In this document: positions 1-64,000 of the stretch, piece after piece
Numbering within the stretch: the stretch's first letter is position 1
Layout of the letters: each line of letters starts with the position of its first letter
DNA from: Boothiomyces macroporosus
Lineage: Eukaryota; Chytridiomycota; Chytridiomycetes; Rhizophydiales; Terramycetaceae
Assembly: GCA_027604185.1 (NCBI GenBank)
Contig: JADGKB010000009.1
Coordinates: 124,001-188,000 of the forward strand
Direction of reading: 5' to 3'
Length of the DNA stretch: 64,000 bases
Position numbers and translations under genes: made by a program
Notes under the pieces: model-generated
Database searches by the model: none
The model's input: the letters and a program-made list of their open reading frames with translations, nothing else
Told to the model about the DNA's origin: nothing

Positions 1-1
1 G

Positions 2-211
2 TTGCCTGATCAACCAGTTATGAGTATGCCAAACGACAAGAAACACTCTCCAGAAAAAGCTCATTTTGAAGATGAAGACTCTCCACAAAATGAAAAGATG
101 GATGATAAGCAAAGTAGAAATAGCTCTGTTGACGAACCTGTTGCAAAGGCACCTGTAATTGATGAAAAGGTAATAGATGACGTTATTGTGGAACACCCTG
201 AAGAATCATAG
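2..211 (+). CDS. C-terminal end of an unknown acidic protein (5' end outside window)
   Basis: An open frame enters from the left edge and stops at TAG (209-211). The visible 69 residues are charged and low in complexity, with many Glu, Asp, Lys and Ser, and contain no recognisable domain. This looks like a disordered tail. It runs towards INTS6 on the other strand, whose stop lies 43 bp further on. I do not recognise the protein. Confidence 0.55.
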   Translation: MPDQPVMSMPNDKKHSPEKAHFEDEDSPQNEKMDDKQSRNSSVDEPVAKAPVIDEKVIDDVIVEHPEES

Positions 212-254
212 ATTTTCATATTTTAAAATATATTTATATGAGCTCCGTTTTGCA

Positions 255-2923
255 TTACACTACTTTTTTATCAATCATGTCAATGTACTGAACGACGGTT
301 GGCCGATTGAACTTTATGGCCAGCTCGCGTACCCAACAAAGTCTGTCAGCAATTTCTAATGTCCATTCTGAAGTATCGAAACAACTTCTAATTGCACCAA
401 TCAAATCCTGCTCATTGTATTCTAATGTAAAATGAATGCTACCTCCTGGCCATTTTGCAATAAGATTATGAATTTGCTGTCTTGAGGTTAGCCATGGAAC
501 ATCATTCAATTTGAGTGGTGATATTGGTTCATTTGGATCTTCGTCAAAGAATACCGGCTCTGGATCGCCAACTACTGTTTCTGCAAGATCATCAATTACC
601 ATCTGCTCTTTGGACATTTCACTCATCTCTCCGCCTTCAGGTTGGGACCAGTTATCCTCTTCTACCTCAACCGGGTTGCCACCATTCTGTTTCTCATAGA
701 TAGAATTTAAAACTAATTCAAAATCAATTGATCTTAGCTTTTTCCACGTCAGGTCTTTAAAAAGAGGAACAACAAATCCGGATTTCTTGGACAGAGGAGG
801 GTATTGTTTTTGAACAGCTCTGCGAGCAAGCTTGCTCCTCCAAACTTTTTTTGGTTCGACAGTTTCCCTCTTAAACTCATGGGAAGCCTCTTCTTCGACT
901 TCGTTTAAAGTTTCGCCATCAGAATCAGACGTGTCTGGACGCAAAAGAGATTTCTTGGGTATTCTTTTGTATGGGTTGCCAAATAAGGATTTATCGAGCA
1001 TTTTCCGTACTGATTCGTCTTCCATTGGATCCCTTAATAGCTGCTGTTTTGCCATTGCCATTGCATAATTTCCCATTTCTCCAATGGGGAGAGAGTGTTT
1101 TGCATCTGGCGATTAACGATTAATTACCGAGTTCCTGTTGAGTTAATTTCGAGTTCATGTTTAATTTGTTGGTCAACAATCGCAATTGAAGTGTCAAGTC
1201 TGGTTTTTTAACATCATAGACATTTTCAGCAATTTTTAGTTTCTTTTCACTTTCTGATTGGATTTGAGTGAATGGTTTTATCGAACTAGCAATAGAATTA
1301 CAAGCCAGTAATGCCTTGGTTATTGGAAAATTACTTTTTGAGCTAGTCTCTCGCTTTGCTCGTCGATTTCAGCAAGAATGGGAGGAAAAGCTTTGGTATA
1401 GTCCCAAACATGACCAAGTTGTATTTTAGATAATGCTTCTTTGATTGACTACGTTAGTTGAAGGCAACCTTCCAGTAATAACAAGGTGTGTTCTTTAGAT
1501 AACTAGCAAACGCAAGTGACCATGCGCTAGGGATCTTTTTCTCATTAAAGCTTTGTGCGGCGTCTACATGAGAATATAATTACAAAGTAAATGGAATAGC
1601 TTTGGGAAGTTGTATGGCAAAAGGTACAAGTTTACAGTACCATTTCTACTCACTTTAAGGAATCCAAACGGTAGGCCAGGGCCAGGCTTTGAATGACTAT
1701 TGTGCATGTACAACTACATTAAGAAAGCTTACTGTCCAACAGGTACCCATTGGTCTTTTTTTCAACTGACTGGCAACACTAGTCTGTTCCATTGATAACC
1801 GATCAACAGGAAACCCCTCCAATAAATTGTGATGCTCATCTTTTGTTGACACCAATATTATTGGATGGGCAGTTCGATGTGGCTATCGTTAATCAAGACT
1901 TACAAATTTCAATAATGAACCATCTTCTCGCATATATGATTCCGGCCAAAAAGATTCTGGAATAGGGAAATGCCTTGATCCTGAATGGTTTGCATACACA
2001 AACACCCTTTCTGCTATTCTGGGTGTTTGGTTTTCAGGATGAGATTCAAATGCTACAGAAACACCTTCGATATATGCAATTGCCTGATATGGCTGGGGGA
2101 AAGAATGCTTTCTTGGTTGAGATACACCAACGCAATTGCTGACACACTGCAACAATGCTTGCAGAGAGTCAATCTTCCAGAATTGTCCTTCAATTACAGA
2201 TCAACTACCTCCAGAAACATCACTCATAATAGATATTTGAGCATCAACAGGCTGAAACTCTTGCATCAGGGCTATGGTGTATAGCCTCTGCTCCCACCGG
2301 AATGGTTCAAGATAATTATCAGCACCAGGGGATTTCAACCCAGGTATATTGATCTAAAAGATTAGAAAGGGATTCAAAGTAAAAAAAGAAACTCAAGCTC
2401 GTAAAGCGAGGAAGACGGAAATTCTTACTCTTTCAGTTACGGTAGCGCCATTTGAGAATTGCTGCAGTTAGTAATAACAAACCATTCCATCAGTGATCCA
2501 GAAAATTAGCGTAGAATCCTGTCTGGCTGGAAAGCGTCCCTGTAATAAAAAGTAAATTACTTTGCCTCTAACATCCTTCTTGGAGTGGATGCGATTGGCA
2601 TTCAAATAATCAAATAAAGCACTCATGGTAGCACCAGGGTTGGAGTGGTTAGTTGCGGTGGTATATTTCAGGACATCAACCAGCTCTTTTTCATTAGAGA
2701 GCGACTACATTAAGCAAGATTACTTTGATCGGTTCATTATCATACGTAGCGAGTATGTACTTTGTTGGCTTCCTATGAGGCTTACGATGCTCCCACTGCT
2801 GTTAACAAATATTACTTTGGCAAACTCCTCAATGGCGGCCTTCGCACAATCCAAATAAGACAGGTTTTCACTGAATATTCGGTTCATTGAGACACTGTTA
2901 TCAAGTATAAAAGCGAAAATCAT
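255..2923 (-). CDS. INTS6: Integrator complex subunit 6 (INTS6/DICE1-like), 12 exons
   Basis: Exons: 2724-2923, 2561-2704, 2483-2539, 2429-2461, 2209-2353, 1904-2187, 1733-1882, 1584-1713, 1469-1563, 1335-1448, 1128-1314, 255-1105. The product is about 796 aa. It starts with a VWA domain (FILDNSVSMN, then FWITDG). The central region follows animal INTS6: EPFRWEQRLYTIAL, FPIPESFWPES, CWTLYMHNSH, PFGFLK and NLYLLPYNFPK. The last exon begins at the family motif SLPIGEMGNY, is followed by FGNPYKRIPKK, and ends in a segment resembling the INTS6/SAGE1/DDX26 C-terminal domain. Integrator cleaves nascent transcripts at snRNA and other Pol II genes. Ten introns are 19-22 nt and one is 75 nt. The first intron (19 nt) leaves the frame one base out, so that junction is uncertain. 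Confidence 0.9.
2705..2723 (-). other. INTS6 intron 1: canonical-looking 19-nt intron that breaks the frame
   Basis: The segment begins GTAATC, has CTTAAT and ends GTAG, like its neighbours. Removing all 19 nt puts the conserved downstream sequence (SLSNEKELVDVL) one base out of frame. Removing 18 nt would keep it but needs a non-canonical boundary. A sequencing error of one base is equally possible. Confidence 0.5.
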
Positions 2924-3243
2924 TTTCGAAAAAAAGAGATTGGAAAACTGTTTTTAACCGAAAAAATTGTAATCGCGACAAGTGATTCGAATTGTGGCGA
3001 TTAAATTGTAAGGCTTATCCATATATAATATTTACAGAGAAAAAGACTCTGCGAGCATCCTACTGGTACGGAATTGATGGGTGGGAATATTTGAATTTTT
3101 CCATCTCTTTTCCACTGATTTTTCACACCTTTCCAATTCTTTAAAAAGGCGGATTACACATCATTACTCATCATTAATAGTCATGATTACTCATAGTGAG
3201 GCATTGGTGATATAAATACCAGCATCAACTTCCACTTGCCAAA
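2924..3243. other. Intergenic promoter region between INTS6 and the USP gene
   Basis: These 320 bp separate two divergent genes. They hold a TATA-like box close to the USP gene and two copies of ATTACTCAT (3163-3171 and 3186-3194). No open frame with family similarity or RNA gene was seen. Confidence 0.6.
3211..3218 (+). promoter_or_regulatory. TATA-like box of the USP gene
   Basis: TATAAATA lies 25 bp upstream of the USP start codon. The position implies a very short 5' leader if it is used. This is sequence resemblance only. Confidence 0.5.
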
Positions 3244-3762
3244 ATGTCTACTCTCGAAGAGCTAAAGAAAACTGTATTCTCCAACGAATTCACTACGATT
3301 GATGCTATAACTGCCAAGCCAGGTCCGAATGGTCAACACATCTTGGTATGCAGTGATATGTCCCCAGATTCTTTTGAAGCTCTCAAATTCGCTATCCAAA
3401 AGCTATCGCATCCAAACGATGTGTTGACTGTCTTTGTTGTCTTGGATCCAAGAGACTTGTATAAAGCCGATACAGATAGGGAAACTTACCGCCAAAATAT
3501 TATGGTTGATTTGCACAAGAAAGTTAAAGAGTTACTGATTACTTTTGAAAAGTCGTTGATCCACCGTGTTAATGCCGAATGGGGTGAAGATGCCAGAAAC
3601 GTAATCTTGAATAAAATCAAGCAAGGTTACGGCATGGTTGTTGTTGGATCAAGAGGTATGTCCGCCCTAGAAGGCATCGTTGTTGGTAGTGTTTCTACCT
3701 TCTTGTTGAACCAATCTCCTGTCCCAGTCATTGTGGTAAAGAGACCAATTGACAAACACTAA
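3244..3762 (+). CDS. Universal stress protein (UspA) domain protein
   Basis: A single-exon 172-aa protein made almost entirely of one USP domain. It has the N-terminal strand ILVCSDMSPDS, a basic helical middle, and the ATP-loop pattern GSRGMSALEGIVVGS followed by PVPVIVVK, which matches the G-2x-G-9x-G(S/T) signature of ATP-binding USPs. Such proteins bind nucleotide and respond to stress in fungi, plants and bacteria; the client is unknown. About 40 residues precede the domain. The start is the first ATG after a TATA-like box. It is one of the few intronless genes here. Confidence 0.92.
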   Translation: MSTLEELKKTVFSNEFTTIDAITAKPGPNGQHILVCSDMSPDSFEALKFAIQKLSHPNDVLTVFVVLDPRDLYKADTDRETYRQNIMVDLHKKVKELLITFEKSLIHRVNAEWGEDARNVILNKIKQGYGMVVVGSRGMSALEGIVVGSVSTFLLNQSPVPVIVVKRPIDKH

Positions 3763-3822
3763 TTTACTGTTCAATAAAAAATCATGCTTGTGATTCAAAA
3801 TACATTGACAGATTCAAGATTT

Positions 3823-4406
3823 TTATTCTCCAATAGGATGTTCTTTGGTGAAATCTTTGCGATCGTGATATGCAGGGTTCTTGATTAGTATCTCATTACC
3901 TTGGTAAATAGCTTTGTTCCTCTCCACCATTGAGCATCTAAAAAGCTTTCATTAGTAGGCGGAAGGAAAACTGTGGTTGGAGCGACATATCTTTCAGTGT
4001 GATATACAGGTTCCGCAGCATTTTCGTCTAAAACTCCTCCTTTTCCAAGTCCCTTTACCGGAGCTTTAAGATCATTAGCTGCCCATTCCGGATGATCCTT
4101 CATAATCTCAGCTTCCCTCTTTGCAATTGCATCCATTCTTCTGACCATATCACGATCGGCTTCTGCTTGGAAAATTGGTGCTAAATGGATTCTTGCCCAA
4201 GTCTTTTCCCTCTTGATTTCCCTTTTATTATAATTCAATTACCTGCGCTCTCTAGTGTTTTCAGTGGTTTTAACTAATCCATAAGTCATGGCTGCTCCTG
4301 CAACCAGTAATAACACTGCTCCTGAAGGTCCTCTGGTTGGTAAATTTCTCTTGTATTTAATTGTAGTTGGAAAACCTCCTGCTGGTGCTGAATCCTGACC
4401 TGCCAT
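3823..4406 (-). CDS. NDUFA13: NADH dehydrogenase (complex I) subunit NDUFA13/GRIM-19
   Basis: Exons 4243-4406, 3900-4221, 3823-3879 (introns 21 and 20 nt) encode 180 aa. The order is typical: a short N-terminus, one membrane helix (AVLLLVAGAAMTYGL), then the RERREIKREKTWARIHLAPIFQAEADR stretch split here as RERR and EKTWARIHLAPIFQAEADR, the IMKDHPEW motif, and VYHTERYVAPT near the end. It is an accessory subunit of the complex I membrane arm in the inner mitochondrial membrane. The extra 18-residue third exon (NPAYHDRKDFTKEH) follows an intron with a TACTAAT branch motif. Its presence argues against lineages that lost complex I. It is divergent to the aminotransferase gene. Confidence 0.9.
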
Positions 4407-4696
4407 TTTATAGAGATGAAAAAATGGAATTCAAAAAAATTGAAATTATAAATTACGAGTTGAAGCAAGAAACACTGGGAGTTCCACTTATACTGCTAGC
4501 ATGCAGAGTTTAGTTCCTAGGAGAGCAACAACCCAACCGGCGACTTGGATTCAAGATAATTGAATAGACTCAATGGCAGATGTGAATAGAATACTTGCAA
4601 ATAGTCAATGCTTAGTATCAGTGGGACTGATTTCGCCACTTGCAGGTTTTTTTCGCAATGTTTTGCAGGAGAAATTTCAGCTCTTCCATTTCAAGA

Positions 4697-5974
4697 ATGA
4701 CAAAGATTTCTCAATTCGTACATGTGCATTAACCTAGTCTGCCAAGAGACTAAACTCGCTTGATCCTAATGGAACAGTTTTTGCTGAATATACGGCGCTG
4801 GCAAACAAGCACAAAGCAGTTAACCTGGGTCAAGGATTTCCTACTTTGCATGTTGCTGATTTCATTAGGAAGAATGCAGCTGAGGCGATTGCTCATGAAT
4901 CGCTGGGGCACCAGTACACTAGATCAGAGGGTCATGTTAAATTGGTGAATGCATTGGCAAAGTACTACTCCCCAAAGATTGGTAGAGAACTAAACCCTCT
5001 GAATGAGATCATGACTACTGTTGGTGCTTCTGAAGGTAACTAGTTTTCACATTAGCCATCTATTCTACTATTCAAGCATTGGTAGACCCAGATGATGAAG
5101 TCATTTTGATGCAACCATACTACGACTCTTACCCGGCATCTATCAGTCTGGCTGGAGGAAAGCCAGTTATTGTATCTTTAAAGCCAAAAGCCAACGGAGT
5201 CTCGTCAAGCGACTGGAGACTTGATATTGCAGAATTAAAAAAGGCAATCACAAGCAAAACGAAAATAATAATGATCAATAACCCTAATAACCCAATTGGC
5301 AAAGTATGGTCGAGGGATGAATTGATGCAAGTTGCTGATATTGCTAAAGAACACGATTTGCTTGTTATTGCTGATGAAGTTTACGAAACTCTGGTTTATT
5401 CCGACTCTGAATCTCCAATGATCAAGTTTGCTTCTTTGCCTGACATGTATGAACGCACAATCACCATTGGATCAATGGGTAAGATGTTTGGAGTTACAGG
5501 ATGGAAGATTGGATGGGTTATTGCTCCTCCTGAAATTACAAGAGCCAGCTGGGTATTTGCTTATTTACGTAGCTTGTTCATCAGTTCTTGCCATTCTCTG
5601 TAGTCACTCCTTTGCAAGAGGCGGGTGCAAACTCGCTTGAAATGGCAATGACCAATGGATACTTTGAAGACACTACAAAAACATATCAGAAATTGCGTGA
5701 CAAACTAATGAAGACGTTGAACGATGTTGGGTTCCACCCTATGAAGCCAGATGGCGGTTACTTTATCATTGCAAATATTGCTCCATTTAAAGTCCAAGAA
5801 GACTTCTCTGCTTACTTGACCAAAACCGTTGGTGTTACTTCTATCCCTATGAGGGCTTTCTACCAGAAAAACAGCCACGGGGAAGTTCAGCATTATGTTC
5901 GATTTGCTTTCTGTAAGGATGAAGCAACGCTTGACGAGGCTGGAAAACGTTTGACAGAGTATTTCACAAAATAA
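4697..5974 (+). CDS. Kynurenine/glutamine-type class I aminotransferase
   Basis: Exons 4697-4717, 4738-5035, 5056-5552, 5573-5974; three 20-nt introns; 405 aa. This is a PLP-dependent fold-type I aminotransferase. Landmarks are VNLGQGFPTLHV near the start, INNPNNPIGKV, the DEVYE loop, and SMGKMFGVTGWKIGW, where the Lys is the expected Schiff-base lysine. The spliced joints ASEAIYSTIQAL and RASWLVHQFLPFSVVTPLQEA match kynurenine-oxoglutarate transaminases (KAT/Bna3, also cysteine-S-conjugate lyases). The likely role is kynurenic acid formation or glutamine transamination. No clear mitochondrial presequence is seen. Exact substrate cannot be told from sequence. Confidence 0.92.
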
Positions 5975-6348
5975 ATCATTGTTTGCAATAATATCATCGG
6001 ATATTGTCCCAAATCTCGATTGTGACAATTTCTTGTAATGAATCAATACGATTAATAAGAAAAGCCCTAAATGTAGAGGATTTCTGGCTCATCAACCGTT
6101 GCGCAAAACAAGAGGTTCAGCTTTCTGTGTTACCTTGCCGCAATTTTTAAATCAAACATTGTACACAGACAAACCTAACTTAAATCTATTACTCGTACTA
6201 TATACGTGGACCGCGGACTCATTAATGCGGCAAGATGAATTTGTCTTTTGAGCTAAAGCGATTTTTCAACCACAAACCTTGCTGGGCCACATCGCACTTT
6301 TAAAGCGAAAGAAAAAACGATTAATTTTTTTTAAAACTGATACCCTTG
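5975..6348. other. Intergenic region, nothing recognised
   Basis: These 374 bp lie between the aminotransferase stop and the Abp2-like start, both on the plus strand. They include an AT-rich run just before the next start codon. I see no conserved coding or RNA sequence. Confidence 0.6.
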
Positions 6349-7396
6349 ATGAAAATGGAAGACGACAAATCGCTCACTGCTCTAAACCAACTGGTTCGAG
6401 CGTCCGAAGCGTCACTCCCAACCGCACCGCCATCTCCAAATAGATTAACTTCAATTATTCCCCCTGAAGGTCCAACAAAAGAAAATTTTGAAATTATGTA
6501 CGATAATTTCATCCGTACTTTTCACGACAGTGATCATTGTAGGGTGCCTGATCATATCAACAAATTCAATGATCCGCCTACATATCAAAAGAAAACCTTT
6601 TGTACCTTTGACCTATATCAGATTGTGTTGGAATGTGGCGGTATTCACAAGGTATTTTGTTTCTAACGTCAAGTTGCAGAAATTACCTCGACAATGGACA
6701 AATACCCAGCCAAACATGCAACCGAACCCATTGCCTAGAAATTGGACTCAAGTAGCATCGCAATTGGGGTATGATACCAAGGCAACAAACATTTCGTTTA
6801 GAATCAAGGAATGGCTTCGCTTTCACCATATCGATGCATTCTTTGACTATTTGATGAATATTCCTCACGAGTTCTTTAGCAAGCACGAAGCACACTTGGA
6901 TGCACAAAATGGTGCAAGAAATTTAATGGAGTTGGAAAGCAGCGGACCGCGTTTATTAGACACTAATGTCAGAAATATGCAAATATCCTTACCTCCTACT
7001 TCTAATATCCATACTCCGCACTTGATGAAACGGTACGCTTTAGATCGCTCTTCCGAAAGCTCTTTGACCGACTCTTTGGGGAAAAAGAGGTCTAGTGACA
7101 ATATTATATTCGACAATACCATGCGTAAGCGATCAATGTCAACTGGGCCAGATTCAGAAAAAGATGACGAAAAGTATGATCAAAGCCAATTGATAAACAA
7201 GTTGAGAAACGAAATTTCCGACTTGTTATCTCAAATACATAGATATGAAGATCATTTAGGGGCTCGGGACCAACGAATCATGTTGTTACAACAAGAATTA
7301 GATGATAAAAACAAACAATTAACTCGTGCTGCTCAATTCAAAGAAATGATGTTGCGATATTTGGACTGCCTTCCAAACCAAAAACCTACAGTGTAA
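6349..7396 (+). CDS. ARS-binding protein 2 (Abp2)-like DNA-binding protein
   Basis: Exons 6349-6651 and 6674-7396 (22-nt intron) encode 341 aa. Residues about 40-190 hold an ARID-like region: TFCTFDLYQIVLECGGIHK, then NWTQVASQLGYD, then FRIKEWLRFHHIDAFFDYLM followed by PHEFF. The last part closely resembles the RLKRWMRAMHIDAFFEYLL stretch of the ascomycete ARS-binding protein 2 family. Those proteins bind replication-origin-like DNA in fission yeast; a function here is inferred only from that. The middle is Ser-rich with basic KKR motifs that could be nuclear signals. The last 80 residues form a coiled coil (LINKLRNEISDLLSQIHRYE). Confidence 0.75.
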
Positions 7397-7473
7397 AAAA
7401 TAAAAAATTGATAGTAAATGACTTTTGTGCTTGCAGAGATTCAAACGTATGTTTATTTAGACTTTGAGCTCAT

Positions 7474-9010
<1,537 letters not shown>

Positions 9011-9470
9011 TGTTCTGATTTGAAAACTTTTTCGAAGTGGTCTTTGTAAACGCCACAGTTTAAAAAATGTAAAAAAATAACGTTGGTGAATCATATTAAT
9101 CAACCCAGTCAGCAGAATGTTGATGCATTCAACCATAGATAATTTTGAGGTGGTTGGAATTGTTTGACACCACGCGAACATGTGCTTAATTGTTTGATAT
9201 AGTAGTGTGAGCTTCATCCCAGTTGATTCCGCACACGCAACTCCCATCCAAATATGAGTCTAAACTAGTGTTATTTGATTAATGTCAAAGTACTTACATT
9301 CAAAGCCTTATTTTATGTATCTACTACATAAACCATTAAATTTCTTTTATGAAATCTGTAAGATTCAGTCTAATTCAGTGTCTAATAGGAACTGTATTCC
9401 ATTGTGAACGTACTCCTGTCAAAAACAATGCATGAGGCTTGGCCATGGATAACCTTACTTTCCCTAAATC
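9011..9470. other. Divergent intergenic region with a possible upstream ORF
   Basis: These 460 bp separate the SerRS and STK32-type kinase start codons. A short ORF with an intron-like 21-nt segment (9349-9435) lies before the kinase start. Nothing else was recognised. Confidence 0.5.
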
Positions 9471-11073
9471 ATGAAGGACGGCGCTCCTGAGGAATGTAAT
9501 CCAAAATTAATAATAGTATCTCTAAAGAGATTTGAATTACAGTACATCATCGGCCAAGGTGCCTTTGGCAAAGTAAAGACGGTCATGGACAAAAAAACAA
9601 AGAAGCAGTACGCATTGAAATATATCAACAAAGAAGAATGTATCGAAGGAAGATCAACGATCAACATATTCAGAGAGCGATTAATGTTACAGACCTTGTG
9701 TCACCCGTATATTATCGGGTTAAGATTTGCATTTCAGGATGATATCCATTTATTCATGGTCTTGGAATATGCAAAAGGAGGCGATTTGAGATTTAATTTG
9801 GGCAAACAAGCGGTTTTTGATGCACACACCATCATGGTTTGGGCAGCGCAATTATCGTACGCGATTGATTATATGCACGAGCAAAAGATTATTCATCGGT
9901 AATGTAATTCTGATTCAGCGATTTGAAGCCGGAAAACCTTCTTCTCGATGATCTGGGTAACCTGTATATCACAGATTTGAATATTGCAGTTTCAGTAGAG
10001 AAGCGATTCCCTTCTTCTGAATCAGGCACTTTGGATTACATGGGTAAGCAATTGCTGATTTTAGCACCTGAAATGTTTACTGGACAACCATACGGCCTTT
10101 CAATCGACTGGTGGGCTACGGGAACTATCATTTACGAGTGCATCTACAAGAAACGGCCTTTCAGAGGGGGCGAATCCAATGAAGAAGTAAAAGATGCAAT
10201 TCTCAGTAAACCTTTAAAGTTTTCGGATAAAACAGCAGATGGGGACCCAGTTCCAATAATTCCAGTCAGAGAGCAGTTTTTGGAGCAGCTGCTTGAAAGG
10301 GACGTAAGCAAAAGATTAGGAAGTGCAAACAATGGAAGAGGATTTGAAGCTGAAGTCAAGAGCCATGAATACTTTATCAAAATTGACTGGAAACTGATTG
10401 CTGAAAAGAAACTATTGCCAAATTACCACCCGAATGTAACTCTTGTTAACCACAGAATGACAAGGACGCCATGAACTTTCAACCAAACTTGCTGATTGAA
10501 GAAATGATTAATGGTGGCAGTGATGTTTCCTACCGTCCAAGAAAGAAGAAGAGAGACCCAAACAAGAAGACGTTGGGCGAGAAATTAGTCGGCAGCTTCA
10601 GTAGTATATTTTCAAAGTCGCGCTCAGACAACAGTCTTTCTCAGAAACTGACAAAGACCAAAACCAGAAAGGAAATCGAACTAGAGCAAATGGAGGAATA
10701 CTTTGTTCCATTTGATTACGAGTTGCCCAACAATCCTGAAATGAAATTGCCTCCTGATACAAAGAAGGAAAAGAAAGATGAAGGTTCGGCTGCCACCATC
10801 GGTAAAGAAGGAGCCAAAGAAGACTTTACGCCAGAAAAAGGTTCGCCTCTTCGAAACAACGAAGACGATGACAATAGCAGTGTGCACTCGGTTGATTCTG
10901 CCGCATCGATTGAATTGGCAAAGAAGAGCACACTGAAAAACCATTCACCACTGCGCGGAGGGTTTGAGCCAGATGAAGAAGAATTTGGTGACAAAATTAA
11001 AATTACCGATGTAGATGAATCACCTCCTAATCCAGCCGTTCAGAAACAAACCGTTCCTGGTGCTCAATTATAA
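9471..11073 (+). CDS. STK32/YANK-type AGC kinase, copy 1
   Basis: Exons 9471-9898, 9919-10043, 10065-10435, 10456-11073; introns 20, 21 and 20 nt; 513 aa. The kinase domain (about residues 20-300) has the glycine loop IGQGAFGKV, the lysine in YALKYINK, HRDLKPENLLL, and DLN in place of DFG (the metal-binding Asp is kept; animal STK32 has DFN). LEYAKGGDLRFNL and DWWATG match the YANK subfamily of AGC kinases. The tail is Lys- and Ser-rich (SSIFSKSRSDNS), with a conserved block YFVPFDYELPNNPEMKLPP shared with the two other copies, and GSPLR and HSPLR motifs. Substrates of this family are poorly known. Confidence 0.88.
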
Positions 11074-11113
11074 AATTTCATTTTTTCAATTTTTTTTCTT
11101 CAAAATTTTCAAG

Positions 11114-13168
11114 ATGGAAGAGGATTATGGATTGGATTTTTCCGACATTGAAGCTCAGTACGCTGTGCAAGTACCAAATACATTCGACAACATTGTTGTA
11201 GTGGACAATGTTCCAGTTGTCGATGAAGCAAAGGAAGAAAAGCTCTTGAAAGTGATCAGGAAAATCTTTAGTTCCGCTGGTACCATCAAACCGGACGGAA
11301 TCACTATGCCAAAGAATCCAAATGGGAAATCCAAAGGGTAACTATATTCTAATCTAGTTTCCTTTTCATGGAGTTTGAATCAGCTGCAGATGCGCAGAAA
11401 GCGATTGCGACATTGGATGGATACAAGATGGACAAGGCTCACGTCCTCGTTGTATCAAAGTTTGATGATATAGAAACCTTTGCTGAAATGTCTGATGAAT
11501 TTGAAGAAGTGCAAGTTGAACCATACGTTGAAAAGGAGCACTTAAAGTCTTGGCTTTCAGACCCAAAAGCTAGGGACCAATTTGCTATCATGAAGGGAGA
11601 CGAAGTTGGAATTTACTTTAACAACAAATCCGAATCTCCAGATAGATGCCAATCAAAGAGCAATTGGTCAGATTTGTTCATTTCCTGGTCTTCCTATGGT
11701 TCCTACTTTGTCACTATTCACAAGCAAGGAATTGCTCTTTGGGGTGGTCCAAGTTGGCAAAAGATTAACCGCTTCCCTCACCCAAATGTAACCATGGTCG
11801 ACTTTAGTCCAAAGGAAAACTATGTTATGACCTGGAGTCCTGATGCATTCAAGACCCCTGATGGCCAATTGCATGTAGCTGATTCTTTAATGTTAGAATA
11901 TTTGTATCTGGGATGTAAAAACCGCCACTCTTCTTCGGTCATTCCCTACTCCTGCAACTAAAGAAAAGGCTGGAAAGGAAAATATCTTCTTCAAGTGGTC
12001 GTTTGATGACAAGTATGTGGCCAAAATGACTCCGGGAGCACAGGGTGCAATCAGTGTTTATGAATTGCCGTCCATGGGACTGCTGGACAAGAAAAGCTTC
12101 AAAGTTGAAAATCTCATGGACTTTTACTGGTCTCCTACTGAAAACGTCCTCTCTTACTGGACTCCCGAAATTGGCAATATTCCCGCTCGTGTTACTATCG
12201 TAAGTGTACCTTCCAGAAATATTGTTAGAACCAAAAACTTTTTCAATGTCATTGCATGCAAACTATACTGGCAGTCAAATGGGGAATATTTGCTAGTCAA
12301 AGTAGATAGAAACAAGACCAAAACTACCACAATCACTTCATTTGAAGTATTCAGAATGAAAGAAAAGGATATTCCAGTTGATGTAGTAGAACTTAAAGTA
12401 TCTGAAGAATTGATTGAATTGTATTGGGAACCAAAAGGAAACAAGTTTGCTATTTTGACTGCTGAAAACAACAACCAGACTCTAAACTTTTATGAAGTTC
12501 AACCTAAATCAGCTGCCACTACCTCTGCTGTTGGTGTAAAGCAGCTTAAGCAAGTAGATGCAAAGAACATCAGCAGCGTTTGCTGGTCTCCAAAAGGGCG
12601 CTTCTGTGTCTTGGCTGGTTTGAAGGGTATGGCTGGAACCTTGGAATTTTGGGATACCGAAGATTTCACAAAGTTGGGTGCTGGTGAACACTATATGTGT
12701 ACTGATATTGAATGGGATCCAACTGGTCGTTATGTTGTTACTTCGGTATCCTACTGGAGAGTTCAAAACGACACTGGGTTGATCATGTGGACTTTGGCTG
12801 GTCAGGAATTGACCAAGCAATATATTACCGGGTTTAAACAATTCGCTTGGAGACCTCGTCCACCAACATTGCTCTCTGCTGAAGACCAAAAGAAACTCAA
12901 GAAGAATTTGAAAGAATATTCCAAGCAATTCGATGAAGAAGATGCGTTGGAATCAAACAAAGCCTCTGCTGATGTACAAGAAAAGAGAAGAGCCCAATGG
13001 GAAGAATACAAGGCATTGCTTGCCAAATTCCGAGCAATTAAGGAGAGTGAAAGAGAAGAAAGAATTGCGATTTATGGCTTTGATCCGGAAGCAGTCAACG
13101 AGGATGTTGAAGAAGTGGAAGAAACTATTGAAGTTGTATTGGAAGAATCCGAAGAAATCATCGAATAA
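11114..13168 (+). CDS. PRT1: Eukaryotic translation initiation factor 3 subunit b
   Basis: Exons 11114-11337, 11358-11874, 11897-13168; introns 20 and 22 nt; 670 aa. An N-terminal RRM (about residues 30-115; NIVVVDNVPVV and FMEFESAADAQKAI) is followed by a WD-type beta propeller and a C-terminal helical region. Diagnostic blocks are YELPSMGLLDKKSFK, IPARVTIVSVP, VKVDRNK, EHYMCTDIEWDPTGRYV and WRPRPPTLLS. The spliced sequence HNICIWDVKTATLL supports the second intron. eIF3b is the scaffold of eIF3, which organises 48S scanning complexes in the cytoplasm. The C-terminus is acidic. The start ATG follows 40 bp after the previous stop. Confidence 0.96.
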
Positions 13169-13225
13169 ACATTTTCTCAAGACTTTAAAATCTTTCGCGC
13201 TTGGATATTTTTACGCGTTTTAGAA

Positions 13226-14982
13226 ATGGCAGAAGGCGAACAACAGGCTGGAGGAGGAGCAAAACCTCAGACAACGTTATTTTCAGATGACAATGAATTT
13301 TGGCAAGCAAAGAACTTCCTAAATACAAAAATGGGAGTGAAAGCGCCAATTAATCTGTATGACCATCTTACAAATGTCATCATGCATGCTATGGAAACAA
13401 AAGCAACCAACGTAGTTGGTAAATAGATTTTCATGTAGACAACTTTGAACAGCTCTCCTTGGATGTAAAAAAACAGCTATTTACACTGGATGAATCACTT
13501 CCAACGTCCATCAAGGTGTCTGGTGAGAAACACTTGGAATATGAAAGTGTCAAACAAAAGATTTCATTTTATAAAGTAGTCGGTGATTAACATGAGAAAC
13601 CAGCAGAAGATGCTACGGATGGAGACACTGGAGATTTCCCTGATATGATGGATTTAGCAGGTCTATGGGAATGGGCAGGGGTACTGATTTTTAATCTAGG
13701 TTTCCTTTGGGAAAGAAGATACGTTTCTCCTATTTCTTGCAATTAAAAATTTGGTAGAAGTAAAGCAATTGAAATCGGTTAGACTGTGGGGAAAGATTTT
13801 TGGCACACAAGGAAACTACATTATTGTTGAAGCTGAACTCAAAGAAGGTGCAGCAGACGAAGAAGATGCCATTGTGAATGCTGAAGAAGTATTTGAAAAG
13901 GAGGTACCTGCTGTTACCGCCAAAGACGAGGATGATGGAGTTGCAGTTCCAAAAGTAAAGCAAATGGCACCATTAGGAAAGGAAGTCAGAATAGGCGTAA
14001 ACAAGTACATTTACTATGTCTGTTCACATAGTAATATATAGCTAACAACAGTTGGTGGTCCATGGACAAGACTCCCAGATGTAGTCCCTGAAAGACTGCA
14101 AGAATCCAGAAAAATCCACAAATATTTCACTGGAGACTTGAAGCACAAGGTATTTAATCCTGATTCAGATTGAATCTTATCCTGAATTTAAAGGAAATGA
14201 AGCCCAATACCTGCGATGCCAAATTGCGAGAATTTCAGCTGCTACCGTCGTATCTCCTAAAGGATATTATATAATTGACCCTGAAGCAGAAGATGTTGAA
14301 GAGAATAATGGTACTTTTGATTAATCTCAGGGAATCCACCAATTATTATTAATCCAGAATACGAAGGTTTGACAAACGAACAACTAACATCTCCTGGTAA
14401 TTGGGTACATCATGTGCCATATATCTTGCCGCAAGGAAGATGTGTTTGGGAGGCACCAAAAGCCATCAAAGAAGAGGTTGAAGGAGAAGAAAAGGAAGAA
14501 GAGGAGGAGGAAGAACAAGAGGATGATGCCAACTCTGCAGAGCCAGAAAGTGGCCCATCCCTGTTGGGAGTGCTTACATCTGACGATGGTAGCCATTGTT
14601 AATCATAGACCACGGAACCATTCCTGCATGGTCGAGCAGAATTTGTTCCCAATTATCGCCAACTAAATTCTCACCCGTCTGCTTGCGTTCCAACAACTGG
14701 CCAGGTGCTTCTGCAATGGCCTACAATGACAAATTTGCAAACATTTATGTGGGAGATGGCCTTAAAGATTTGGGCAATCCAGAGCAACACTTTGTTCCTC
14801 CAGCACTTGGACCAATTCAGAAAGAATATACTATTCCAGAAGGATCTGAAAATATTCTTACTGAACAATTGGACCCAACAGTTGAAGCAGAAGAAGCTTA
14901 TGAAGAAGAAAAGAGAGCCAAAGATGATGAAGGCAAAGAAGAAGAAGAGGGTGGTGAAGTCGAAGAAGCGGAAGAAGAGTAA
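13226..14982 (+). CDS. RSPH4A: Radial spoke head protein 4/6 homolog (RSPH4A/RSPH6A)
   Basis: Exons 13226-13418, 13439-13575, 13597-13680, 13700-14030, 14052-14149, 14169-14310, 14331-14588, 14609-14982; seven introns of 19-21 nt; 538 aa. After splicing the order matches radial spokehead proteins: [101 protein letters not shown] and [11 protein letters not shown], with an acidic Glu-rich loop and tail. The protein sits in the head of axonemal radial spokes and regulates dynein in motile 9+2 cilia. It is strong evidence for a motile flagellated stage. Confidence 0.95.
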
Positions 14983-15021
14983 TATAATCGTTTTATCTTT
15001 TCTGCTGATTCTTTACATAAT

Positions 15022-15513
15022 TTACTGCTGATTTGCGGAACCGTCCGTCTCATCGTCTTTCTTTCCATACTTTGCTTTTGCCCGTTGTTTCTTCTTTGCC
15101 AACTGCTTTTTGATCTTTTCATACTTGATTTCCAGCTTAGAGTCCCTGCCATTAAAGTGCCTGTCTAGCTTGAGCGTCAAGAGCTTCCTGGCTTCCTTCC
15201 TATTGTTTACCAATTCCCGGAATCTTTGGGTCTCCACCATTATGCCTGTTGGAATGTGCTTTAGCTGGACGCAACTCTTGTTTTTGTTGATCTTCTGCCC
15301 GCCAGGCCCACTTCCTTTGACAAATGATTCTTCGAGGTCTTTATCCAGCAGTACGATTGGAATCGGTTTCTTTTTCTCTGCAATATTCCCTGAATTCTGT
15401 TTTTCTGTATTCCCCAAACTAATTGGAAGATCTCCTGCTGGATTTATTTTGCTATTCTTCAATATGCTGGAATGGGATATCAAACGAGCGAATTGCCTTG
15501 TGATTGACAACAT
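15022..15513 (-). CDS. MTRFR: Mitochondrial translation release factor in rescue (MTRFR/C12orf65, yeast Rso55-like)
   Basis: A single exon of 163 aa. The first 20-30 residues are basic and hydrophobic (MLSITRQFARLISH), suiting a mitochondrial presequence. Then comes the class I release-factor-like domain: DLEESFVKGSGPGGQ with the GGQ motif, NKNKSCVQLKHIPTG and a long Lys-rich C-terminal helix (KKQLAKKKQRAKAKYGKK). This is the C12orf65/MTRFR arrangement rather than ICT1/MRPL58. The family rescues stalled mitochondrial ribosomes by releasing the nascent chain. It converges with the radial spoke gene, 39 bp between stops. Confidence 0.92.
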   Translation of the reverse strand: MLSITRQFARLISHSSILKNSKINPAGDLPISLGNTEKQNSGNIAEKKKPIPIVLLDKDLEESFVKGSGPGGQKINKNKSCVQLKHIPTGIMVETQRFRELVNNRKEARKLLTLKLDRHFNGRDSKLEIKYEKIKKQLAKKKQRAKAKYGKKDDETDGSANQQ

Positions 15514-15771
15514 GAAATTAAGAGAAAATTTCCGATACAGAAGTGGGCGATATTCCTATCTCCAGATGACCGAATTGTTGCCAAGAAATTGCCGATTCGG
15601 CATAGTTACCGCTTTGCAGAGTTGAGTGATTGATCACGTAAATATTCTGGCCAGCATACCTGTAAAGGAACGCACCTGCAGTATTTGTGGGGTTCGATCT
15701 TTGCAGGTAATTATTGTCAAATTTCCACTGGCGAAGGCTTTGGAGGTTCATTTTTCTTACCCATTGTCAAG

Positions 15772-17935
15772 ATGATATTCTCCAATGGAGACGAACACCA
15801 TATTCAAAAATTCAAAGAATTCAAACAGCAAGGATATCAATGGAAATCAAAAGTTGTACATTTATTAAAGAAGCCTCCGGATTTACCCTCAAAGCACCTG
15901 TCATTCCTACCCGAAATTAAAGACCGACATGCCACACACTTACCATCCTTTAGACACGGTGAAAGCGAAATAATAAAGAGAATAACTACTCCAGGAAGGT
16001 TTCCTGCCGTACCTGTCTTACCCGTGATCCCTATGCACGACAACGAACCAGAAACAAACTACCTCAATAAATTACCATCGATTAGAAGGAACAGCGTAGT
16101 GAAATTTTCAAACATGATTAGCATTATACCAAACAGTGTTGACAGATCGGATGGATACAGTGAACCTGTGCGACCTGCTATCATTCCTCGAGTTAGTATT
16201 AAAGAAGAGCCACTACCACCTATAGACAACTCGCTAGACGGTTCAAACACACAAGAGGATGAAGAACCCATTCCAAGGTTTTTGGGAAGAATGTCAAAGG
16301 CAGATGAGCAGAGACGACACGCTGGTATAGGATTTGAAGAATCAAAACCATTGGCAGCTCTTTTTTTAGAAGGTGGATTTAATAGTAGAAGATCTTTTCT
16401 TAGAAACCAACAAGGATTCTCTGCTCGTAACAAAAAAACTTTTCAAAAGTATGAAAAGGTTACGTATTTTATGGATTTGGGCTGTATGCTTTTGAATTCC
16501 AAAGAGGCAGCTCAAAGAGGAGATACCCATGTATTGTCACCAAGGCACAAGTGGCAATTTGCGATCAAGACTGTACTCAAGCTGATCAAATCTCTAGATT
16601 ACAAGAACGGGCCATGTGCAATAGAAATTGACCCAGATCCAGAAAGAGACATCGGCGCAGATGTTGTGCTAAAGCTATTCAAGCACTTGAGTCAAATTTC
16701 CTCAAGTACAAAGGTTATTTGATCATTGATGTAGATTCAACAATACTACAAGCGTTCTGCTTGTCTGACCAGACAAGAATCGTTAAGCTTCAATCATATA
16801 TTGATGAACAGGCTCTCTTTTTTCTCAAAGCTTAGTTATGAACAGCGGTTTAGATTAACTCAATACCTAACATTTGAATTTCATAAAAAAGGGATACCAG
16901 TGATTCAGAGAGGAAATAAAGCCAGCAGAGTATATTTTCTTCTGAGCGGCCAATGCAAAGTATATAAACCAGCGTTTGATGGGCAAAAGGAATCTTTGGT
17001 TCACTCTGGATACCTGGATATAGGTGAAAGTATAGGACAAGACAATACAGAAGGAACGTATCAAGAGACTGTATATAGGAATTCTACAATTGTTTGTGCG
17101 ACCGACTGTGAATTTCTCTCACTAGATAGAGGTAATTGGAGTTAATTCAGACGACTATTGGCAAATCATGATGAATGAAGATACAAAGAGAGATGTCAAA
17201 AACAGAGTATCAATACTGAAGAGCGTTCCGATATTTGAGAATGCGGATGATTCTATCCTTGAGCAATCCGTTTCTAGAACAAAGATTAGATACTATGACC
17301 GCTACACAAAGATACTGGTACGTTCCGCTAACTGTAGTCGCAAGGAGTGTCAAATAGATGCCTTTTTTGGATACTTTCAGGGAGAGTAAGGTTGGATAAA
17401 CAAATACAGTTTGTACGTAATGTCGTATCGGAATCTCTGCAAAGACCGGATACTACTGATAGTCATATATCGCACCACGAACAAAGAGTTTCTGAAACAG
17501 TATCTATCGGTGAATTGGAAACCAACGGATCATTTCCAGAGCCTCTTCCAGAATCATTTCCGCATATTGAGCGGGGAAGTGATAGACTAGAATTCATTTC
17601 AAAAATAAGCGATCATGATGCGCTACAGCTAAACAAGTCTACCGTTTCTGTTCATGCGCTGTGTCCAGTGGTTTGCTTGGTTATGGAGCGGATAGATTTT
17701 ATGAGAGTAATGTCATGGTCAATGTTTGATATCCTAAGCGCTGCAAGTTTAATCTATTCAGTCAATGTAAGTTACATTAACCAAGGTGAAATCTCTGCAG
17801 GTTCAATGGCTGGGTGTTAAACAATGGAAGTTCCACAAGAAAAAGGTGATTAAAGAAACCATGCGGTTAGTGAGTGCCGTGAAGAGTAACAAGCAGGAAA
17901 TTTTGATGCTGTGCAGGAATCACTTGAATGAATAA
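15772..17935 (+). CDS. Cyclic nucleotide-binding domain protein (CNBD2-like)
   Basis: Exons 15772-16713, 16735-17131, 17151-17317, 17338-17766, 17786-17935; introns 21, 19, 20 and 19 nt; 694 aa. The first 330 residues look disordered. Two cNMP-binding-like folds follow. The first has FFSKLSYEQRFRLTQYLTFE, GNKASRVYFLLSGQCKVYK and an IGESIGQDN-YRNSTIVCA region like a phosphate-binding cassette. The second has KSVPIFENADDSILEQSV and RCLFWILSGRVRLDK. The end is basic and helical (QWKFHKKKVIKETMRLV). Architecture recalls CNBD2-type cilium or sperm proteins; cAMP binding is inferred. The start could lie a little upstream, since the frame stays open to about 15685. Confidence 0.75.
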
Positions 17936-17948
17936 AAATCTTGTCCAA

Positions 17949-18284
17949 ATGCTGCAATCTCGTTTTCCTCTTATTTTCAAGCGCAGTCAACATTTTATGG
18001 TTATCCTCAAGGATTACCCGAATGCAATTGAAAAAAGATTAGCAGCGAGGCCAGCGCACTTGGAAAGGAATGCAAAGGCAAAGGAAACTGGGTTTTCGCT
18101 GCTTGGCGGGGCAATATTGAACAATGAACAACAAATGATTGGAAGCGCGGTTCTCTTTGATGCTCCATCCAAAGAGGCCCTGGAAGAATATATTAAAGAA
18201 GATCCATACGTAAAGCAAAAGGTTTGGGAAAAATGGGAGATCTATCCGTTTAAAATCGCTGGGGTTTCTAAATATTTAAAGTAA
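17949..18284 (+). CDS. YciI-like (YCII domain) small protein
   Basis: The 111-aa product contains a ferredoxin-like YCII domain: HFMVILKDYPNAIEKRLAARPAHLE, given in part as AIEKRLAARPAHLE, then a GSAVLFDA strand and DPYVKQKVWEKWEIYPFK at the end. The conserved His and Asp positions of the family are present. The biochemical role of eukaryotic YciI proteins is not established. An in-frame ATG at 17928 would overlap the stop of the upstream gene by 8 nt; I chose the next ATG. The first residues (MLQSRFPLIFKRS) could be a mitochondrial presequence. Confidence 0.82.
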   Translation: MLQSRFPLIFKRSQHFMVILKDYPNAIEKRLAARPAHLERNAKAKETGFSLLGGAILNNEQQMIGSAVLFDAPSKEALEEYIKEDPYVKQKVWEKWEIYPFKIAGVSKYLK

Positions 18285-18316
18285 ATAAACAAAACAATTC
18301 ACATATTTTTCCTCAA

Positions 18317-20106
18317 ATGAGCAGCTACGATACCTCAAAATCCTCCAGCAATCAAGAGATTAATCAAGGACAGCTATCTTTGGACGATTTCAATCTATTG
18401 GAAGTGATAGGGAAGGGTGCATTTGGGAAGGTACAGTGCATCTGATGTAGGTGCGAACCGTGGAGCATAATACGAATAAGCGAAGATATGCGCTCAAATA
18501 TGTAGATAAAGCTCAGTGCATATCTCAATATTCAACGAGAAATATTATTAGAGAGAGAATTATACTGCAGAATTTACGGCATCCCTTCATAATGAAACTG
18601 TGCTATGCGTTTCAGGATAAGGATATCATATACTTTGTATTAGAGCTGGCAAGCGGAGATTTGTCGTTCCACTTGACAAAAGTAGGAATGTTCCCAGATT
18701 CGACCGCCATGATATATGCGGCAGAACTAATTAGTGGAATCAAATTCATGCACTCAAAGTATATACTGCACCGGTACTTTGTCATTTATTATAGTGATTT
18801 GAAACCAGAAAATGTACTAATTGACCAAGAAGGCCATCTGAAGATTACTGACTTTAATGTCTCTGTAAATATGAAAGAAAAATCTCCAAAGTCAAAAGCT
18901 GGGACTATATACTTTATGGGTAAACCTTTCTGATTGTAGCCCCTGAAATGATGACAGGGAAGTCATATAGTTACTCTATCGATTGGTGGGCTTTTGGAAT
19001 GGTACATTGAGTTTTACATAGATCATGTACATGTGCACTTATGGTGAAGTATCTTGTTACTAATGCAGAATCCTTTCTTGGGCTTGTCTGATGAAAAAGT
19101 CTATGAAGCCATAAAGACAAAGGAAATCAACTACCCGCTAAAGTTTAGAATACAAGGGGCAAAGTGTGAAATATCGGAAGACCGCAAATCGTTTATTCAA
19201 GGATGTCTAAATCGGAACATTAATGAGAGGTTGGGATATTCAAAGGACGTTGATATAAAACAGCACAAATATTTATCTGGAATTGATTGGGAATTACTGG
19301 AAGCCAAAAAGCTGGCTCCTCAATATATACCAAAGGTATTCAGGGTTAATTTTAGAAAGGGACAAACCATGACACTGCAATAATGGCGATTGAAGAGCTT
19401 TTGGGAGGTGACAGTTTGGCAGATAAGGTAAAGAAGGAAAAGAAAAAGAAAGACAAGGAAAAAGACAAATCAAAATCAATAGGCTCTCTCTTTGGAGGAG
19501 TTTTTTCCAAATTTACGCATGGCAGTACAGCTAGTATAGCCCCAACAAAGAAAAACAGGAAACAAATTGAAATGAACTACATTAACCAATATTTTCTGCC
19601 CTATGACTATGAAGAGCCAGAGAAAAACATAATGGTGATGCCCCCTCCTATTCCATACGAAAGCGAAAAGGATTTGGAAGTGAAAACTGGTGATTTGAAA
19701 AACACTAAAGGTTTTGCAAAGTCAACATCGAATTTAAAATTGCCCGATAATGAGAAACATCCAAGTCGAAATTCAACTTCGCGCGTAAAAGGTAAGTGAA
19801 ACTCACATCTAGAAGTGAAATATGAAATAACCTCAAAGCCAGATGGAGTCAATGTTCCAAAAAAAGACTTTCTGAATGTAAAGATCAGTAATAGTCCAAT
19901 ATTACGTGAGTCGCTGCTCAATTCAATGTTCAAAGAGAAAAATTCAATAGATTCTATTAAGAGTAATCCTCTCTAACATAGAAAAAGCCTTTACTTCCTC
20001 TCCCGCGCTGTCAGCGATCGCATCAGCCCCCAAAGGGTCTTTGATTGAGTGCGAAGAAGAAGCAGAGGTTACTCCTCCGCCAACCAAATTAGAAACCAAA
20101 GTGTAA
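18317..20106 (+). CDS. STK32/YANK-type AGC kinase, copy 2
   Basis: Exons 18317-18430, 18451-18773, 18795-18919, 18940-19001, 19022-19048, 19069-19335, 19356-19791, 19813-19962, 19982-20106; eight introns of 19-21 nt; 542 aa. The kinase core has IGKGAFGKV, ALKYVDKAQC, RDLKPENVLID, ITDFNVSV (DFN as in animal STK32) and MAPEM. Exon 5 is only 27 nt. The tail has a Lys-rich run, SLFGGVFSKFTHGS and the shared block YFLPYDYEEPEKNIMVMPPP, then a Ser/Pro-rich end. It begins 32 bp after the YciI gene and is followed 111 bp later by copy 3, so copies 2 and 3 are tandem. Confidence 0.88.
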
Positions 20107-20217
20107 AGTTGAATATAATTTTTATAATTTGAAAGCTATCTCATTTGTGCGACTTGTGGAGCCCACCTTTTTTGGCACAACAATGGATTTGATTTCCCAC
20201 CTAAATTTCACACAAAA

Positions 20218-21903
20218 ATGAGTCAAAATCAGAATTCGCAGGAGACGGTAGAATGTAAATCTGGTAATAGTAATTTGATTCCAGTCTCGCTGATGGATTT
20301 TGAATTGCTTCAGATTATTGGACAGGGAGCATTTGGAAAAGTTAGGATAGTAGAGCAAATAAAGACAAAGAGACAGTTCGCACTCAAATATGTGGATAAA
20401 TTGGAGTGCATCCGATCGCATTCGACCAGGAATATATTTCGTGAAAGATATATTTTACAAACGCTCAACCATCACTACATTATCAATCTCAGATATTGCT
20501 TTCAGGACGACGAAAATTTGTTTTTTGTTCTTGATTTGGCTACAGGAGGGGATTTATCTTTGCATTTGCGCAAGCTATCCTTTGTCAAGGACGACACGCT
20601 CACCGTTTGGGCGGCGGAATTAGGAAGCGCTATAAATTATATCCATTCAAAGCACATGCTTCATCGGTAACTGAAATATTCATTGCAGTGATTTAAAACC
20701 GGAAAACATTCTAGTTGACGGCGAAGGCCATTTGATGATTACAGATTTTAACGTGTCAGTGAATCTTCGTGATAAAACACCCAAATCACGATCTGGAACA
20801 CTAGCATATGTCGCACCTGAAATGTGCATCAACAAGGCTTATAGATATTCTGTAGATTGGTGGTCCTACGGAATTGTATGTACCTTCTAACTCTAGATAA
20901 TGTATCAATGCACTTATGGAGTAGTAAGCCTCATTCTAATGTAGAATCCGTTCAAGGAAAGATCTGATGACCGAACACTTGAAGCGATTGCAAAAAAAGT
21001 AGTAGAATACCCAAAAAAACACAAGCAAACCGGAGAAAAAATCGAAGGGGAAGAGCTGCGAGTTGATTTTATATCCAAATTCCTGGAGAGAAATGTAGAG
21101 CTGCGATATGGTAGTGGAGACAAGGGCCATGGCTTCAATTCCCAAATTAAAACTCATCCGTACCTCGCTGGTATTGATTGGGATCTACTGAATCAAAAGA
21201 AACTCAAGCCTGCATACACTCCAAAAGTAATCTTTTATTAATTTAGCCAAACATGTGCTTTGAGCCAAATATTGCTGTTTGCTTGGATGAACTCATGGCT
21301 GGAGATAAATTAGGGACAAAGGTAGAGAAAGCAAAGAGAAAGAACGAAAAGAAGGCTGCATCACATGCTTCTTTATCTTCAATCTTTTCCGGTTTAAAAT
21401 CCAAATTCAGCTTTTCAAAAAGTTCGATAAATATTGAAAGCAAGTCTAATGCAACCCTACCCGCTCCCCTATTGAGCCAAAGCAGTGCCAATGTACTCAA
21501 AGAGAAGCCGGCTGCAAAGAAATCAAAGAAAGAGTTGGAGTTGGATTACATGATGAAGTACTTTATCCCATATGACTTTGAAAACCCTGAGCATAAACGG
21601 ATGGAAATGCCTCCCCATCTCGAGGATCTGATTGACGGCGGAAAGAAACTAAATAAAACTAGGTCAGAAACAAATATGAAGATTAGCAAAAAAGACAGTG
21701 ATATCGCAGTAGGGGAACCCGGCAAAAAGTCTTTAGATGGTAAGTGAATCTGACACTTAGGTCACGCATTTTCTCCATTGAGAGAACAGTTTGTGGTGGA
21801 GCAAAAGAATTTCCAGAATGTTGTTGCAAATTCGCCGTTGAGAGAAAACCTAGAGTTGAAAGGAAAGCTGTCGCCGTTAAGAGAGCAATCCATCGCAGAA
21901 TAG
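20218..21903 (+). CDS. STK32/YANK-type AGC kinase, copy 3
   Basis: Exons 20218-20666, 20689-20875, 20897-20923, 20945-21226, 21247-21739, 21761-21903; introns 22, 21, 21, 20 and 21 nt; 526 aa. The kinase core has IGQGAFGKV, ALKYVDKLEC, HRDLKPENILV, ITDFNVSV and VAPEM. The intron at APE found in copies 1 and 2 is absent, while HR-D and TPK-P introns are kept. A 27-nt exon (IMYQCTYGV) equals that of copy 2. The tail carries the shared YFIPYDFENPEHKRMEMPP block and three SPLRE repeats in the last 45 residues. Stop TAG 21901-21903. Confidence 0.88.
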
Positions 21904-21971
21904 TAGTAGTAATAAACTGTACCATAGTTCAAATTGTCGAATATTGCATGAAAGATTTATTTAGAAAAGCA

Positions 21972-23128
21972 TTAGGCAGATTTAGACTTTTTTGGGGCTC
22001 TGTATTGACCAACAACAATAGCGTGGTCACGTTCATATGGTTCCAGAGTCAATTGTTCTTGTGGTTTAACTTGATCTTCTTGCAGTTTCTTTACTTCCCT
22101 GGCGAAAACGGTAGGAGCTTCAACAGTTGAATCAATACAGTTAGCTTTGATGGAAATAACAATGTGTCCCTCATTCTTCAAGAAAAGATGTGCGTTCATT
22201 GTAATAATACGAGCTTGATCTGGCTGAGCAACATCGGCAAAGATGACATCGACCATGCCTACCAACATTCTATACTTGTGAGGATGACGAGCATCTTCAA
22301 TAATAGGGATAACATTAGTGCGTTTCTTGGCCATGTTGATCAATTCACGACCAGGTCTGTGAGAGAATTCAACAGCATATACTAAACCAGTCTATCATTA
22401 ACGAATAATTACAGGCCCAACAATATCTGCAACGTGTGAAACGGAAGTACCAGAAGCAGCACCAAGATATAATACTTTTGCGCCAGGCACGATGTGAATG
22501 TTATCTAAACCACCAAGAATACCTGCAGCAATCTTGGATCTGAAAGGATTCCATACACGATATTCAGTTTTAGTTCCATCAGCGTTCTAGTGTTACCAAT
22601 AGCATTACATCTACACTGATTCTCTTTTCGCCATACACACTTTCTCCAGGAACCAAGTTCTTTGTGCACAGCATATCTTCCTTTCCACGAGCGATAAATA
22701 CACCTTGGTGACGGTGAGGTTCGATAACAACCTTGGCACCACCTTTAGCACCAGCTTTGCCGCCTAACGTCAATTAAATAGCTTACCACCACGACCATTG
22801 GGAGCACCTCTTCCTCTGGATGCACCTTTTGTTAAATTACTATTATACCTAAAGTTAAACGATAAAGCTACCTCCTCTGCTACCTCCTCTGCTTCCTCCT
22901 CTTCCTCTGTCACCGCCAAAGCCGCCTCTTCCTCCACGGCTACCACCAAAAGTTAAATTACAAAGTTACCTATTGTCAATTTTGCAAATACCTATAGTTA
23001 GAAAGTAGTGTACCTCTTCCTCCACGATCTGAGAAGCCTCCTCTGCTTCCTCCTCTTCCTCTTGACATTGCTCCGCCTCTACCTCCTCTGTCTGCATACG
23101 TTAGTCTTTCATTCCTACCGAAACCCAT
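21972..23128 (-). CDS. NOP1: Fibrillarin (Nop1), box C/D snoRNP 2'-O-methyltransferase
   Basis: Exons 23119-23128, 23014-23091, 22872-22946, 22787-22825, 22609-22763, 22413-22586, 21972-22391; 316 aa. An N-terminal Gly/Arg-rich domain (about 70 residues of GGRGG-type repeats) is followed by the methyltransferase domain: [66 protein letters not shown] (SAM loop), [35 protein letters not shown], and [16 protein letters not shown]. It methylates rRNA in the nucleolus. The GAR domain is interrupted by long introns of 67 and 46 nt that look like stacked micro-introns. The first intron (27 nt) is in-frame and stop-free, so its retention would also translate. Confidence 0.96.
22826..22871 (-). other. 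Fibrillarin intron 3: two intron-like units end to end (46 nt)
   Basis: The segment splits exactly into two 23-nt pieces. Each starts with GTA, has TTTAAC and ends in AG (CTTTAG, then CAAAAG), with no exon between them. Removing both restores the Gly/Arg frame (GGASRGRG). Confidence 0.7.
22947..23013 (-). other. Fibrillarin intron 2: three intron-like units end to end (67 nt)
   Basis: The segment splits into pieces of 22, 22 and 23 nt, starting GTACAC, GTATTT and GTAACT. The first two end in ATAG. The third ends in TTTTG rather than AG, the only end that keeps the Gly/Arg frame. Confidence 0.65.
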
Positions 23129-23332
23129 TTTTTCAAAGTGAAATTTTTTTTCTTTTTTTTTTTCTTTTGCAAAACTTGGCCAAGCCACATATCCTAAGCT
23201 AGTGCAGCATTGTTGGATGTAGAGATTCGCATCAATACGGTGATCTCACCAGCAAGCCCTCATACGCAAACTGCAAGGACACACTTTTTTGTTTTTTATT
23301 CAATAATAAGAGGATAACGTGAGGAATACTAC

Positions 23333-23935
23333 CTACATAACTGAACAGAACTTTTTCTTTTTTTTGACCGGAGCTGACGAATCGTTCTTGTTTCCACCGC
23401 CTCTGTTTTCATCTCTGATGGAACGAACGAGTGAATAGTAAGCTTCGTCAACGTTAATACGGTATCTAGCAGAAGATTCTACAAATTTACATCCCATTTT
23501 CCGTGCTAATTCTTTCCCATCGACTGTGGATATTTCTCTTTCGTTTTCCAAATCGCATTTGTTACCTACCAAGGTCATTGGAATGTGGTCGCAATCCTTT
23601 ACACGTAGGATTTGCTGATAGAATGTTTGGATTTCTTCAAAGGAAGGGCGAGAATTGATTGCGTATACTAGTACAAATCCTTCTCCAGAGCGCATATATT
23701 GTTCTCGCATAGCAGAGTATTCTTCTTGACCAGCAGTATCTAATACGTCCAGTAGTGCGCTTTCGTTATCTATCACACATTGCTTGCGATAGGAGTCTTC
23801 AATTGTGGGGTCATACTCGTCGACGAATTGCGACTGAATAAATTGAATTGTCAACGCTGACTACTATAAATATAAAAATACCTTTCCGACACCACCACCA
23901 CCGACGACTACAATTTTATATTCCCTGACTGACAT
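23333..23935 (-). CDS. RAS: Ras family small GTPase
   Basis: Exons 23882-23935 and 23333-23860 (21-nt intron inside the P-loop, between GKs of GVGKS) encode 193 aa. G motifs: [13 protein letters not shown] (G1), [12 protein letters not shown] (effector loop, fungal type with SYRKQ), [19 protein letters not shown] (G3), VGNKCDLEN (G4) and ESSAR (G5). The tail is Lys-rich and ends CSVM, a CaaX box for farnesylation and membrane anchoring. It probably feeds cAMP or MAP kinase signalling as fungal Ras does. Gly at the position of mammalian Gly12 and Gln in the G3 motif are intact, so GTPase activity is expected. Confidence 0.97.
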
Positions 23936-24045
23936 TGTTGTAAATGTTTATACCGCTGTTATCTACAAGTAAAAAGGACAAGTAACAGAAGTTAGAAAAG
24001 AACAATGGCGCTCGACGTCATTTTTATAGCGGACAAAGGGCTCAG

Positions 24046-24309
24046 TCACTGATTTTTATTAGATAGCTTTGCAAGTCTTAAATTGTTTCTCTTTGGTAGC
24101 ACTCTCATGATATTATTCTTTTCAATGTCCGACAACTCGCTCCAATTCGTTATGCGAGAAATGGTGCCATCCTACGTTTAGCTTGAGCTCACCTCGTTAA
24201 TAACCACGGGTCCTAGATGGTCTAGCGCAACTTTATCATCGACTGCGAGCTGCGTTGCCTGCTCTGGGTTATATTCAATGGCTTGCGGAGTATCTTCAGG
24301 TTGACTCAT
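24046..24309 (-). CDS. Small conserved protein of unknown function (80 aa)
   Basis: Exons 24193-24309 and 24046-24171 (21-nt intron) encode 80 aa. The core, LGPVVINEDGTISRITNW followed by SDIEKNNIMRVLPKRNNLRL, matches a short widespread pattern (LGPvVvN.DGT.SRI.NW..mT..E...T.RvL..RN..RL) that I know from uncharacterised fungal, plant and bacterial proteins. The intron falls exactly between NE and DGT and its removal restores that motif. Function unknown. It sits between Ras and the receptor gene on the same strand. Confidence 0.75.
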
Positions 24310-24337
24310 GGAAAATTTTAGAAAATTAGAAAAAGAT

Positions 24338-25282
24338 TTATTTGAGAGAGAGGGAGGTTGTGTCCTGATATCTGGCTTGAGGGTGCTGCCAGTGCCTTAT
24401 AGGCGACCTTATTCTTGGCTCGAGGTAAAAGCACAATATTGGATTGATCGAAAAACTGCACAAAGGCACTATGTAGTTGAAGCAATCTGCCCAGAATGGA
24501 ATGGCATGGCCAGTAGAGTTTTCATAGACAATGGTGGTAAACGTAATCCAGTAACTAAAGACGTGCAGTCCAACAATAAATAGGCATCGTCTAATGACAG
24601 TAGCTTGCATGTGCTCTGCTCGCAGTCTTCCTGCTTCCGTTTCTGGCGACAGGATAGAAATCTTGTAGCAGATGTAATTGAAAAGAATGAGCACGTTAAT
24701 AGGACTAACCAGCAGAGTAAACGCTTCAATCTTTGTGAGGAACGACACCCAGAACTCTTGGCAATAGTAGCAGGATAAACAGTATAATCCTGAAGAGTGA
24801 TACACATATTGATGAGTCTCTTTGATTGGCCAAAACGGCACGGTAGCTGGGAAGAATCCAACCCCAATCCAAATAACCAAAAGCATTATGGTAACTGCTC
24901 TATCTGAAGGCGGCCCTTTTCTTTGCACTACTATTCTAAATGGATCCCACGCTATGGCGGTCATACAGACTACTGAGATTGACCACAGTGCTTGTTGCAA
25001 ATATCCTTGAATTTGGCATTGTAAATTTCCTCCCCACTGCGAGCCATAGTACAATTCTACTCCATGGACAAGCAGTTTCAATACACATACCGTGCTGTCT
25101 GATAATGATATGCTGATATTAAATATATACTGTCTTCTCATTCCAGACCTTTTGAGTCCATAAATCAGGCATAAATTAAGGTATAATCCACAAGCGCAGA
25201 GTAGCATTGATAGAATTATTGTAAAGTAATTGATTGCTGTGAACTTGTCCGGGTCGGTAGTGAATTTTGTATGCAAATCCAT
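24338..25282 (-). CDS. Seven-transmembrane receptor, class A GPCR-like
   Basis: A single exon of 314 aa with seven hydrophobic segments (about residues 18-38, 50-72, 88-110, 130-152, 178-205, 230-250, 262-285). TM2 has ISLSDS, TM3 ends AWDPFRIVV where class A receptors have DRY, and TM7 holds SINPILCFYL, a variant of NPxxY. Cysteines before TM3 (LQCQ) and in the second outer loop (GLYC) could form the usual disulphide. No lysine is seen in TM7, so an opsin is unlikely. Ligand unknown. A plus-strand ORF overlapping the 3' end is a shadow. Confidence 0.7.
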   Translation of the reverse strand: MDLHTKFTTDPDKFTAINYFTIILSMLLCACGLYLNLCLIYGLKRSGMRRQYIFNISISLSDSTVCVLKLLVHGVELYYGSQWGGNLQCQIQGYLQQALWSISVVCMTAIAWDPFRIVVQRKGPPSDRAVTIMLLVIWIGVGFFPATVPFWPIKETHQYVYHSSGLYCLSCYYCQEFWVSFLTKIEAFTLLVSPINVLILFNYICYKISILSPETEAGRLRAEHMQATVIRRCLFIVGLHVFSYWITFTTIVYENSTGHAIPFWADCFNYIVPLCSFSINPILCFYLEPRIRSPIRHWQHPQARYQDTTSLSLK

Positions 25283-25902
25283 TTTTTAGTGTAAGTTGGC
25301 GGAGCAATTATTTACGTCCTTTTGTTAGCCTTGGGTAACACAACCTTCCATTTTGGTCTCTGAGTTTCATGGGACCAAAAAAATTTCAATGGCCGACAGA
25401 GATGTGAAATAAAAGGAAGGAGAATTATATTTGGGCCATCGACAGACCTAAGGGCTTTGCACGGCGGAATAAATTCAAGAGCTGGTTTGATTGAGATGAA
25501 CTTTGTTTTTTAGTGGTGGCTCTTGGCGAACTGGATCAAAGTGGTCTTATGCGTCCCTGCACAAATGAGCGCCTCAATCGTTCGGCAAAGTCTACAAAAG
25601 AAAAATTACTATTTTTGAGTTTCCAAATAAAGGTTTAATAATTGCGGCATAGGAACCAGCTTGACAATGGACTCGCCAAGAAAGTTTTGGTGTTGATCTA
25701 CTTTATCGTGGGCTAGGGCTTTTACTGTTTCAGTGAGCGTGGTTTGGCTCTGCATTGGAGGTGTCAATCAATGACGCAGGACATAAAACGTCTTTTGTAC
25801 TTTGTGGAGCTATTGGTTGAGTATTAATGCTCATTGAGCCAAATATCGGCGCTTTGACTACCAAATGGTCTTTATTTTCGACAAACTTGGATTAGATTTC
25901 TT
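25283..25902. other. 620-bp region without a supported gene
   Basis: Short open stretches exist on both strands. On the minus strand a 48-codon ORF (about 25615-25760, starting MQSQTTLTETVKAL) and a segment starting MSINTQPIAP could be joined by an intron, and on the plus strand a micro-intron-like segment with GTTTAATAATTG occurs. None matches a family I know, so no gene is called. Confidence 0.4.
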
Positions 25903-26385
25903 TTATTTCATTAATTGGTCTATTATATCCAGCACCGCTCTATTGTCACCAGATTCCCATTTCTTTGACTGTTTCTTTTTAAATCCGTCCTGTAATCCAT
26001 CCAAGCTGCAACTAACTATATAACCATCTTTCACCAACTGATCTACTAATTCTTGCTGGTGATTGTCCATTAAATCCGTATTAACTACAACGATAATGTT
26101 CTTTTGTAGTTCCAATGACTCCAAGATTGTACCAGACCCGCCGGCACTTATTATAACGTCCGCCTCTCTCAAATCAACCTTTATAGATGGCTTATAATCG
26201 TACACTTCCGAAGCAATCGTGATTTTTGGTCTTTTTGATTTCCCATATTGTACAGTCAATTTCTCACAATTCTGGTCGCTTTAATTAATGCAATATCACT
26301 GCAGAAACTCTTGAAACTCTTTCTCGCATATCTTTTCAATCAATTTTTCAAACTTTGTAGTTCCCACAGTGACAAATACTTTCAT
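25903..26385 (-). CDS. ALG13: UDP-GlcNAc transferase catalytic subunit Alg13
   Basis: Exons 26300-26385 and 25903-26278 (21-nt intron) encode 153 aa. It begins MKVFVTVGTTKFEKLIEKI, the Alg13 nucleotide-sugar fold start. Later come VDLREADVIISAGGSGTILESL (the donor-binding GGSGT motif), IVVVNTDLMDNHQQELVDQL, and a final helix. Alg13 pairs with membrane-bound Alg14 at the ER to add the second GlcNAc to dolichol-PP-GlcNAc. The length is normal for fungal Alg13, and no fused C-terminal domain is present. Confidence 0.93.
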
Positions 26386-26480
26386 TCAAGGAAAATTAAA
26401 AAAAATCCCAAACCTATAAAGCTCCTTTGTTCTTGATCAGTTTGAAACAACGAAACACGGGTAATAAAATACAAATCTAT

Positions 26481-26788
26481 CTATTTTGAATATGGATTAT
26501 CATCTACGTCTCTTACAATTACATCCGCACCGTAGTGCAGAGTTTCCCGCAGTACAGTGTTTTCAAAAGCCTGTGGTTCCAGATTGGCTTGATAGTCTTC
26601 AAATTCCATTTTATGCAATATTTCCTAAATCAGCTTCGCTTTACCTTGCGTCCATAAATAGTCTTTTTCAGGTTATTCAAATGTTCATGGGCAGTTAGTG
26701 GACAGTCAAAGTCGTGGTGATGCGCAAATAGAAAACACGCATATTGTCTTACCAGTGTAATAGCGGGTATTGTAGTGCAAGATGGCAT
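26481..26788 (-). CDS. Predicted 95-aa protein of unknown function
   Basis: Exons 26645-26788 and 26481-26624 joined by a typical 20-nt intron (GTAAAG donor, CTGAT, TTAG end). The product starts MPSCTTIPAITLVRQYACFL, is rich in His (HHHDFD) and ends DADVIVRDVDD-like acidic sequence (GADVIVRDVDDNPYS). The intron form and the clean frame across it support the call. I recognise no family. Confidence 0.45.
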
Positions 26789-27025
26789 ATTATTGTCCTA
26801 TCCTGATTAGATATTTATATTCATACTTGTTTGTTGTCGGTGGTGTTTTATTCGCGTCAGCTAAACTCAGATTGTTGGTTGTGACCAACCCGAAACTCCG
26901 AAGACAAACAGTAACCAAAATGGTCTTCGGACTAGTATTTTAGCGAGCGTGTGGACAACTATTTCAAAATAGTTGAAATAATCTAATTTCCAACACCACG
27001 AGAAAAATTTGGCGCGTTTATTCAA

Positions 27026-29086
27026 ATGATGAAGAGTGAAGGTAATCATCAGTTAATTTAAAGAATCAGCCAGCATCGAGGATCAAAGAATTCAAGTCAA
27101 GCTACTTAAAAAAGAATTGAAAGCCTGGGAATATAAATTCCAACAAGAATACGGTAGAAAACCAGACAAGCAGGATATCGCTTCGATAGCTGAGGTTGGT
27201 AAGTCTATTTTAATGTTTGCAATTCGTTATAAAGCTTATGCCAAATTGAAAGCTTTTGTTGATAAACAGGAGGAATCGGTCAAGGAAAGCAAAGAGAAAT
27301 TATACACGCCTTCAGCTTCAATCGTAAGAACTGTGGAGCAACCTATTTCCCCAATTCAAGCAAGCCCGAAACAAGAACAAAGGGGAGTAACGGCAAACAT
27401 TATTTCCAAGGAGTATTTGATTTCAACTCTTAAGCAAGAAAACACTCCAGCCCATGCAGACTCTACTGAAGAGCAAAAACAGGAGAATAAAGAAGTTCCA
27501 AAGTTCAAAGTTAGAAAAACCAACATTGGCGCTGGACCAGTGGCCACAGTAGAGAAACATTAATCATAGGCTGATGTAGGTTCAAACATGTCGCGATTCA
27601 ACAAGCGAGTTCAACAAGCAGAAGCTGTGCCTGAAAGCCAAGTGCCACAAGAATTGCCATTACCTGCTTATACCAAACATTCAGACAGTCTAACAGAGCT
27701 CAACAACCCTGAAGTAAGCGAATTCTTCCAAAGACGGCAGCAATTGGAAAATATCGCTTCTCCACAAAAGTTGGCACCGATTCAACAAGATACAAGTGTT
27801 CAAAAAGCCACCGCGACACTAGATCAACCCAGATTAAACCCAATTACCACTAGTGTCTCTGCAAAGGTTGTACGTGTTGGTGAACCAGAAATGGAGGTGC
27901 CACCAATAATAGCCACTCCTGGTGAAGTCCGAAAGGCTTCTATGAAGCAGCAACCACCTCCAGAATACGAAGAGAATGAAATTCCAGAATTGACAGAAAA
28001 AGTACCGCCTCTTCCAAGAAGAAGCACTACATCAAAAGAAAATGAAAAACCTTTGTGGAATGAGAAACCATTAGAAAAACAACCAAATGAGGGATCTGGC
28101 AGCATACCTACTTCGGATCCAGCATCAGTCGTAACGTCTGATGAGCATTTGGAGTCTCCTGCGTTAGCAACTGAACAGCAAGTATCAAGCGATGATATTT
28201 CACCAACAAATCTGGCAGTCGGCGTTGAAGATGTAATCGAGCAGCAAACCAATGAACCTCTGGTGAAAAACCAGATTCATGACTTTATCAATGTCCCAGT
28301 AAAAACATTGCCATCCCTAATAGTCCATGACTTGTTCCAGTAAATATTACTAATGTAGAAAAGTACCAAAGGAAGGTGTCCTGAGATGTAAACTGTTTCG
28401 TAAAAAGAATATTCTTGGGCAAACGAATCCAACTTACATTCTTCATAACGAACAGGACAATTCCATTCTGGTGAGTGCAAAGCGAATGCTCCTCTCAAAA
28501 TCAGTCAACTATATTATTTCAGATAGTGCCGAGGAAATTAGTAAAGATTCAATCCACTATGTTGCAAAACTAAAGTAAATGTAATTGACAACAGGGCTAA
28601 TTTCAAGAGAACCAATTTCATCTTGACTGACGTAAGAAAGAAAGAGCTAAAGGAACTGGCAATTGTAATTTACAGCAAAAATGTCCTTCCAAGAGAACTT
28701 CAAGTTGGAATCAAAGCAATGGATATTGAACACGATGTATTTCTATTTAACAAAGGCGAAATTCACCACCGATATTTCTGGTGACTTTAAAATGAACAAT
28801 GAAAAGAAGTTGTTGCTGCTGAAGAATAAGGCTCCTAGATGGAACGAAGCTACACAATCTCACTGTTTGAATTTCGGTGGTCGGGTTACTCAACCATCGA
28901 TTAAGAATATGCAATTAATTAGCAGTGTAATTGGAGGTATATATTACTCATTTAGAAAACTATAACGTGTTGCAATTTGGCCGTTGTGGCCCAGACTACT
29001 TTTCGCTTGATGTGCGTTGGCCAATGTCCCCAATCGAAGCATTCGGTATCGCACTTACCACTTTTGATGCGTACGACAGCGCTTAA
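27026..29086 (+). CDS. Sld2/RecQ4-N-like segment joined to a Tubby C-terminal domain
   Basis: Exons 27026-27041, 27064-27548, 27570-28339, 28359-28574, 28595-28736, 28756-28936, 28956-29086; introns 22, 21, 19, 20, 19 and 19 nt; 646 aa as one gene. The N-terminus ([20 protein letters not shown], then [10 protein letters not shown]) matches the Sld2/RECQL4 pattern used in replication initiation. A 300-residue disordered part follows. The C-terminus is a Tubby domain: [79 protein letters not shown] and [11 protein letters not shown]. If the second intron is not used, an Sld2-like gene ends at 27563 and a Tubby gene starts at 27588 (473 aa). Confidence 0.8.
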
Positions 29087-29164
29087 TATAAATTCTATAA
29101 TATTTGTTCGATATCCACGATTTATTTCCATGTATAAAAACAATGCACGGACAAAAACCGCAAG

Positions 29165-30258
29165 ATGCAAGTAGAAGCAAAAGTACAAAACAAGATACAA
29201 AATGCCTTCAGTGCTAACGTCCCGTCCAGCTCTAAAACACCGCGTACAGTGCATTCTTTGGATGACAAAATTGCCAAACTGGACACTGTAAAGAAAGAAA
29301 GCCTAACTAACGAAGCTGTCCTGCAAAAATTGTTCTCACCAACTGAGCCAAACTTGCCTTCTCAAGAAAGCGATTTAGAGTTGGAGGATAACTACATCAA
29401 TGAATCACAGTATAGTCTATTTGACTACTCGCAAGATTTTAAAAGTAAGATGGAGTACAAAGGGTTTAAAACAATACTAGTTGATACAGTAAAGTCCTTG
29501 GAGCGTTCGTTAGGTAGCCATTTCTAATTTAGCTCACCAGCTTTACGGCGATTCTGAGTTGTTTGAAAAGATTGATAGGATGATTTACAGCTTGGAAGGA
29601 GACTACTTGCAAAAAGTTGCAAATGCATATAACCAGCCTATTCATATCCACAAGACAATCGCAAATGAAGGTGTCCAAGTAATTACTCCTCATTCAATGG
29701 ACTTTGGCCAGGCTCTAAACCTGCTTGAATATGGCCCGGATTTATATTGCTCGTTGGTTTCAGAAAAGAAAGTCAAGGTAAATTCTTTCTAATAAGATTT
29801 CTGATCAGAAGGACTATATTGATTCGTTTGATGATTTGGACCATGAGATTGCTGAAGAGTTTATGAACAACTTTGAATGGACTGAGTTAGACCAGCGAAA
29901 GCTGGAACTGACAAAGTTAGGTCCAGGCAGTTTAATGGATAACATCAATCTGATTGAAATGCAGAATACATCATACCAAGAATTAGATTTGCAAGATTTT
30001 AATGAATGCAGTAGCTCATTGGGAAGTAGAGTGAAATCGACCAAATTTTCGCCTCCAATTAGTAGAAAGTACAGCGACGCTAGTAGTTTGAACGAACAAG
30101 AATTCCAAGATCTTCAACGGGCACTTGAAGAGTCAATGCATGACGTTCCATCTCAAGACCCTTACGATGAAGAACTACAGATCGTGTTGGAATTATCGAG
30201 AAGAGAAAGCTTGCCAAAAGAACCATATGTAGGAAAGGGAAAGGCGCCATTGAAGTAG
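29165..30258 (+). CDS. OTU-fold protein with C-terminal UIMs, catalytic residues apparently lost
   Basis: Exons 29165-29513, 29533-29777, 29797-30258; two 19-nt introns; 351 aa. The middle (about residues 105-190) aligns with OTUD5-type OTU deubiquitinases: SLERSLAHQLYGDSELFEKI, then YLQKVANAYNQPIHIHK, ITPHS and LYCSLVS. The catalytic Cys of DGxC aligns with Ser (near residue 111) and the catalytic His of H-Y aligns with Leu, so activity is probably lost. Near the C-terminus two ubiquitin-interacting motifs occur: DLQRALEESMHD and ELQIVLELSRRE. It may bind ubiquitin without cleaving it. An alternative acceptor at 29808 would drop four residues in frame. Confidence 0.7.
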
Positions 30259-30511
30259 AATGTAAGATCAACTCAAAGTTTCATTGCAACAATACAATAA
30301 AATTCTGTTATTAATCAGTTGTTTTTTGCCTGTGTTTACCGCAGATTTCAGGAGTCAAAAAGCGGAGATAAAGAGGCAGTTCCAAATGATCGTTTTGACG
30401 GAAATGAACGCTAACGAAACTAAACGCAACAGTTGTATTAGCTCGCATTTCTTGCACCAAAAAAGTTGGAAAAAGAAAAAAAATTGGAGGCTATTTATAT
30501 TAGTCATGTGA

Positions 30512-31344
30512 CTAGTGCAATGCAACTTGCAACCTCTTCATTTCATCGAAAATCAAGTTATCCAACTCTTGCCCATCTACATCACCATACTCATCAACCT
30601 TTGGCCCGTACTCTGGCGTGAGTGTACTAAATGTTCTTTCCAAAACCTGTTTCCATACACTTTCAAAATAATTTCTATATTCATCAGTGATACGTTTTGG
30701 ATTAAATTGCGATCGCTGCCTGGTGCCTTTGTTAGTATAATAAACCTAAACGCGCATGAATATGTCTGGTTTGTCTCAAGATTGGTTTCAATGTTTCAAT
30801 TGGAATCAATCTTTCAGTTACGACAACCCAATGAGATAGGTCCAAGGTAAAGGTCAAATCGGGAATTGATTTCAATAGGCGCAACGCTACCCATGGTGAA
30901 TACAGTATTCTTCCTACATTAGGAAACTAAACCTCTATGCGTTTCATGTGAATATGTAAATTCAGACTCTGCTTGGATTTCCAATACTGCATTGAAATAA
31001 GTTTCCGCTTCTTCCTGACTGAATTCATCAGATCCAGAGTGGCAATTGACGTGGATTGGCTTAACTGGCACGCTCTTTAGAATTTCAACCTGACTCTTGA
31101 AATTCTTTACATGTTGATCTACGCTAATTGATTCACATGGCCCTTCATAATCAGTCCAGGAAGTGTACAACCCACATATCCATTTAAGGTCATTTTCAGC
31201 CAGTAAATTAAAGAATCGTGGTGATGGATACTGAGTGTCTTTGATGGACGCTTCTACTCCAACGAATCCTTGCTGCTTTAACAAAGGAAAGACCGTCTCC
31301 CAATCAGGTCCCATTCCCCACAATGATCGAAATGCCTCTACCAT
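30512..31344 (-). CDS. TIM-barrel sugar phosphate isomerase/epimerase-like protein
   Basis: Exons 30933-31344, 30746-30913, 30512-30726; two 19-nt introns; 264 aa. Features of the xylose isomerase-like TIM barrel (AP endonuclease 2/IolE superfamily): GFVGVEASI on strand 2, PIHVNCHSGSDEFS, FTYSHETHRGR, FTLDLSHWVVV, HIHARLGT and TLTPEYGP near the end. The His, Glu and Asp residues in these motifs are the expected metal ligands. Close relatives in fungi are uncharacterised, so the substrate is unknown. The usual N-terminal methionine region may be slightly longer upstream. Confidence 0.82.
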
Positions 31345-31597
31345 CTGGATAGTGATTGCAAGAAAAAATTACAAATCGTGTAAAGAGCCAAACTCTGTAT
31401 TTTACACAGACATTAAGACGATAAATGATTGGTTGGATAGCCTTTTATTTCAACCAATAGAAACGATTGAATAAAAGGGATTCTTGAACAGCCCTGCGGA
31501 TACACTTAGTCTAATTCTCTATTATTTCATATTTATCCACATTGAACAAAGTATTTCAACTTTTTTTTAAAATATTTTGCAGATCTAAAAACAAGAA

Positions 31598-33042
31598 ATG
31601 CAAACCATACTGGAAGCTACCAGACAAAATTTCGAAGAGCTGGATAGATTGGAAGCATCCTCAGTCTACCAGATGACTCAGAAGACCCAAACCTATCGGG
31701 ACAAAATCTTGCAGCAAAAGCGAGTGTCTGATTTCGTTAGTGAAATCCAGTCCAAATCCAAGGAAATTATTCAGATTTACCAAACAGAATTCAAGCAGGA
31801 GGTGGATAAGATGACAGATTTTAATTCCTTTTACGATCAGCTAAAGGAAATCAAAGATTTTTACAAGAATAAGCCAAACGAATTGGTTCCAGCGTTTGAT
31901 CCTTCTGTGTTACTGACTGATTACGAAGTGCAAGAGTTGGACGGACTGTTTTCTGGAGAAGAAGGTTATGGAAGGCAATTGGATTTGCATGATTTGTTTT
32001 TGGAGTATTTAAACCTTCCTTCTATTGCCAGAATCACTTACCTATCGTATCTAGATAGGTTTGACAGATTCAAAGATTACAGTGAAGATTTAAAGCAAAA
32101 AAAGGAATATTATCAGTACATTTTGAAATTGCAAGAATATCTGTTTGGATGGATCAAGAGATCTCAACCTCTTTTCAATCTTGAAGAAATGCAAAGTGAA
32201 ATCAAGAAGCGATTTGAAAAGCTTTGGAAAGATGGCCAAGTTCCATTATGGGAAAGGCAAGTAGCCCCAATCAGAAATCCAGAGTTATATTGCGTAGCTT
32301 GTGATAAACATTTTGCAAAAGATACCGTGTTTAAAGCTCATGAATCTGGAAAGAAACATATTAAAGCTGCCAAGGAGCTAACTGGTCCTGTAGACAAGGA
32401 GCAACGAATGAAAGAAAGAGAATTGGTTGAATACGAGAAAAACAAACGACTAGCAGAAATTGAATACACAATCACCCTAATAATGAAGCATCTGAAAGAA
32501 GTAAGGGAAGACACAAAATCGCACATTGAAAGAAAGCAAGCATTAACAGAAAAAGAAAGATTGGACGATGCTGAAGAATTACCAGTTGAAATTCAAGAAG
32601 AGGATGAACCAGTTGAAGATGAAAAATTATATAATCCTTTGAAGCTGCCAATCGGTTGGGATGGCAAGCCAATTCCATTTTGGTTGTACAAACTACATGG
32701 TCTAGGTGTAGAGTATCCATGTGAAATCTGTGGTGGATATGTTTATATGGGGAGAAAGGCTTTTGACAAACACTTTCAAGAATGGAGGCATGCACACGGA
32801 ATGAGAGTGCTAGGCATTCCAAACGGAAGGTAATCTAATCTTTACAAGATTTTTCCAAGATATCACCAGTATTCAAGATGCGTACGCTCTGGCAGAGAAG
32901 CTTAAACAGCAGGCAAAGAATGAATCATTAAATCCTGATATTATTGAAGAGTACGAGGATGATGAAGGTAACGTGTACAACAAAAAGACGTTTGAAGGTA
33001 ACCAAAATTAATGTAGATTTGAAGCGACAAGGATTGATTTAA
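31598..33042 (+). CDS. SF3A3: Splicing factor 3A subunit 3 (SF3A3/SAP61/Prp9)
   Basis: Exons 31598-32829, 32849-32997, 33017-33042; two 19-nt introns; 468 aa. The N-terminal helical region has the SF3A3 start (LEATRQNFEELDRLE) and the YGRQLDLHDLFLEYLNL block. A C2H2 zinc finger (YCVACDKHFAKDTVFKAHESGKKH) is split here as YCVACDKHF and GKKHIKAAKEL. The C-terminal finger reads PCEICGGYVYMGRKAFDKHF then HGMRVLGIPN, and the end LKRQGLI is conserved. SF3a binds U2 snRNP and the branch-site region, notable in a genome whose branch site nearly abuts the 3' splice site. Confidence 0.96.
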
Positions 33043-33079
33043 TAAAGTGCAATTCCATCAATTCACTGGTATTATAACA

Positions 33080-33403
33080 TTATTTATTCTGACTATTTTC
33101 CACTTGGTGTCTTGACATTTTTTGTAGTTCATTCATCGCAACTCTTCCCTGGAACCGGCAAAACTCCCAAGTGATCAGCGACACAGCAGCGAACCCAATA
33201 ACTCCATAATTTATTGCCGACCTTTTGTTTTTCGTGACAAAATACCTTGTAACAAACAGCGACAATCCTGCTGAAGTTCCGGATATAATCGACTGCCCAA
33301 AACACGGCATCTGAACTATGTTCGATGGTAGGAACTTGCTAAATTCAAATCCTTTAAGCGCTTGAAAAATTCCAACTTTTTCTGGTTTGTCAGGATCCTG
33401 CAT
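33080..33403 (-). CDS. COX20: Cytochrome c oxidase assembly protein COX20
   Basis: A single exon of 107 aa with two hydrophobic segments (SIISGTSAGLSLFVTRYFV and YGVIGFAAVSLITWEFC), a preceding CFGQSIISG pattern and the C-terminal EFCRFQGRVAMNELQ, matching COX20/FAM36A. The protein is a chaperone for Cox2 in the inner mitochondrial membrane. Its start codon lies 21 bp from the start codon of the divergent uL10m gene. Confidence 0.88.
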   Translation of the reverse strand: MQDPDKPEKVGIFQALKGFEFSKFLPSNIVQMPCFGQSIISGTSAGLSLFVTRYFVTKNKRSAINYGVIGFAAVSLITWEFCRFQGRVAMNELQKMSRHQVENSQNK

Positions 33404-33424
33404 TTTTTTTTGTAATCAGAAAAA

Positions 33425-34066
33425 ATGTTTAGGAGGATGAATTCATTCAAGAGGATATTTCCCGTCAGTCTGTATTCAACCAGGATATTCAATCCGCTTA
33501 CTACAGAGCAAGCAGTATACGCATTGGAAAATGTAAAGAAATCTCGCAGAGGGAATCCAGTTGACCACCGCCGTACCTTTTGGTATGCAATCTATTCACA
33601 AATATTACAAGCCAGATATATCTTTGTTTTTCAAAATGTTAATATCCCAGCGGATACGTTCAAGAAACTAAAGCTGGATATTTCAGGAAAGATGGAAACT
33701 CTTTCAGTCAGAAACGGAGTGTTTAAAGCTTGCTGTAACGATAATAAGCAAGAGAAATTGGGGTCTTTGTTCCAGGGCCCAACCATTATTCTGTTTAGTA
33801 ACCAAGAAATTGTGCCTGATGTTGTAAAACTTGGAAACAAGTACAAGCAGCATTTGATTCTGGTTGGAGGCAAGTTGGATGATTTGATTGTCACCAGCGA
33901 TACATTTGAAAATGTTAAAAACCTGCCAAGCAAAGCGCAGTTGTTGGGCGAACTGCTTGGCGTGCTGTCTTACCCTGCATCCAACATTGTCAGAGTATTG
34001 CAACAGTCACCAATGGTGTTGGCTGCCTCTCTAGACCAATATTCAAAGCAAGATCAAGAAAAATAA
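33425..34066 (+). CDS. MRPL10: Mitochondrial large-subunit ribosomal protein uL10m
   Basis: A single exon of 213 aa. The N-terminus is basic and could be a mitochondrial presequence (FRRMNSFKRIFPVSLYSTR). The body follows the uL10 fold: FVFQNVNIPADTFKKLK, KMETLSVRNGVFK, SLFQGPTIILFS, LILVGGKLDD and LPSKAQLLGELLGVLSYP, then VRVLQQSP. uL10m forms the base of the L7/L12 stalk of the mitoribosome. Divergent from COX20 with almost no spacer. Confidence 0.88.
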   Translation: MFRRMNSFKRIFPVSLYSTRIFNPLTTEQAVYALENVKKSRRGNPVDHRRTFWYAIYSQILQARYIFVFQNVNIPADTFKKLKLDISGKMETLSVRNGVFKACCNDNKQEKLGSLFQGPTIILFSNQEIVPDVVKLGNKYKQHLILVGGKLDDLIVTSDTFENVKNLPSKAQLLGELLGVLSYPASNIVRVLQQSPMVLAASLDQYSKQDQEK

Positions 34067-34094
34067 ACATATTTCAATGATTACACAAACTAAT

Positions 34095-35770
34095 TTATTC
34101 CATTTTCGGCTTCCATTTAATCTTTTTCTCTTTGCTTGGTCCCCAGATTCGAATTTGGTGGTCGTCACTTGCAGAAGCAAACATGGTGTATTTGTGATTC
34201 CAGGTAACGCAGTTAACACAACCTGATATTAAATAAATCTGACCTGAATGCCCACCCAGCTTTTCAATGATATTTCCGCTCTCTCTGTGCCATACATACA
34301 CCTTATTGTCTATATTAGCAATAGTTGCCTTCGTTTCCGCAGATAATCAGGTTTTCATCAATTCCTGCAAAGCACGATCTGATAATAAACCTTCCAGTCT
34401 TTTGTCCATAGTACTTTTTCGCTATTGACTTTGTTTCAATATCCCATAGCTGCATCTTTGAGCTGGAAAGGTTTACTAGCAAATGCCGATCATCTCTTGA
34501 CAGGCAAATGGAAGTAATAGAATCCTTTTCTTCAAATATACTTATTTCTTGATAATCAATCAAGCTGTATATTCTGATTTTCTTGTCTGAACTGACTATA
34601 AGACGTTGGCCATCACTAGTAATTTTAATGTCCATGATTCTGATTCCTGGCCAATGGTGAAGCACAGTTCCATCTACATGCCACAAATACATTGATTTTT
34701 CAACACTGCCGCTAACAAATCTTGTTCCGCATGGTAACCAGGCACAGCAATTAACAGGATCAGCATGCTTGTCATATGTTCTCAACAGCTTTCCAGTATT
34801 GGTATCCCAGGCATTCAACGTGGTGTCATTTGATGCCGAAAGAATCATTTTATCATCGGGACTCCAAGCAACGTAGCTTATCGCTTGAGTATGATCATCC
34901 AAAATGTGCTTTACTTTAAAATGCTTGATAAGAACGAAAATACCTGAATATCCCATATAATAACTCTAGCATCTCTTGAAGCGGATGCTAATTCAGTTCC
35001 GCCATGGGAAAATGCCATATACCATACTTCATCCCTATGTTCTTCAAGTACATGTGTTGTATTCAATGGGAAGTCTTCCCTTTTACATTCATGATCAACA
35101 AGTAGTGATTTACAATCATCTTTGTTGTGGTAGAGACAATCTCTGCGCTGTTTGATTAAAGCTTGTTCAAAAAGACTATTTAATCGGTTTGGTGGAATAC
35201 ACATATCAGGAGACAGGTATTCTAAGATTAAAAATGAATACTTTGAATATCTTCCAACAATGATAACCGAGATCCGCCCTTAGAACCATCCCAATTTCCC
35301 ATCAGTTTGAGTTCCTCCAGACTTGTACACAATATCAGTCTATCTAAGAATATAAATACCTTGAAAGAGCATGTAGATCATCTTGGTTAATGTTCAATGG
35401 TGTGAGTTCATGCTGTAGCGTGTTCAAAGCCTTTTCAATATTATTATTCTCCAAGTACTCCAAATATTTCTGCTTGCGCAACAAAAAATACATTTCCTGC
35501 ATTAATCGTGATGTACATTAATATTGGCTGTATTAGTAATCGATAATTGCGGAATAATCTCTTCGGCAGTTTCCCAATTACCATCCAACACACTAGATCG
35601 TAATTTCAACATTATGTGCGACTCTAATTCCATTCCGGACTGTTGCTCCAACTGCGACGCTATATCTCTAACATTAAACCAGGTTACTTATAGCCCATGT
35701 CCGTTAAACTCTGCAGAATCAATCTCAGAGTTTCTTTTTCACGGTGAGAATGTTCTAGTACTGGCGGCAT
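34095..35770 (-). CDS. GID7: WDR26/Gid7-like WD-repeat protein of the GID/CTLH ubiquitin ligase
   Basis: Exons 35688-35770, 35517-35667, 35360-35496, 35242-35339, 34944-35221, 34329-34923, 34244-34309, 34095-34222; introns 20, 20, 20, 20, 20, 19 and 21 nt; 511 aa. The N-terminus is LisH/CTLH-like helices (LRLILQSLTDMGYKDIASQL; YFLLRKQKYLEYLE). Then the hallmark PPNRLNSLFEQAL, CLYHN, and FPLNTTHVLEEHRDEVWYMAF, followed by a seven-bladed WD propeller ending FASASDDHQIRIWGP. The GID/CTLH complex degrades gluconeogenic enzymes in yeast. One intron (34310-34328) has GC-AG ends. The last intron is 21 nt and stop-free, so retention would add seven residues. Confidence 0.92.
34310..34328 (-). other. 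19-nt GC-AG intron in the GID7 gene
   Basis: The segment starts GCAACT, has GCTAAT and ends ATAG. Splicing here joins GNE to DNKVYVWH, giving the WD-repeat sequence expected, while reading through hits a TAA. Confidence 0.8.
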
Positions 35771-36087
35771 CTTACAAATTCTTTTCAAATTAGGGTCTGG
35801 TATCGGATCTGGTAGTTTCCGCTTCTTTTCGTTTTGAAATGTAATTTTGAACGATTAGGAATAAAAAGTCCAAGTGGAAATTTGTACGAATGAGCACAGT
35901 CCAAAGGGATTATTTCGAGCTGTGGGTTATCCGTCGCCTACTTGCGCTTCATAATTTCGCTTTATCAGCGAGTGATCTTTCTTGACATCTAGTGGATTAC
36001 GTTCAGCTTGATTCCGAATGCCAACAGGTCAGAAACAACCAAGTAAAGTCTACTGCGGTCTATAAAAATGTTGTGGATGCACATGCT
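35771..36087. other. Intergenic region upstream of GID7
   Basis: These 317 bp lie between the GID7 start and the RPC82 stop, both on the minus strand. I see no conserved coding sequence or RNA gene. Confidence 0.55.
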
Positions 36088-37716
36088 TTATTGAAAGTCT
36101 CGCAAGACCATAATGATTAAATCAACCCTGTTGCTTTGTATACTCAACTTGCTTTTCAAGCTTTCCAACTCTTCCAAAATCTTTAATTCCCCATCGCTTA
36201 GCTTCGCTTCTCCTGATTTAATATCACTTCTGTTCGCTTTTTGAAGCAGTAGCTTTTTTCTGCTGATTTCGTATCGCTGTCGGTTGTGAAGCCTGTGCAT
36301 GGTCTTGATCCCGTTTTGAATCAATATTTCAGTGGTTTTCTTTACATCTGCGTACCATAGAAACAGAGTTCTTGAAGCTGAATGGTCGATCGTTTTAGGC
36401 ACATCCTATTTTAAAGCGTTCTTACTTGCATGAACACGAACCCATCCTTCAACATTTGGTATAAGAGCTTTCTGGCATCCTTTTCATCAACCAACGCGAA
36501 TTTGGAAACCTAGATTAGTATAAAGTACATTCTTGTCATCCAGCTTTTTCTTTTCTCTTAATAGCCTCCACAATCTACATGCAACACCACCGTATCTCTC
36601 TTTGATTGTATTTTCGATTATATTAATCCGGATGTTTTCACAGACTTTCTTTAGAGGAATAAGATATTGCCCGCCACCACTTTCATCACTCTTTTTAAAT
36701 ATTTGATCTTGTTCTTGAGACATAATTTCCATGTATTCGGCTAAAGCGTTCGTTACTGGTCCTTGAATTGTATCCAAATTGACTTCAGGGTTTTTAGCAA
36801 CTTCTATAGATAGAGTCATTACTGAGATGGACTCTGTAGATTCATTATTGTTTCTTGTTCTATTTCCAACCAAATTGAAAAACGCCTTCAATATTTGACC
36901 GGCAGTGGTGTTATATACCGCTTCAGTGAACGAAATAAGGTATAGATTTCTAAAGTGTATATGAAATTGTTTGTAATTCACCTTGTAACATGTATTGTCA
37001 TCTAGTTTGATCTACATTAGATATTGTTACCATCTTATTTGGCTCATCATCCATCATCAACATTCTCTTTTTTCCAGCCTTCATTTCCTCTCCATGTATC
37101 CTATCCGCGGCTAATTTTGCTCGTAATTTTTTCATTTCAGTACTGGTGAGTATCCCAGCTTTTTCCACCGCATCCTTTTCTTGCTGAATATAAATATCAG
37201 ATAAGGTATTCTGATCCTGCGCTGATACTTCAACAATATAATTAGATTGTAATAATGTATGAATGCTATTGTATACATCATCCTCGGAAATCTCTAGTAA
37301 TGATACCAAATCAACTGCCTGTAATCTTCCATAATTTAGCAACTTTTCTACAACCAGAGAAGCCTATATTAAATCCAAATACTTGTAGATCATATTCGCC
37401 TTCAATCAAATTGATGTAAGAAGCAAATCGTTTCCGCTCCAAAATATTTTCAATTGATACTTGATAATAGACATTATTCCTCCCTCTTTCAATTACTTGC
37501 GTAAACGTAACAACATTATGCTGGATTAGTATTGCTAGCGATTCTCTGATTAGTTTTTGAGGTAGTTGGAGCTCTTTGGAAAGTTTCCCCAGAGTGGATC
37601 TTCCTTTGGCGATTAATTTGGTCGCAACCGCCTACGTTAAGCGAATGTACCTGTATAATTGGTCCGAAATCTTGGTCTATTATATCTCTGCATAAATCAA
37701 TTGCATAGAGGGACAT
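36088..37716 (-). CDS. RPC82: RNA polymerase III subunit RPC3/RPC82
   Basis: Exons 37651-37716, 37383-37631, 37031-37363, 36529-37011, 36426-36509, 36088-36405; introns 19, 19, 19, 19 and 20 nt; 510 aa. It starts SLYAIDLCRDIIDQDFG, as RPC3 does, then four winged-helix regions (GKLSKELQLPQKLIRESLAIL; GRLQAVDLVSLLEISEDDVY). A helical region (YLIPLKKVCENIRINIIENT) is followed by ASRTLFLWYADV and a C-terminal coiled coil with a conserved leucine series. RPC82/34/31 form the initiation subcomplex of Pol III, which binds TFIIIB. Splicing restores all five junctions in frame. Confidence 0.93.
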
Positions 37717-37914
37717 GCCAGATTGCTAAAAAAAAGAAAAAACAGAAATGCAAGTATTGGACGGAAAGATAATACTTTCATACGGTAATTGGATTACTCT
37801 GTATTAGGAAAGGCGGTATGGGTAGAATTCACCACTGAGTAAGCGCACTTTTTGCGCACTTTTTCCGCACTTGTATTCAGACCTTGAAGCTTCAAATTGA
37901 ATTCAAATCATTTA

Positions 37915-38760
37915 TTAACCAATAACAATTGTTCCTTCAGCTTCATTGAGTTCGTATAATGGTATTTCCAAGTTGAGCGGAGCAGGTCCCTTTCTAATAC
38001 GGCCTGAAATATCATAGTGGGAACCATGGCAAGGACAGAACCAACCACCATAATCACCAGCTACCAATTAATTCAAAATTACCTTCTCCAACAGGAACAC
38101 AACCCAAGTGGGTACAGACACCAATCATGACCAACCACTTTGGATCCTTGACACGATCGGAATCTGCTTCCTTGTGACGAAGTTCATCTAAACTGACTTG
38201 GTTTGCTTCAGCAATTTCTACATTAATAAAACAAACCTTCATCGGTACGGTGTCTAATGAAAACAGGCTTTCCTCTCCATTTTAAAACAATATTCTTTCC
38301 TTCTGGGATAGTATCCATCTTGATTTCAACTTTAGATAGCGCTAGAACGTCTGCAGATGCTGATAAATTGACCAAGAACCCAGTGACCAAATTCTTTGCA
38401 GCCATTGCTCCAACAAAACTCAAACTTCCGACCAAGAAATAAGCGCCGTTTCTGGATGCTTGGTCGTCATAATTTGACAAATCCTTTTTATAATAATCTT
38501 GTTGTTTTGGTGGTGAAGTAATGTGAGTTTTATCTGATGCGACTGAGACTGGGCCAGCGTAATATCTTTTTTGGAATGATTGTTGTAATGGTGCTACATT
38601 AAATTATAATTGTACCTACAAAGTTGGTTCTTAATGAAACTTGTCCATTCAAAAGTGTTGCTTTGCCTCCGAGTGCTTTTTGCGCGGTGGTTAATTTGGC
38701 GGTTGCAAGACGTTGGGAAGGACTAACAAAAGTTGTGCGCAAGACGTTTGCTGCTGACAT
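37915..38760 (-). CDS. RIP1: Rieske iron-sulfur protein of the cytochrome bc1 complex
   Basis: Exons 38616-38760, 38237-38593, 38083-38217, 37915-38060; introns 22, 19 and 22 nt; 260 aa. A basic, Ser/Ala-rich mitochondrial presequence is followed by [20 protein letters not shown] (membrane anchor), a flexible hinge ([15 protein letters not shown]) and the 2Fe-2S head: [11 protein letters not shown] and [20 protein letters not shown], containing the two Cys and two His ligands plus the disulphide Cys pair. It transfers electrons from ubiquinol to cytochrome c1. The intron between the two cluster-binding loops must be spliced to form the head. Confidence 0.97.
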
Positions 38761-38984
38761 TCCGATTGTTGATGAAGTAAAAAAATTAGCAGTTTTGAAT
38801 TTTTAAACGCCACTCCAAATTCACAGGTGAAAATCAGATAGGTAAAGATATCTAATTGCCTGGGAAATAAGCGCCTTCACTAGCTGGTACCAGTCTGGGA
38901 GCCTAATTTAATTATCTCACAAGACCAACGAATACCACTTGGCTGCACCAACAACCAGGCGACTAAGAATCAATGCAAGACATT

Positions 38985-40877
38985 TTATTCAAACTCTGAC
39001 AAGAATCGCTTGATTTCAGTGAAATCCGCGTCACATCCAGCCTCTTTGACTTGCCGCTCGAGATCTGCAACATCCAACTCAAACTGTTTACAAATCATCT
39101 GTTCAAGTTCATTCCCAGCATTACTATTTTGTCTACGAAACTTTCTTAGAGATTCTTGGATCTTTTTAAATTCTGATAGTGTTTTAATACTCTTTTCAGT
39201 GTAGAGCTGAAGTACATTTTTGATGATGTCTGGTTTCCATTCAGAGTCAGAGATTGGAGTAAATAGGTCTTTAAGGAATGTTGATACGTTGGGAGTCTTT
39301 GTTTCGCCAATAAATTGCAAATTTCCAGGAATCTTTCCGACCTGCACACCGATTTTTTCAAAGCATTCCTGGGTTTGTAAATTAATGATCTTGTCTTTGA
39401 TTGGTTCTACTGGTATTTCGTTGATTATTCCGTCATACACTTTTTTTACATACTCTAGAGAGGCGTCTACTAGATTTAGCTTTTCTGTAATTATTCTAAA
39501 GAATGAAACCAACTACCATTAACACCAATTACCTTGTCTTGGACTTGCTTAAGCTCCTTGTACTGTGTGTTGAGATTACTCGAATCTTCAGATTGTACAA
39601 TCAGCATTGTAAATCTCTTGACCAACAGCACAGTTGTTCTCCAGAATCGGTGCCCGATACTAAATATAAACACATCATCACACCAAAGCTTTTCCAAAGC
39701 ACTAATGAGCGCTATCATTAATCGGTATTTACCTGTGTATTTAGTTTCCTCCTTTTCAAAATCACTAACGATATCATTATGACATAATTGAAAGTAAACA
39801 GACAATTGCCATCTCTTTTGGTACTCTTTGAAAATCTCTGGATCTACAAAATTGCTTAAGCGATCTATAAAGTGTGTACTTTTCTTGTAAACTTGATGAA
39901 ATGATTTCGGATCCACTACTTGAAACATTTGCTTATTCTTCATTAAAGAGATTAGAATCGGTTTAACAATTTCTTGTAATAAATTGTAATTGCAGCCTTT
40001 GAATGCTACAAGTGAAGTCTGAATAATTGGCGAAAGCCTGGTTTCCAATAGTGATAAAATTGTTTCAAAAGATGGTTCTTTTTGTAGAAATGGAACTAGA
40101 ATTTGGCTAATGATTTTATCAGCTATTCCAACTTGGTCAATAGTAACCAGAATTCTAAATATTTCCAATAATTCTTGATTGTGAATTATTTCGGATCCAG
40201 TAGGGGTTCCTAACCCCAATGTTGAGACTGAAGGATTGTCTTGAATTTGAGTTACTGAGGCTCTCTTTTCTTCATCATCAAAAGAATCCAAATCTATAAT
40301 TTCCAATAGGACTTTTTTCAAATCTGTACTGATTTGATCTACAAACTTTTTCTTTAATAGCTGATTCTGGCTATTGACAGCATCTACATTCATTGTATTC
40401 TTTTTAATCAGATATTCCAACTGATTGAGCTCTATTGATATTCTCGCTGCTTGCTTGTCATTCAGCAATGATTCAATCTTTGCGAACGATTCATGGATAT
40501 TCAAATAATTGGAAAGCGCTTGCTTTTGTATTTTGATATCATTCTTTTTCATCAATTGCGATTTCAAGTGGATTATTTTTTCATCGTATTCTGCATTAGT
40601 AAATTCAACCTTTGGTTTTCTCCAAATATTCTTGTTTTAAATTCAACAGCGGTTTCTTTAGTTCAAAAATCAGAGTATCCATTCCTACTAAATTAAGGGA
40701 GAGATTGATGAATAGTTGGTAATCATTGTTAATCAGCTGATATAATTCCTGCTGCAACTGCCTCGATATTTTACTTAATTCTTCAATCATTTTTTTGTTT
40801 GGTATTTGCTTCTTGCTATTGATAAACTCGAGTAACTGGAATTCATCGTTGAAATCTGAAAGTGAAAGTTCGTTCAT
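38985..40877 (-). CDS. COG2: Conserved oligomeric Golgi complex subunit 2 (COG2)
   Basis: Exons 40610-40877, 39733-40590, 39533-39711, 38985-39512; introns 19, 21 and 20 nt; 610 aa. The N-terminus carries the diagnostic INNDYQLFINLSLNLVGMD, equivalent to INKDYADFVNLSTNLVGMD of animal COG2. Long helices follow (NYLNIHESFAKIESLLNDKQ). The C-terminal half has CDDVFIFSIGHRFWRTTVLL and a final helical domain. COG2 belongs to lobe A of the COG tether for intra-Golgi retrograde vesicles. The 21-nt second intron has no in-frame stop. The start lies 35 bp after the CDK8 stop on the same strand. Confidence 0.9.
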
Positions 40878-40912
40878 TTCACGATTGAATTTAGATTTGG
40901 AAAAAATTAGCT

Positions 40913-42107
40913 TTATTTTGCAAGTTTCTTGTCTTCTCTCCTCATTGGGTAATGGATTGTTTGCTTTCTGGTTTTCGGATTGATAAAAGAACTGGGGTTA
41001 ATTAGAAATTACTTTTGGCTCGGCCTTGGTTGTTCCAAGAAATACGGATGCTTTAACGCATTCTCTGCTGATATTCGCTTGTGGGGATCATATTCTAGCA
41101 TCATTGAAAGAAGGTTGAATCCGCTCTCTACTTTGGGGAAATATGTTTGATGTTGGTATAGATGCTTTAGGTTATTCTGTGTGTTGTGCTTTAGCGTTTT
41201 CAGTTTCTCGTACTCTGGCATATATTCTATTTCCTGCCATCGATCAGCTATATTAGTTCAAGTTACTTGTTGGGAAGCCCAACACATCAATGATTTTAGT
41301 CAGTTGGTCTTTTTGGAATGGAATTGTTTTCTTTGCATCCATTTTGGCTTCATCTCCTTTAAATAGCGGTTTGAGCATTAGCAATTCTGCATATATACAT
41401 CCAATTGCCCAGATATCTATTCCTTTGGTATAATGGCGAGATCCTAGCAACAGCTCTGGTGCTCGGTACCATATAGTAACAACCACTTTATCACCATGAT
41501 ACAAGGGGTATATTGGTGCTTGAAATAATCTCGCCAAGCCTAAATCGGCAATTTTAACCACTCCGTCCGTTGTTACAAGGATATTTGCAGGCTTCAAATC
41601 CCTGTGCAGTACCCAGTTATTATGCATATAAGACACTCCATTTAGAATCTGCCATAGAAATGATTTCACTGTATAATCCGGAATTCCTTTTCTTTCGGTT
41701 TGTAAATGATGCTGTAATATTTGAAGCAAATCGTGTTCCGCATAATCAAACACCATCGCTATTGACCTGTCTGAAGGATCTAGTATTACTTGTTCTAGAA
41801 ATACAATATTTTCATGCTTCATTTCCCTACAGAGAGAAATTTCCCTACAAGCGGATTGAGATATTCCACTCGACAGGGCAGCTTCGCCTTCCTTGTCCGG
41901 CTTGAATTTCTTTATTGCGTAGATTTTAGGGTGTCCATTCTTCTTGGTTGCCTTGAAGACGTTCCCGTAAGTTCCAGAGGATATAAACGAAATGGTATTG
42001 TATTGATTGGCGATTGGGATTCTTTCCCTGTCCTTTCTCTGTTTAAATATCTTGTATTGCTCTATTTTTGCTTTATTTACTTGAGTGGAACTCTGACTTG
42101 AATCCAT
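40913..42107 (-). CDS. SSN3: Cyclin-dependent kinase 8 (Srb10/Ssn3) of the Mediator kinase module
   Basis: Exons 41267-42107, 41013-41247, 40913-40991; introns 19 and 21 nt; 384 aa. The kinase has [45 protein letters not shown] (SMSACRE equivalent), [36 protein letters not shown] and [13 protein letters not shown]. The position of a T-loop phosphosite is not used, as in CDK8. The C-terminal joint [15 protein letters not shown] is typical. CDK8 with cyclin C and Med12/13 represses or modulates Pol II transcription. It sits just upstream of COG2. Confidence 0.95.
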
Positions 42108-42513
42108 TTTGTTTTTGATTTTGTAAATTTCTGAATGGAAAATCTTGGTGAGGATTCACTCTGAATTCGCTGGCTTTGCATTCCTAATACTGTTGCAAAT
42201 GTGGGCAGTCTTAATTTGATAATTTCACAAGTACTGATCCAGTGCTTACTGGACTATTAAGATTGAGCACACTTATAAGAGCAATAGTACTTTGAACGGA
42301 AATCAATGAGATGCAATAATGCAAAGTGTTAATGCTGTGAATCTCCTTGATGAGTTACTCTTGAATTCATCAATGGTCTAGATATTTCAACAACCCTCAT
42401 CTGATAGCAGAATTCAAGAGACAAATTAAGTATTATTTCCCATTTAATGGTTTCAATGGGTCCAGCCAGGGATGACTAAGCAGAGAATGTCGACGCGAAT
42501 TTGTTTGTTTTAA
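42108..42513. other. Divergent intergenic region, CDK8 and tectonic
   Basis: These 406 bp separate two divergent start codons. AT-rich with several in-frame stops on all frames. Nothing recognised. Confidence 0.55.
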
Positions 42514-44649
42514 ATGCGAAATATATTTCTATTGTCAGTAGCTTCAACCATTGTGGCAAACAATAGAGCAAAGAGAAATCAAAATGGCACGAATACACCA
42601 GCCTCAACTCTAGAAAGTGCAGGAAACTTTACCGGCAATGCTACAGCGATTGGACAAAGTCAAACTACACAAGCCGGATTGCAGCCTACACCAGCAACCT
42701 CTATTGCGAGTACAACCGATGCAAACACGGTTAGTTCAAGTACAGTGTCTCCTACCGTGATATTTGCCAATAATCAAATTGCACGATCAGATTTCAATCA
42801 TTCAGTAGGAATATCATGGTCGAACGTGATTACTTCACAACCATTAACAAACTGGAACAGAGATATCTCTGTTTGTTCCTGTGATTTGACATTTAATCAA
42901 TGTGATCCTAACTGCTGCTGTGATCCAGACTGTACTGCCAACGGAGAACAATCTGCTTATTTTACCACTTGTCAAACAACCACTCAAACGACTTTGCCGT
43001 ATTGTTCGTCTTATTTGAGCAAAGTTACCTGGGCTGACGGTGTAAAAATCAAAACCATCCCAGCTTTAGGTGGTGGGTTGTGTCTCATGTATGTAAACTG
43101 TAAGTGGAGATTAATTTAGCTGCTGTGAAAGGAGAATATTTCACGGATGTAGGCAGTTTTACTGATGATACATCTTTTACTGCGCAGTACGAACAAGGGC
43201 TATATCTCACTAGTAAAACTACTTATGATATCGCTGTTAATATCTCAGTCAGTCCATACAAGGTAAATTCAAGTTGACACAGTATGGAGACGGAGTTCAA
43301 GTCTTGTACACAACTTTGAATCAGTATAGTTACATGAAATTACCAGTAACAAGCTCTCCGACTTGCTCTTCAAAAGATATCGTTCGTAATTGATTTTTAA
43401 TTCAGCTATAATGAAAAATGTACGCAACCAATGCAATCAACTGATTACCTCAACTTCCATATGTGGGAATGGAACAGTATTTGATTATCAGTACTACATT
43501 AAAGGGTATTCGATTGTAGGGGTAATTTTAAACTGAAAAAGGATCCAACTTCATCCGCAACTGTTACTACTAGTACAAACTTTATGTGTATTGATCCAAA
43601 TACAAATGTAGCGACTAGTAGCTGTCCATCTCTACCAACTTCTCCAACACCTGTTCTATCCGGGACTACTTGCTCGAATACGGTTGTAGAAGTAGCCTTG
43701 GTATTCTCTTACAAGATTGTTTCATCTGTTCTCACATTAACATCGTTGGATATTACATTTGTGCTTGATTCTAGAACCATGAGTAATTCTATTGAACAAA
43801 CCTTTTCTGTAGAATACCAATTGGAAGGCACTGTAAACGTGTATGCTAAATCCGGAAATCCAGGATACATTTACGGGCTGCCAGTTTTATCAGGGTTAGA
43901 AGTATCACAAGGATCCAGTAATGCAATATCATTTAACACTGACCCTCAATTCGGCATTACTCTTGTAAAAGATACCCTGTCTTCTGGCACGATTGGATGT
44001 ACATCGTCAACCTCCGATTACGGAAACAGGCTGCCGGTAACTTTTGGAGAGAACACAATCTCAGGCTGCACTCTGTGGTTGACTCGCGACGACCTGTTGA
44101 ATAACTGTGATTCGTTAAGAAGCAGGATATACAATCTGCAAACCCTCACTGCACAGAATATCGATTCAATCGGAAAGTTTGGTAACGCAAGCACTACAAA
44201 TGTATACGACTGGATCAAAATTATAAACAATCCTCCGTCAGCTTTAACAGGAACTACCAGTTCGGTAAGTTTTATTAATTTAGCCGGGAACAGGTGTTGG
44301 TATATGCTCAAATTTGCTCACAAGTTTCAATGTCGAGTTTCTGTACTCTAGCTATGGCTCAACGTCTGATCCTCAACAAGCAATAGTTGGTGCAAGGTAC
44401 TCTTATACTTCAGGTACATTTGAATGGACGTGTGAGTCAGTACAAGACTGTGTTGACCCAAATATTTATGTTTCTGGGTCAGAGTCACAAAGCAATATTG
44501 GAACTGTAAAAAAACCTTTCCAGTTATCGAGTACAGTGTCGTTTGTACAAGTATCCACTTTGACTTTGCAATTGTATGTTCCACCTCCGCCAAAGATTTA
44601 TGCAGAACTACCAGATGATATTTGGTATCCATTCAGTATCCCAACCTGA
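42514..44649 (+). CDS. TCTN1: Tectonic-family ciliary transition-zone protein
   Basis: Exons 42514-43099, 43120-43262, 43283-43385, 43406-43521, 43542-44264, 44284-44649; introns 20, 20, 20, 20 and 19 nt; 678 aa. A hydrophobic start (RNIFLLSVASTIVA) could be a signal peptide, followed by a Ser/Thr-rich stretch. The Cys-rich tectonic signature follows: CSCDLTFNQCDPNCCCDPDC. Later are SGNPGYIYGLPVLSG, VTFGENTISGCTLWL, GTGVGICSNLL and the ending LPDDIWYPF. No C-terminal membrane helix is seen. Tectonics act in the MKS/B9 complex at the cilium base. The family is rare in fungi, so this supports a flagellated lineage. Confidence 0.93.
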
Positions 44650-44675
44650 GCATAATGTTTATTTAAATAAAAGTG

Positions 44676-46024
44676 TTAGTTTTTGAGAAGTTCCAACATT
44701 TCTTGTTTACTGGTAATCTTTTCCCTTAGCTTACCCCTTGGTTCTCCTCGTTTGATTTCTACTTTGTCCAGTTTCAAGTAATCGCCAAAAGTAGTAGAGC
44801 CTGGAATATCGATTGTGGTTTCTACATGAGATTGCAGTTACCTGGCTTTTCAGTAAAGAGAGGGATATCTTGGACTATAGAGCGGCAAGTTTCTTGAGAA
44901 TCATATAAAGTAGAAGCGAGCTCACCGCGACCAGTCTTGATCCATCCAGCAGTATATAATCCAGGAACGATATTTCCAGCCTAACATTACGGAATTATTA
45001 CGTTGTCAAACACCCTCCCTTGAGAATTTGGAATAGTCTTGAAGTTTGGATTGAATGGAACGCCATCTAAATGTTCACCTTCATATCCAATACTCTTGAT
45101 TAACAATCCGCAAGGAATATACTCTTGCTCCTCTGTCTGCTTTACTTTTCCATTCTCCAAGATATTCTTTGCCAACTTGACTCCAACTATCTCATTATTT
45201 TCAGAAACTATTTCGACTGGTGACTTCCAGAAATCCAACTTCCAATTCTTTTCGAATTCGCCCTTCTTTGACTTTGCCATGACTTGAATTAATCGGCTAA
45301 GAGGTCGGTTTTCTATTTTTGACAGCATTTCCTTATTTTCTTCTTGGATTTTTGCAATTAATGGATTTGGAGTATATCCAATGTTCTTTGTCTGTAATTC
45401 CCGAACTTCTTTAGTGGTAAAACTAACTTGCAATACTCCTCTCCTTCCTATTACATGGACATTTTTGATTGAACTTTTCTTTAACAGGTCCAAAGCTTTT
45501 TGCGAGATATCTGTGTTTTCAAAGTCATCCGCAAGCAATATTCTTGTACAATCAATAGCAACGTTTCCTTGTCCAATAATCACCGCCGTGTCAGTCTTTA
45601 AACTGGGCTGGATTTGACAATCTGGTTCTCCGTTGTACCATCCAACAAAATCTTTGGCTGAAAATACATTCTTGGAATCCTCACCTTTGATTCCCAACTT
45701 CTTGTCATACTTTGCTCCAGTTGCTACTACAACAGCGTTATAATCCTGTAACAATTTTTCAATTGAAATATCCCTTGGCACTTGAACATTACCAATGAAT
45801 TTGAAATTCTCATGCTGAGCAATTTGGGTGAATTTGTCGGTGACATTCTTTACTGATTGATGGTCGGGAGCAACTCCATATCTTACTAATCCGAAAGGGA
45901 ATATCCGCTGTTCTAGCATTGTGACTTTGAATCCTTCCTTTAATAGGTTCTGGGCTGTGTAAAAGCCGGCTGGTATTAATTATAATTCACCTGGGCCTCC
46001 ACCAACAATGCAGGCTCTGAGCAT
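44676..46024 (-). CDS. ARH1: Adrenodoxin/ferredoxin-NADP+ reductase, mitochondrial (Arh1/FDXR)
   Basis: Exons 45991-46024, 45002-45969, 44842-44980, 44676-44821; introns 21, 21 and 20 nt; 428 aa. The FAD-binding GGGPAGFYTAQNLLKEGF motif is completed only by splicing the first intron. Then FGLVRYGVAPDH, VVVATGAKYDKKLGI, GQGNVAIDCTRILL (NADP fold), IGRRGVLQVSFT and TAGWIKTGRGELASTL. The enzyme passes electrons from NADPH to ferredoxin for Fe-S cluster and haem A synthesis. No long presequence is visible at the chosen start. It converges with tectonic, 26 bp between stops. Confidence 0.95.
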
Positions 46025-46098
46025 TAATCAAACATTTTTTTGCTCAACATAAAATACAACTTGGTCACGTGAAAACACATACAAGAATTCTATATTTA

Positions 46099-46587
46099 TT
46101 AAGGGAAACCTCCATACTCATCCAAGAAAGCAGATAGGCTTTGCAGTATTGACAAGATGCTATTCTTAAAGTGCCAGAGTCTATCCATATCAAACGAGGC
46201 TCTGCAGTTTGGGCATTTACAACTTCTTCCAAGCCAAGTATCCAGACAGTTTGAATGAAAGGCAGTCTTGCATTGCTGTTCACATACGCGTATTTTATCT
46301 GAATTTATCAAATCATAGCAAATCGGACACTCCACAAACAACATTTCATCATCGACAAATCTGCAAAACTGGTTATCATGCATTTCATCAATTTCAAATA
46401 GTTTTACTCCGTCACTACTCGTTGCCGTTTTTACCTTTTTAGATAAATGTTCAAGCGAGATATTTCTTTTGCATAAACTGATTTGAAGTAGTAATACAGG
46501 GAATGGGATTGATCTAGTTTCCTGCCGCAACTCCAAATATGCTTTTACTATATACGCGCAATCATTCCATTCGTTTTTCAGCCTCAT
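46099..46587 (-). CDS. RING-finger protein
   Basis: A single exon of 162 aa. The C-terminal half is a RING: CPICYDLI, CEQQCKTAFHSNCLDTW and CKCPNCRASF supply the C3HC4-type zinc ligands. The N-terminal half (WNDCAYIVKAYLELRQ, then a hydrophobic strand) is not recognised; the arrangement recalls the end of FANCL and other E3 ligases, but similarity is too weak to name it. Predicted ubiquitin E3. Substrates unknown. Confidence 0.75.
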   Translation of the reverse strand: MRLKNEWNDCAYIVKAYLELRQETRSIPFPVLLLQISLCKRNISLEHLSKKVKTATSSDGVKLFEIDEMHDNQFCRFVDDEMLFVECPICYDLINSDKIRVCEQQCKTAFHSNCLDTWLGRSCKCPNCRASFDMDRLWHFKNSILSILQSLSAFLDEYGGFP

Positions 46588-47042
46588 TGTTACTTTAACT
46601 TTGGAAAAGATGTCCGCGTGTGTTTACACTGATTGATCATGCTGCAATTCTGGAAATTAAAAATTTGAATTGATGTAGTACAGCTGAATCAATCATATGC
46701 AATGAAACTTTCATACTAATTTGTCCTTTTCATTTTAGAAGGCTATTCCCTACAATAGAATATTTTCATATGGATCAAATCCAAGTTCTGGATTCACAAT
46801 CGCATATTCTTAAGCACGATAATGCTGAATGATGAACAGTAATTATTAGTAATCTGGAAATTCAACATATAGGTGAAATCGTCCTGCATTCAAGCAACCA
46901 AAGAGAAGCGCACCCCGTTCAACACAATATGCCTATTGACCATAATTACATATCCTCTTATCTCATTCACTTTCATCACCAACGCCACGATGAGAATCCA
47001 AAAAAGGTCAAATTAAAAAATTACAGAAATTTTCAAATCTCA
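46588..47042. other. Divergent intergenic region
   Basis: These 455 bp hold an in-frame upstream extension of the next gene (ATG at 46929), whose 38 residues look unlike any domain or presequence. No other feature was recognised. Confidence 0.5.
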
Positions 47043-47765
47043 ATGACCTCTCGCTTTCTGCCATCAGTCGCATTCCTCATTCATCAGCATTCGATTCCTG
47101 AATCCGCAATCGCAACTATAGTAGGCAGCGGTCCAAAGAACCATATCTTGAAAGGAGACATTCTAGCATTCCTCAGCGGATTCTCTATTGCACACTCTAC
47201 TCCAGAAACCGAATCAATATACTCTATCGACATTAATACTTCTTCATTGGCTTCATTTGGATTACCTATCAACGACTTGATTTCAACAGCAGTATTGAAA
47301 AAAATGGAATTGTTAAACGTATCACCAGTATGTTCACTTGTACGAGAATCTAGGGTTGGAGACTTGAATGTTAATATCGATGGAACCGGAATTACAGCTT
47401 CCATCCTTTCCAAATTAAAAACCACTGATAAAAAGCCTGTTTTCAAAATAGTAGATTCACTGGCATTGGGTGTCCGATATGAAACCCCAGATTATCATTT
47501 GGAAGGCAAAGAAGCCGTGATCTCTATCAACCAGATTTCTGTCCCAGAAGAATCTGCTGATATAATAGATTTCTTGGGTGATTACTCTGGAAAGAGCTCT
47601 CCAGTAAAGCCTGAATCAAGCGACTTGTTTGCAACTAAAGAAATTCGCGGAAATATTCGTATTGAATTGACTGTTGATGAAAAGTTGGGAGCAAAGAAGG
47701 CACAAGCATTCTTGGCAAAAGTAAAAGAATTGATCGAGTTGAAACCACAAGAATTATTGAAATAA
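47043..47765 (+). CDS. E3-binding (peripheral subunit-binding) domain protein, Pdx1-like
   Basis: A single exon of 240 aa. Residues 5-45 (LPSVAFLIHQHSIPESAIAT, then VGSGPKNHILKGDILAFLSG) match the peripheral subunit-binding domain that attaches dihydrolipoamide dehydrogenase to 2-oxoacid dehydrogenase complexes. The rest is a variable region and a C-terminal block (RIELTVDEKLGAKKAQAFL) like the residual core of fungal Pdx1. No lipoyl domain precedes it. It may be an E3-binding protein or an unrelated adaptor. An upstream ATG at 46929 is in frame but adds no recognisable lipoyl motif. Confidence 0.6.
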   Translation: MTSRFLPSVAFLIHQHSIPESAIATIVGSGPKNHILKGDILAFLSGFSIAHSTPETESIYSIDINTSSLASFGLPINDLISTAVLKKMELLNVSPVCSLVRESRVGDLNVNIDGTGITASILSKLKTTDKKPVFKIVDSLALGVRYETPDYHLEGKEAVISINQISVPEESADIIDFLGDYSGKSSPVKPESSDLFATKEIRGNIRIELTVDEKLGAKKAQAFLAKVKELIELKPQELLK

Positions 47766-48023
47766 ATTTGCTTGTAATCGCTGATTCATTGATTGATTTG
47801 TATTTTTTTCTTTGTACTAACCGCTTTTTTTGATTATAGCCCCATCCTGCTTTTTGTGCTGACTCACCGTTTCAAACGACGAGTAGCTTGCCCTCCTTTG
47901 ACTCACGAATAGCGGAAAAAAGAGAGGTAATTTACCGCATCAGCTAGAGTTGCTGAGAACTTGGCTCTTGCTTTTTTGCTACGGTGTAATGTTTCGCTCG
48001 GCGCCGAATCGGCGTTTACCCAA

Positions 48024-48031
48024 TATAAAAG
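48024..48031 (+). promoter_or_regulatory. TATA box of the ADP/ATP carrier gene
   Basis: TATAAAAG lies 29 bp upstream of the start codon, in a region otherwise free of ORFs. A highly expressed carrier gene commonly has such a box; the leader would be very short. Confidence 0.55.
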
Positions 48032-48060
48032 GAACCAAAAAATATTTCATTCATATTAAA

Positions 48061-48987
48061 ATGTCTGAAAAACAAAAAGATACTTTTCTCGTTGCTCTTG
48101 GAAAAGATTTCCTTGCTGGTGGTGTCTCTGGTGTCATTTCAAAAACAGCTACTTCCCCAATTGAAAGGGTGAAGCTCTTGATTCAAACCCAAGACGCCAA
48201 TCCAAAAATCATTTCTGGTGAAGTGCCAAGGTACACTGGGTTCATTAGCTCTTTTGGCAGGGTATATAGGGAACAAGGTCTTGCTGCTTTTTGGCGTGGT
48301 AATGTCGCCAACTGTATTCGTTATTTCCCTACTCAAGCAATAAACTTGGCTTCCAAAGATAGTATCAAAGGCGCTTTGCCAAAGTACAATCCAAACACTG
48401 ATTTCTGGAAATTCTTTGCCATTAATTTGACTTCTGGTGGTTTGGCTGGTGCTCTATCTCTTACTGTCATTTATCCATTAGATTACGCTCGTACTAGACT
48501 TGCTGCTGATGTCGGTACTGGTAAACGTCAATTTTCTGGCTTGTGGGATTGCTTGGTTAAAACTTCTCGTGGTCCTAAAGGATTCCTTTCCATTTATCAA
48601 GGATATGGAGTTGGTTTGGCTGGTATTGTCGGCTACCGCGGAGTTCAATTCGGTTTGAATGATACAATTAAGGGATTGAACCCATACGACAAGGAAACCT
48701 CGTTCAGAGGAATCTTGTCTAAATGGATCACTGCTCAAGTTTCTGTTATCGCTTCCTCTTATCCTGTCTATCCATTGGACACTATCCGTAGAAGACTCCA
48801 AATGCAATCTGAAAAGCCAATCAATGAAAGAATCTACAACGGCACTTTTGATTGCTTCAAGAAGATTGTAAAGAATGAAGGTGTTACTGCTTTATTCAAA
48901 GGTGCTGGTGCAAACGTATTTAGAAGTGTTGGTGCTGCACTAGTGCTGGTGCTTTATGGGGAAGTCCAAGCTATTATCAAACAATAA
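48061..48987 (+). CDS. AAC: ADP/ATP carrier-like mitochondrial protein with altered signature
   Basis: A single exon of 308 aa with six membrane spans and three mitochondrial-carrier repeats: SPIERVKLLIQ, YPLDYARTRLAAD and YPLDTIRRRLQM. The N-terminal KDFLAGGVSGVISKT and RGNVANCIRYFPTQAIN are typical of AAC. The diagnostic hexapeptide RRRMMM reads RRRLQM here, and NFAFKD reads NLASKD. It presumably exchanges ADP and ATP across the inner membrane, but these changes could alter specificity. Intronless with a strong TATA box, suggesting high expression. An in-frame ATG at 47950 is not followed by family sequence. Confidence 0.88.
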   Translation: MSEKQKDTFLVALGKDFLAGGVSGVISKTATSPIERVKLLIQTQDANPKIISGEVPRYTGFISSFGRVYREQGLAAFWRGNVANCIRYFPTQAINLASKDSIKGALPKYNPNTDFWKFFAINLTSGGLAGALSLTVIYPLDYARTRLAADVGTGKRQFSGLWDCLVKTSRGPKGFLSIYQGYGVGLAGIVGYRGVQFGLNDTIKGLNPYDKETSFRGILSKWITAQVSVIASSYPVYPLDTIRRRLQMQSEKPINERIYNGTFDCFKKIVKNEGVTALFKGAGANVFRSVGAALVLVLYGEVQAIIKQ

Positions 48988-49100
48988 ACACCTCATCTGG
49001 TCTCTACCTCCATTGGTACGGATTAAAAAACAAGGTCTTGGAGTATATTCAAGTGGACAAACATGCAAAAACTGCAATTATCAAGGAATGTTTAATAGGA

Positions 49101-50738
49101 TCAAATCAGATAAACTTTCATGGGAGAAGTACCAAGAATATTTCGAAGTTGCTTATAATCCTCTGCAGTGACTGTTGCTTCATTGTAAATATCGTTACGG
49201 TCTCCAACACTAAAGTAGAGGTTAGCCAATTCGGAATCCTTGACTTGTTCCACAAACTTTAGCACTTCTCGGGTTTGGATTTTGCGATTCCGACACAAGT
49301 CAAGCATCTCTAGTTTTGAAGCTGCAACTCCATATCCTAAAGTTTCCAGAGAGGTGCCATATAAACCGCAATCGGTCAAGGTTAATGATCGAATTTCACT
49401 TTGCTGTAGCTGTTGCGAAAAAATATGCGCTTTAGTGGTAAGGTTAACCAGCCGAAATACTACTTTAGTGAGGTTTGGGAATTTGCTCAAGTTTGCATAT
49501 AGAGATGAATGACTGTAAGTGAACCTCTCGCCTTGAACATATAGTGTACTAAGTGGACATTTCAGCATGCAGTTGTACACGTATTCTGTTTCTTCAGCTT
49601 TGTATAAATCAAGATGCAAACAACACAAATTAGAATCTTTGGCTGCCAAGAAAACATCGCCCAAGTATCTGTTAACTCTTACATCTAAATAGCGCAAATT
49701 GCATTCGTTCAAATTTCTAATCAATGCTTGAGATGACAGACTGCCAAATTGGTTCATCCGCAATATTTCCAACTTTGAATCGGCGATATGGTCGAAAAGA
49801 CATGCAATGGCTTCATCTTTGATCTTGTATCCACCAAACTCAAGATGAATAAGATTAGATTGAGGGATTGCTCTAGCTAAGGGCTCAAACATTTCCGTAG
49901 TAATCCCGGAAATTGGCAGTATCAAAGTTTCTAGTTTCGAAATGCCAATGAACTTTGACAGAGACTCCATTGCAGATTCCAGGAACTCAGCTCCGGTATA
50001 CGACAAGTCTAATTTTCTTAATTGCGAAGTTGCAAGACATTTAATCACTTTGGAGTGAATGTCGTCATGAATTGGCAAGCAAAATGATTTTAACGCGGGG
50101 AATTTCGAAATATCTGGAAAATCAAATTGGTCTGCTTCCAATATTTCAATTCTGTCACAGTTGAGGTAATTAAAGACCTCCTGCATTTTCAGATATTCTT
50201 GGAATTGATACACCACATGCCTAACATTACTCATGCGTCGGAAATTGCGGACAGTCTCCTTCTTTTGTAAATAATTATTTTGGTGAATTAACACTTTGGT
50301 AATCTTTGAGAGTACATCATCTTGCACTTCATCCCAATTGACCCAGTCAAATGAAACTTCAAAATGAATTTCTTTGCAGTAAGGAAGATCCTTGTGCAAT
50401 TGTGCGAAAAAGTATTCGTCAATAACAATAGTTCTGAACCTCAGGTGGCACAGTTTAATCCTCTTTAGCGTTCTGAAAAATCCGTCCTTGATTCGGATAT
50501 TTGTTGGGTCATGGTTCGTATAATTGATTGGCCGCATTCTATTGAGTTTGAAAATCAAAGTCTTTCCTTGCACAAATTGATTATACTCCCAGTCTCCAAG
50601 TAGCTTTCGAGGCCCTAGAAATTCAAACATGGCTTTGCTCAGCATCGAAATTTGTTCCAATTCATCCCGATTTAACTGTTCCAAAATATTTAAAAGAACT
50701 TCCGCTGGGAAATCAAACAAATTCATAAACCGACTCAT
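49101..50738 (-). CDS. F-box and leucine-rich-repeat protein
   Basis: A single exon of 545 aa from this ATG (a further in-frame ATG at 50804 exists). The N-terminal F-box is FDFPAEVLLNILEQLNRDEL followed by ISMLSKAMFEF. Residues about 130-540 contain irregular leucine-rich repeats of the RNI type, such as LRKLDLSYTGAEFL, LRYLDVRVNRYLG and LEMLDLCRNRKIQ. The repeats number about ten. F-box proteins recruit substrates to SCF ubiquitin ligases; the substrate is unknown. The absence of introns in a 1.6-kb gene is unusual for this window. Confidence 0.8.
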   Translation of the reverse strand: MSRFMNLFDFPAEVLLNILEQLNRDELEQISMLSKAMFEFLGPRKLLGDWEYNQFVQGKTLIFKLNRMRPINYTNHDPTNIRIKDGFFRTLKRIKLCHLRFRTIVIDEYFFAQLHKDLPYCKEIHFEVSFDWVNWDEVQDDVLSKITKVLIHQNNYLQKKETVRNFRRMSNVRHVVYQFQEYLKMQEVFNYLNCDRIEILEADQFDFPDISKFPALKSFCLPIHDDIHSKVIKCLATSQLRKLDLSYTGAEFLESAMESLSKFIGISKLETLILPISGITTEMFEPLARAIPQSNLIHLEFGGYKIKDEAIACLFDHIADSKLEILRMNQFGSLSSQALIRNLNECNLRYLDVRVNRYLGDVFLAAKDSNLCCLHLDLYKAEETEYVYNCMLKCPLSTLYVQGERFTYSHSSLYANLSKFPNLTKVVFRLVNLTTKAHIFSQQLQQSEIRSLTLTDCGLYGTSLETLGYGVAASKLEMLDLCRNRKIQTREVLKFVEQVKDSELANLYFSVGDRNDIYNEATVTAEDYKQLRNILGTSPMKVYLI

Positions 50739-50953
50739 TTTTTTGGATAAGAATTTGCAATAGAAATTTGTCGAAATTGAGCGCCACAGCCAAGTCCCAT
50801 TCATTAAAGTTCCTTTAGAATTTCTTGGATCTACTACATCTATAGACTAGCAATATATTCCCATTACTAATTAACACGGATTCCATCTCTTGCAATTTTC
50901 AACCAGCAAAAGTCTTGAAATTTCAACACACTTTTTTTTTATTTTTTTTGAAA

Positions 50954-51337
50954 ATGAATGACAAGAAAATAGAAAAGAAAAAGAGAGACCCCAAAAAAGA
51001 GATTGAGCGGTTCAAAAAACAAGCTCTCAAACGACCGCCAAAGGAGATTATAGAGTATAACGAGGAAAGCCGGCACGAATTTGTAACTGGGTTTCACAAG
51101 CGAAAACAGCAGCTGAAAAAGAAGAGAGTGGAGAAACAGATTGAAAGGAGTAAACAGGAAAAGAGGGATTCGCTTAGAGAAAAGAGGCGCAAGTTGTATG
51201 ATGTTTTACCAATGGTAAAGGAGATTGATTCCATCAATGAAGTCAGTGGCGAGAAGGATGTTGTAAAATATGGAAAGAGTGTTACAGTTACTGTTACTCC
51301 TTTTGATCCGGAAGACATGGGTGATTTGCAAGAATAA
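50954..51337 (+). CDS. RRP17: Nucleolar protein Rrp17/NOL12 family
   Basis: A single exon of 127 aa, very basic. It has HEFVTGFHKRKQQLKKKRVE followed by a long charged helix (SLREKRRKLYDVLPMV), the Nop25/NOL12 pattern. Yeast Rrp17 is a 5'-3' exonuclease in pre-rRNA processing; here only homology is seen. A T-rich tract precedes the start. Its stop is 9 bp from the stop of TFB3. Confidence 0.75.
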   Translation: MNDKKIEKKKRDPKKEIERFKKQALKRPPKEIIEYNEESRHEFVTGFHKRKQQLKKKRVEKQIERSKQEKRDSLREKRRKLYDVLPMVKEIDSINEVSGEKDVVKYGKSVTVTVTPFDPEDMGDLQE

Positions 51338-51346
51338 AATATATAT

Positions 51347-52263
51347 TTAGATGTTTGCAAACAACGCGGAGGTAGCAGAAGTCAAAGCTCTAGTAAATGT
51401 TATTGACGTGCTGAATCCGCTTGCCTTGTATACATCTCCCTTGATATCGGTTGTCAATCTAATATTATTTTATATTTACCTGCTACTGTATTGATTGGTA
51501 TTGACAAATGAAATTCTGTTTAGCACCGTGTCAACAGGTTCAAAATCAAAGTCATCATCCTCTTCAATCTCCTCCAGTTCAATCTTGATTTCTACTTTAT
51601 CCACTTTCTGCTTCTTGTACTTGTTTTCTTTCAATACTGTTTTCAAGTCCTTTGAAGATGAAGATTGGATTTTAGTAATCAATTCCAAATCACTCTGCTG
51701 TTTCTCGTTCAACTGTTTATTTTCAATTTCCAAGAATGCTTCTTTTCTCGCTTGCTTTTCTAGTTTCTCTCGCTGAATCTTTTGCTGGATCAGTCTTTCT
51801 TCCTGGAGCTGTTTTTGTTTATTGCGTTCAATCAATTCCTTGTTTTCATTTCGGAACCTCTCTATTCGCTCATTGGTTTCTTGGATATCCACATTATTAA
51901 TCATATTGAATATAATCTCTTCTGTTTCTTCCAAGTAATCGTTGTACTCTCGCAAAGATCCAAAATCTTCTTGTCGCTTGTTTATGAACGACAGTTTCTT
52001 TCTTATCTGCACCTCCTTTTCCACATATAAATCATCGAATTTCTGGGTAGTAAAGTTGCTTTTACGTAGAGTGGTTTTACAAATAGGACAAGGGCCTGAA
52101 TTAGGAATGGAATACCAGGACCAGAACGAAACAGACGATCAACACAGGTCTCGCACATCTTGTGGAAGCAAGGAGATACCAGCAACTTGAGACTCTGGTT
52201 GAGATATTTGTCAGTCAAGCAAACGGGACAGGTGTCGTTATTCACATTTGTCGTTTTCGTCAT
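51347..52263 (-). CDS. TFB3: TFIIH/CAK assembly factor Tfb3/MAT1
   Basis: Exons 52116-52263, 51480-52095, 51347-51458; introns 20 and 21 nt; 291 aa. A RING starts it: CPVCLTDKYLNQSLKLLVSP then CFHKMCETCVDRLF, and splicing gives GPCPICKTTLRKSNF. Next is EKEVQIRKKLSFINKRQEDF and DYNDYLEETEEIIFNM, typical of MAT1. The helical middle follows, then the last exon restores the conserved C-terminus KASGFSTSITFTRALTSATS. It holds CDK7-cyclin H together in TFIIH. Convergent with RRP17, with 9 bp between stops. Confidence 0.95.
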
Positions 52264-52713
52264 TTCAGATTTCTGAAAAATTTCAAAGAATCAGGTCATT
52301 TCATGCAAAGAAGAGATCAATTCAAAGAATTATAGAGGCCATGGTATGCTTTGTCTTGGAGTTGAACTGGTATCTAGAGATAATAAGCTACGCCAACTGA
52401 TTATACATCTTTGGTGAGATGGCGGTGCTCCAACAAACAGCGAGGCCATTTTATTATATTCGTATCTACTATTTAGCAGTGAACACCAGATAGATGGCAG
52501 AATGTGCATCAGATGAGCAACACGGTTTTCTACTGCGTGTCTTAAAGTGCGATAACTTCCTGGAATGCAACCGGGAATCAAACTGCGTCTCTAGCATAGT
52601 AATTTGGCAGGCAAAGAAGTGAGGTTATCTTGTCATGAATGTGTGATACAACTAAATGGTGGGAGCCCTGCACAGCACCTGTTTCATTTTAGCCACCGCA
52701 AGCTTTTCACCAA
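52264..52713. other. Divergent intergenic region, nothing recognised
   Basis: These 450 bp separate the TFB3 and LEA2-like starts. A minus-strand ORF of 83 codons (52330-52581) has no family similarity. A partial B-box-like stretch was checked for a tRNA and rejected. Confidence 0.5.
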
Positions 52714-54191
52714 ATGGAAAATAGAGTAGACAACCATTCATATGAAATGCATTCAAGAGAGCAAAGACCATCGGATTCAAACAATTCCCCTCGCGCTCCT
52801 CCACAGTCAAGCATGCCCCCAAAATTATCCCCTTCATTCAACCCAAACAGAATAAGCGCTTCTTCTGGGGGTTCGTCAGACAAGGATGCCAAAGAACTGT
52901 TAGAATCCATCCCTCAAAGCCCTAATTCTAATGTACATAGTGGATATGAATATCAACATGATTACCAAGGCAGAGAAAATGCAAGTTATCCCCAGAATAA
53001 TGACAACTATTATCAATATGGACAGCCTTACCCAGCACAGTATGATGGGCAGTACCCGCCAGAAGCAAAAGGTTATGAGCATGGGCAAGGTTATGACTAT
53101 GGCTATGATCAATACAACCAACAATACAACCAACAGTATCCAGAATATGGATATCAACAAGGCTACAATTACGGTCAACCAGAGTATGAACAAAGCCATC
53201 CATCATATGCCCCTAATTCTGCCTACACAGCTTCGTATGCCAATCAACCTTACCCACAAGAAGATTATGCTCATACTATTTCAAATTATGAAAGTAGTTA
53301 TCAACATTCAATCCATTCCCACGATCCTTCAGAATATGGAAGAAATGTAAAGTTTGACAAGGATGCGAAATCTGAAAAGAACTATTCTTCTCCACTAAAG
53401 ACTAACCGCATGAGTGCCATGTCAACTGGATCAGTAATCCACGAAAGGTACTGCTGTGGTATGTTCAAGTCAAAGAGAAAGTGCGCTTTAGTATGTGTGC
53501 CAATTTGGACTATACTCTTGGCAATTATTGGTAGTCAATTAGTAATATTAGGTGTTGCAGTATTCTTCTTGTTCCCAAGAAACCCTACTTTTACTATTGG
53601 TCAGGTTCAAGAAGTAGATCCTCTCGCTGTAAATGATGTTGCTACTCTGCGAACTGGTAATCCACCTTTCCAAGCAAACTTTTCCATGGAGACTGATATT
53701 GTAGTAACTTCTAGCAATTACATTGCTTGGTCCATTAATCAACTTACAATCAAAGCTTTTATTCGAATTCCATTTATTGACCCGAAAACAAACAAACTTG
53801 GATACACAATTGCACCAGTAGAAGTAGCATCTGGCTCTCGAAGTGCCATCACATTAAGAGCTCAAGGCAATACTACAATACCAATTGTAATAATTCATTA
53901 ATTTAGAAATTTTACATATACTATCAGGCATCAGGACAAGTAACCCCAACCAACCTAGGCAATAGCACCAGTAATTTGGGTCTATATATGATTATTCAAT
54001 CTTGTGGAGCGAATCTGTTTCCATATGGGAGTTTGCCCATTGATAACAATATTATTGACCTGATATTCGAATCTACTGTAACATTAGGAATATTTAAATT
54101 TGATTTGCCTCAAAATATTCAAAGAATTCCTTGTCCTCAAGGTGCGTTGGATCTGGTTAAAATTGTTCACGAGGGTATTTTTGGAAACTGA
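52714..54191 (+). CDS. Single-pass membrane protein with LEA2-like outer domain and Gln/Tyr-rich tail
   Basis: Exons 52714-53886 and 53907-54191 (20-nt intron) encode 485 aa. The first 250 residues are low complexity, with a Tyr/Gln-rich repeat zone (about residues 75-200) that looks prion-like or disordered. A Cys/Lys-rich patch (RYCCGMFKSKRKCALVC) precedes one membrane helix (IWTILLAIIGSQLVILGVAV). The C-terminal part resembles LEA2/NDR1-type domains of fungal membrane proteins: FFLFPRNPTF after the helix, then NYIAWSINQLTIKAFI. Function unknown; a cell-surface or vacuolar location is a guess. Confidence 0.65.
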
Positions 54192-54270
54192 TAATAAAGG
54201 CACTTTTGACTCTATTTAATATTCACTTTGGATCTATAACTCCATACAGTATGTAATATATTCAAAAGAG

Positions 54271-55183
54271 CTACAAGACATCAACGTATTCAGATACATC
54301 ATCAAAAGTAAGCGTAACCAAATCAAAAGTAGCTTCAATCTGCACAACCACCCTTTCACTCTTGCTATTGTACTCTTTCAATTCAGCAACCTGCCCCTTC
54401 TCTTCACCTTTTACAACCAACACTCGTTTACCAACCCTAGGTATAACAGTCTCCAAATCACATTGCTCAACTACATTAATAACATTTACAATCTACCAAA
54501 TTGCCGCCCTCTAGTTTGACTATGCAAGTGTTTAATGAAACGACGTCTTGAATTATACCTTTTTGATTATAGTTCTTTTTCGATAGAATGCGAACTCTGA
54601 TATGTGGTCTTATCCATTGCTTCTGTATAATCTTGATTTGATCGTCCCAAACGCGAATAGTTTCATCCTTCAATTTGATTTTCACACTTGTTCCGTCTTT
54701 TTTTGTTGATGTATCGAGGACAGTGCCTTCCTTGTTTTTATGCTTGCCTTCAGTTACTCGAACTGTTTGTCCTTTCAAGTCTCTCCTTGGCGGCGGCGGA
54801 GTTGGATCCCGTTCAACAATCTGTTTTTGTTTTGTTGTTTCTACTATTGGATCGGCAAGAGGATCAGCGCCTATTCCTAGAAGGGGTGGTCTTGGTTTGA
54901 GTTCTATAGGTGCTAGCAATCCATTAGGGTTCTTTCCGACTGGCTTTCCTTCCTTCCACCCCATTCCTTTGAGTAATGCCGCTCCAAACATTTCAACTGG
55001 TACCGTTTCATAGTTGGATGAATCCGGTCGCTGGTTGTAATCAAACTCGTACTTTTCCTTTTCCGATATATTTGTAGGTATCTTTCTTATATCAGTCTTT
55101 TGAATGGGTATCACTATATCCCTATGGATCCGTTGTACCGGCTGCTCGTCTTGGAATGCCTCTGCGATTTTTCTCTTTGACAT
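54271..55183 (-). CDS. GPKOW: G-patch and KOW domain splicing factor (GPKOW/Spp2)
   Basis: Exons 54490-55183 and 54271-54470 (19-nt intron) encode 297 aa. VEMFGAALLKGMGWKEGKPV is the G-patch, followed by the LLAPIELKPRPPLLGIGA motif of this family. Then a KOW (GQTVRVTEGKHKNKEGTVL), a WIRPHIRVRILSKKNYNQKG second KOW, and a C-terminal KOW (GKRVLVVKGEEKGQVAEL). The factor works with the Prp2 helicase in the first catalytic step of splicing. Its presence fits an intron-dense genome. Confidence 0.9.
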
Positions 55184-55236
55184 TTAAAAATTTTCACAAG
55201 CTCAAAAAGACCAAAAATACTAAAGAAAAGAAAAAT

Positions 55237-57346
55237 CTATTCCGACTTGTCGCTCTTTGAAGAGATTAAATCCTCCAGGGATTTATGTCTACTCAACTCA
55301 GACATAACATCTGCATCAACTGGTAAGACTGATTTTCTACGGAACCTGGATGGAGTGGCATCTTTTTTGTCATTAAATTGTTGCTATAATTAGTGGTAAT
55401 TACGAGTTCTTTTGTAAGGGAATCATCTTCTTCCATCGCGCCTGGAGATTTAGCGAGTTCATCTGCATCTTCACTTGGCTCTTGAATCAATTCCTTTTCA
55501 GTCACAATTGAAACTGGCCCTTAATTTAGTAGGAATTACTTGCAGTAGGTTTCTTGATTACAATATTCTCAACGTGAATAGTTTCAAGGTTCTTTTGTGC
55601 CAGCTCTTCAATCTTTGCCCAAGCTTCTTCGCGATCCTTTTGTTTCTTGCGCTCACTAGATTAAAACAAATTACTGCTGACGGCTTTGCTTGAATTTGTT
55701 TGTGCATTCATCAAACAGCTTTGGCGACATTTCCATAAAGAGCTTGAGAGCATTGTACACTAGACCGTGAATTGTTCTTGTTAATATTAGATTACCTATT
55801 CCAATGTGATTTAGAATTCTTGTATAGTGCTGGAAACATGATTGGTAATATAACATTAACATTTTCGTTTATCAAGTTATTGATATACTCATTATTCCAG
55901 TAGTATAATGCTCTTTCAGCAACTTGGAAATGTGGGCTAGACACAGATCTAGCAATTTGCTGGAATATTGGCACTTGCACTTTGACAAATTCTGATGGCT
56001 CAATAACATCCAGTATCTCTTCCAATTCGTTCAGAAACATTACTTCCTTTGGTGAATTTACTTTTGGCCAGAAGCGTAGCAATCCATTGACCACTTCTTC
56101 AGTTAGTGTAGGGTCTTTTTCTAAAAACTGTACAACGCAATAAGCTAGCTGCGGATGATATAGTGTAAGTGATTTTGCTTTATGCAGAGGAAGCAGGACT
56201 CTTATTAAGAATACTTTGTGTTCCTCTTTTAATGGAAGAGCGAACCCGTTAATAATGCTAGATAAGACTTTTTGTACCTTCCTAAAATTTCCAGCATTTC
56301 CGCAATCCCGCTATGACGCTCGTCTTCATATACAAACATAAAGAATGCATTATTAATAGATCTTCTAATAAAGGCTCTTAAATTAAGGAATTTTCCATAA
56401 ATTCTGTGCAAAGTGGTTTTCAAAAAGTCCCTTTCACGAGGATCTTCACTGTCAAACAATTCCAATAGCTTTTGTTAGTAACAAGTACTTGTAAAACAAA
56501 GTGAGTGTCGATATACTTTTTGGCAATATTGGTATTAAAATCTGGAGATTCTATAAAGCGCAGCAATAATTCATAAACGATTTGCAAATGTGGCCACCCA
56601 GTTTCCAAAACAGGCTCATCTTCTTCTGGGTCAAAAGCGTCGCCGGCAGGATTAACTTGCGGCGGAAGCGTTCTAAACATATTGGTCGAAAACTAGATTA
56701 CATTTAATTACCATATTCATTAAATCAGGGTATGTTGATTCGACAATTACGCCTCTGTTATTCGTAATATAATCCACAAGTTCCGTCAATGTTTGTCTCT
56801 TGATTTCCTTTCCTTTTAGATCCCCAAGTGTGTCTGTAAAGTCAAACATCACACAGCATTGTTGCAGTTTCTTTAGCAACAACTCTGGTCTTTCCGAGAT
56901 CGGGACTTCTACGGTTTAATCTCTCTAATTACCCTTGAGGTTGGGCAATTTCTCCAATTCTACTTTTTCAGTAACGTGGAATCTGGAGGACTTTTGTCGT
57001 TTTGGGGTTTTAGTGACTGGAAGTGTGTCTTTTCCGCTCTTTATTTTTGCTATGGTTCCGGCTTTAGGAGCACCGGTATTCGTGGGTGGTGTAACTGGTG
57101 CGGATACTTGTATTGATGGAGCTTCCTCCTTCTTTTTGTTATCTTTCTTCATTGGTGCTGCAGGTACAGTCGTGTTTGCGTTTGGCGGTGTGGTTGCTCT
57201 TGCTTGTGTCTTTGGCGTGGTTGGCTGTTGCTTTGCTGAGGGTTGCTTATTATCTTTGGTGAAAGGTAACTGAATACCCTGAGGATGAGATTAGCAAAAA
57301 GTTAGAAAAATAACTTACTCGAAAATAGTACCTTGAGAGACTTCAT
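55237..57346 (-). CDS. RTS1: PP2A regulatory B56 (B') subunit
   Basis: Exons 57332-57346, 56933-57278, 56712-56908, 56489-56692, 56278-56468, 55796-56257, 55675-55776, 55540-55655, 55404-55519, 55237-55383; 631 aa. Introns are 53 nt first, then 24, 19, 20, 20, 19, 19, 20 and 20 nt. A disordered Thr/Pro/Lys-rich N-terminus precedes the HEAT-like B56 core: [73 protein letters not shown] and [15 protein letters not shown]. It targets the PP2A phosphatase to substrates with LxxIxE-type motifs. Exon 1 is only 5 codons and the exon-1 acceptor defines the longest intron but one here. Confidence 0.93.
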
Positions 57347-57601
57347 GAAGACTTGCGACTGATGCAAATTATCGTGGGGTTAATTAGACAATGCTTTTTC
57401 TAATAGTTTTTTACCAGACAATGGACCACTCCAATGAGTGAGGCGTATCACGACAGAAATTCTCAGCAGTATGGGTATCGCTAATAACATCTGTATCTAA
57501 CAAATACCGCGATAACCTGGGACATTATTCCAGAATAAATTAAATCCCAGAGTGTCCAATTCCAATTTTCTAATTTACATTTTTTTCATCCAACAATCGA
57601 A

Positions 57602-57960
57602 ATGACTGCACTCCAGCTGGCCTCACAAGCACACAATGCATACGTAAGAAGACTCTACAGACGCTCACTACGTCTTGCCGCTGATTGGTACTGGAGAAGA
57701 CCAGAATACAGAGAAAAATCAATGTTGATTAGAGAATTATTTGAAGTTAACAAGGATTTGCAAAGTGTAAAGCAGGTTGAAGTGTGTTTAGCTCAAGCGG
57801 AATATTTGCTAGTAGCGTATGCCCATTACCAACCATTCAAACATATCACTGCGCCAGGAGGGTCTAAATTTGAAAGAAATGTTCCGTTCCCCGAAGAGGT
57901 AATTTGGGTTAACTATAGCTTATTAAACGAGGAGTTACTCCATTCGACAACTTTTCTTAA
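57602..57960 (+). CDS. NDUFB9: Complex I subunit NDUFB9 (LYR protein B22)
   Basis: Exons 57602-57898 and 57919-57960 (20-nt intron) encode 112 aa. The LYR pattern is AYVRRLYRRSLRLAADW, with RPEYREKSMLIRELFEVNKD after it and a Tyr-rich middle. The spliced end is PEELIKRGVTPFDNFS. LYR proteins bind acyl carrier protein and sit in complex I; NDUFB9 is in the membrane arm. A second complex I gene in the window, consistent with an intact complex. 21 bp separate its stop from the metacaspase stop. Confidence 0.93.
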
Positions 57961-57981
57961 ATATATCGATTTGCTACATAT

Positions 57982-59386
57982 TTATATTAAAAAGTGCTGA
58001 TTCATGTCCATATACCGACCAGAAGACAACTGCGGCTTTTGGTTGTACTTTTTAGTAATAACATCACGCACTTCAACAAGTAACTGGCCATAGGAAATAG
58101 AATGGTACTGTGAGAGCACTTGGGTAAACGCATAGGTCATTGCTCCAGTGTTTCTGCCTTGAATTACTGCATCTGTAGAGGTTTCACTGTCTTTACTGCC
58201 GGAAAACATGATAATATCAGCATGATAGTTGCCTTTTTCTGCCATCCTTTGATTCAGATCTTTATCTTTAGAAGTAAGAATTGGAATTGCTGCCATACCC
58301 GCTGTCATGACAGCATTCATGAGTCCACCTCGCATCAAACCCTGTGCTGCAGTTTGTGCAATAGATTTTAATCTCTCTGCTTTTGTGCCCTCCTTGATTC
58401 TTCCATCAGCGTAATAGGTAACGGGCAAGTCCAAAGCAGATCCAGAATGGCAGCAGTCCATAACAGCAGTTAGCCTAACCCCAGCAGGTAAAGGTTTCAC
58501 TAGTATATCATTCAATTGCTAAGTTAGTAGATTTACTTACATCATCAATTATAACTCCAGCAGTTTGGTGATCTAGTGGCAGAATGGTATCATCCATACC
58601 GCCGTCATCCCCAGAAGTGTTTTTCTGTTGACCACCATGCCCAGAGTAGTGAAAAAATAGAGAATTACCAGGAACGTTTTCGCTTACGAGCCAAGACATT
58701 GCATTCAGCATATTTTGTCTGGTCGGCCTAAACATTGGGTTAGGATTATCATCTGTCAAAATAACCATATCAGCTGGGTTGCTGGAGAATCCCCAATACC
58801 TAGACAAGAAATCTCTCATTGTATACACATCATTGATACACCCTTGCAATTGATTTTTGGTTCCGATATAATTGATTCCAATCAAGAGCGCTTTCTTTCT
58901 CCCCGTACAGGTAGAAATGTAATTGTTTGGGATATTGGAGTAGTGAGTTGGCACGTTCCATTGAGGTAATGGTGCAAACCCAGGGTTTACATTACGATCA
59001 AAATTTGGAGGCGGATTGGAAGGTGGGAGATAGCCATTCATTCCAGGTGGAGCAGAGTACCCCATATTCGCTGGTGGAGGACCAGGAGGAGGAGCATATC
59101 CAGTGTTTGGTGTATTGTATGGAATATAAGGCGGGTTTCCTGGTGGTGGCCCTGGTGGAGGAGCAAAAGTATTTGGACTTTGGTAAGGCGATGGTGGAAC
59201 ATTCTGTGCTTGGTATGGAGAAGGAGGTACGTTAGGAGGAAAGTTTGGAGCCTGGTACTGTTGGTACGGCATCCCATATCCATTATTTACAGGTGGTTGA
59301 TTAGGGTTATAGGGAGGTTGATACATTGGTTGCTGTGGCCGGTTGTGTCTTCCAGTACTGGAATGGGAGCCTGGATAATCGCTCAT
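57982..59386 (-). CDS. MCA1: Metacaspase (type I, Yca1-like)
   Basis: Exons 58541-59386 and 57982-58518 (22-nt intron) encode 460 aa. The first 165 residues form a Pro/Gly/Tyr/Asn-rich prodomain typical of fungal type I metacaspases. The peptidase C14 domain has RKKALLIGINYIG, then FFHYSGHGGQQ (catalytic His) and, after splicing, VMDCCHSGSALDLP (catalytic Cys). FSGSKDSETSTDA is in the p10 part. It is a Ca-dependent Arg/Lys-specific protease linked to proteostasis and cell death. The intron falls inside VIIDD-QLND. Confidence 0.94.
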
Positions 59387-59536
59387 TTGTATTTGTTTTG
59401 GAAAGTCGCTTCAGCCCCACATCTTTACAAATCATGACACAGCCAAATATTCCATTTCAGCGTTTGGTACCATCTCTATTTGGATACTCATGCATATCAT
59501 TTTATCAAATAAGCTTGTTCTATTTGTATTTACAAT

Positions 59537-61532
59537 TTATTCCAAACACTTTCGTTTCCTAACATCCTTGACATGAAATACAAGATGATCAATCTCAAAC
59601 TTATCAAGGTACCACAGCCATACCCTTTGCTTTTCTGACAGCACGTCATTCTGACTCTTTACTTCCACAAGCTTAAATTCCAAAGTGTCCAGCTTCCATA
59701 CACACAAATCTGGCACACCTCCACTATGAGCCCTGTGTCAATTATAGTTACCAGTAAGTTTTCGCAAACAAGTCGCAAATATGCGCCAACTTTTCTCCAC
59801 CAATGCAATCACATATTTCCAAGAGATCTTGCAATTCATAATCCCAATTAACCCCTACACAACGATTGTACCGCTCCCGATTCCAAACTAATTCTAAAAG
59901 ATCGTTTGCTTTACCATTGCGTATCTCTCCAAGGTTGACGTCAATAGTATCCTTTCTAGATTCATAGAAATATTCTGTTTGAAGGTCTAAAGGGGCTACT
60001 TGGTAGGGTGAATTGAATGCGCCTGGTATACTGTCATCAAAAATGACATTCCAAAACAATAAACCGAATAATGTAGATAAAATTGACGTTTCAGAATGAA
60101 ACCCTTTATATCCTTGTTCTCGGTACCACTTTAAGCAATATTGCTCCACTGTCAAGCCTCCTTCTACTATAACTCGTTGTTTATCCTTTACTTGCTTTAG
60201 CTTTACGCCATCTATTACAGTTTGCGGATCAAATAGATATTTACATTCAACTGTGTGCGAATTCACTGTCGGTTTGGGGATTTTAGTACCAGATAGTCTG
60301 GCAAACCGTTTCATAATGGAGGTGTGGTGGTGTGAGTGAACGTATGGGTCATTTAAAGCCTGCTTGCATACCTCCAAAGCATTGTCTTTGTCAATATAGC
60401 GCTCGAGAATCCGGGCAAGTTCATTGTACCAATACCCTCTTTTGTTTCTACCAAATATTTGTTGATCAAGCAAACACTTTAATAATACAACACATTCTTG
60501 ATATTCTTTCAATCTGAAATTCGCATTATAAATTATGCCCAAGCATCTAGTTAGGACATTTCCTTTTGTAAATCGGTTAAGATAGGGGAGATCTGTTATG
60601 TGAGGATTTAATCTGGACTGCCATTCAGAAACAAGATGGCTGAATTTAACAATTTCCTGAAAAGATTCAGTTGAATTGAGCTCTGCTAACTGAGCAAGTT
60701 TAAACTCCATCTCTAAACCATCAACATACTCCCGCAAATCATCAATTGCAGGCCAAACCAGTGCAAATCGCGTATAGTTAACCCTGACATATTTCCTTCT
60801 TCTCTCCCGTGTTTCTATTTCACAAGTATCAACGCTCTCATCTATATCTGAAGTGACATTCTCTTTTTCTTCCCCACCAGAGACCTTCTTTACTTGGACA
60901 GTCCCACTCAAATTTGCTAATATGGAATCAGTCATGAAAGCATCATTTGCTGGCCAAGCTTCCAAGCGAGCATAAATGACAAAAAACATACGAAATGCGT
61001 GGAGAGGGTCGCTGCTTAACCGAACCAAATCTCCTACAGCTGAAATTGCACGCATAAATAGGATTCCAATCACTTCTTCTTTTGAGTGGAACATGGTAGA
61101 CTGATTCGCTGTATCCAGTAATTGTTTAATCAACGCAGACTTTGTATTTGCCTTGATATGATACTGCTTTGCCAGCTGCTTGAGCTCAACCAGGCTAGCA
61201 ATTGATAAATAATCCTCCACACTGGAAGGGCCTTGTGTTTCCAAAAAACCAATACTTGCAAGTTCTGAAATGCAGCCATCAAGGCTTTTCATCTTCCCAT
61301 CAGTATGATCAAATTGTTCCATCTTTGATTCCATTTCCTCAAGGTTCCACTTTATGCTGGATTTCCGTATCCATAAATGCTTTCGGTTAAAAAGTCTAAT
61401 GTACAGTAACTGTGCAGAATAGGATAAATCTTTGAATTGTAAGACGATCGCTTCCTCCACTAAATGCGGTTCACTCTGTAGGACGGTATCCAGACATTCC
61501 TCAAACTGTTCAATGTAGGATTTGGATTGCAT
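59537..61532 (-). CDS. FAN1: FAN1 nuclease (SAP and VRR-NUC domains)
   Basis: Exons 59752-61532 and 59537-59732 (19-nt intron) encode 658 aa. The N-terminal region matches the FAN1 start of the nuclease core (LSYSAQLLYIRLFNRKHLWI). SVEDYLSIASLVELKQLAKQ begins a SAP-like DNA-binding region, followed by a TPR-like helical region. The VRR-NUC domain has GFHSETSILSTLFGLLFW and IPGAFNSPYQVAPLDL. The second exon completes it with SGGVPDLCVWK and FKLVEVKSQND, containing the catalytic Asp, Glu and Lys. The UBZ zinc finger of animal FAN1 is absent. FAN1 cleaves interstrand-crosslink repair intermediates. Confidence 0.94.
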
Positions 61533-61734
61533 TCAGACTTTTTCTCCAAGTGACTGTGACTGTATGATGGAGGGTTCCTTTATAACTGGTCTAGGATATC
61601 AAGCTCATTCAGCATACATGCGTGGTTTTGACTTGCGGTTGTGGAGCTACCTGAATCCGATGATTAGATTGTCGCATGATATTGCTGGTGCATATTTCGC
61701 CAGTACATCTTTTTAATCTTTCGCGTGTGTTTAT

Positions 61735-63221
61735 ATGTTGTTGAAAAACTATGAGCTGAAAGAACGAATAGGAAAAGGATCTTTTGGGCAGGTTTTTATT
61801 TCCTAAGGAAGGTTTACAAAGCTGTGGATTCAGCAAACTCTCTCACCGTTGCCATCAAGATTATTGATTTGGAAGATTCAACCGATGATATCGACGATAT
61901 CAGACAGGAAATCCGGATCTTGGCTTCGCTTAAATCGCCTTATACTATTGAATACTATTCCTCTTTTGTCAAAGACACTTCGTTGTGGATCGTGATGGAA
62001 TACTGTTCTTTCGGCTCCTGTCTAGATTTAATGAAGAAGTTTGGAGCTTTTTCTCCTGATATGGTAGATTGTCTCTAACTAGATTGCGATAATTATGCGA
62101 GAAACTCTGTATGGATTAGGTAAGCTATTGCTAACTTGGAATACATTCATGAAATGCAAAAGATTCATAGAGATATAAAAGCGGCCAATATTCTCTTGAC
62201 GGAGCAAGGGAATGTCAAATTGGCCGATTTTGGAGTTAGCGGACAGGTAAGTCTTTCTAACTAGAGATCACAGCTACTATTAGTAAAAAGAATACCTTTG
62301 TTGGCACCCCATATTGGATGGCTCCTGAAGTTATCCTTCGATCAGCTTACAACACCAAGGCGGATATTTGGTCACTAGGAATAACTTGCTGGGAACTGTT
62401 ATTGTAATTCGTATTAACCACAGTGGTCTACCCCCAAATGCCAATATACATCCAATGAAAGTACTATTCATAATACCAAAAGACGATCCGCCAAAGTTGC
62501 CAGAAACCTATCCCCAAAACTTGTCCAGGTTCATCTCTGCTTGCCTTGAAAAGAAACAGTCTCAGGTGCAATAGACTAACTATAGAGACCAACTGCCAAA
62601 CAACTACTTGCTCATGAATACATAAAATCAGCCAAATCGATCGGTTTCATACAATCTCAATTGGCAATATGGGCTAAACAACCAGTTCAAGGAGATTCAT
62701 TCAAAGCGTCTAAACAAATAATTGAAGATCACAGTCAATGGGATTTCTCTGGTTTGCCGAAAACATTGGGAAAGAGCGTTGCTTTTGAAGATGAATTCGA
62801 CCTGCAGTTACCGGAGGAGCAATACAAGCAACAAGTGCCACTCGGATACGACCTTTTGAAAACAGTCATTATACCCTCGTTTGAAAAAGTCACTAACGAG
62901 TACCAAAACCAACATATTCTGCTTGAAATTATTGAAAAACTAGAGCAAATATCAATAGATTCGCCAGTAATCGGAGAAAAGCTATGTATAACTATCTTGC
63001 AGGATTTGTTTAGTTGTTCGCGAAAGAGTCTAAAAGAGTTTGTCGCTTTGATTGCAAAGAATAGTGGAGACAACTTTGATTTGGATGAACAGGATGCAAA
63101 AAGGCTTAATTTTAAAGCTGGCCAGCTCAGTAACGATACAGTGACTTGGGAAGGTTACGACGGTGCAAGAACTATGATGGGAGAATACTTGTTGGCTAGG
63201 TGGAAAAAAAGTGATCAATAA
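61735..63221 (+). CDS. GCK-family Ste20-like kinase (MST/Kic1-Sps1 type)
   Basis: Exons 61735-61791, 61812-62063, 62083-62119, 62140-62246, 62267-62403, 62424-62565, 62586-63221; introns 20, 19, 20, 20, 20 and 20 nt; 455 aa. Kinase motifs: [66 protein letters not shown] and [12 protein letters not shown], matching GCK-III/MST kinases such as STK24 and fungal Nak1/Kic1. A C-terminal regulatory region of 170 residues follows. One intron (62120-62139) ends GG rather than AG. These kinases commonly act with MO25-type scaffold proteins in polarity and septation control. Divergent to FAN1. Confidence 0.93.
62120..62139 (+). other. 20-nt intron with GT-GG ends in the GCK kinase
   Basis: The segment starts GTAAGC, has TTGCTAAC and ends TTGG. 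Removing exactly 20 nt joins YGL to EYIH, giving [14 protein letters not shown] as in MST kinases. No AG acceptor gives the right frame. Confidence 0.7.
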
Positions 63222-63259
63222 AAATTTAATATTATATTAAAAGGTATAAAACAGATTAA

Positions 63260-64000
63260 TTAGAAATAAGTTTGAGGGCCATGGCCGTTTCTGCTTGGTG
63301 TATTTCTTTCTGTAGCATCAGGTTGGAAGTAATATGATCGTGGTCGAGCAGAGAGTGGGGTTTCTATCGATGTTCTAGATAGAAGAGTAGAATTTCTTTC
63401 ATGTTCATCTTTAGTTTGCTGGAAGAGCAGGGAATATGTAGATTGTGGTCTGTGATCATTCGAATTTCTCGCCAATGCTTCCAAAATAGGAGATGTGAGT
63501 AGCGGTTCGGCAGTCAATATCTTTGCACTACCAACCGACCTTCTGTCCAAAAGCGACAGTCTAGTTACATCAATTCGAAGGTTAGGGGCAATCTTCCTTT
63601 CTGGCACAACATTCGTAATTGGATGTACAATATAGGATCCTTCAGATATAACCGAAGATATTTCTGAAGTTTCAGATAATGGGCTTGGGGAATATGCCTG
63701 GTCTGGTTCCTGAATACTTCCATACGGGTAATCATAGGATTCCACATACGTGGTCTGGATTAGTGGTGGTCGTTGAGGCTTGTATATGTTTGAGCCAGAG
63801 GATGCAGTGATATTGAAAGATCTATTTCCAGCAAGCAATTCACGCAAGTGCTGATTCAGCAAGCAGGACAATACTGCGTGGAAAATATACGAAAAGGCAA
63901 TTAATCCTTGCATATTCAATAGATTTTCGTCTGACTGAAGCACTGATGATAAGTTTGTAAAGTAAAACAATGACATGTACCAGCATGCATTTAGAATTTG
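63260..64000 (-). CDS. C-terminal part of a multi-pass membrane protein (start outside window)
   Basis: The frame stays open to the right edge. It has two hydrophobic segments (ACWYMSLFYFTNLSSVL and LIAFSYIFHAVLSCLL), then a cytoplasmic-looking 180-residue tail rich in Ser, Thr, Pro and Arg that could be phosphorylated. The layout resembles the end of a 7TM receptor with a long tail, but no signature is visible in the part seen. Its stop is 38 bp from the kinase stop. Identity unknown. Confidence 0.6.
   Translation of the reverse strand, partial: QILNACWYMSLFYFTNLSSVLQSDENLLNMQGLIAFSYIFHAVLSCLLNQHLRELLAGNRSFNITASSGSNIYKPQRPPLIQTTYVESYDYPYGSIQEPDQAYSPSPLSETSEISSVISEGSYIVHPITNVVPERKIAPNLRIDVTRLSLLDRRSVGSAKILTAEPLLTSPILEALARNSNDHRPQSTYSLLFQQTKDEHERNSTLLSRTSIETPLSARPRSYYFQPDATERNTPSRNGHGPQTYF

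Follow-up and report, generated by a model that had tools for sequence, protein, structure and literature searches.

Can the spliceosome, a megadalton machine, work throughout a fungal genome on substrates of only 20 nt? The question arises from a stretch of 64,000 nt of Boothiomyces macroporosus DNA (hereafter the window; G000:C9:124001-188000), whose preliminary description counted about 120 introns, nearly all of 18-25 nt and mostly of 19-22 nt, and it touches the kingdom of the yeasts, in which the spliceosome has been studied best. The organism had been described as flagellated, fungal-like and endowed with complex I. Boothiomyces belongs to the Terramycetaceae and is a free-living saprotroph; 'fungal-like' gives way to true chytrid, whereas flagellum and complex I agree with a radial-spoke-like gene and an NDUFB9-like gene, both recognized by eye in the window. 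Here, we confirm that spliceosomal introns of about 20 nt exist genome-wide in this chytrid, a size close to that of the shortest introns in any organism; their excision from mRNA would follow from the conservation of the encoded proteins.

The genome searched comprises 15,203,306 bases in 216 contigs. Introns were predicted on both strands by an unsupervised gene finder, which took codon usage from long open frames, required GT..AG boundaries and was refined by Viterbi training on 264 kb from 21 contigs, i.e. the window and 20 further contigs represented by 10 kb each. All intron lengths from 10 to 200 nt had equal prior weight, introns above 200 nt lying outside the decoder's allowed range; the decoder enforces the reading frame and under-calls stop-free introns of length 3n, such as the one at 10044-10064 that was found by homology only. 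Already in round 0, with bare GT..AG and flat lengths, 154 of 375 introns measured 18-25 nt and piled up at 19-22 nt. At convergence, this class comprised 426 of 501 introns with a mode of 20 (98 at 19, 171 at 20, 103 at 21 and 34 at 22 nt). Trained models scoring at least 15 held 481 introns, 402 of them of 18-23 nt and 69 longer than 25 nt. Each of the 21 loci, drawn from the 21 contigs, contains 18-23 nt introns, their density being about 2 for each coding kb. This bears out the earlier term 'genome-wide', and scaling 402 introns in 264 kb to 15.2 Mb extrapolates to about 23,000 in the genome. When 16 loci outside the training set were decoded with the trained model, the gene models scoring at least 15 had 87 introns, 77 of them at 18-23 nt; with a flat length prior, bare GT/AG and the trained codon table, the same loci gave 41 of 78. 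This held-out set excludes L038, whose output was identical throughout to that of L037, and L045, which lies inside the window. Most introns thus follow a narrow unimodal length distribution up to about 25 nt, as would mark a genome-wide micro-intron regime. Raw GTA..AG distance counts in the window show a weak bump at 19-22 only, so that frame information is needed to detect such introns.

Within the window, the gene finder placed 37 gene models, 32 of which carry introns. Their 145 introns include 124 of 18-25 nt (positions 1 to 64,000, strands taken together), with 31 at 19, 49 at 20, 27 at 21, 14 at 22 and one each at 23, 24 and 25 nt, in good agreement with the lengths first proposed; the GTA...AG boundaries proposed with them recur as well, 110 of the 124 starting with GTA and 102 ending in YAG. 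The other 21 introns span 30-198 nt, and by eye at least six of these join adjacent genes (5959-6076, 14979-15135, 15605-15681, 18281-18348, 20068-20232 and 23199-23336). By eye, too, the predicted intron 62120-62172 removes a conserved kinase motif. Between two plus-strand genes, the minus strand carries a mitochondrial class I release-factor-like frame with a GGQ motif (15022-15555), and the decoder read the plus strand across it; at 24338-25285 (minus strand) we noted by eye a candidate seven-transmembrane, rhodopsin-like receptor.

Do these segments carry splice signals? In the 402 introns of 18-23 nt, A occupies position +3 in 91% and T position +6 in 59%, and the commonest 5' hexamer is GTAATT (59 of 402). 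Complementarity to U1 does not extend to +5, where G is found in 16% with no enrichment, which is odd beside the canonical U1 end described below; +5G is a usual preference and not a strict requirement. U12-type introns are marked by a U12 RNA and an RTATCCTT 5' site, and GTATCC is outside the 25 commonest hexamers of the 402 introns. At the 3' end we counted TAG 255, CAG 84, AAG 57 and GAG 6 times. A branch motif could be assigned in 348 introns, its A standing at intron position 14-15 in 289 of them and being followed by 5-6 nt in 291, so that the position of the branch A is nearly fixed, another mark of a micro-intron regime. The typical intron thus consists of a 5' GTA, a YTRAY with A at 14-15 and 5-6 nt to YAG, in total 19-22 nt with a mode of 20, and the interiors are AT-rich (75% versus 61%). 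The round-0 introns of 18-23 nt (n = 148) have GTA in 86%, YAG in 80% and YTRAY at the expected place in 62%; the corresponding values are 45%, 56% and 11% for those of 24-200 nt (n = 211), and YTRAY reaches 19% in those of 10-17 nt (n = 16). An in-frame stop is carried by 55 of 85 introns whose length is 3n, 59 of 115 with 3n+1 and 95 of 146 with 3n+2, i.e. without a 3n signal, in a count biased by the decoder's failure to call stop-free introns of the 3n class. For Paramecium, such stops are reported in 3n introns.

Could such lengths be produced by the gene finder itself, or by sequencing indels, in the form of cheap short skips that restore the frame? Decoder skips do pass stops and frame changes, and each of the 16 trained dinucleotide pairs yielded 332 to 532 of them. 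We swept 256 donor/acceptor pairs with flat priors at lengths of 10-60 nt: GT/AG, the boundary of U2-type spliceosomal introns, scored best and placed 243 introns at 18-25 nt, whereas the other 255 pairs averaged 59 (sd 14, maximum 105); the runner-up, TA/GA with 105, reads this boundary shifted by one base. None of 15 control pairs produced a comparable spike when used for training: their densest 6-nt bin held no more than 142 of 444 introns (AA/AG, which plausibly echoes the context AAG followed by GT), compared with 419 of 500 for GT/AG. The spike at 19-22 nt arises from GT/AG only, the branch motif emerges unforced, and splice-agnostic alignments and HMM exon matches yield the same lengths; an artefact of this kind is therefore extremely improbable.

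These last two kinds of evidence use no splice-site model. Protein-kinase HMM matches, at least 145 genome-wide (129 of 338 candidates scored), arrive exon by exon, and neighbouring matches gave 29 junctions. Of the 15 tight ones, at which the profile ends meet closely, 13 need 19-22 nt, and the other two are 11 nt, with fuzzy ends, and an in-frame 201 nt; the reading frame survives at 13 of the 14 looser junctions and is broken at the remaining one, of 32 nt. Seven mitochondrial-carrier junctions include three within 19-22 nt (19, 20 and 22); 17 nt is nearly so, and 1, 28 and 53 nt are outside. A protein-to-DNA aligner with free gaps was used for eight alignments, among which some introns are repeated, and frame restoration was tested in four genes. 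Here, 34 of 46 gaps measured 20-22 nt, and 33 of the 34 slide into a GT..AG register. The remaining 12 (3, 3, 12, 14, 18, 29, 30, 38, 44, 69, 69 and 94 nt) include several that either lie in variable tails or represent two micro-introns read as one.

The seryl-tRNA synthetase (SerRS) gene on the minus strand illustrates this agreement. The window SerRS is 97% identical to that of its nearest relative, Terramyces sp. JEL0728 (Terramycetaceae, Rhizophydiales), and against it the free-gap aligner opened gaps of 22, 22, 21, 20 and 20 nt. The first four recur against Kappamyces, Batrachochytrium and Spizellomyces. All five introns were called by the gene finder: 8850-8871 (22 nt), 7920-7940 (21 nt) and 7720-7739 (20 nt) were recovered in four of four splice-agnostic chytrid alignments, as was 8423-8444 (22 nt), at which the 22-nt gap lies at most 5 nt off and slides into the GT..AG register. 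The fifth (7517-7536, 20 nt) falls in the variable C-terminus and was recovered in one of four alignments, that to Terramyces, the three more distant proteins diverging and showing other gaps there. Worked by hand, the C-terminus of the metagenome protein P0002 resembles a retained 19-nt intron at this same site, a hint that the trait may be shared with relatives.

A tandem cluster of STK32/YANK-like AGC kinases occupies 9471-21903, with three genes in the window and two PF00069 matches just upstream (G000:C9:120378-120890 and 122812-123180); P0249 is a further paralogue. All introns given here for these genes are on the plus strand. Alignment of kinase 1 to Terramyces P0247 opened gaps of 21, 20, 21 and 20 nt besides indels of 12 and 3 nt. 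Gene finder and alignment agree on the introns 9496-9516 (21 nt), 9899-9918 (20 nt, in the HRDLKPEN region) and 10436-10455 (20 nt). The fourth, stop-free and 21 nt long at 10044-10064, was missed by the gene finder; the alignment gap spans 10043-10063, and GT..AG stands one base on. In kinase 2, the gene finder and the deposited B. macroporosus protein P0241, from which seven segments of 20-21 nt are absent, agree on seven introns: 18431-18450 (20 nt), 18774-18794 (21 nt), 18920-18939, 19002-19021, 19049-19068 and 19336-19355 (20 nt each) and 19792-19812 (21 nt). All except 18431-18450 were also found by alignment; the intron 18774-18794 splits the HRDLKPEN motif. P0241 further lacks segments of 44 and 94 nt. 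A spliced kinase model matches the deposited HK103_007386 of B. macroporosus at each of 402 residues (100% identity); this deposit (window 17997-20103) fuses a YCII-domain part to kinase 2 via a 44-nt intron, and the two parts are probably two genes.

In kinase 3, the gene finder called introns at 20667-20688 (22 nt, also in the alignments to Terramyces P0243 and the Boothiomyces deposit P0242), 20876-20896 and 20924-20944 (21 nt each), 21227-21246 (20 nt, also by alignment) and 21740-21760 (21 nt, also in P0242), the last corresponding in the Terramyces alignment to an 18-nt gap with no GT..AG register. Between the second and the third it placed a 27-nt exon (20897-20923) that encodes IMYQCTYGV of the kinase domain. 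The deposited Boothiomyces protein has a single gap of 69 nt here (20876-20944), i.e. it drops both 21-nt introns together with the exon, and these nine residues are missing from the Terramyces protein too, which hints indirectly that the arrangement may be a trait shared with Terramyces. Such introns do occur in deposited gene models, which makes the data public even if unremarked. Models that agree with ours may rest on similar computation, and those of these genomes can omit micro-exons and merge genes, which calls for caution in their use.

Which spliceosome would act on these introns? The genome encodes a U1 RNA with the 5' end AUACUUACCUG (68.8 bits, just below the family cut-off of 69.5), two diverged U2 snRNAs (L030 and L031; 142.2 and 135.4 bits), both with GUAGUA, and one U6 with ACAGAGA. 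The YTRAY at its fixed place is able to pair with the U2 GUAGUA. Searches of the genome for U5 and U12 RNA gave no match, as did their controls. Prp8 domain IV is present, as is a U2AF65-like protein with three RRM stretches, whose U2AF large-subunit match reaches 230.7 bits against a cut-off of 310.3 with its exons unjoined. With Isy1 and Cwc25 genes found in addition, a mikrocytid-type loss of U1 and of many splicing proteins is not seen among the components searched. Cwc25 starts with MGGG, reads MGGGDLNLKKSW and keeps the N-terminal GGG plug. The Isy1 gene contains a 46-nt intron (L036:1761-1806), which fits the aligned relatives and looks real. Its protein start, compared among nine aligned relatives, reads MAPKTLAQKQ(EDKL)ANILKKY, where Spizellomyces and two others have MARNEEKAQSMLYRF; it also differs in Globomyces and Kappamyces, and the Geranomyces and B. 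salamandrivorans models begin later. At this 5' end (L036:1225-1310), the gene model consists of two 20-nt introns around a 1-nt exon, and the Boothiomyces sp. JEL0838 protein P0121, which lacks three residues there, fits one longer intron. The predicted Isy1 start, taken from an uncertain gene model, deviates from the consensus of the chytrids. SPF45/RBM17 has been proposed as a substitute for U2AF in short introns (PMC8363638); by eye, none of the seven G-patch matches in the genome, of which L045 lies in the window, resembles SPF45, in a search that an intron-split G-patch could escape. Five pairs of matches share identical scores (C49:3542/C100:5137, C69:29927/47909, C10:178323/231979, C20:74242/119309 and C65:13017/31847) and are either recent segmental duplications or assembly duplicates.

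We are therefore nearly certain that U2-type, major-spliceosome introns have shrunk genome-wide to near-minimal size in B. macroporosus; the spliceosomal reading of the preliminary description is supported by the first rank of GT/AG, the branch motif and the U1, U2 and U6 genes. Recognition by U1, U2AF65 and U2 would proceed as usual. With only about 14 nt between the 5' splice site and the branch A, the footprints of U1 and U2 would overlap, and we speculate that the two occupy the intron in turn and not together. The lariat would comprise a loop of 14-15 nt and a tail of 5-6 nt, too short to hold a polypyrimidine tract after the branch. A length floor may be set by the minimal loop and tail that the spliceosome tolerates and a ceiling by deletion pressure, and the loss of the +5G preference would fit a move away from strong U1 pairing.

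Two other readings have to be weighed against this one. The segments could be internal eliminated sequences (IES) cut from DNA as in ciliates, some of which are short, or could be bypassed in translation, since their removal at the RNA level is here deduced from the sequence. Their boundaries are GT..AG with a branch motif, unlike the TA repeats that flank Paramecium IES; moreover, U1, U2 and U6 are encoded with intact recognition sequences, and the sweep favours GT/AG over 255 other pairs, so that we consider either form of removal hardly conceivable. It could also be argued that most introns are longer and that frame restoration reveals only the short tail of an ordinary population, as might be suggested by the 69 of 481 trained-set introns above 25 nt, the 46-nt Isy1 intron with its fit to relatives, the 44 and 94 nt introns of the deposited kinase 2 model, the carrier junctions of 28 and 53 nt and the looser kinase junction of 32 nt. 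However, the length prior was flat up to 200 nt, the round-0 class of 24-200 nt is devoid of splice signals, and none of the 15 tight kinase junctions indicates a frame-shifting intron above 22 nt, the 201-nt case keeping the frame. A mostly longer population is thus very unlikely, if slightly less so than elimination or bypass, and the shrunken U2-type introns remain our preferred reading.

How does Boothiomyces compare with known systems? The precedents named at the outset, nucleomorphs and some ciliates, stand, and the list widens by mikrocytids (PMC10245619) and heterotrich ciliates (PMC9505925). Chlorarachniophyte nucleomorphs have more than 800 introns of 18-21 bp, likewise many and of near-equal size range, in a nuclear relic whose genome is extremely reduced and not, as here, in a chytrid nuclear genome (PMC10245619). 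The 16-17 bp introns of Mikrocytos mackini are also spliceosomal and narrowly ultra-short; this parasite has 224 of them, with a conserved intron sequence and a reduced spliceosome in which U2, U4 and U6 were identified, whereas the extrapolated 23,000 here come with a weak 5' consensus and a U1 (PMC10245619). Paramecium and Nyctotherus, which are ciliates and not fungi, have slightly longer genome-wide introns of about 25 bp (PMC5014332, PMC2633312). The shortest figure found for a fungus was the mean of 63 bp in Cryptococcus neoformans, whose spliceosomal and numerous introns are about three times longer than those here, in an excerpt that leaves 20-nt introns unmentioned (PMC8476143). Chytrids are unnamed in the excerpt of PMC11649378, and among the matches listed, covered by titles and abstract starts with subscription papers mostly outside, we found no report of micro-introns in chytrids or other fungi.

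A close parallel is the heterotrich Stentor coeruleus, with introns of 15-16 nt, a branch A that usually occupies position 10 or 11 and a 5-nt tail (PMC9505925). Both systems share GU-AG boundaries, AT-richness (75.6% in Stentor, 75% here), intact U1/U2 recognition sequences and a short tail (5 nt there, 5-6 nt here), and Stentor's commonest intron starts with GUAAUU, matching the commonest hexamer GTAATT here (PMC9505925). In contrast to Stentor, which has no strong branch consensus, Boothiomyces shows a clear YTRAY with A at 14-15 in introns of 19-22 nt, and its loop is about 4 nt longer (PMC9505925). The tight lariat was conjectured to escape a clash through changes at two places, the Cwc25 plug and the Isy1 N-terminus (PMC9505925), a steric proposal of which the Boothiomyces micro-introns provide an independent test. 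The plug, absent in Stentor (PMC9505925), is kept here, evidence against the view that a 14-nt loop requires its loss. The Isy1 N-terminus is non-conserved in Stentor (PMC9505925) and off the chytrid consensus here as well, and this predicted change may favour the conjecture. Together, these introns speak against a need for genome reduction or a stripped spliceosome. We propose, giving the idea an even chance, that Boothiomyces, perhaps together with its family, represents the first lineage among fungi, judged by the matches listed, and possibly among opisthokonts that holds most of its roughly 23,000 introns at the physical minimum of an outwardly ordinary spliceosome. With a GTAATT-like start devoid of +5G and a 5-6 nt tail, it would have arrived there independently of Stentor, so that general spliceosome geometry and not genome reduction would set the minimum, and the kept Cwc25 plug beside the changed Isy1 N-terminus would point to Isy1 as the component that has to yield to the tight lariat.
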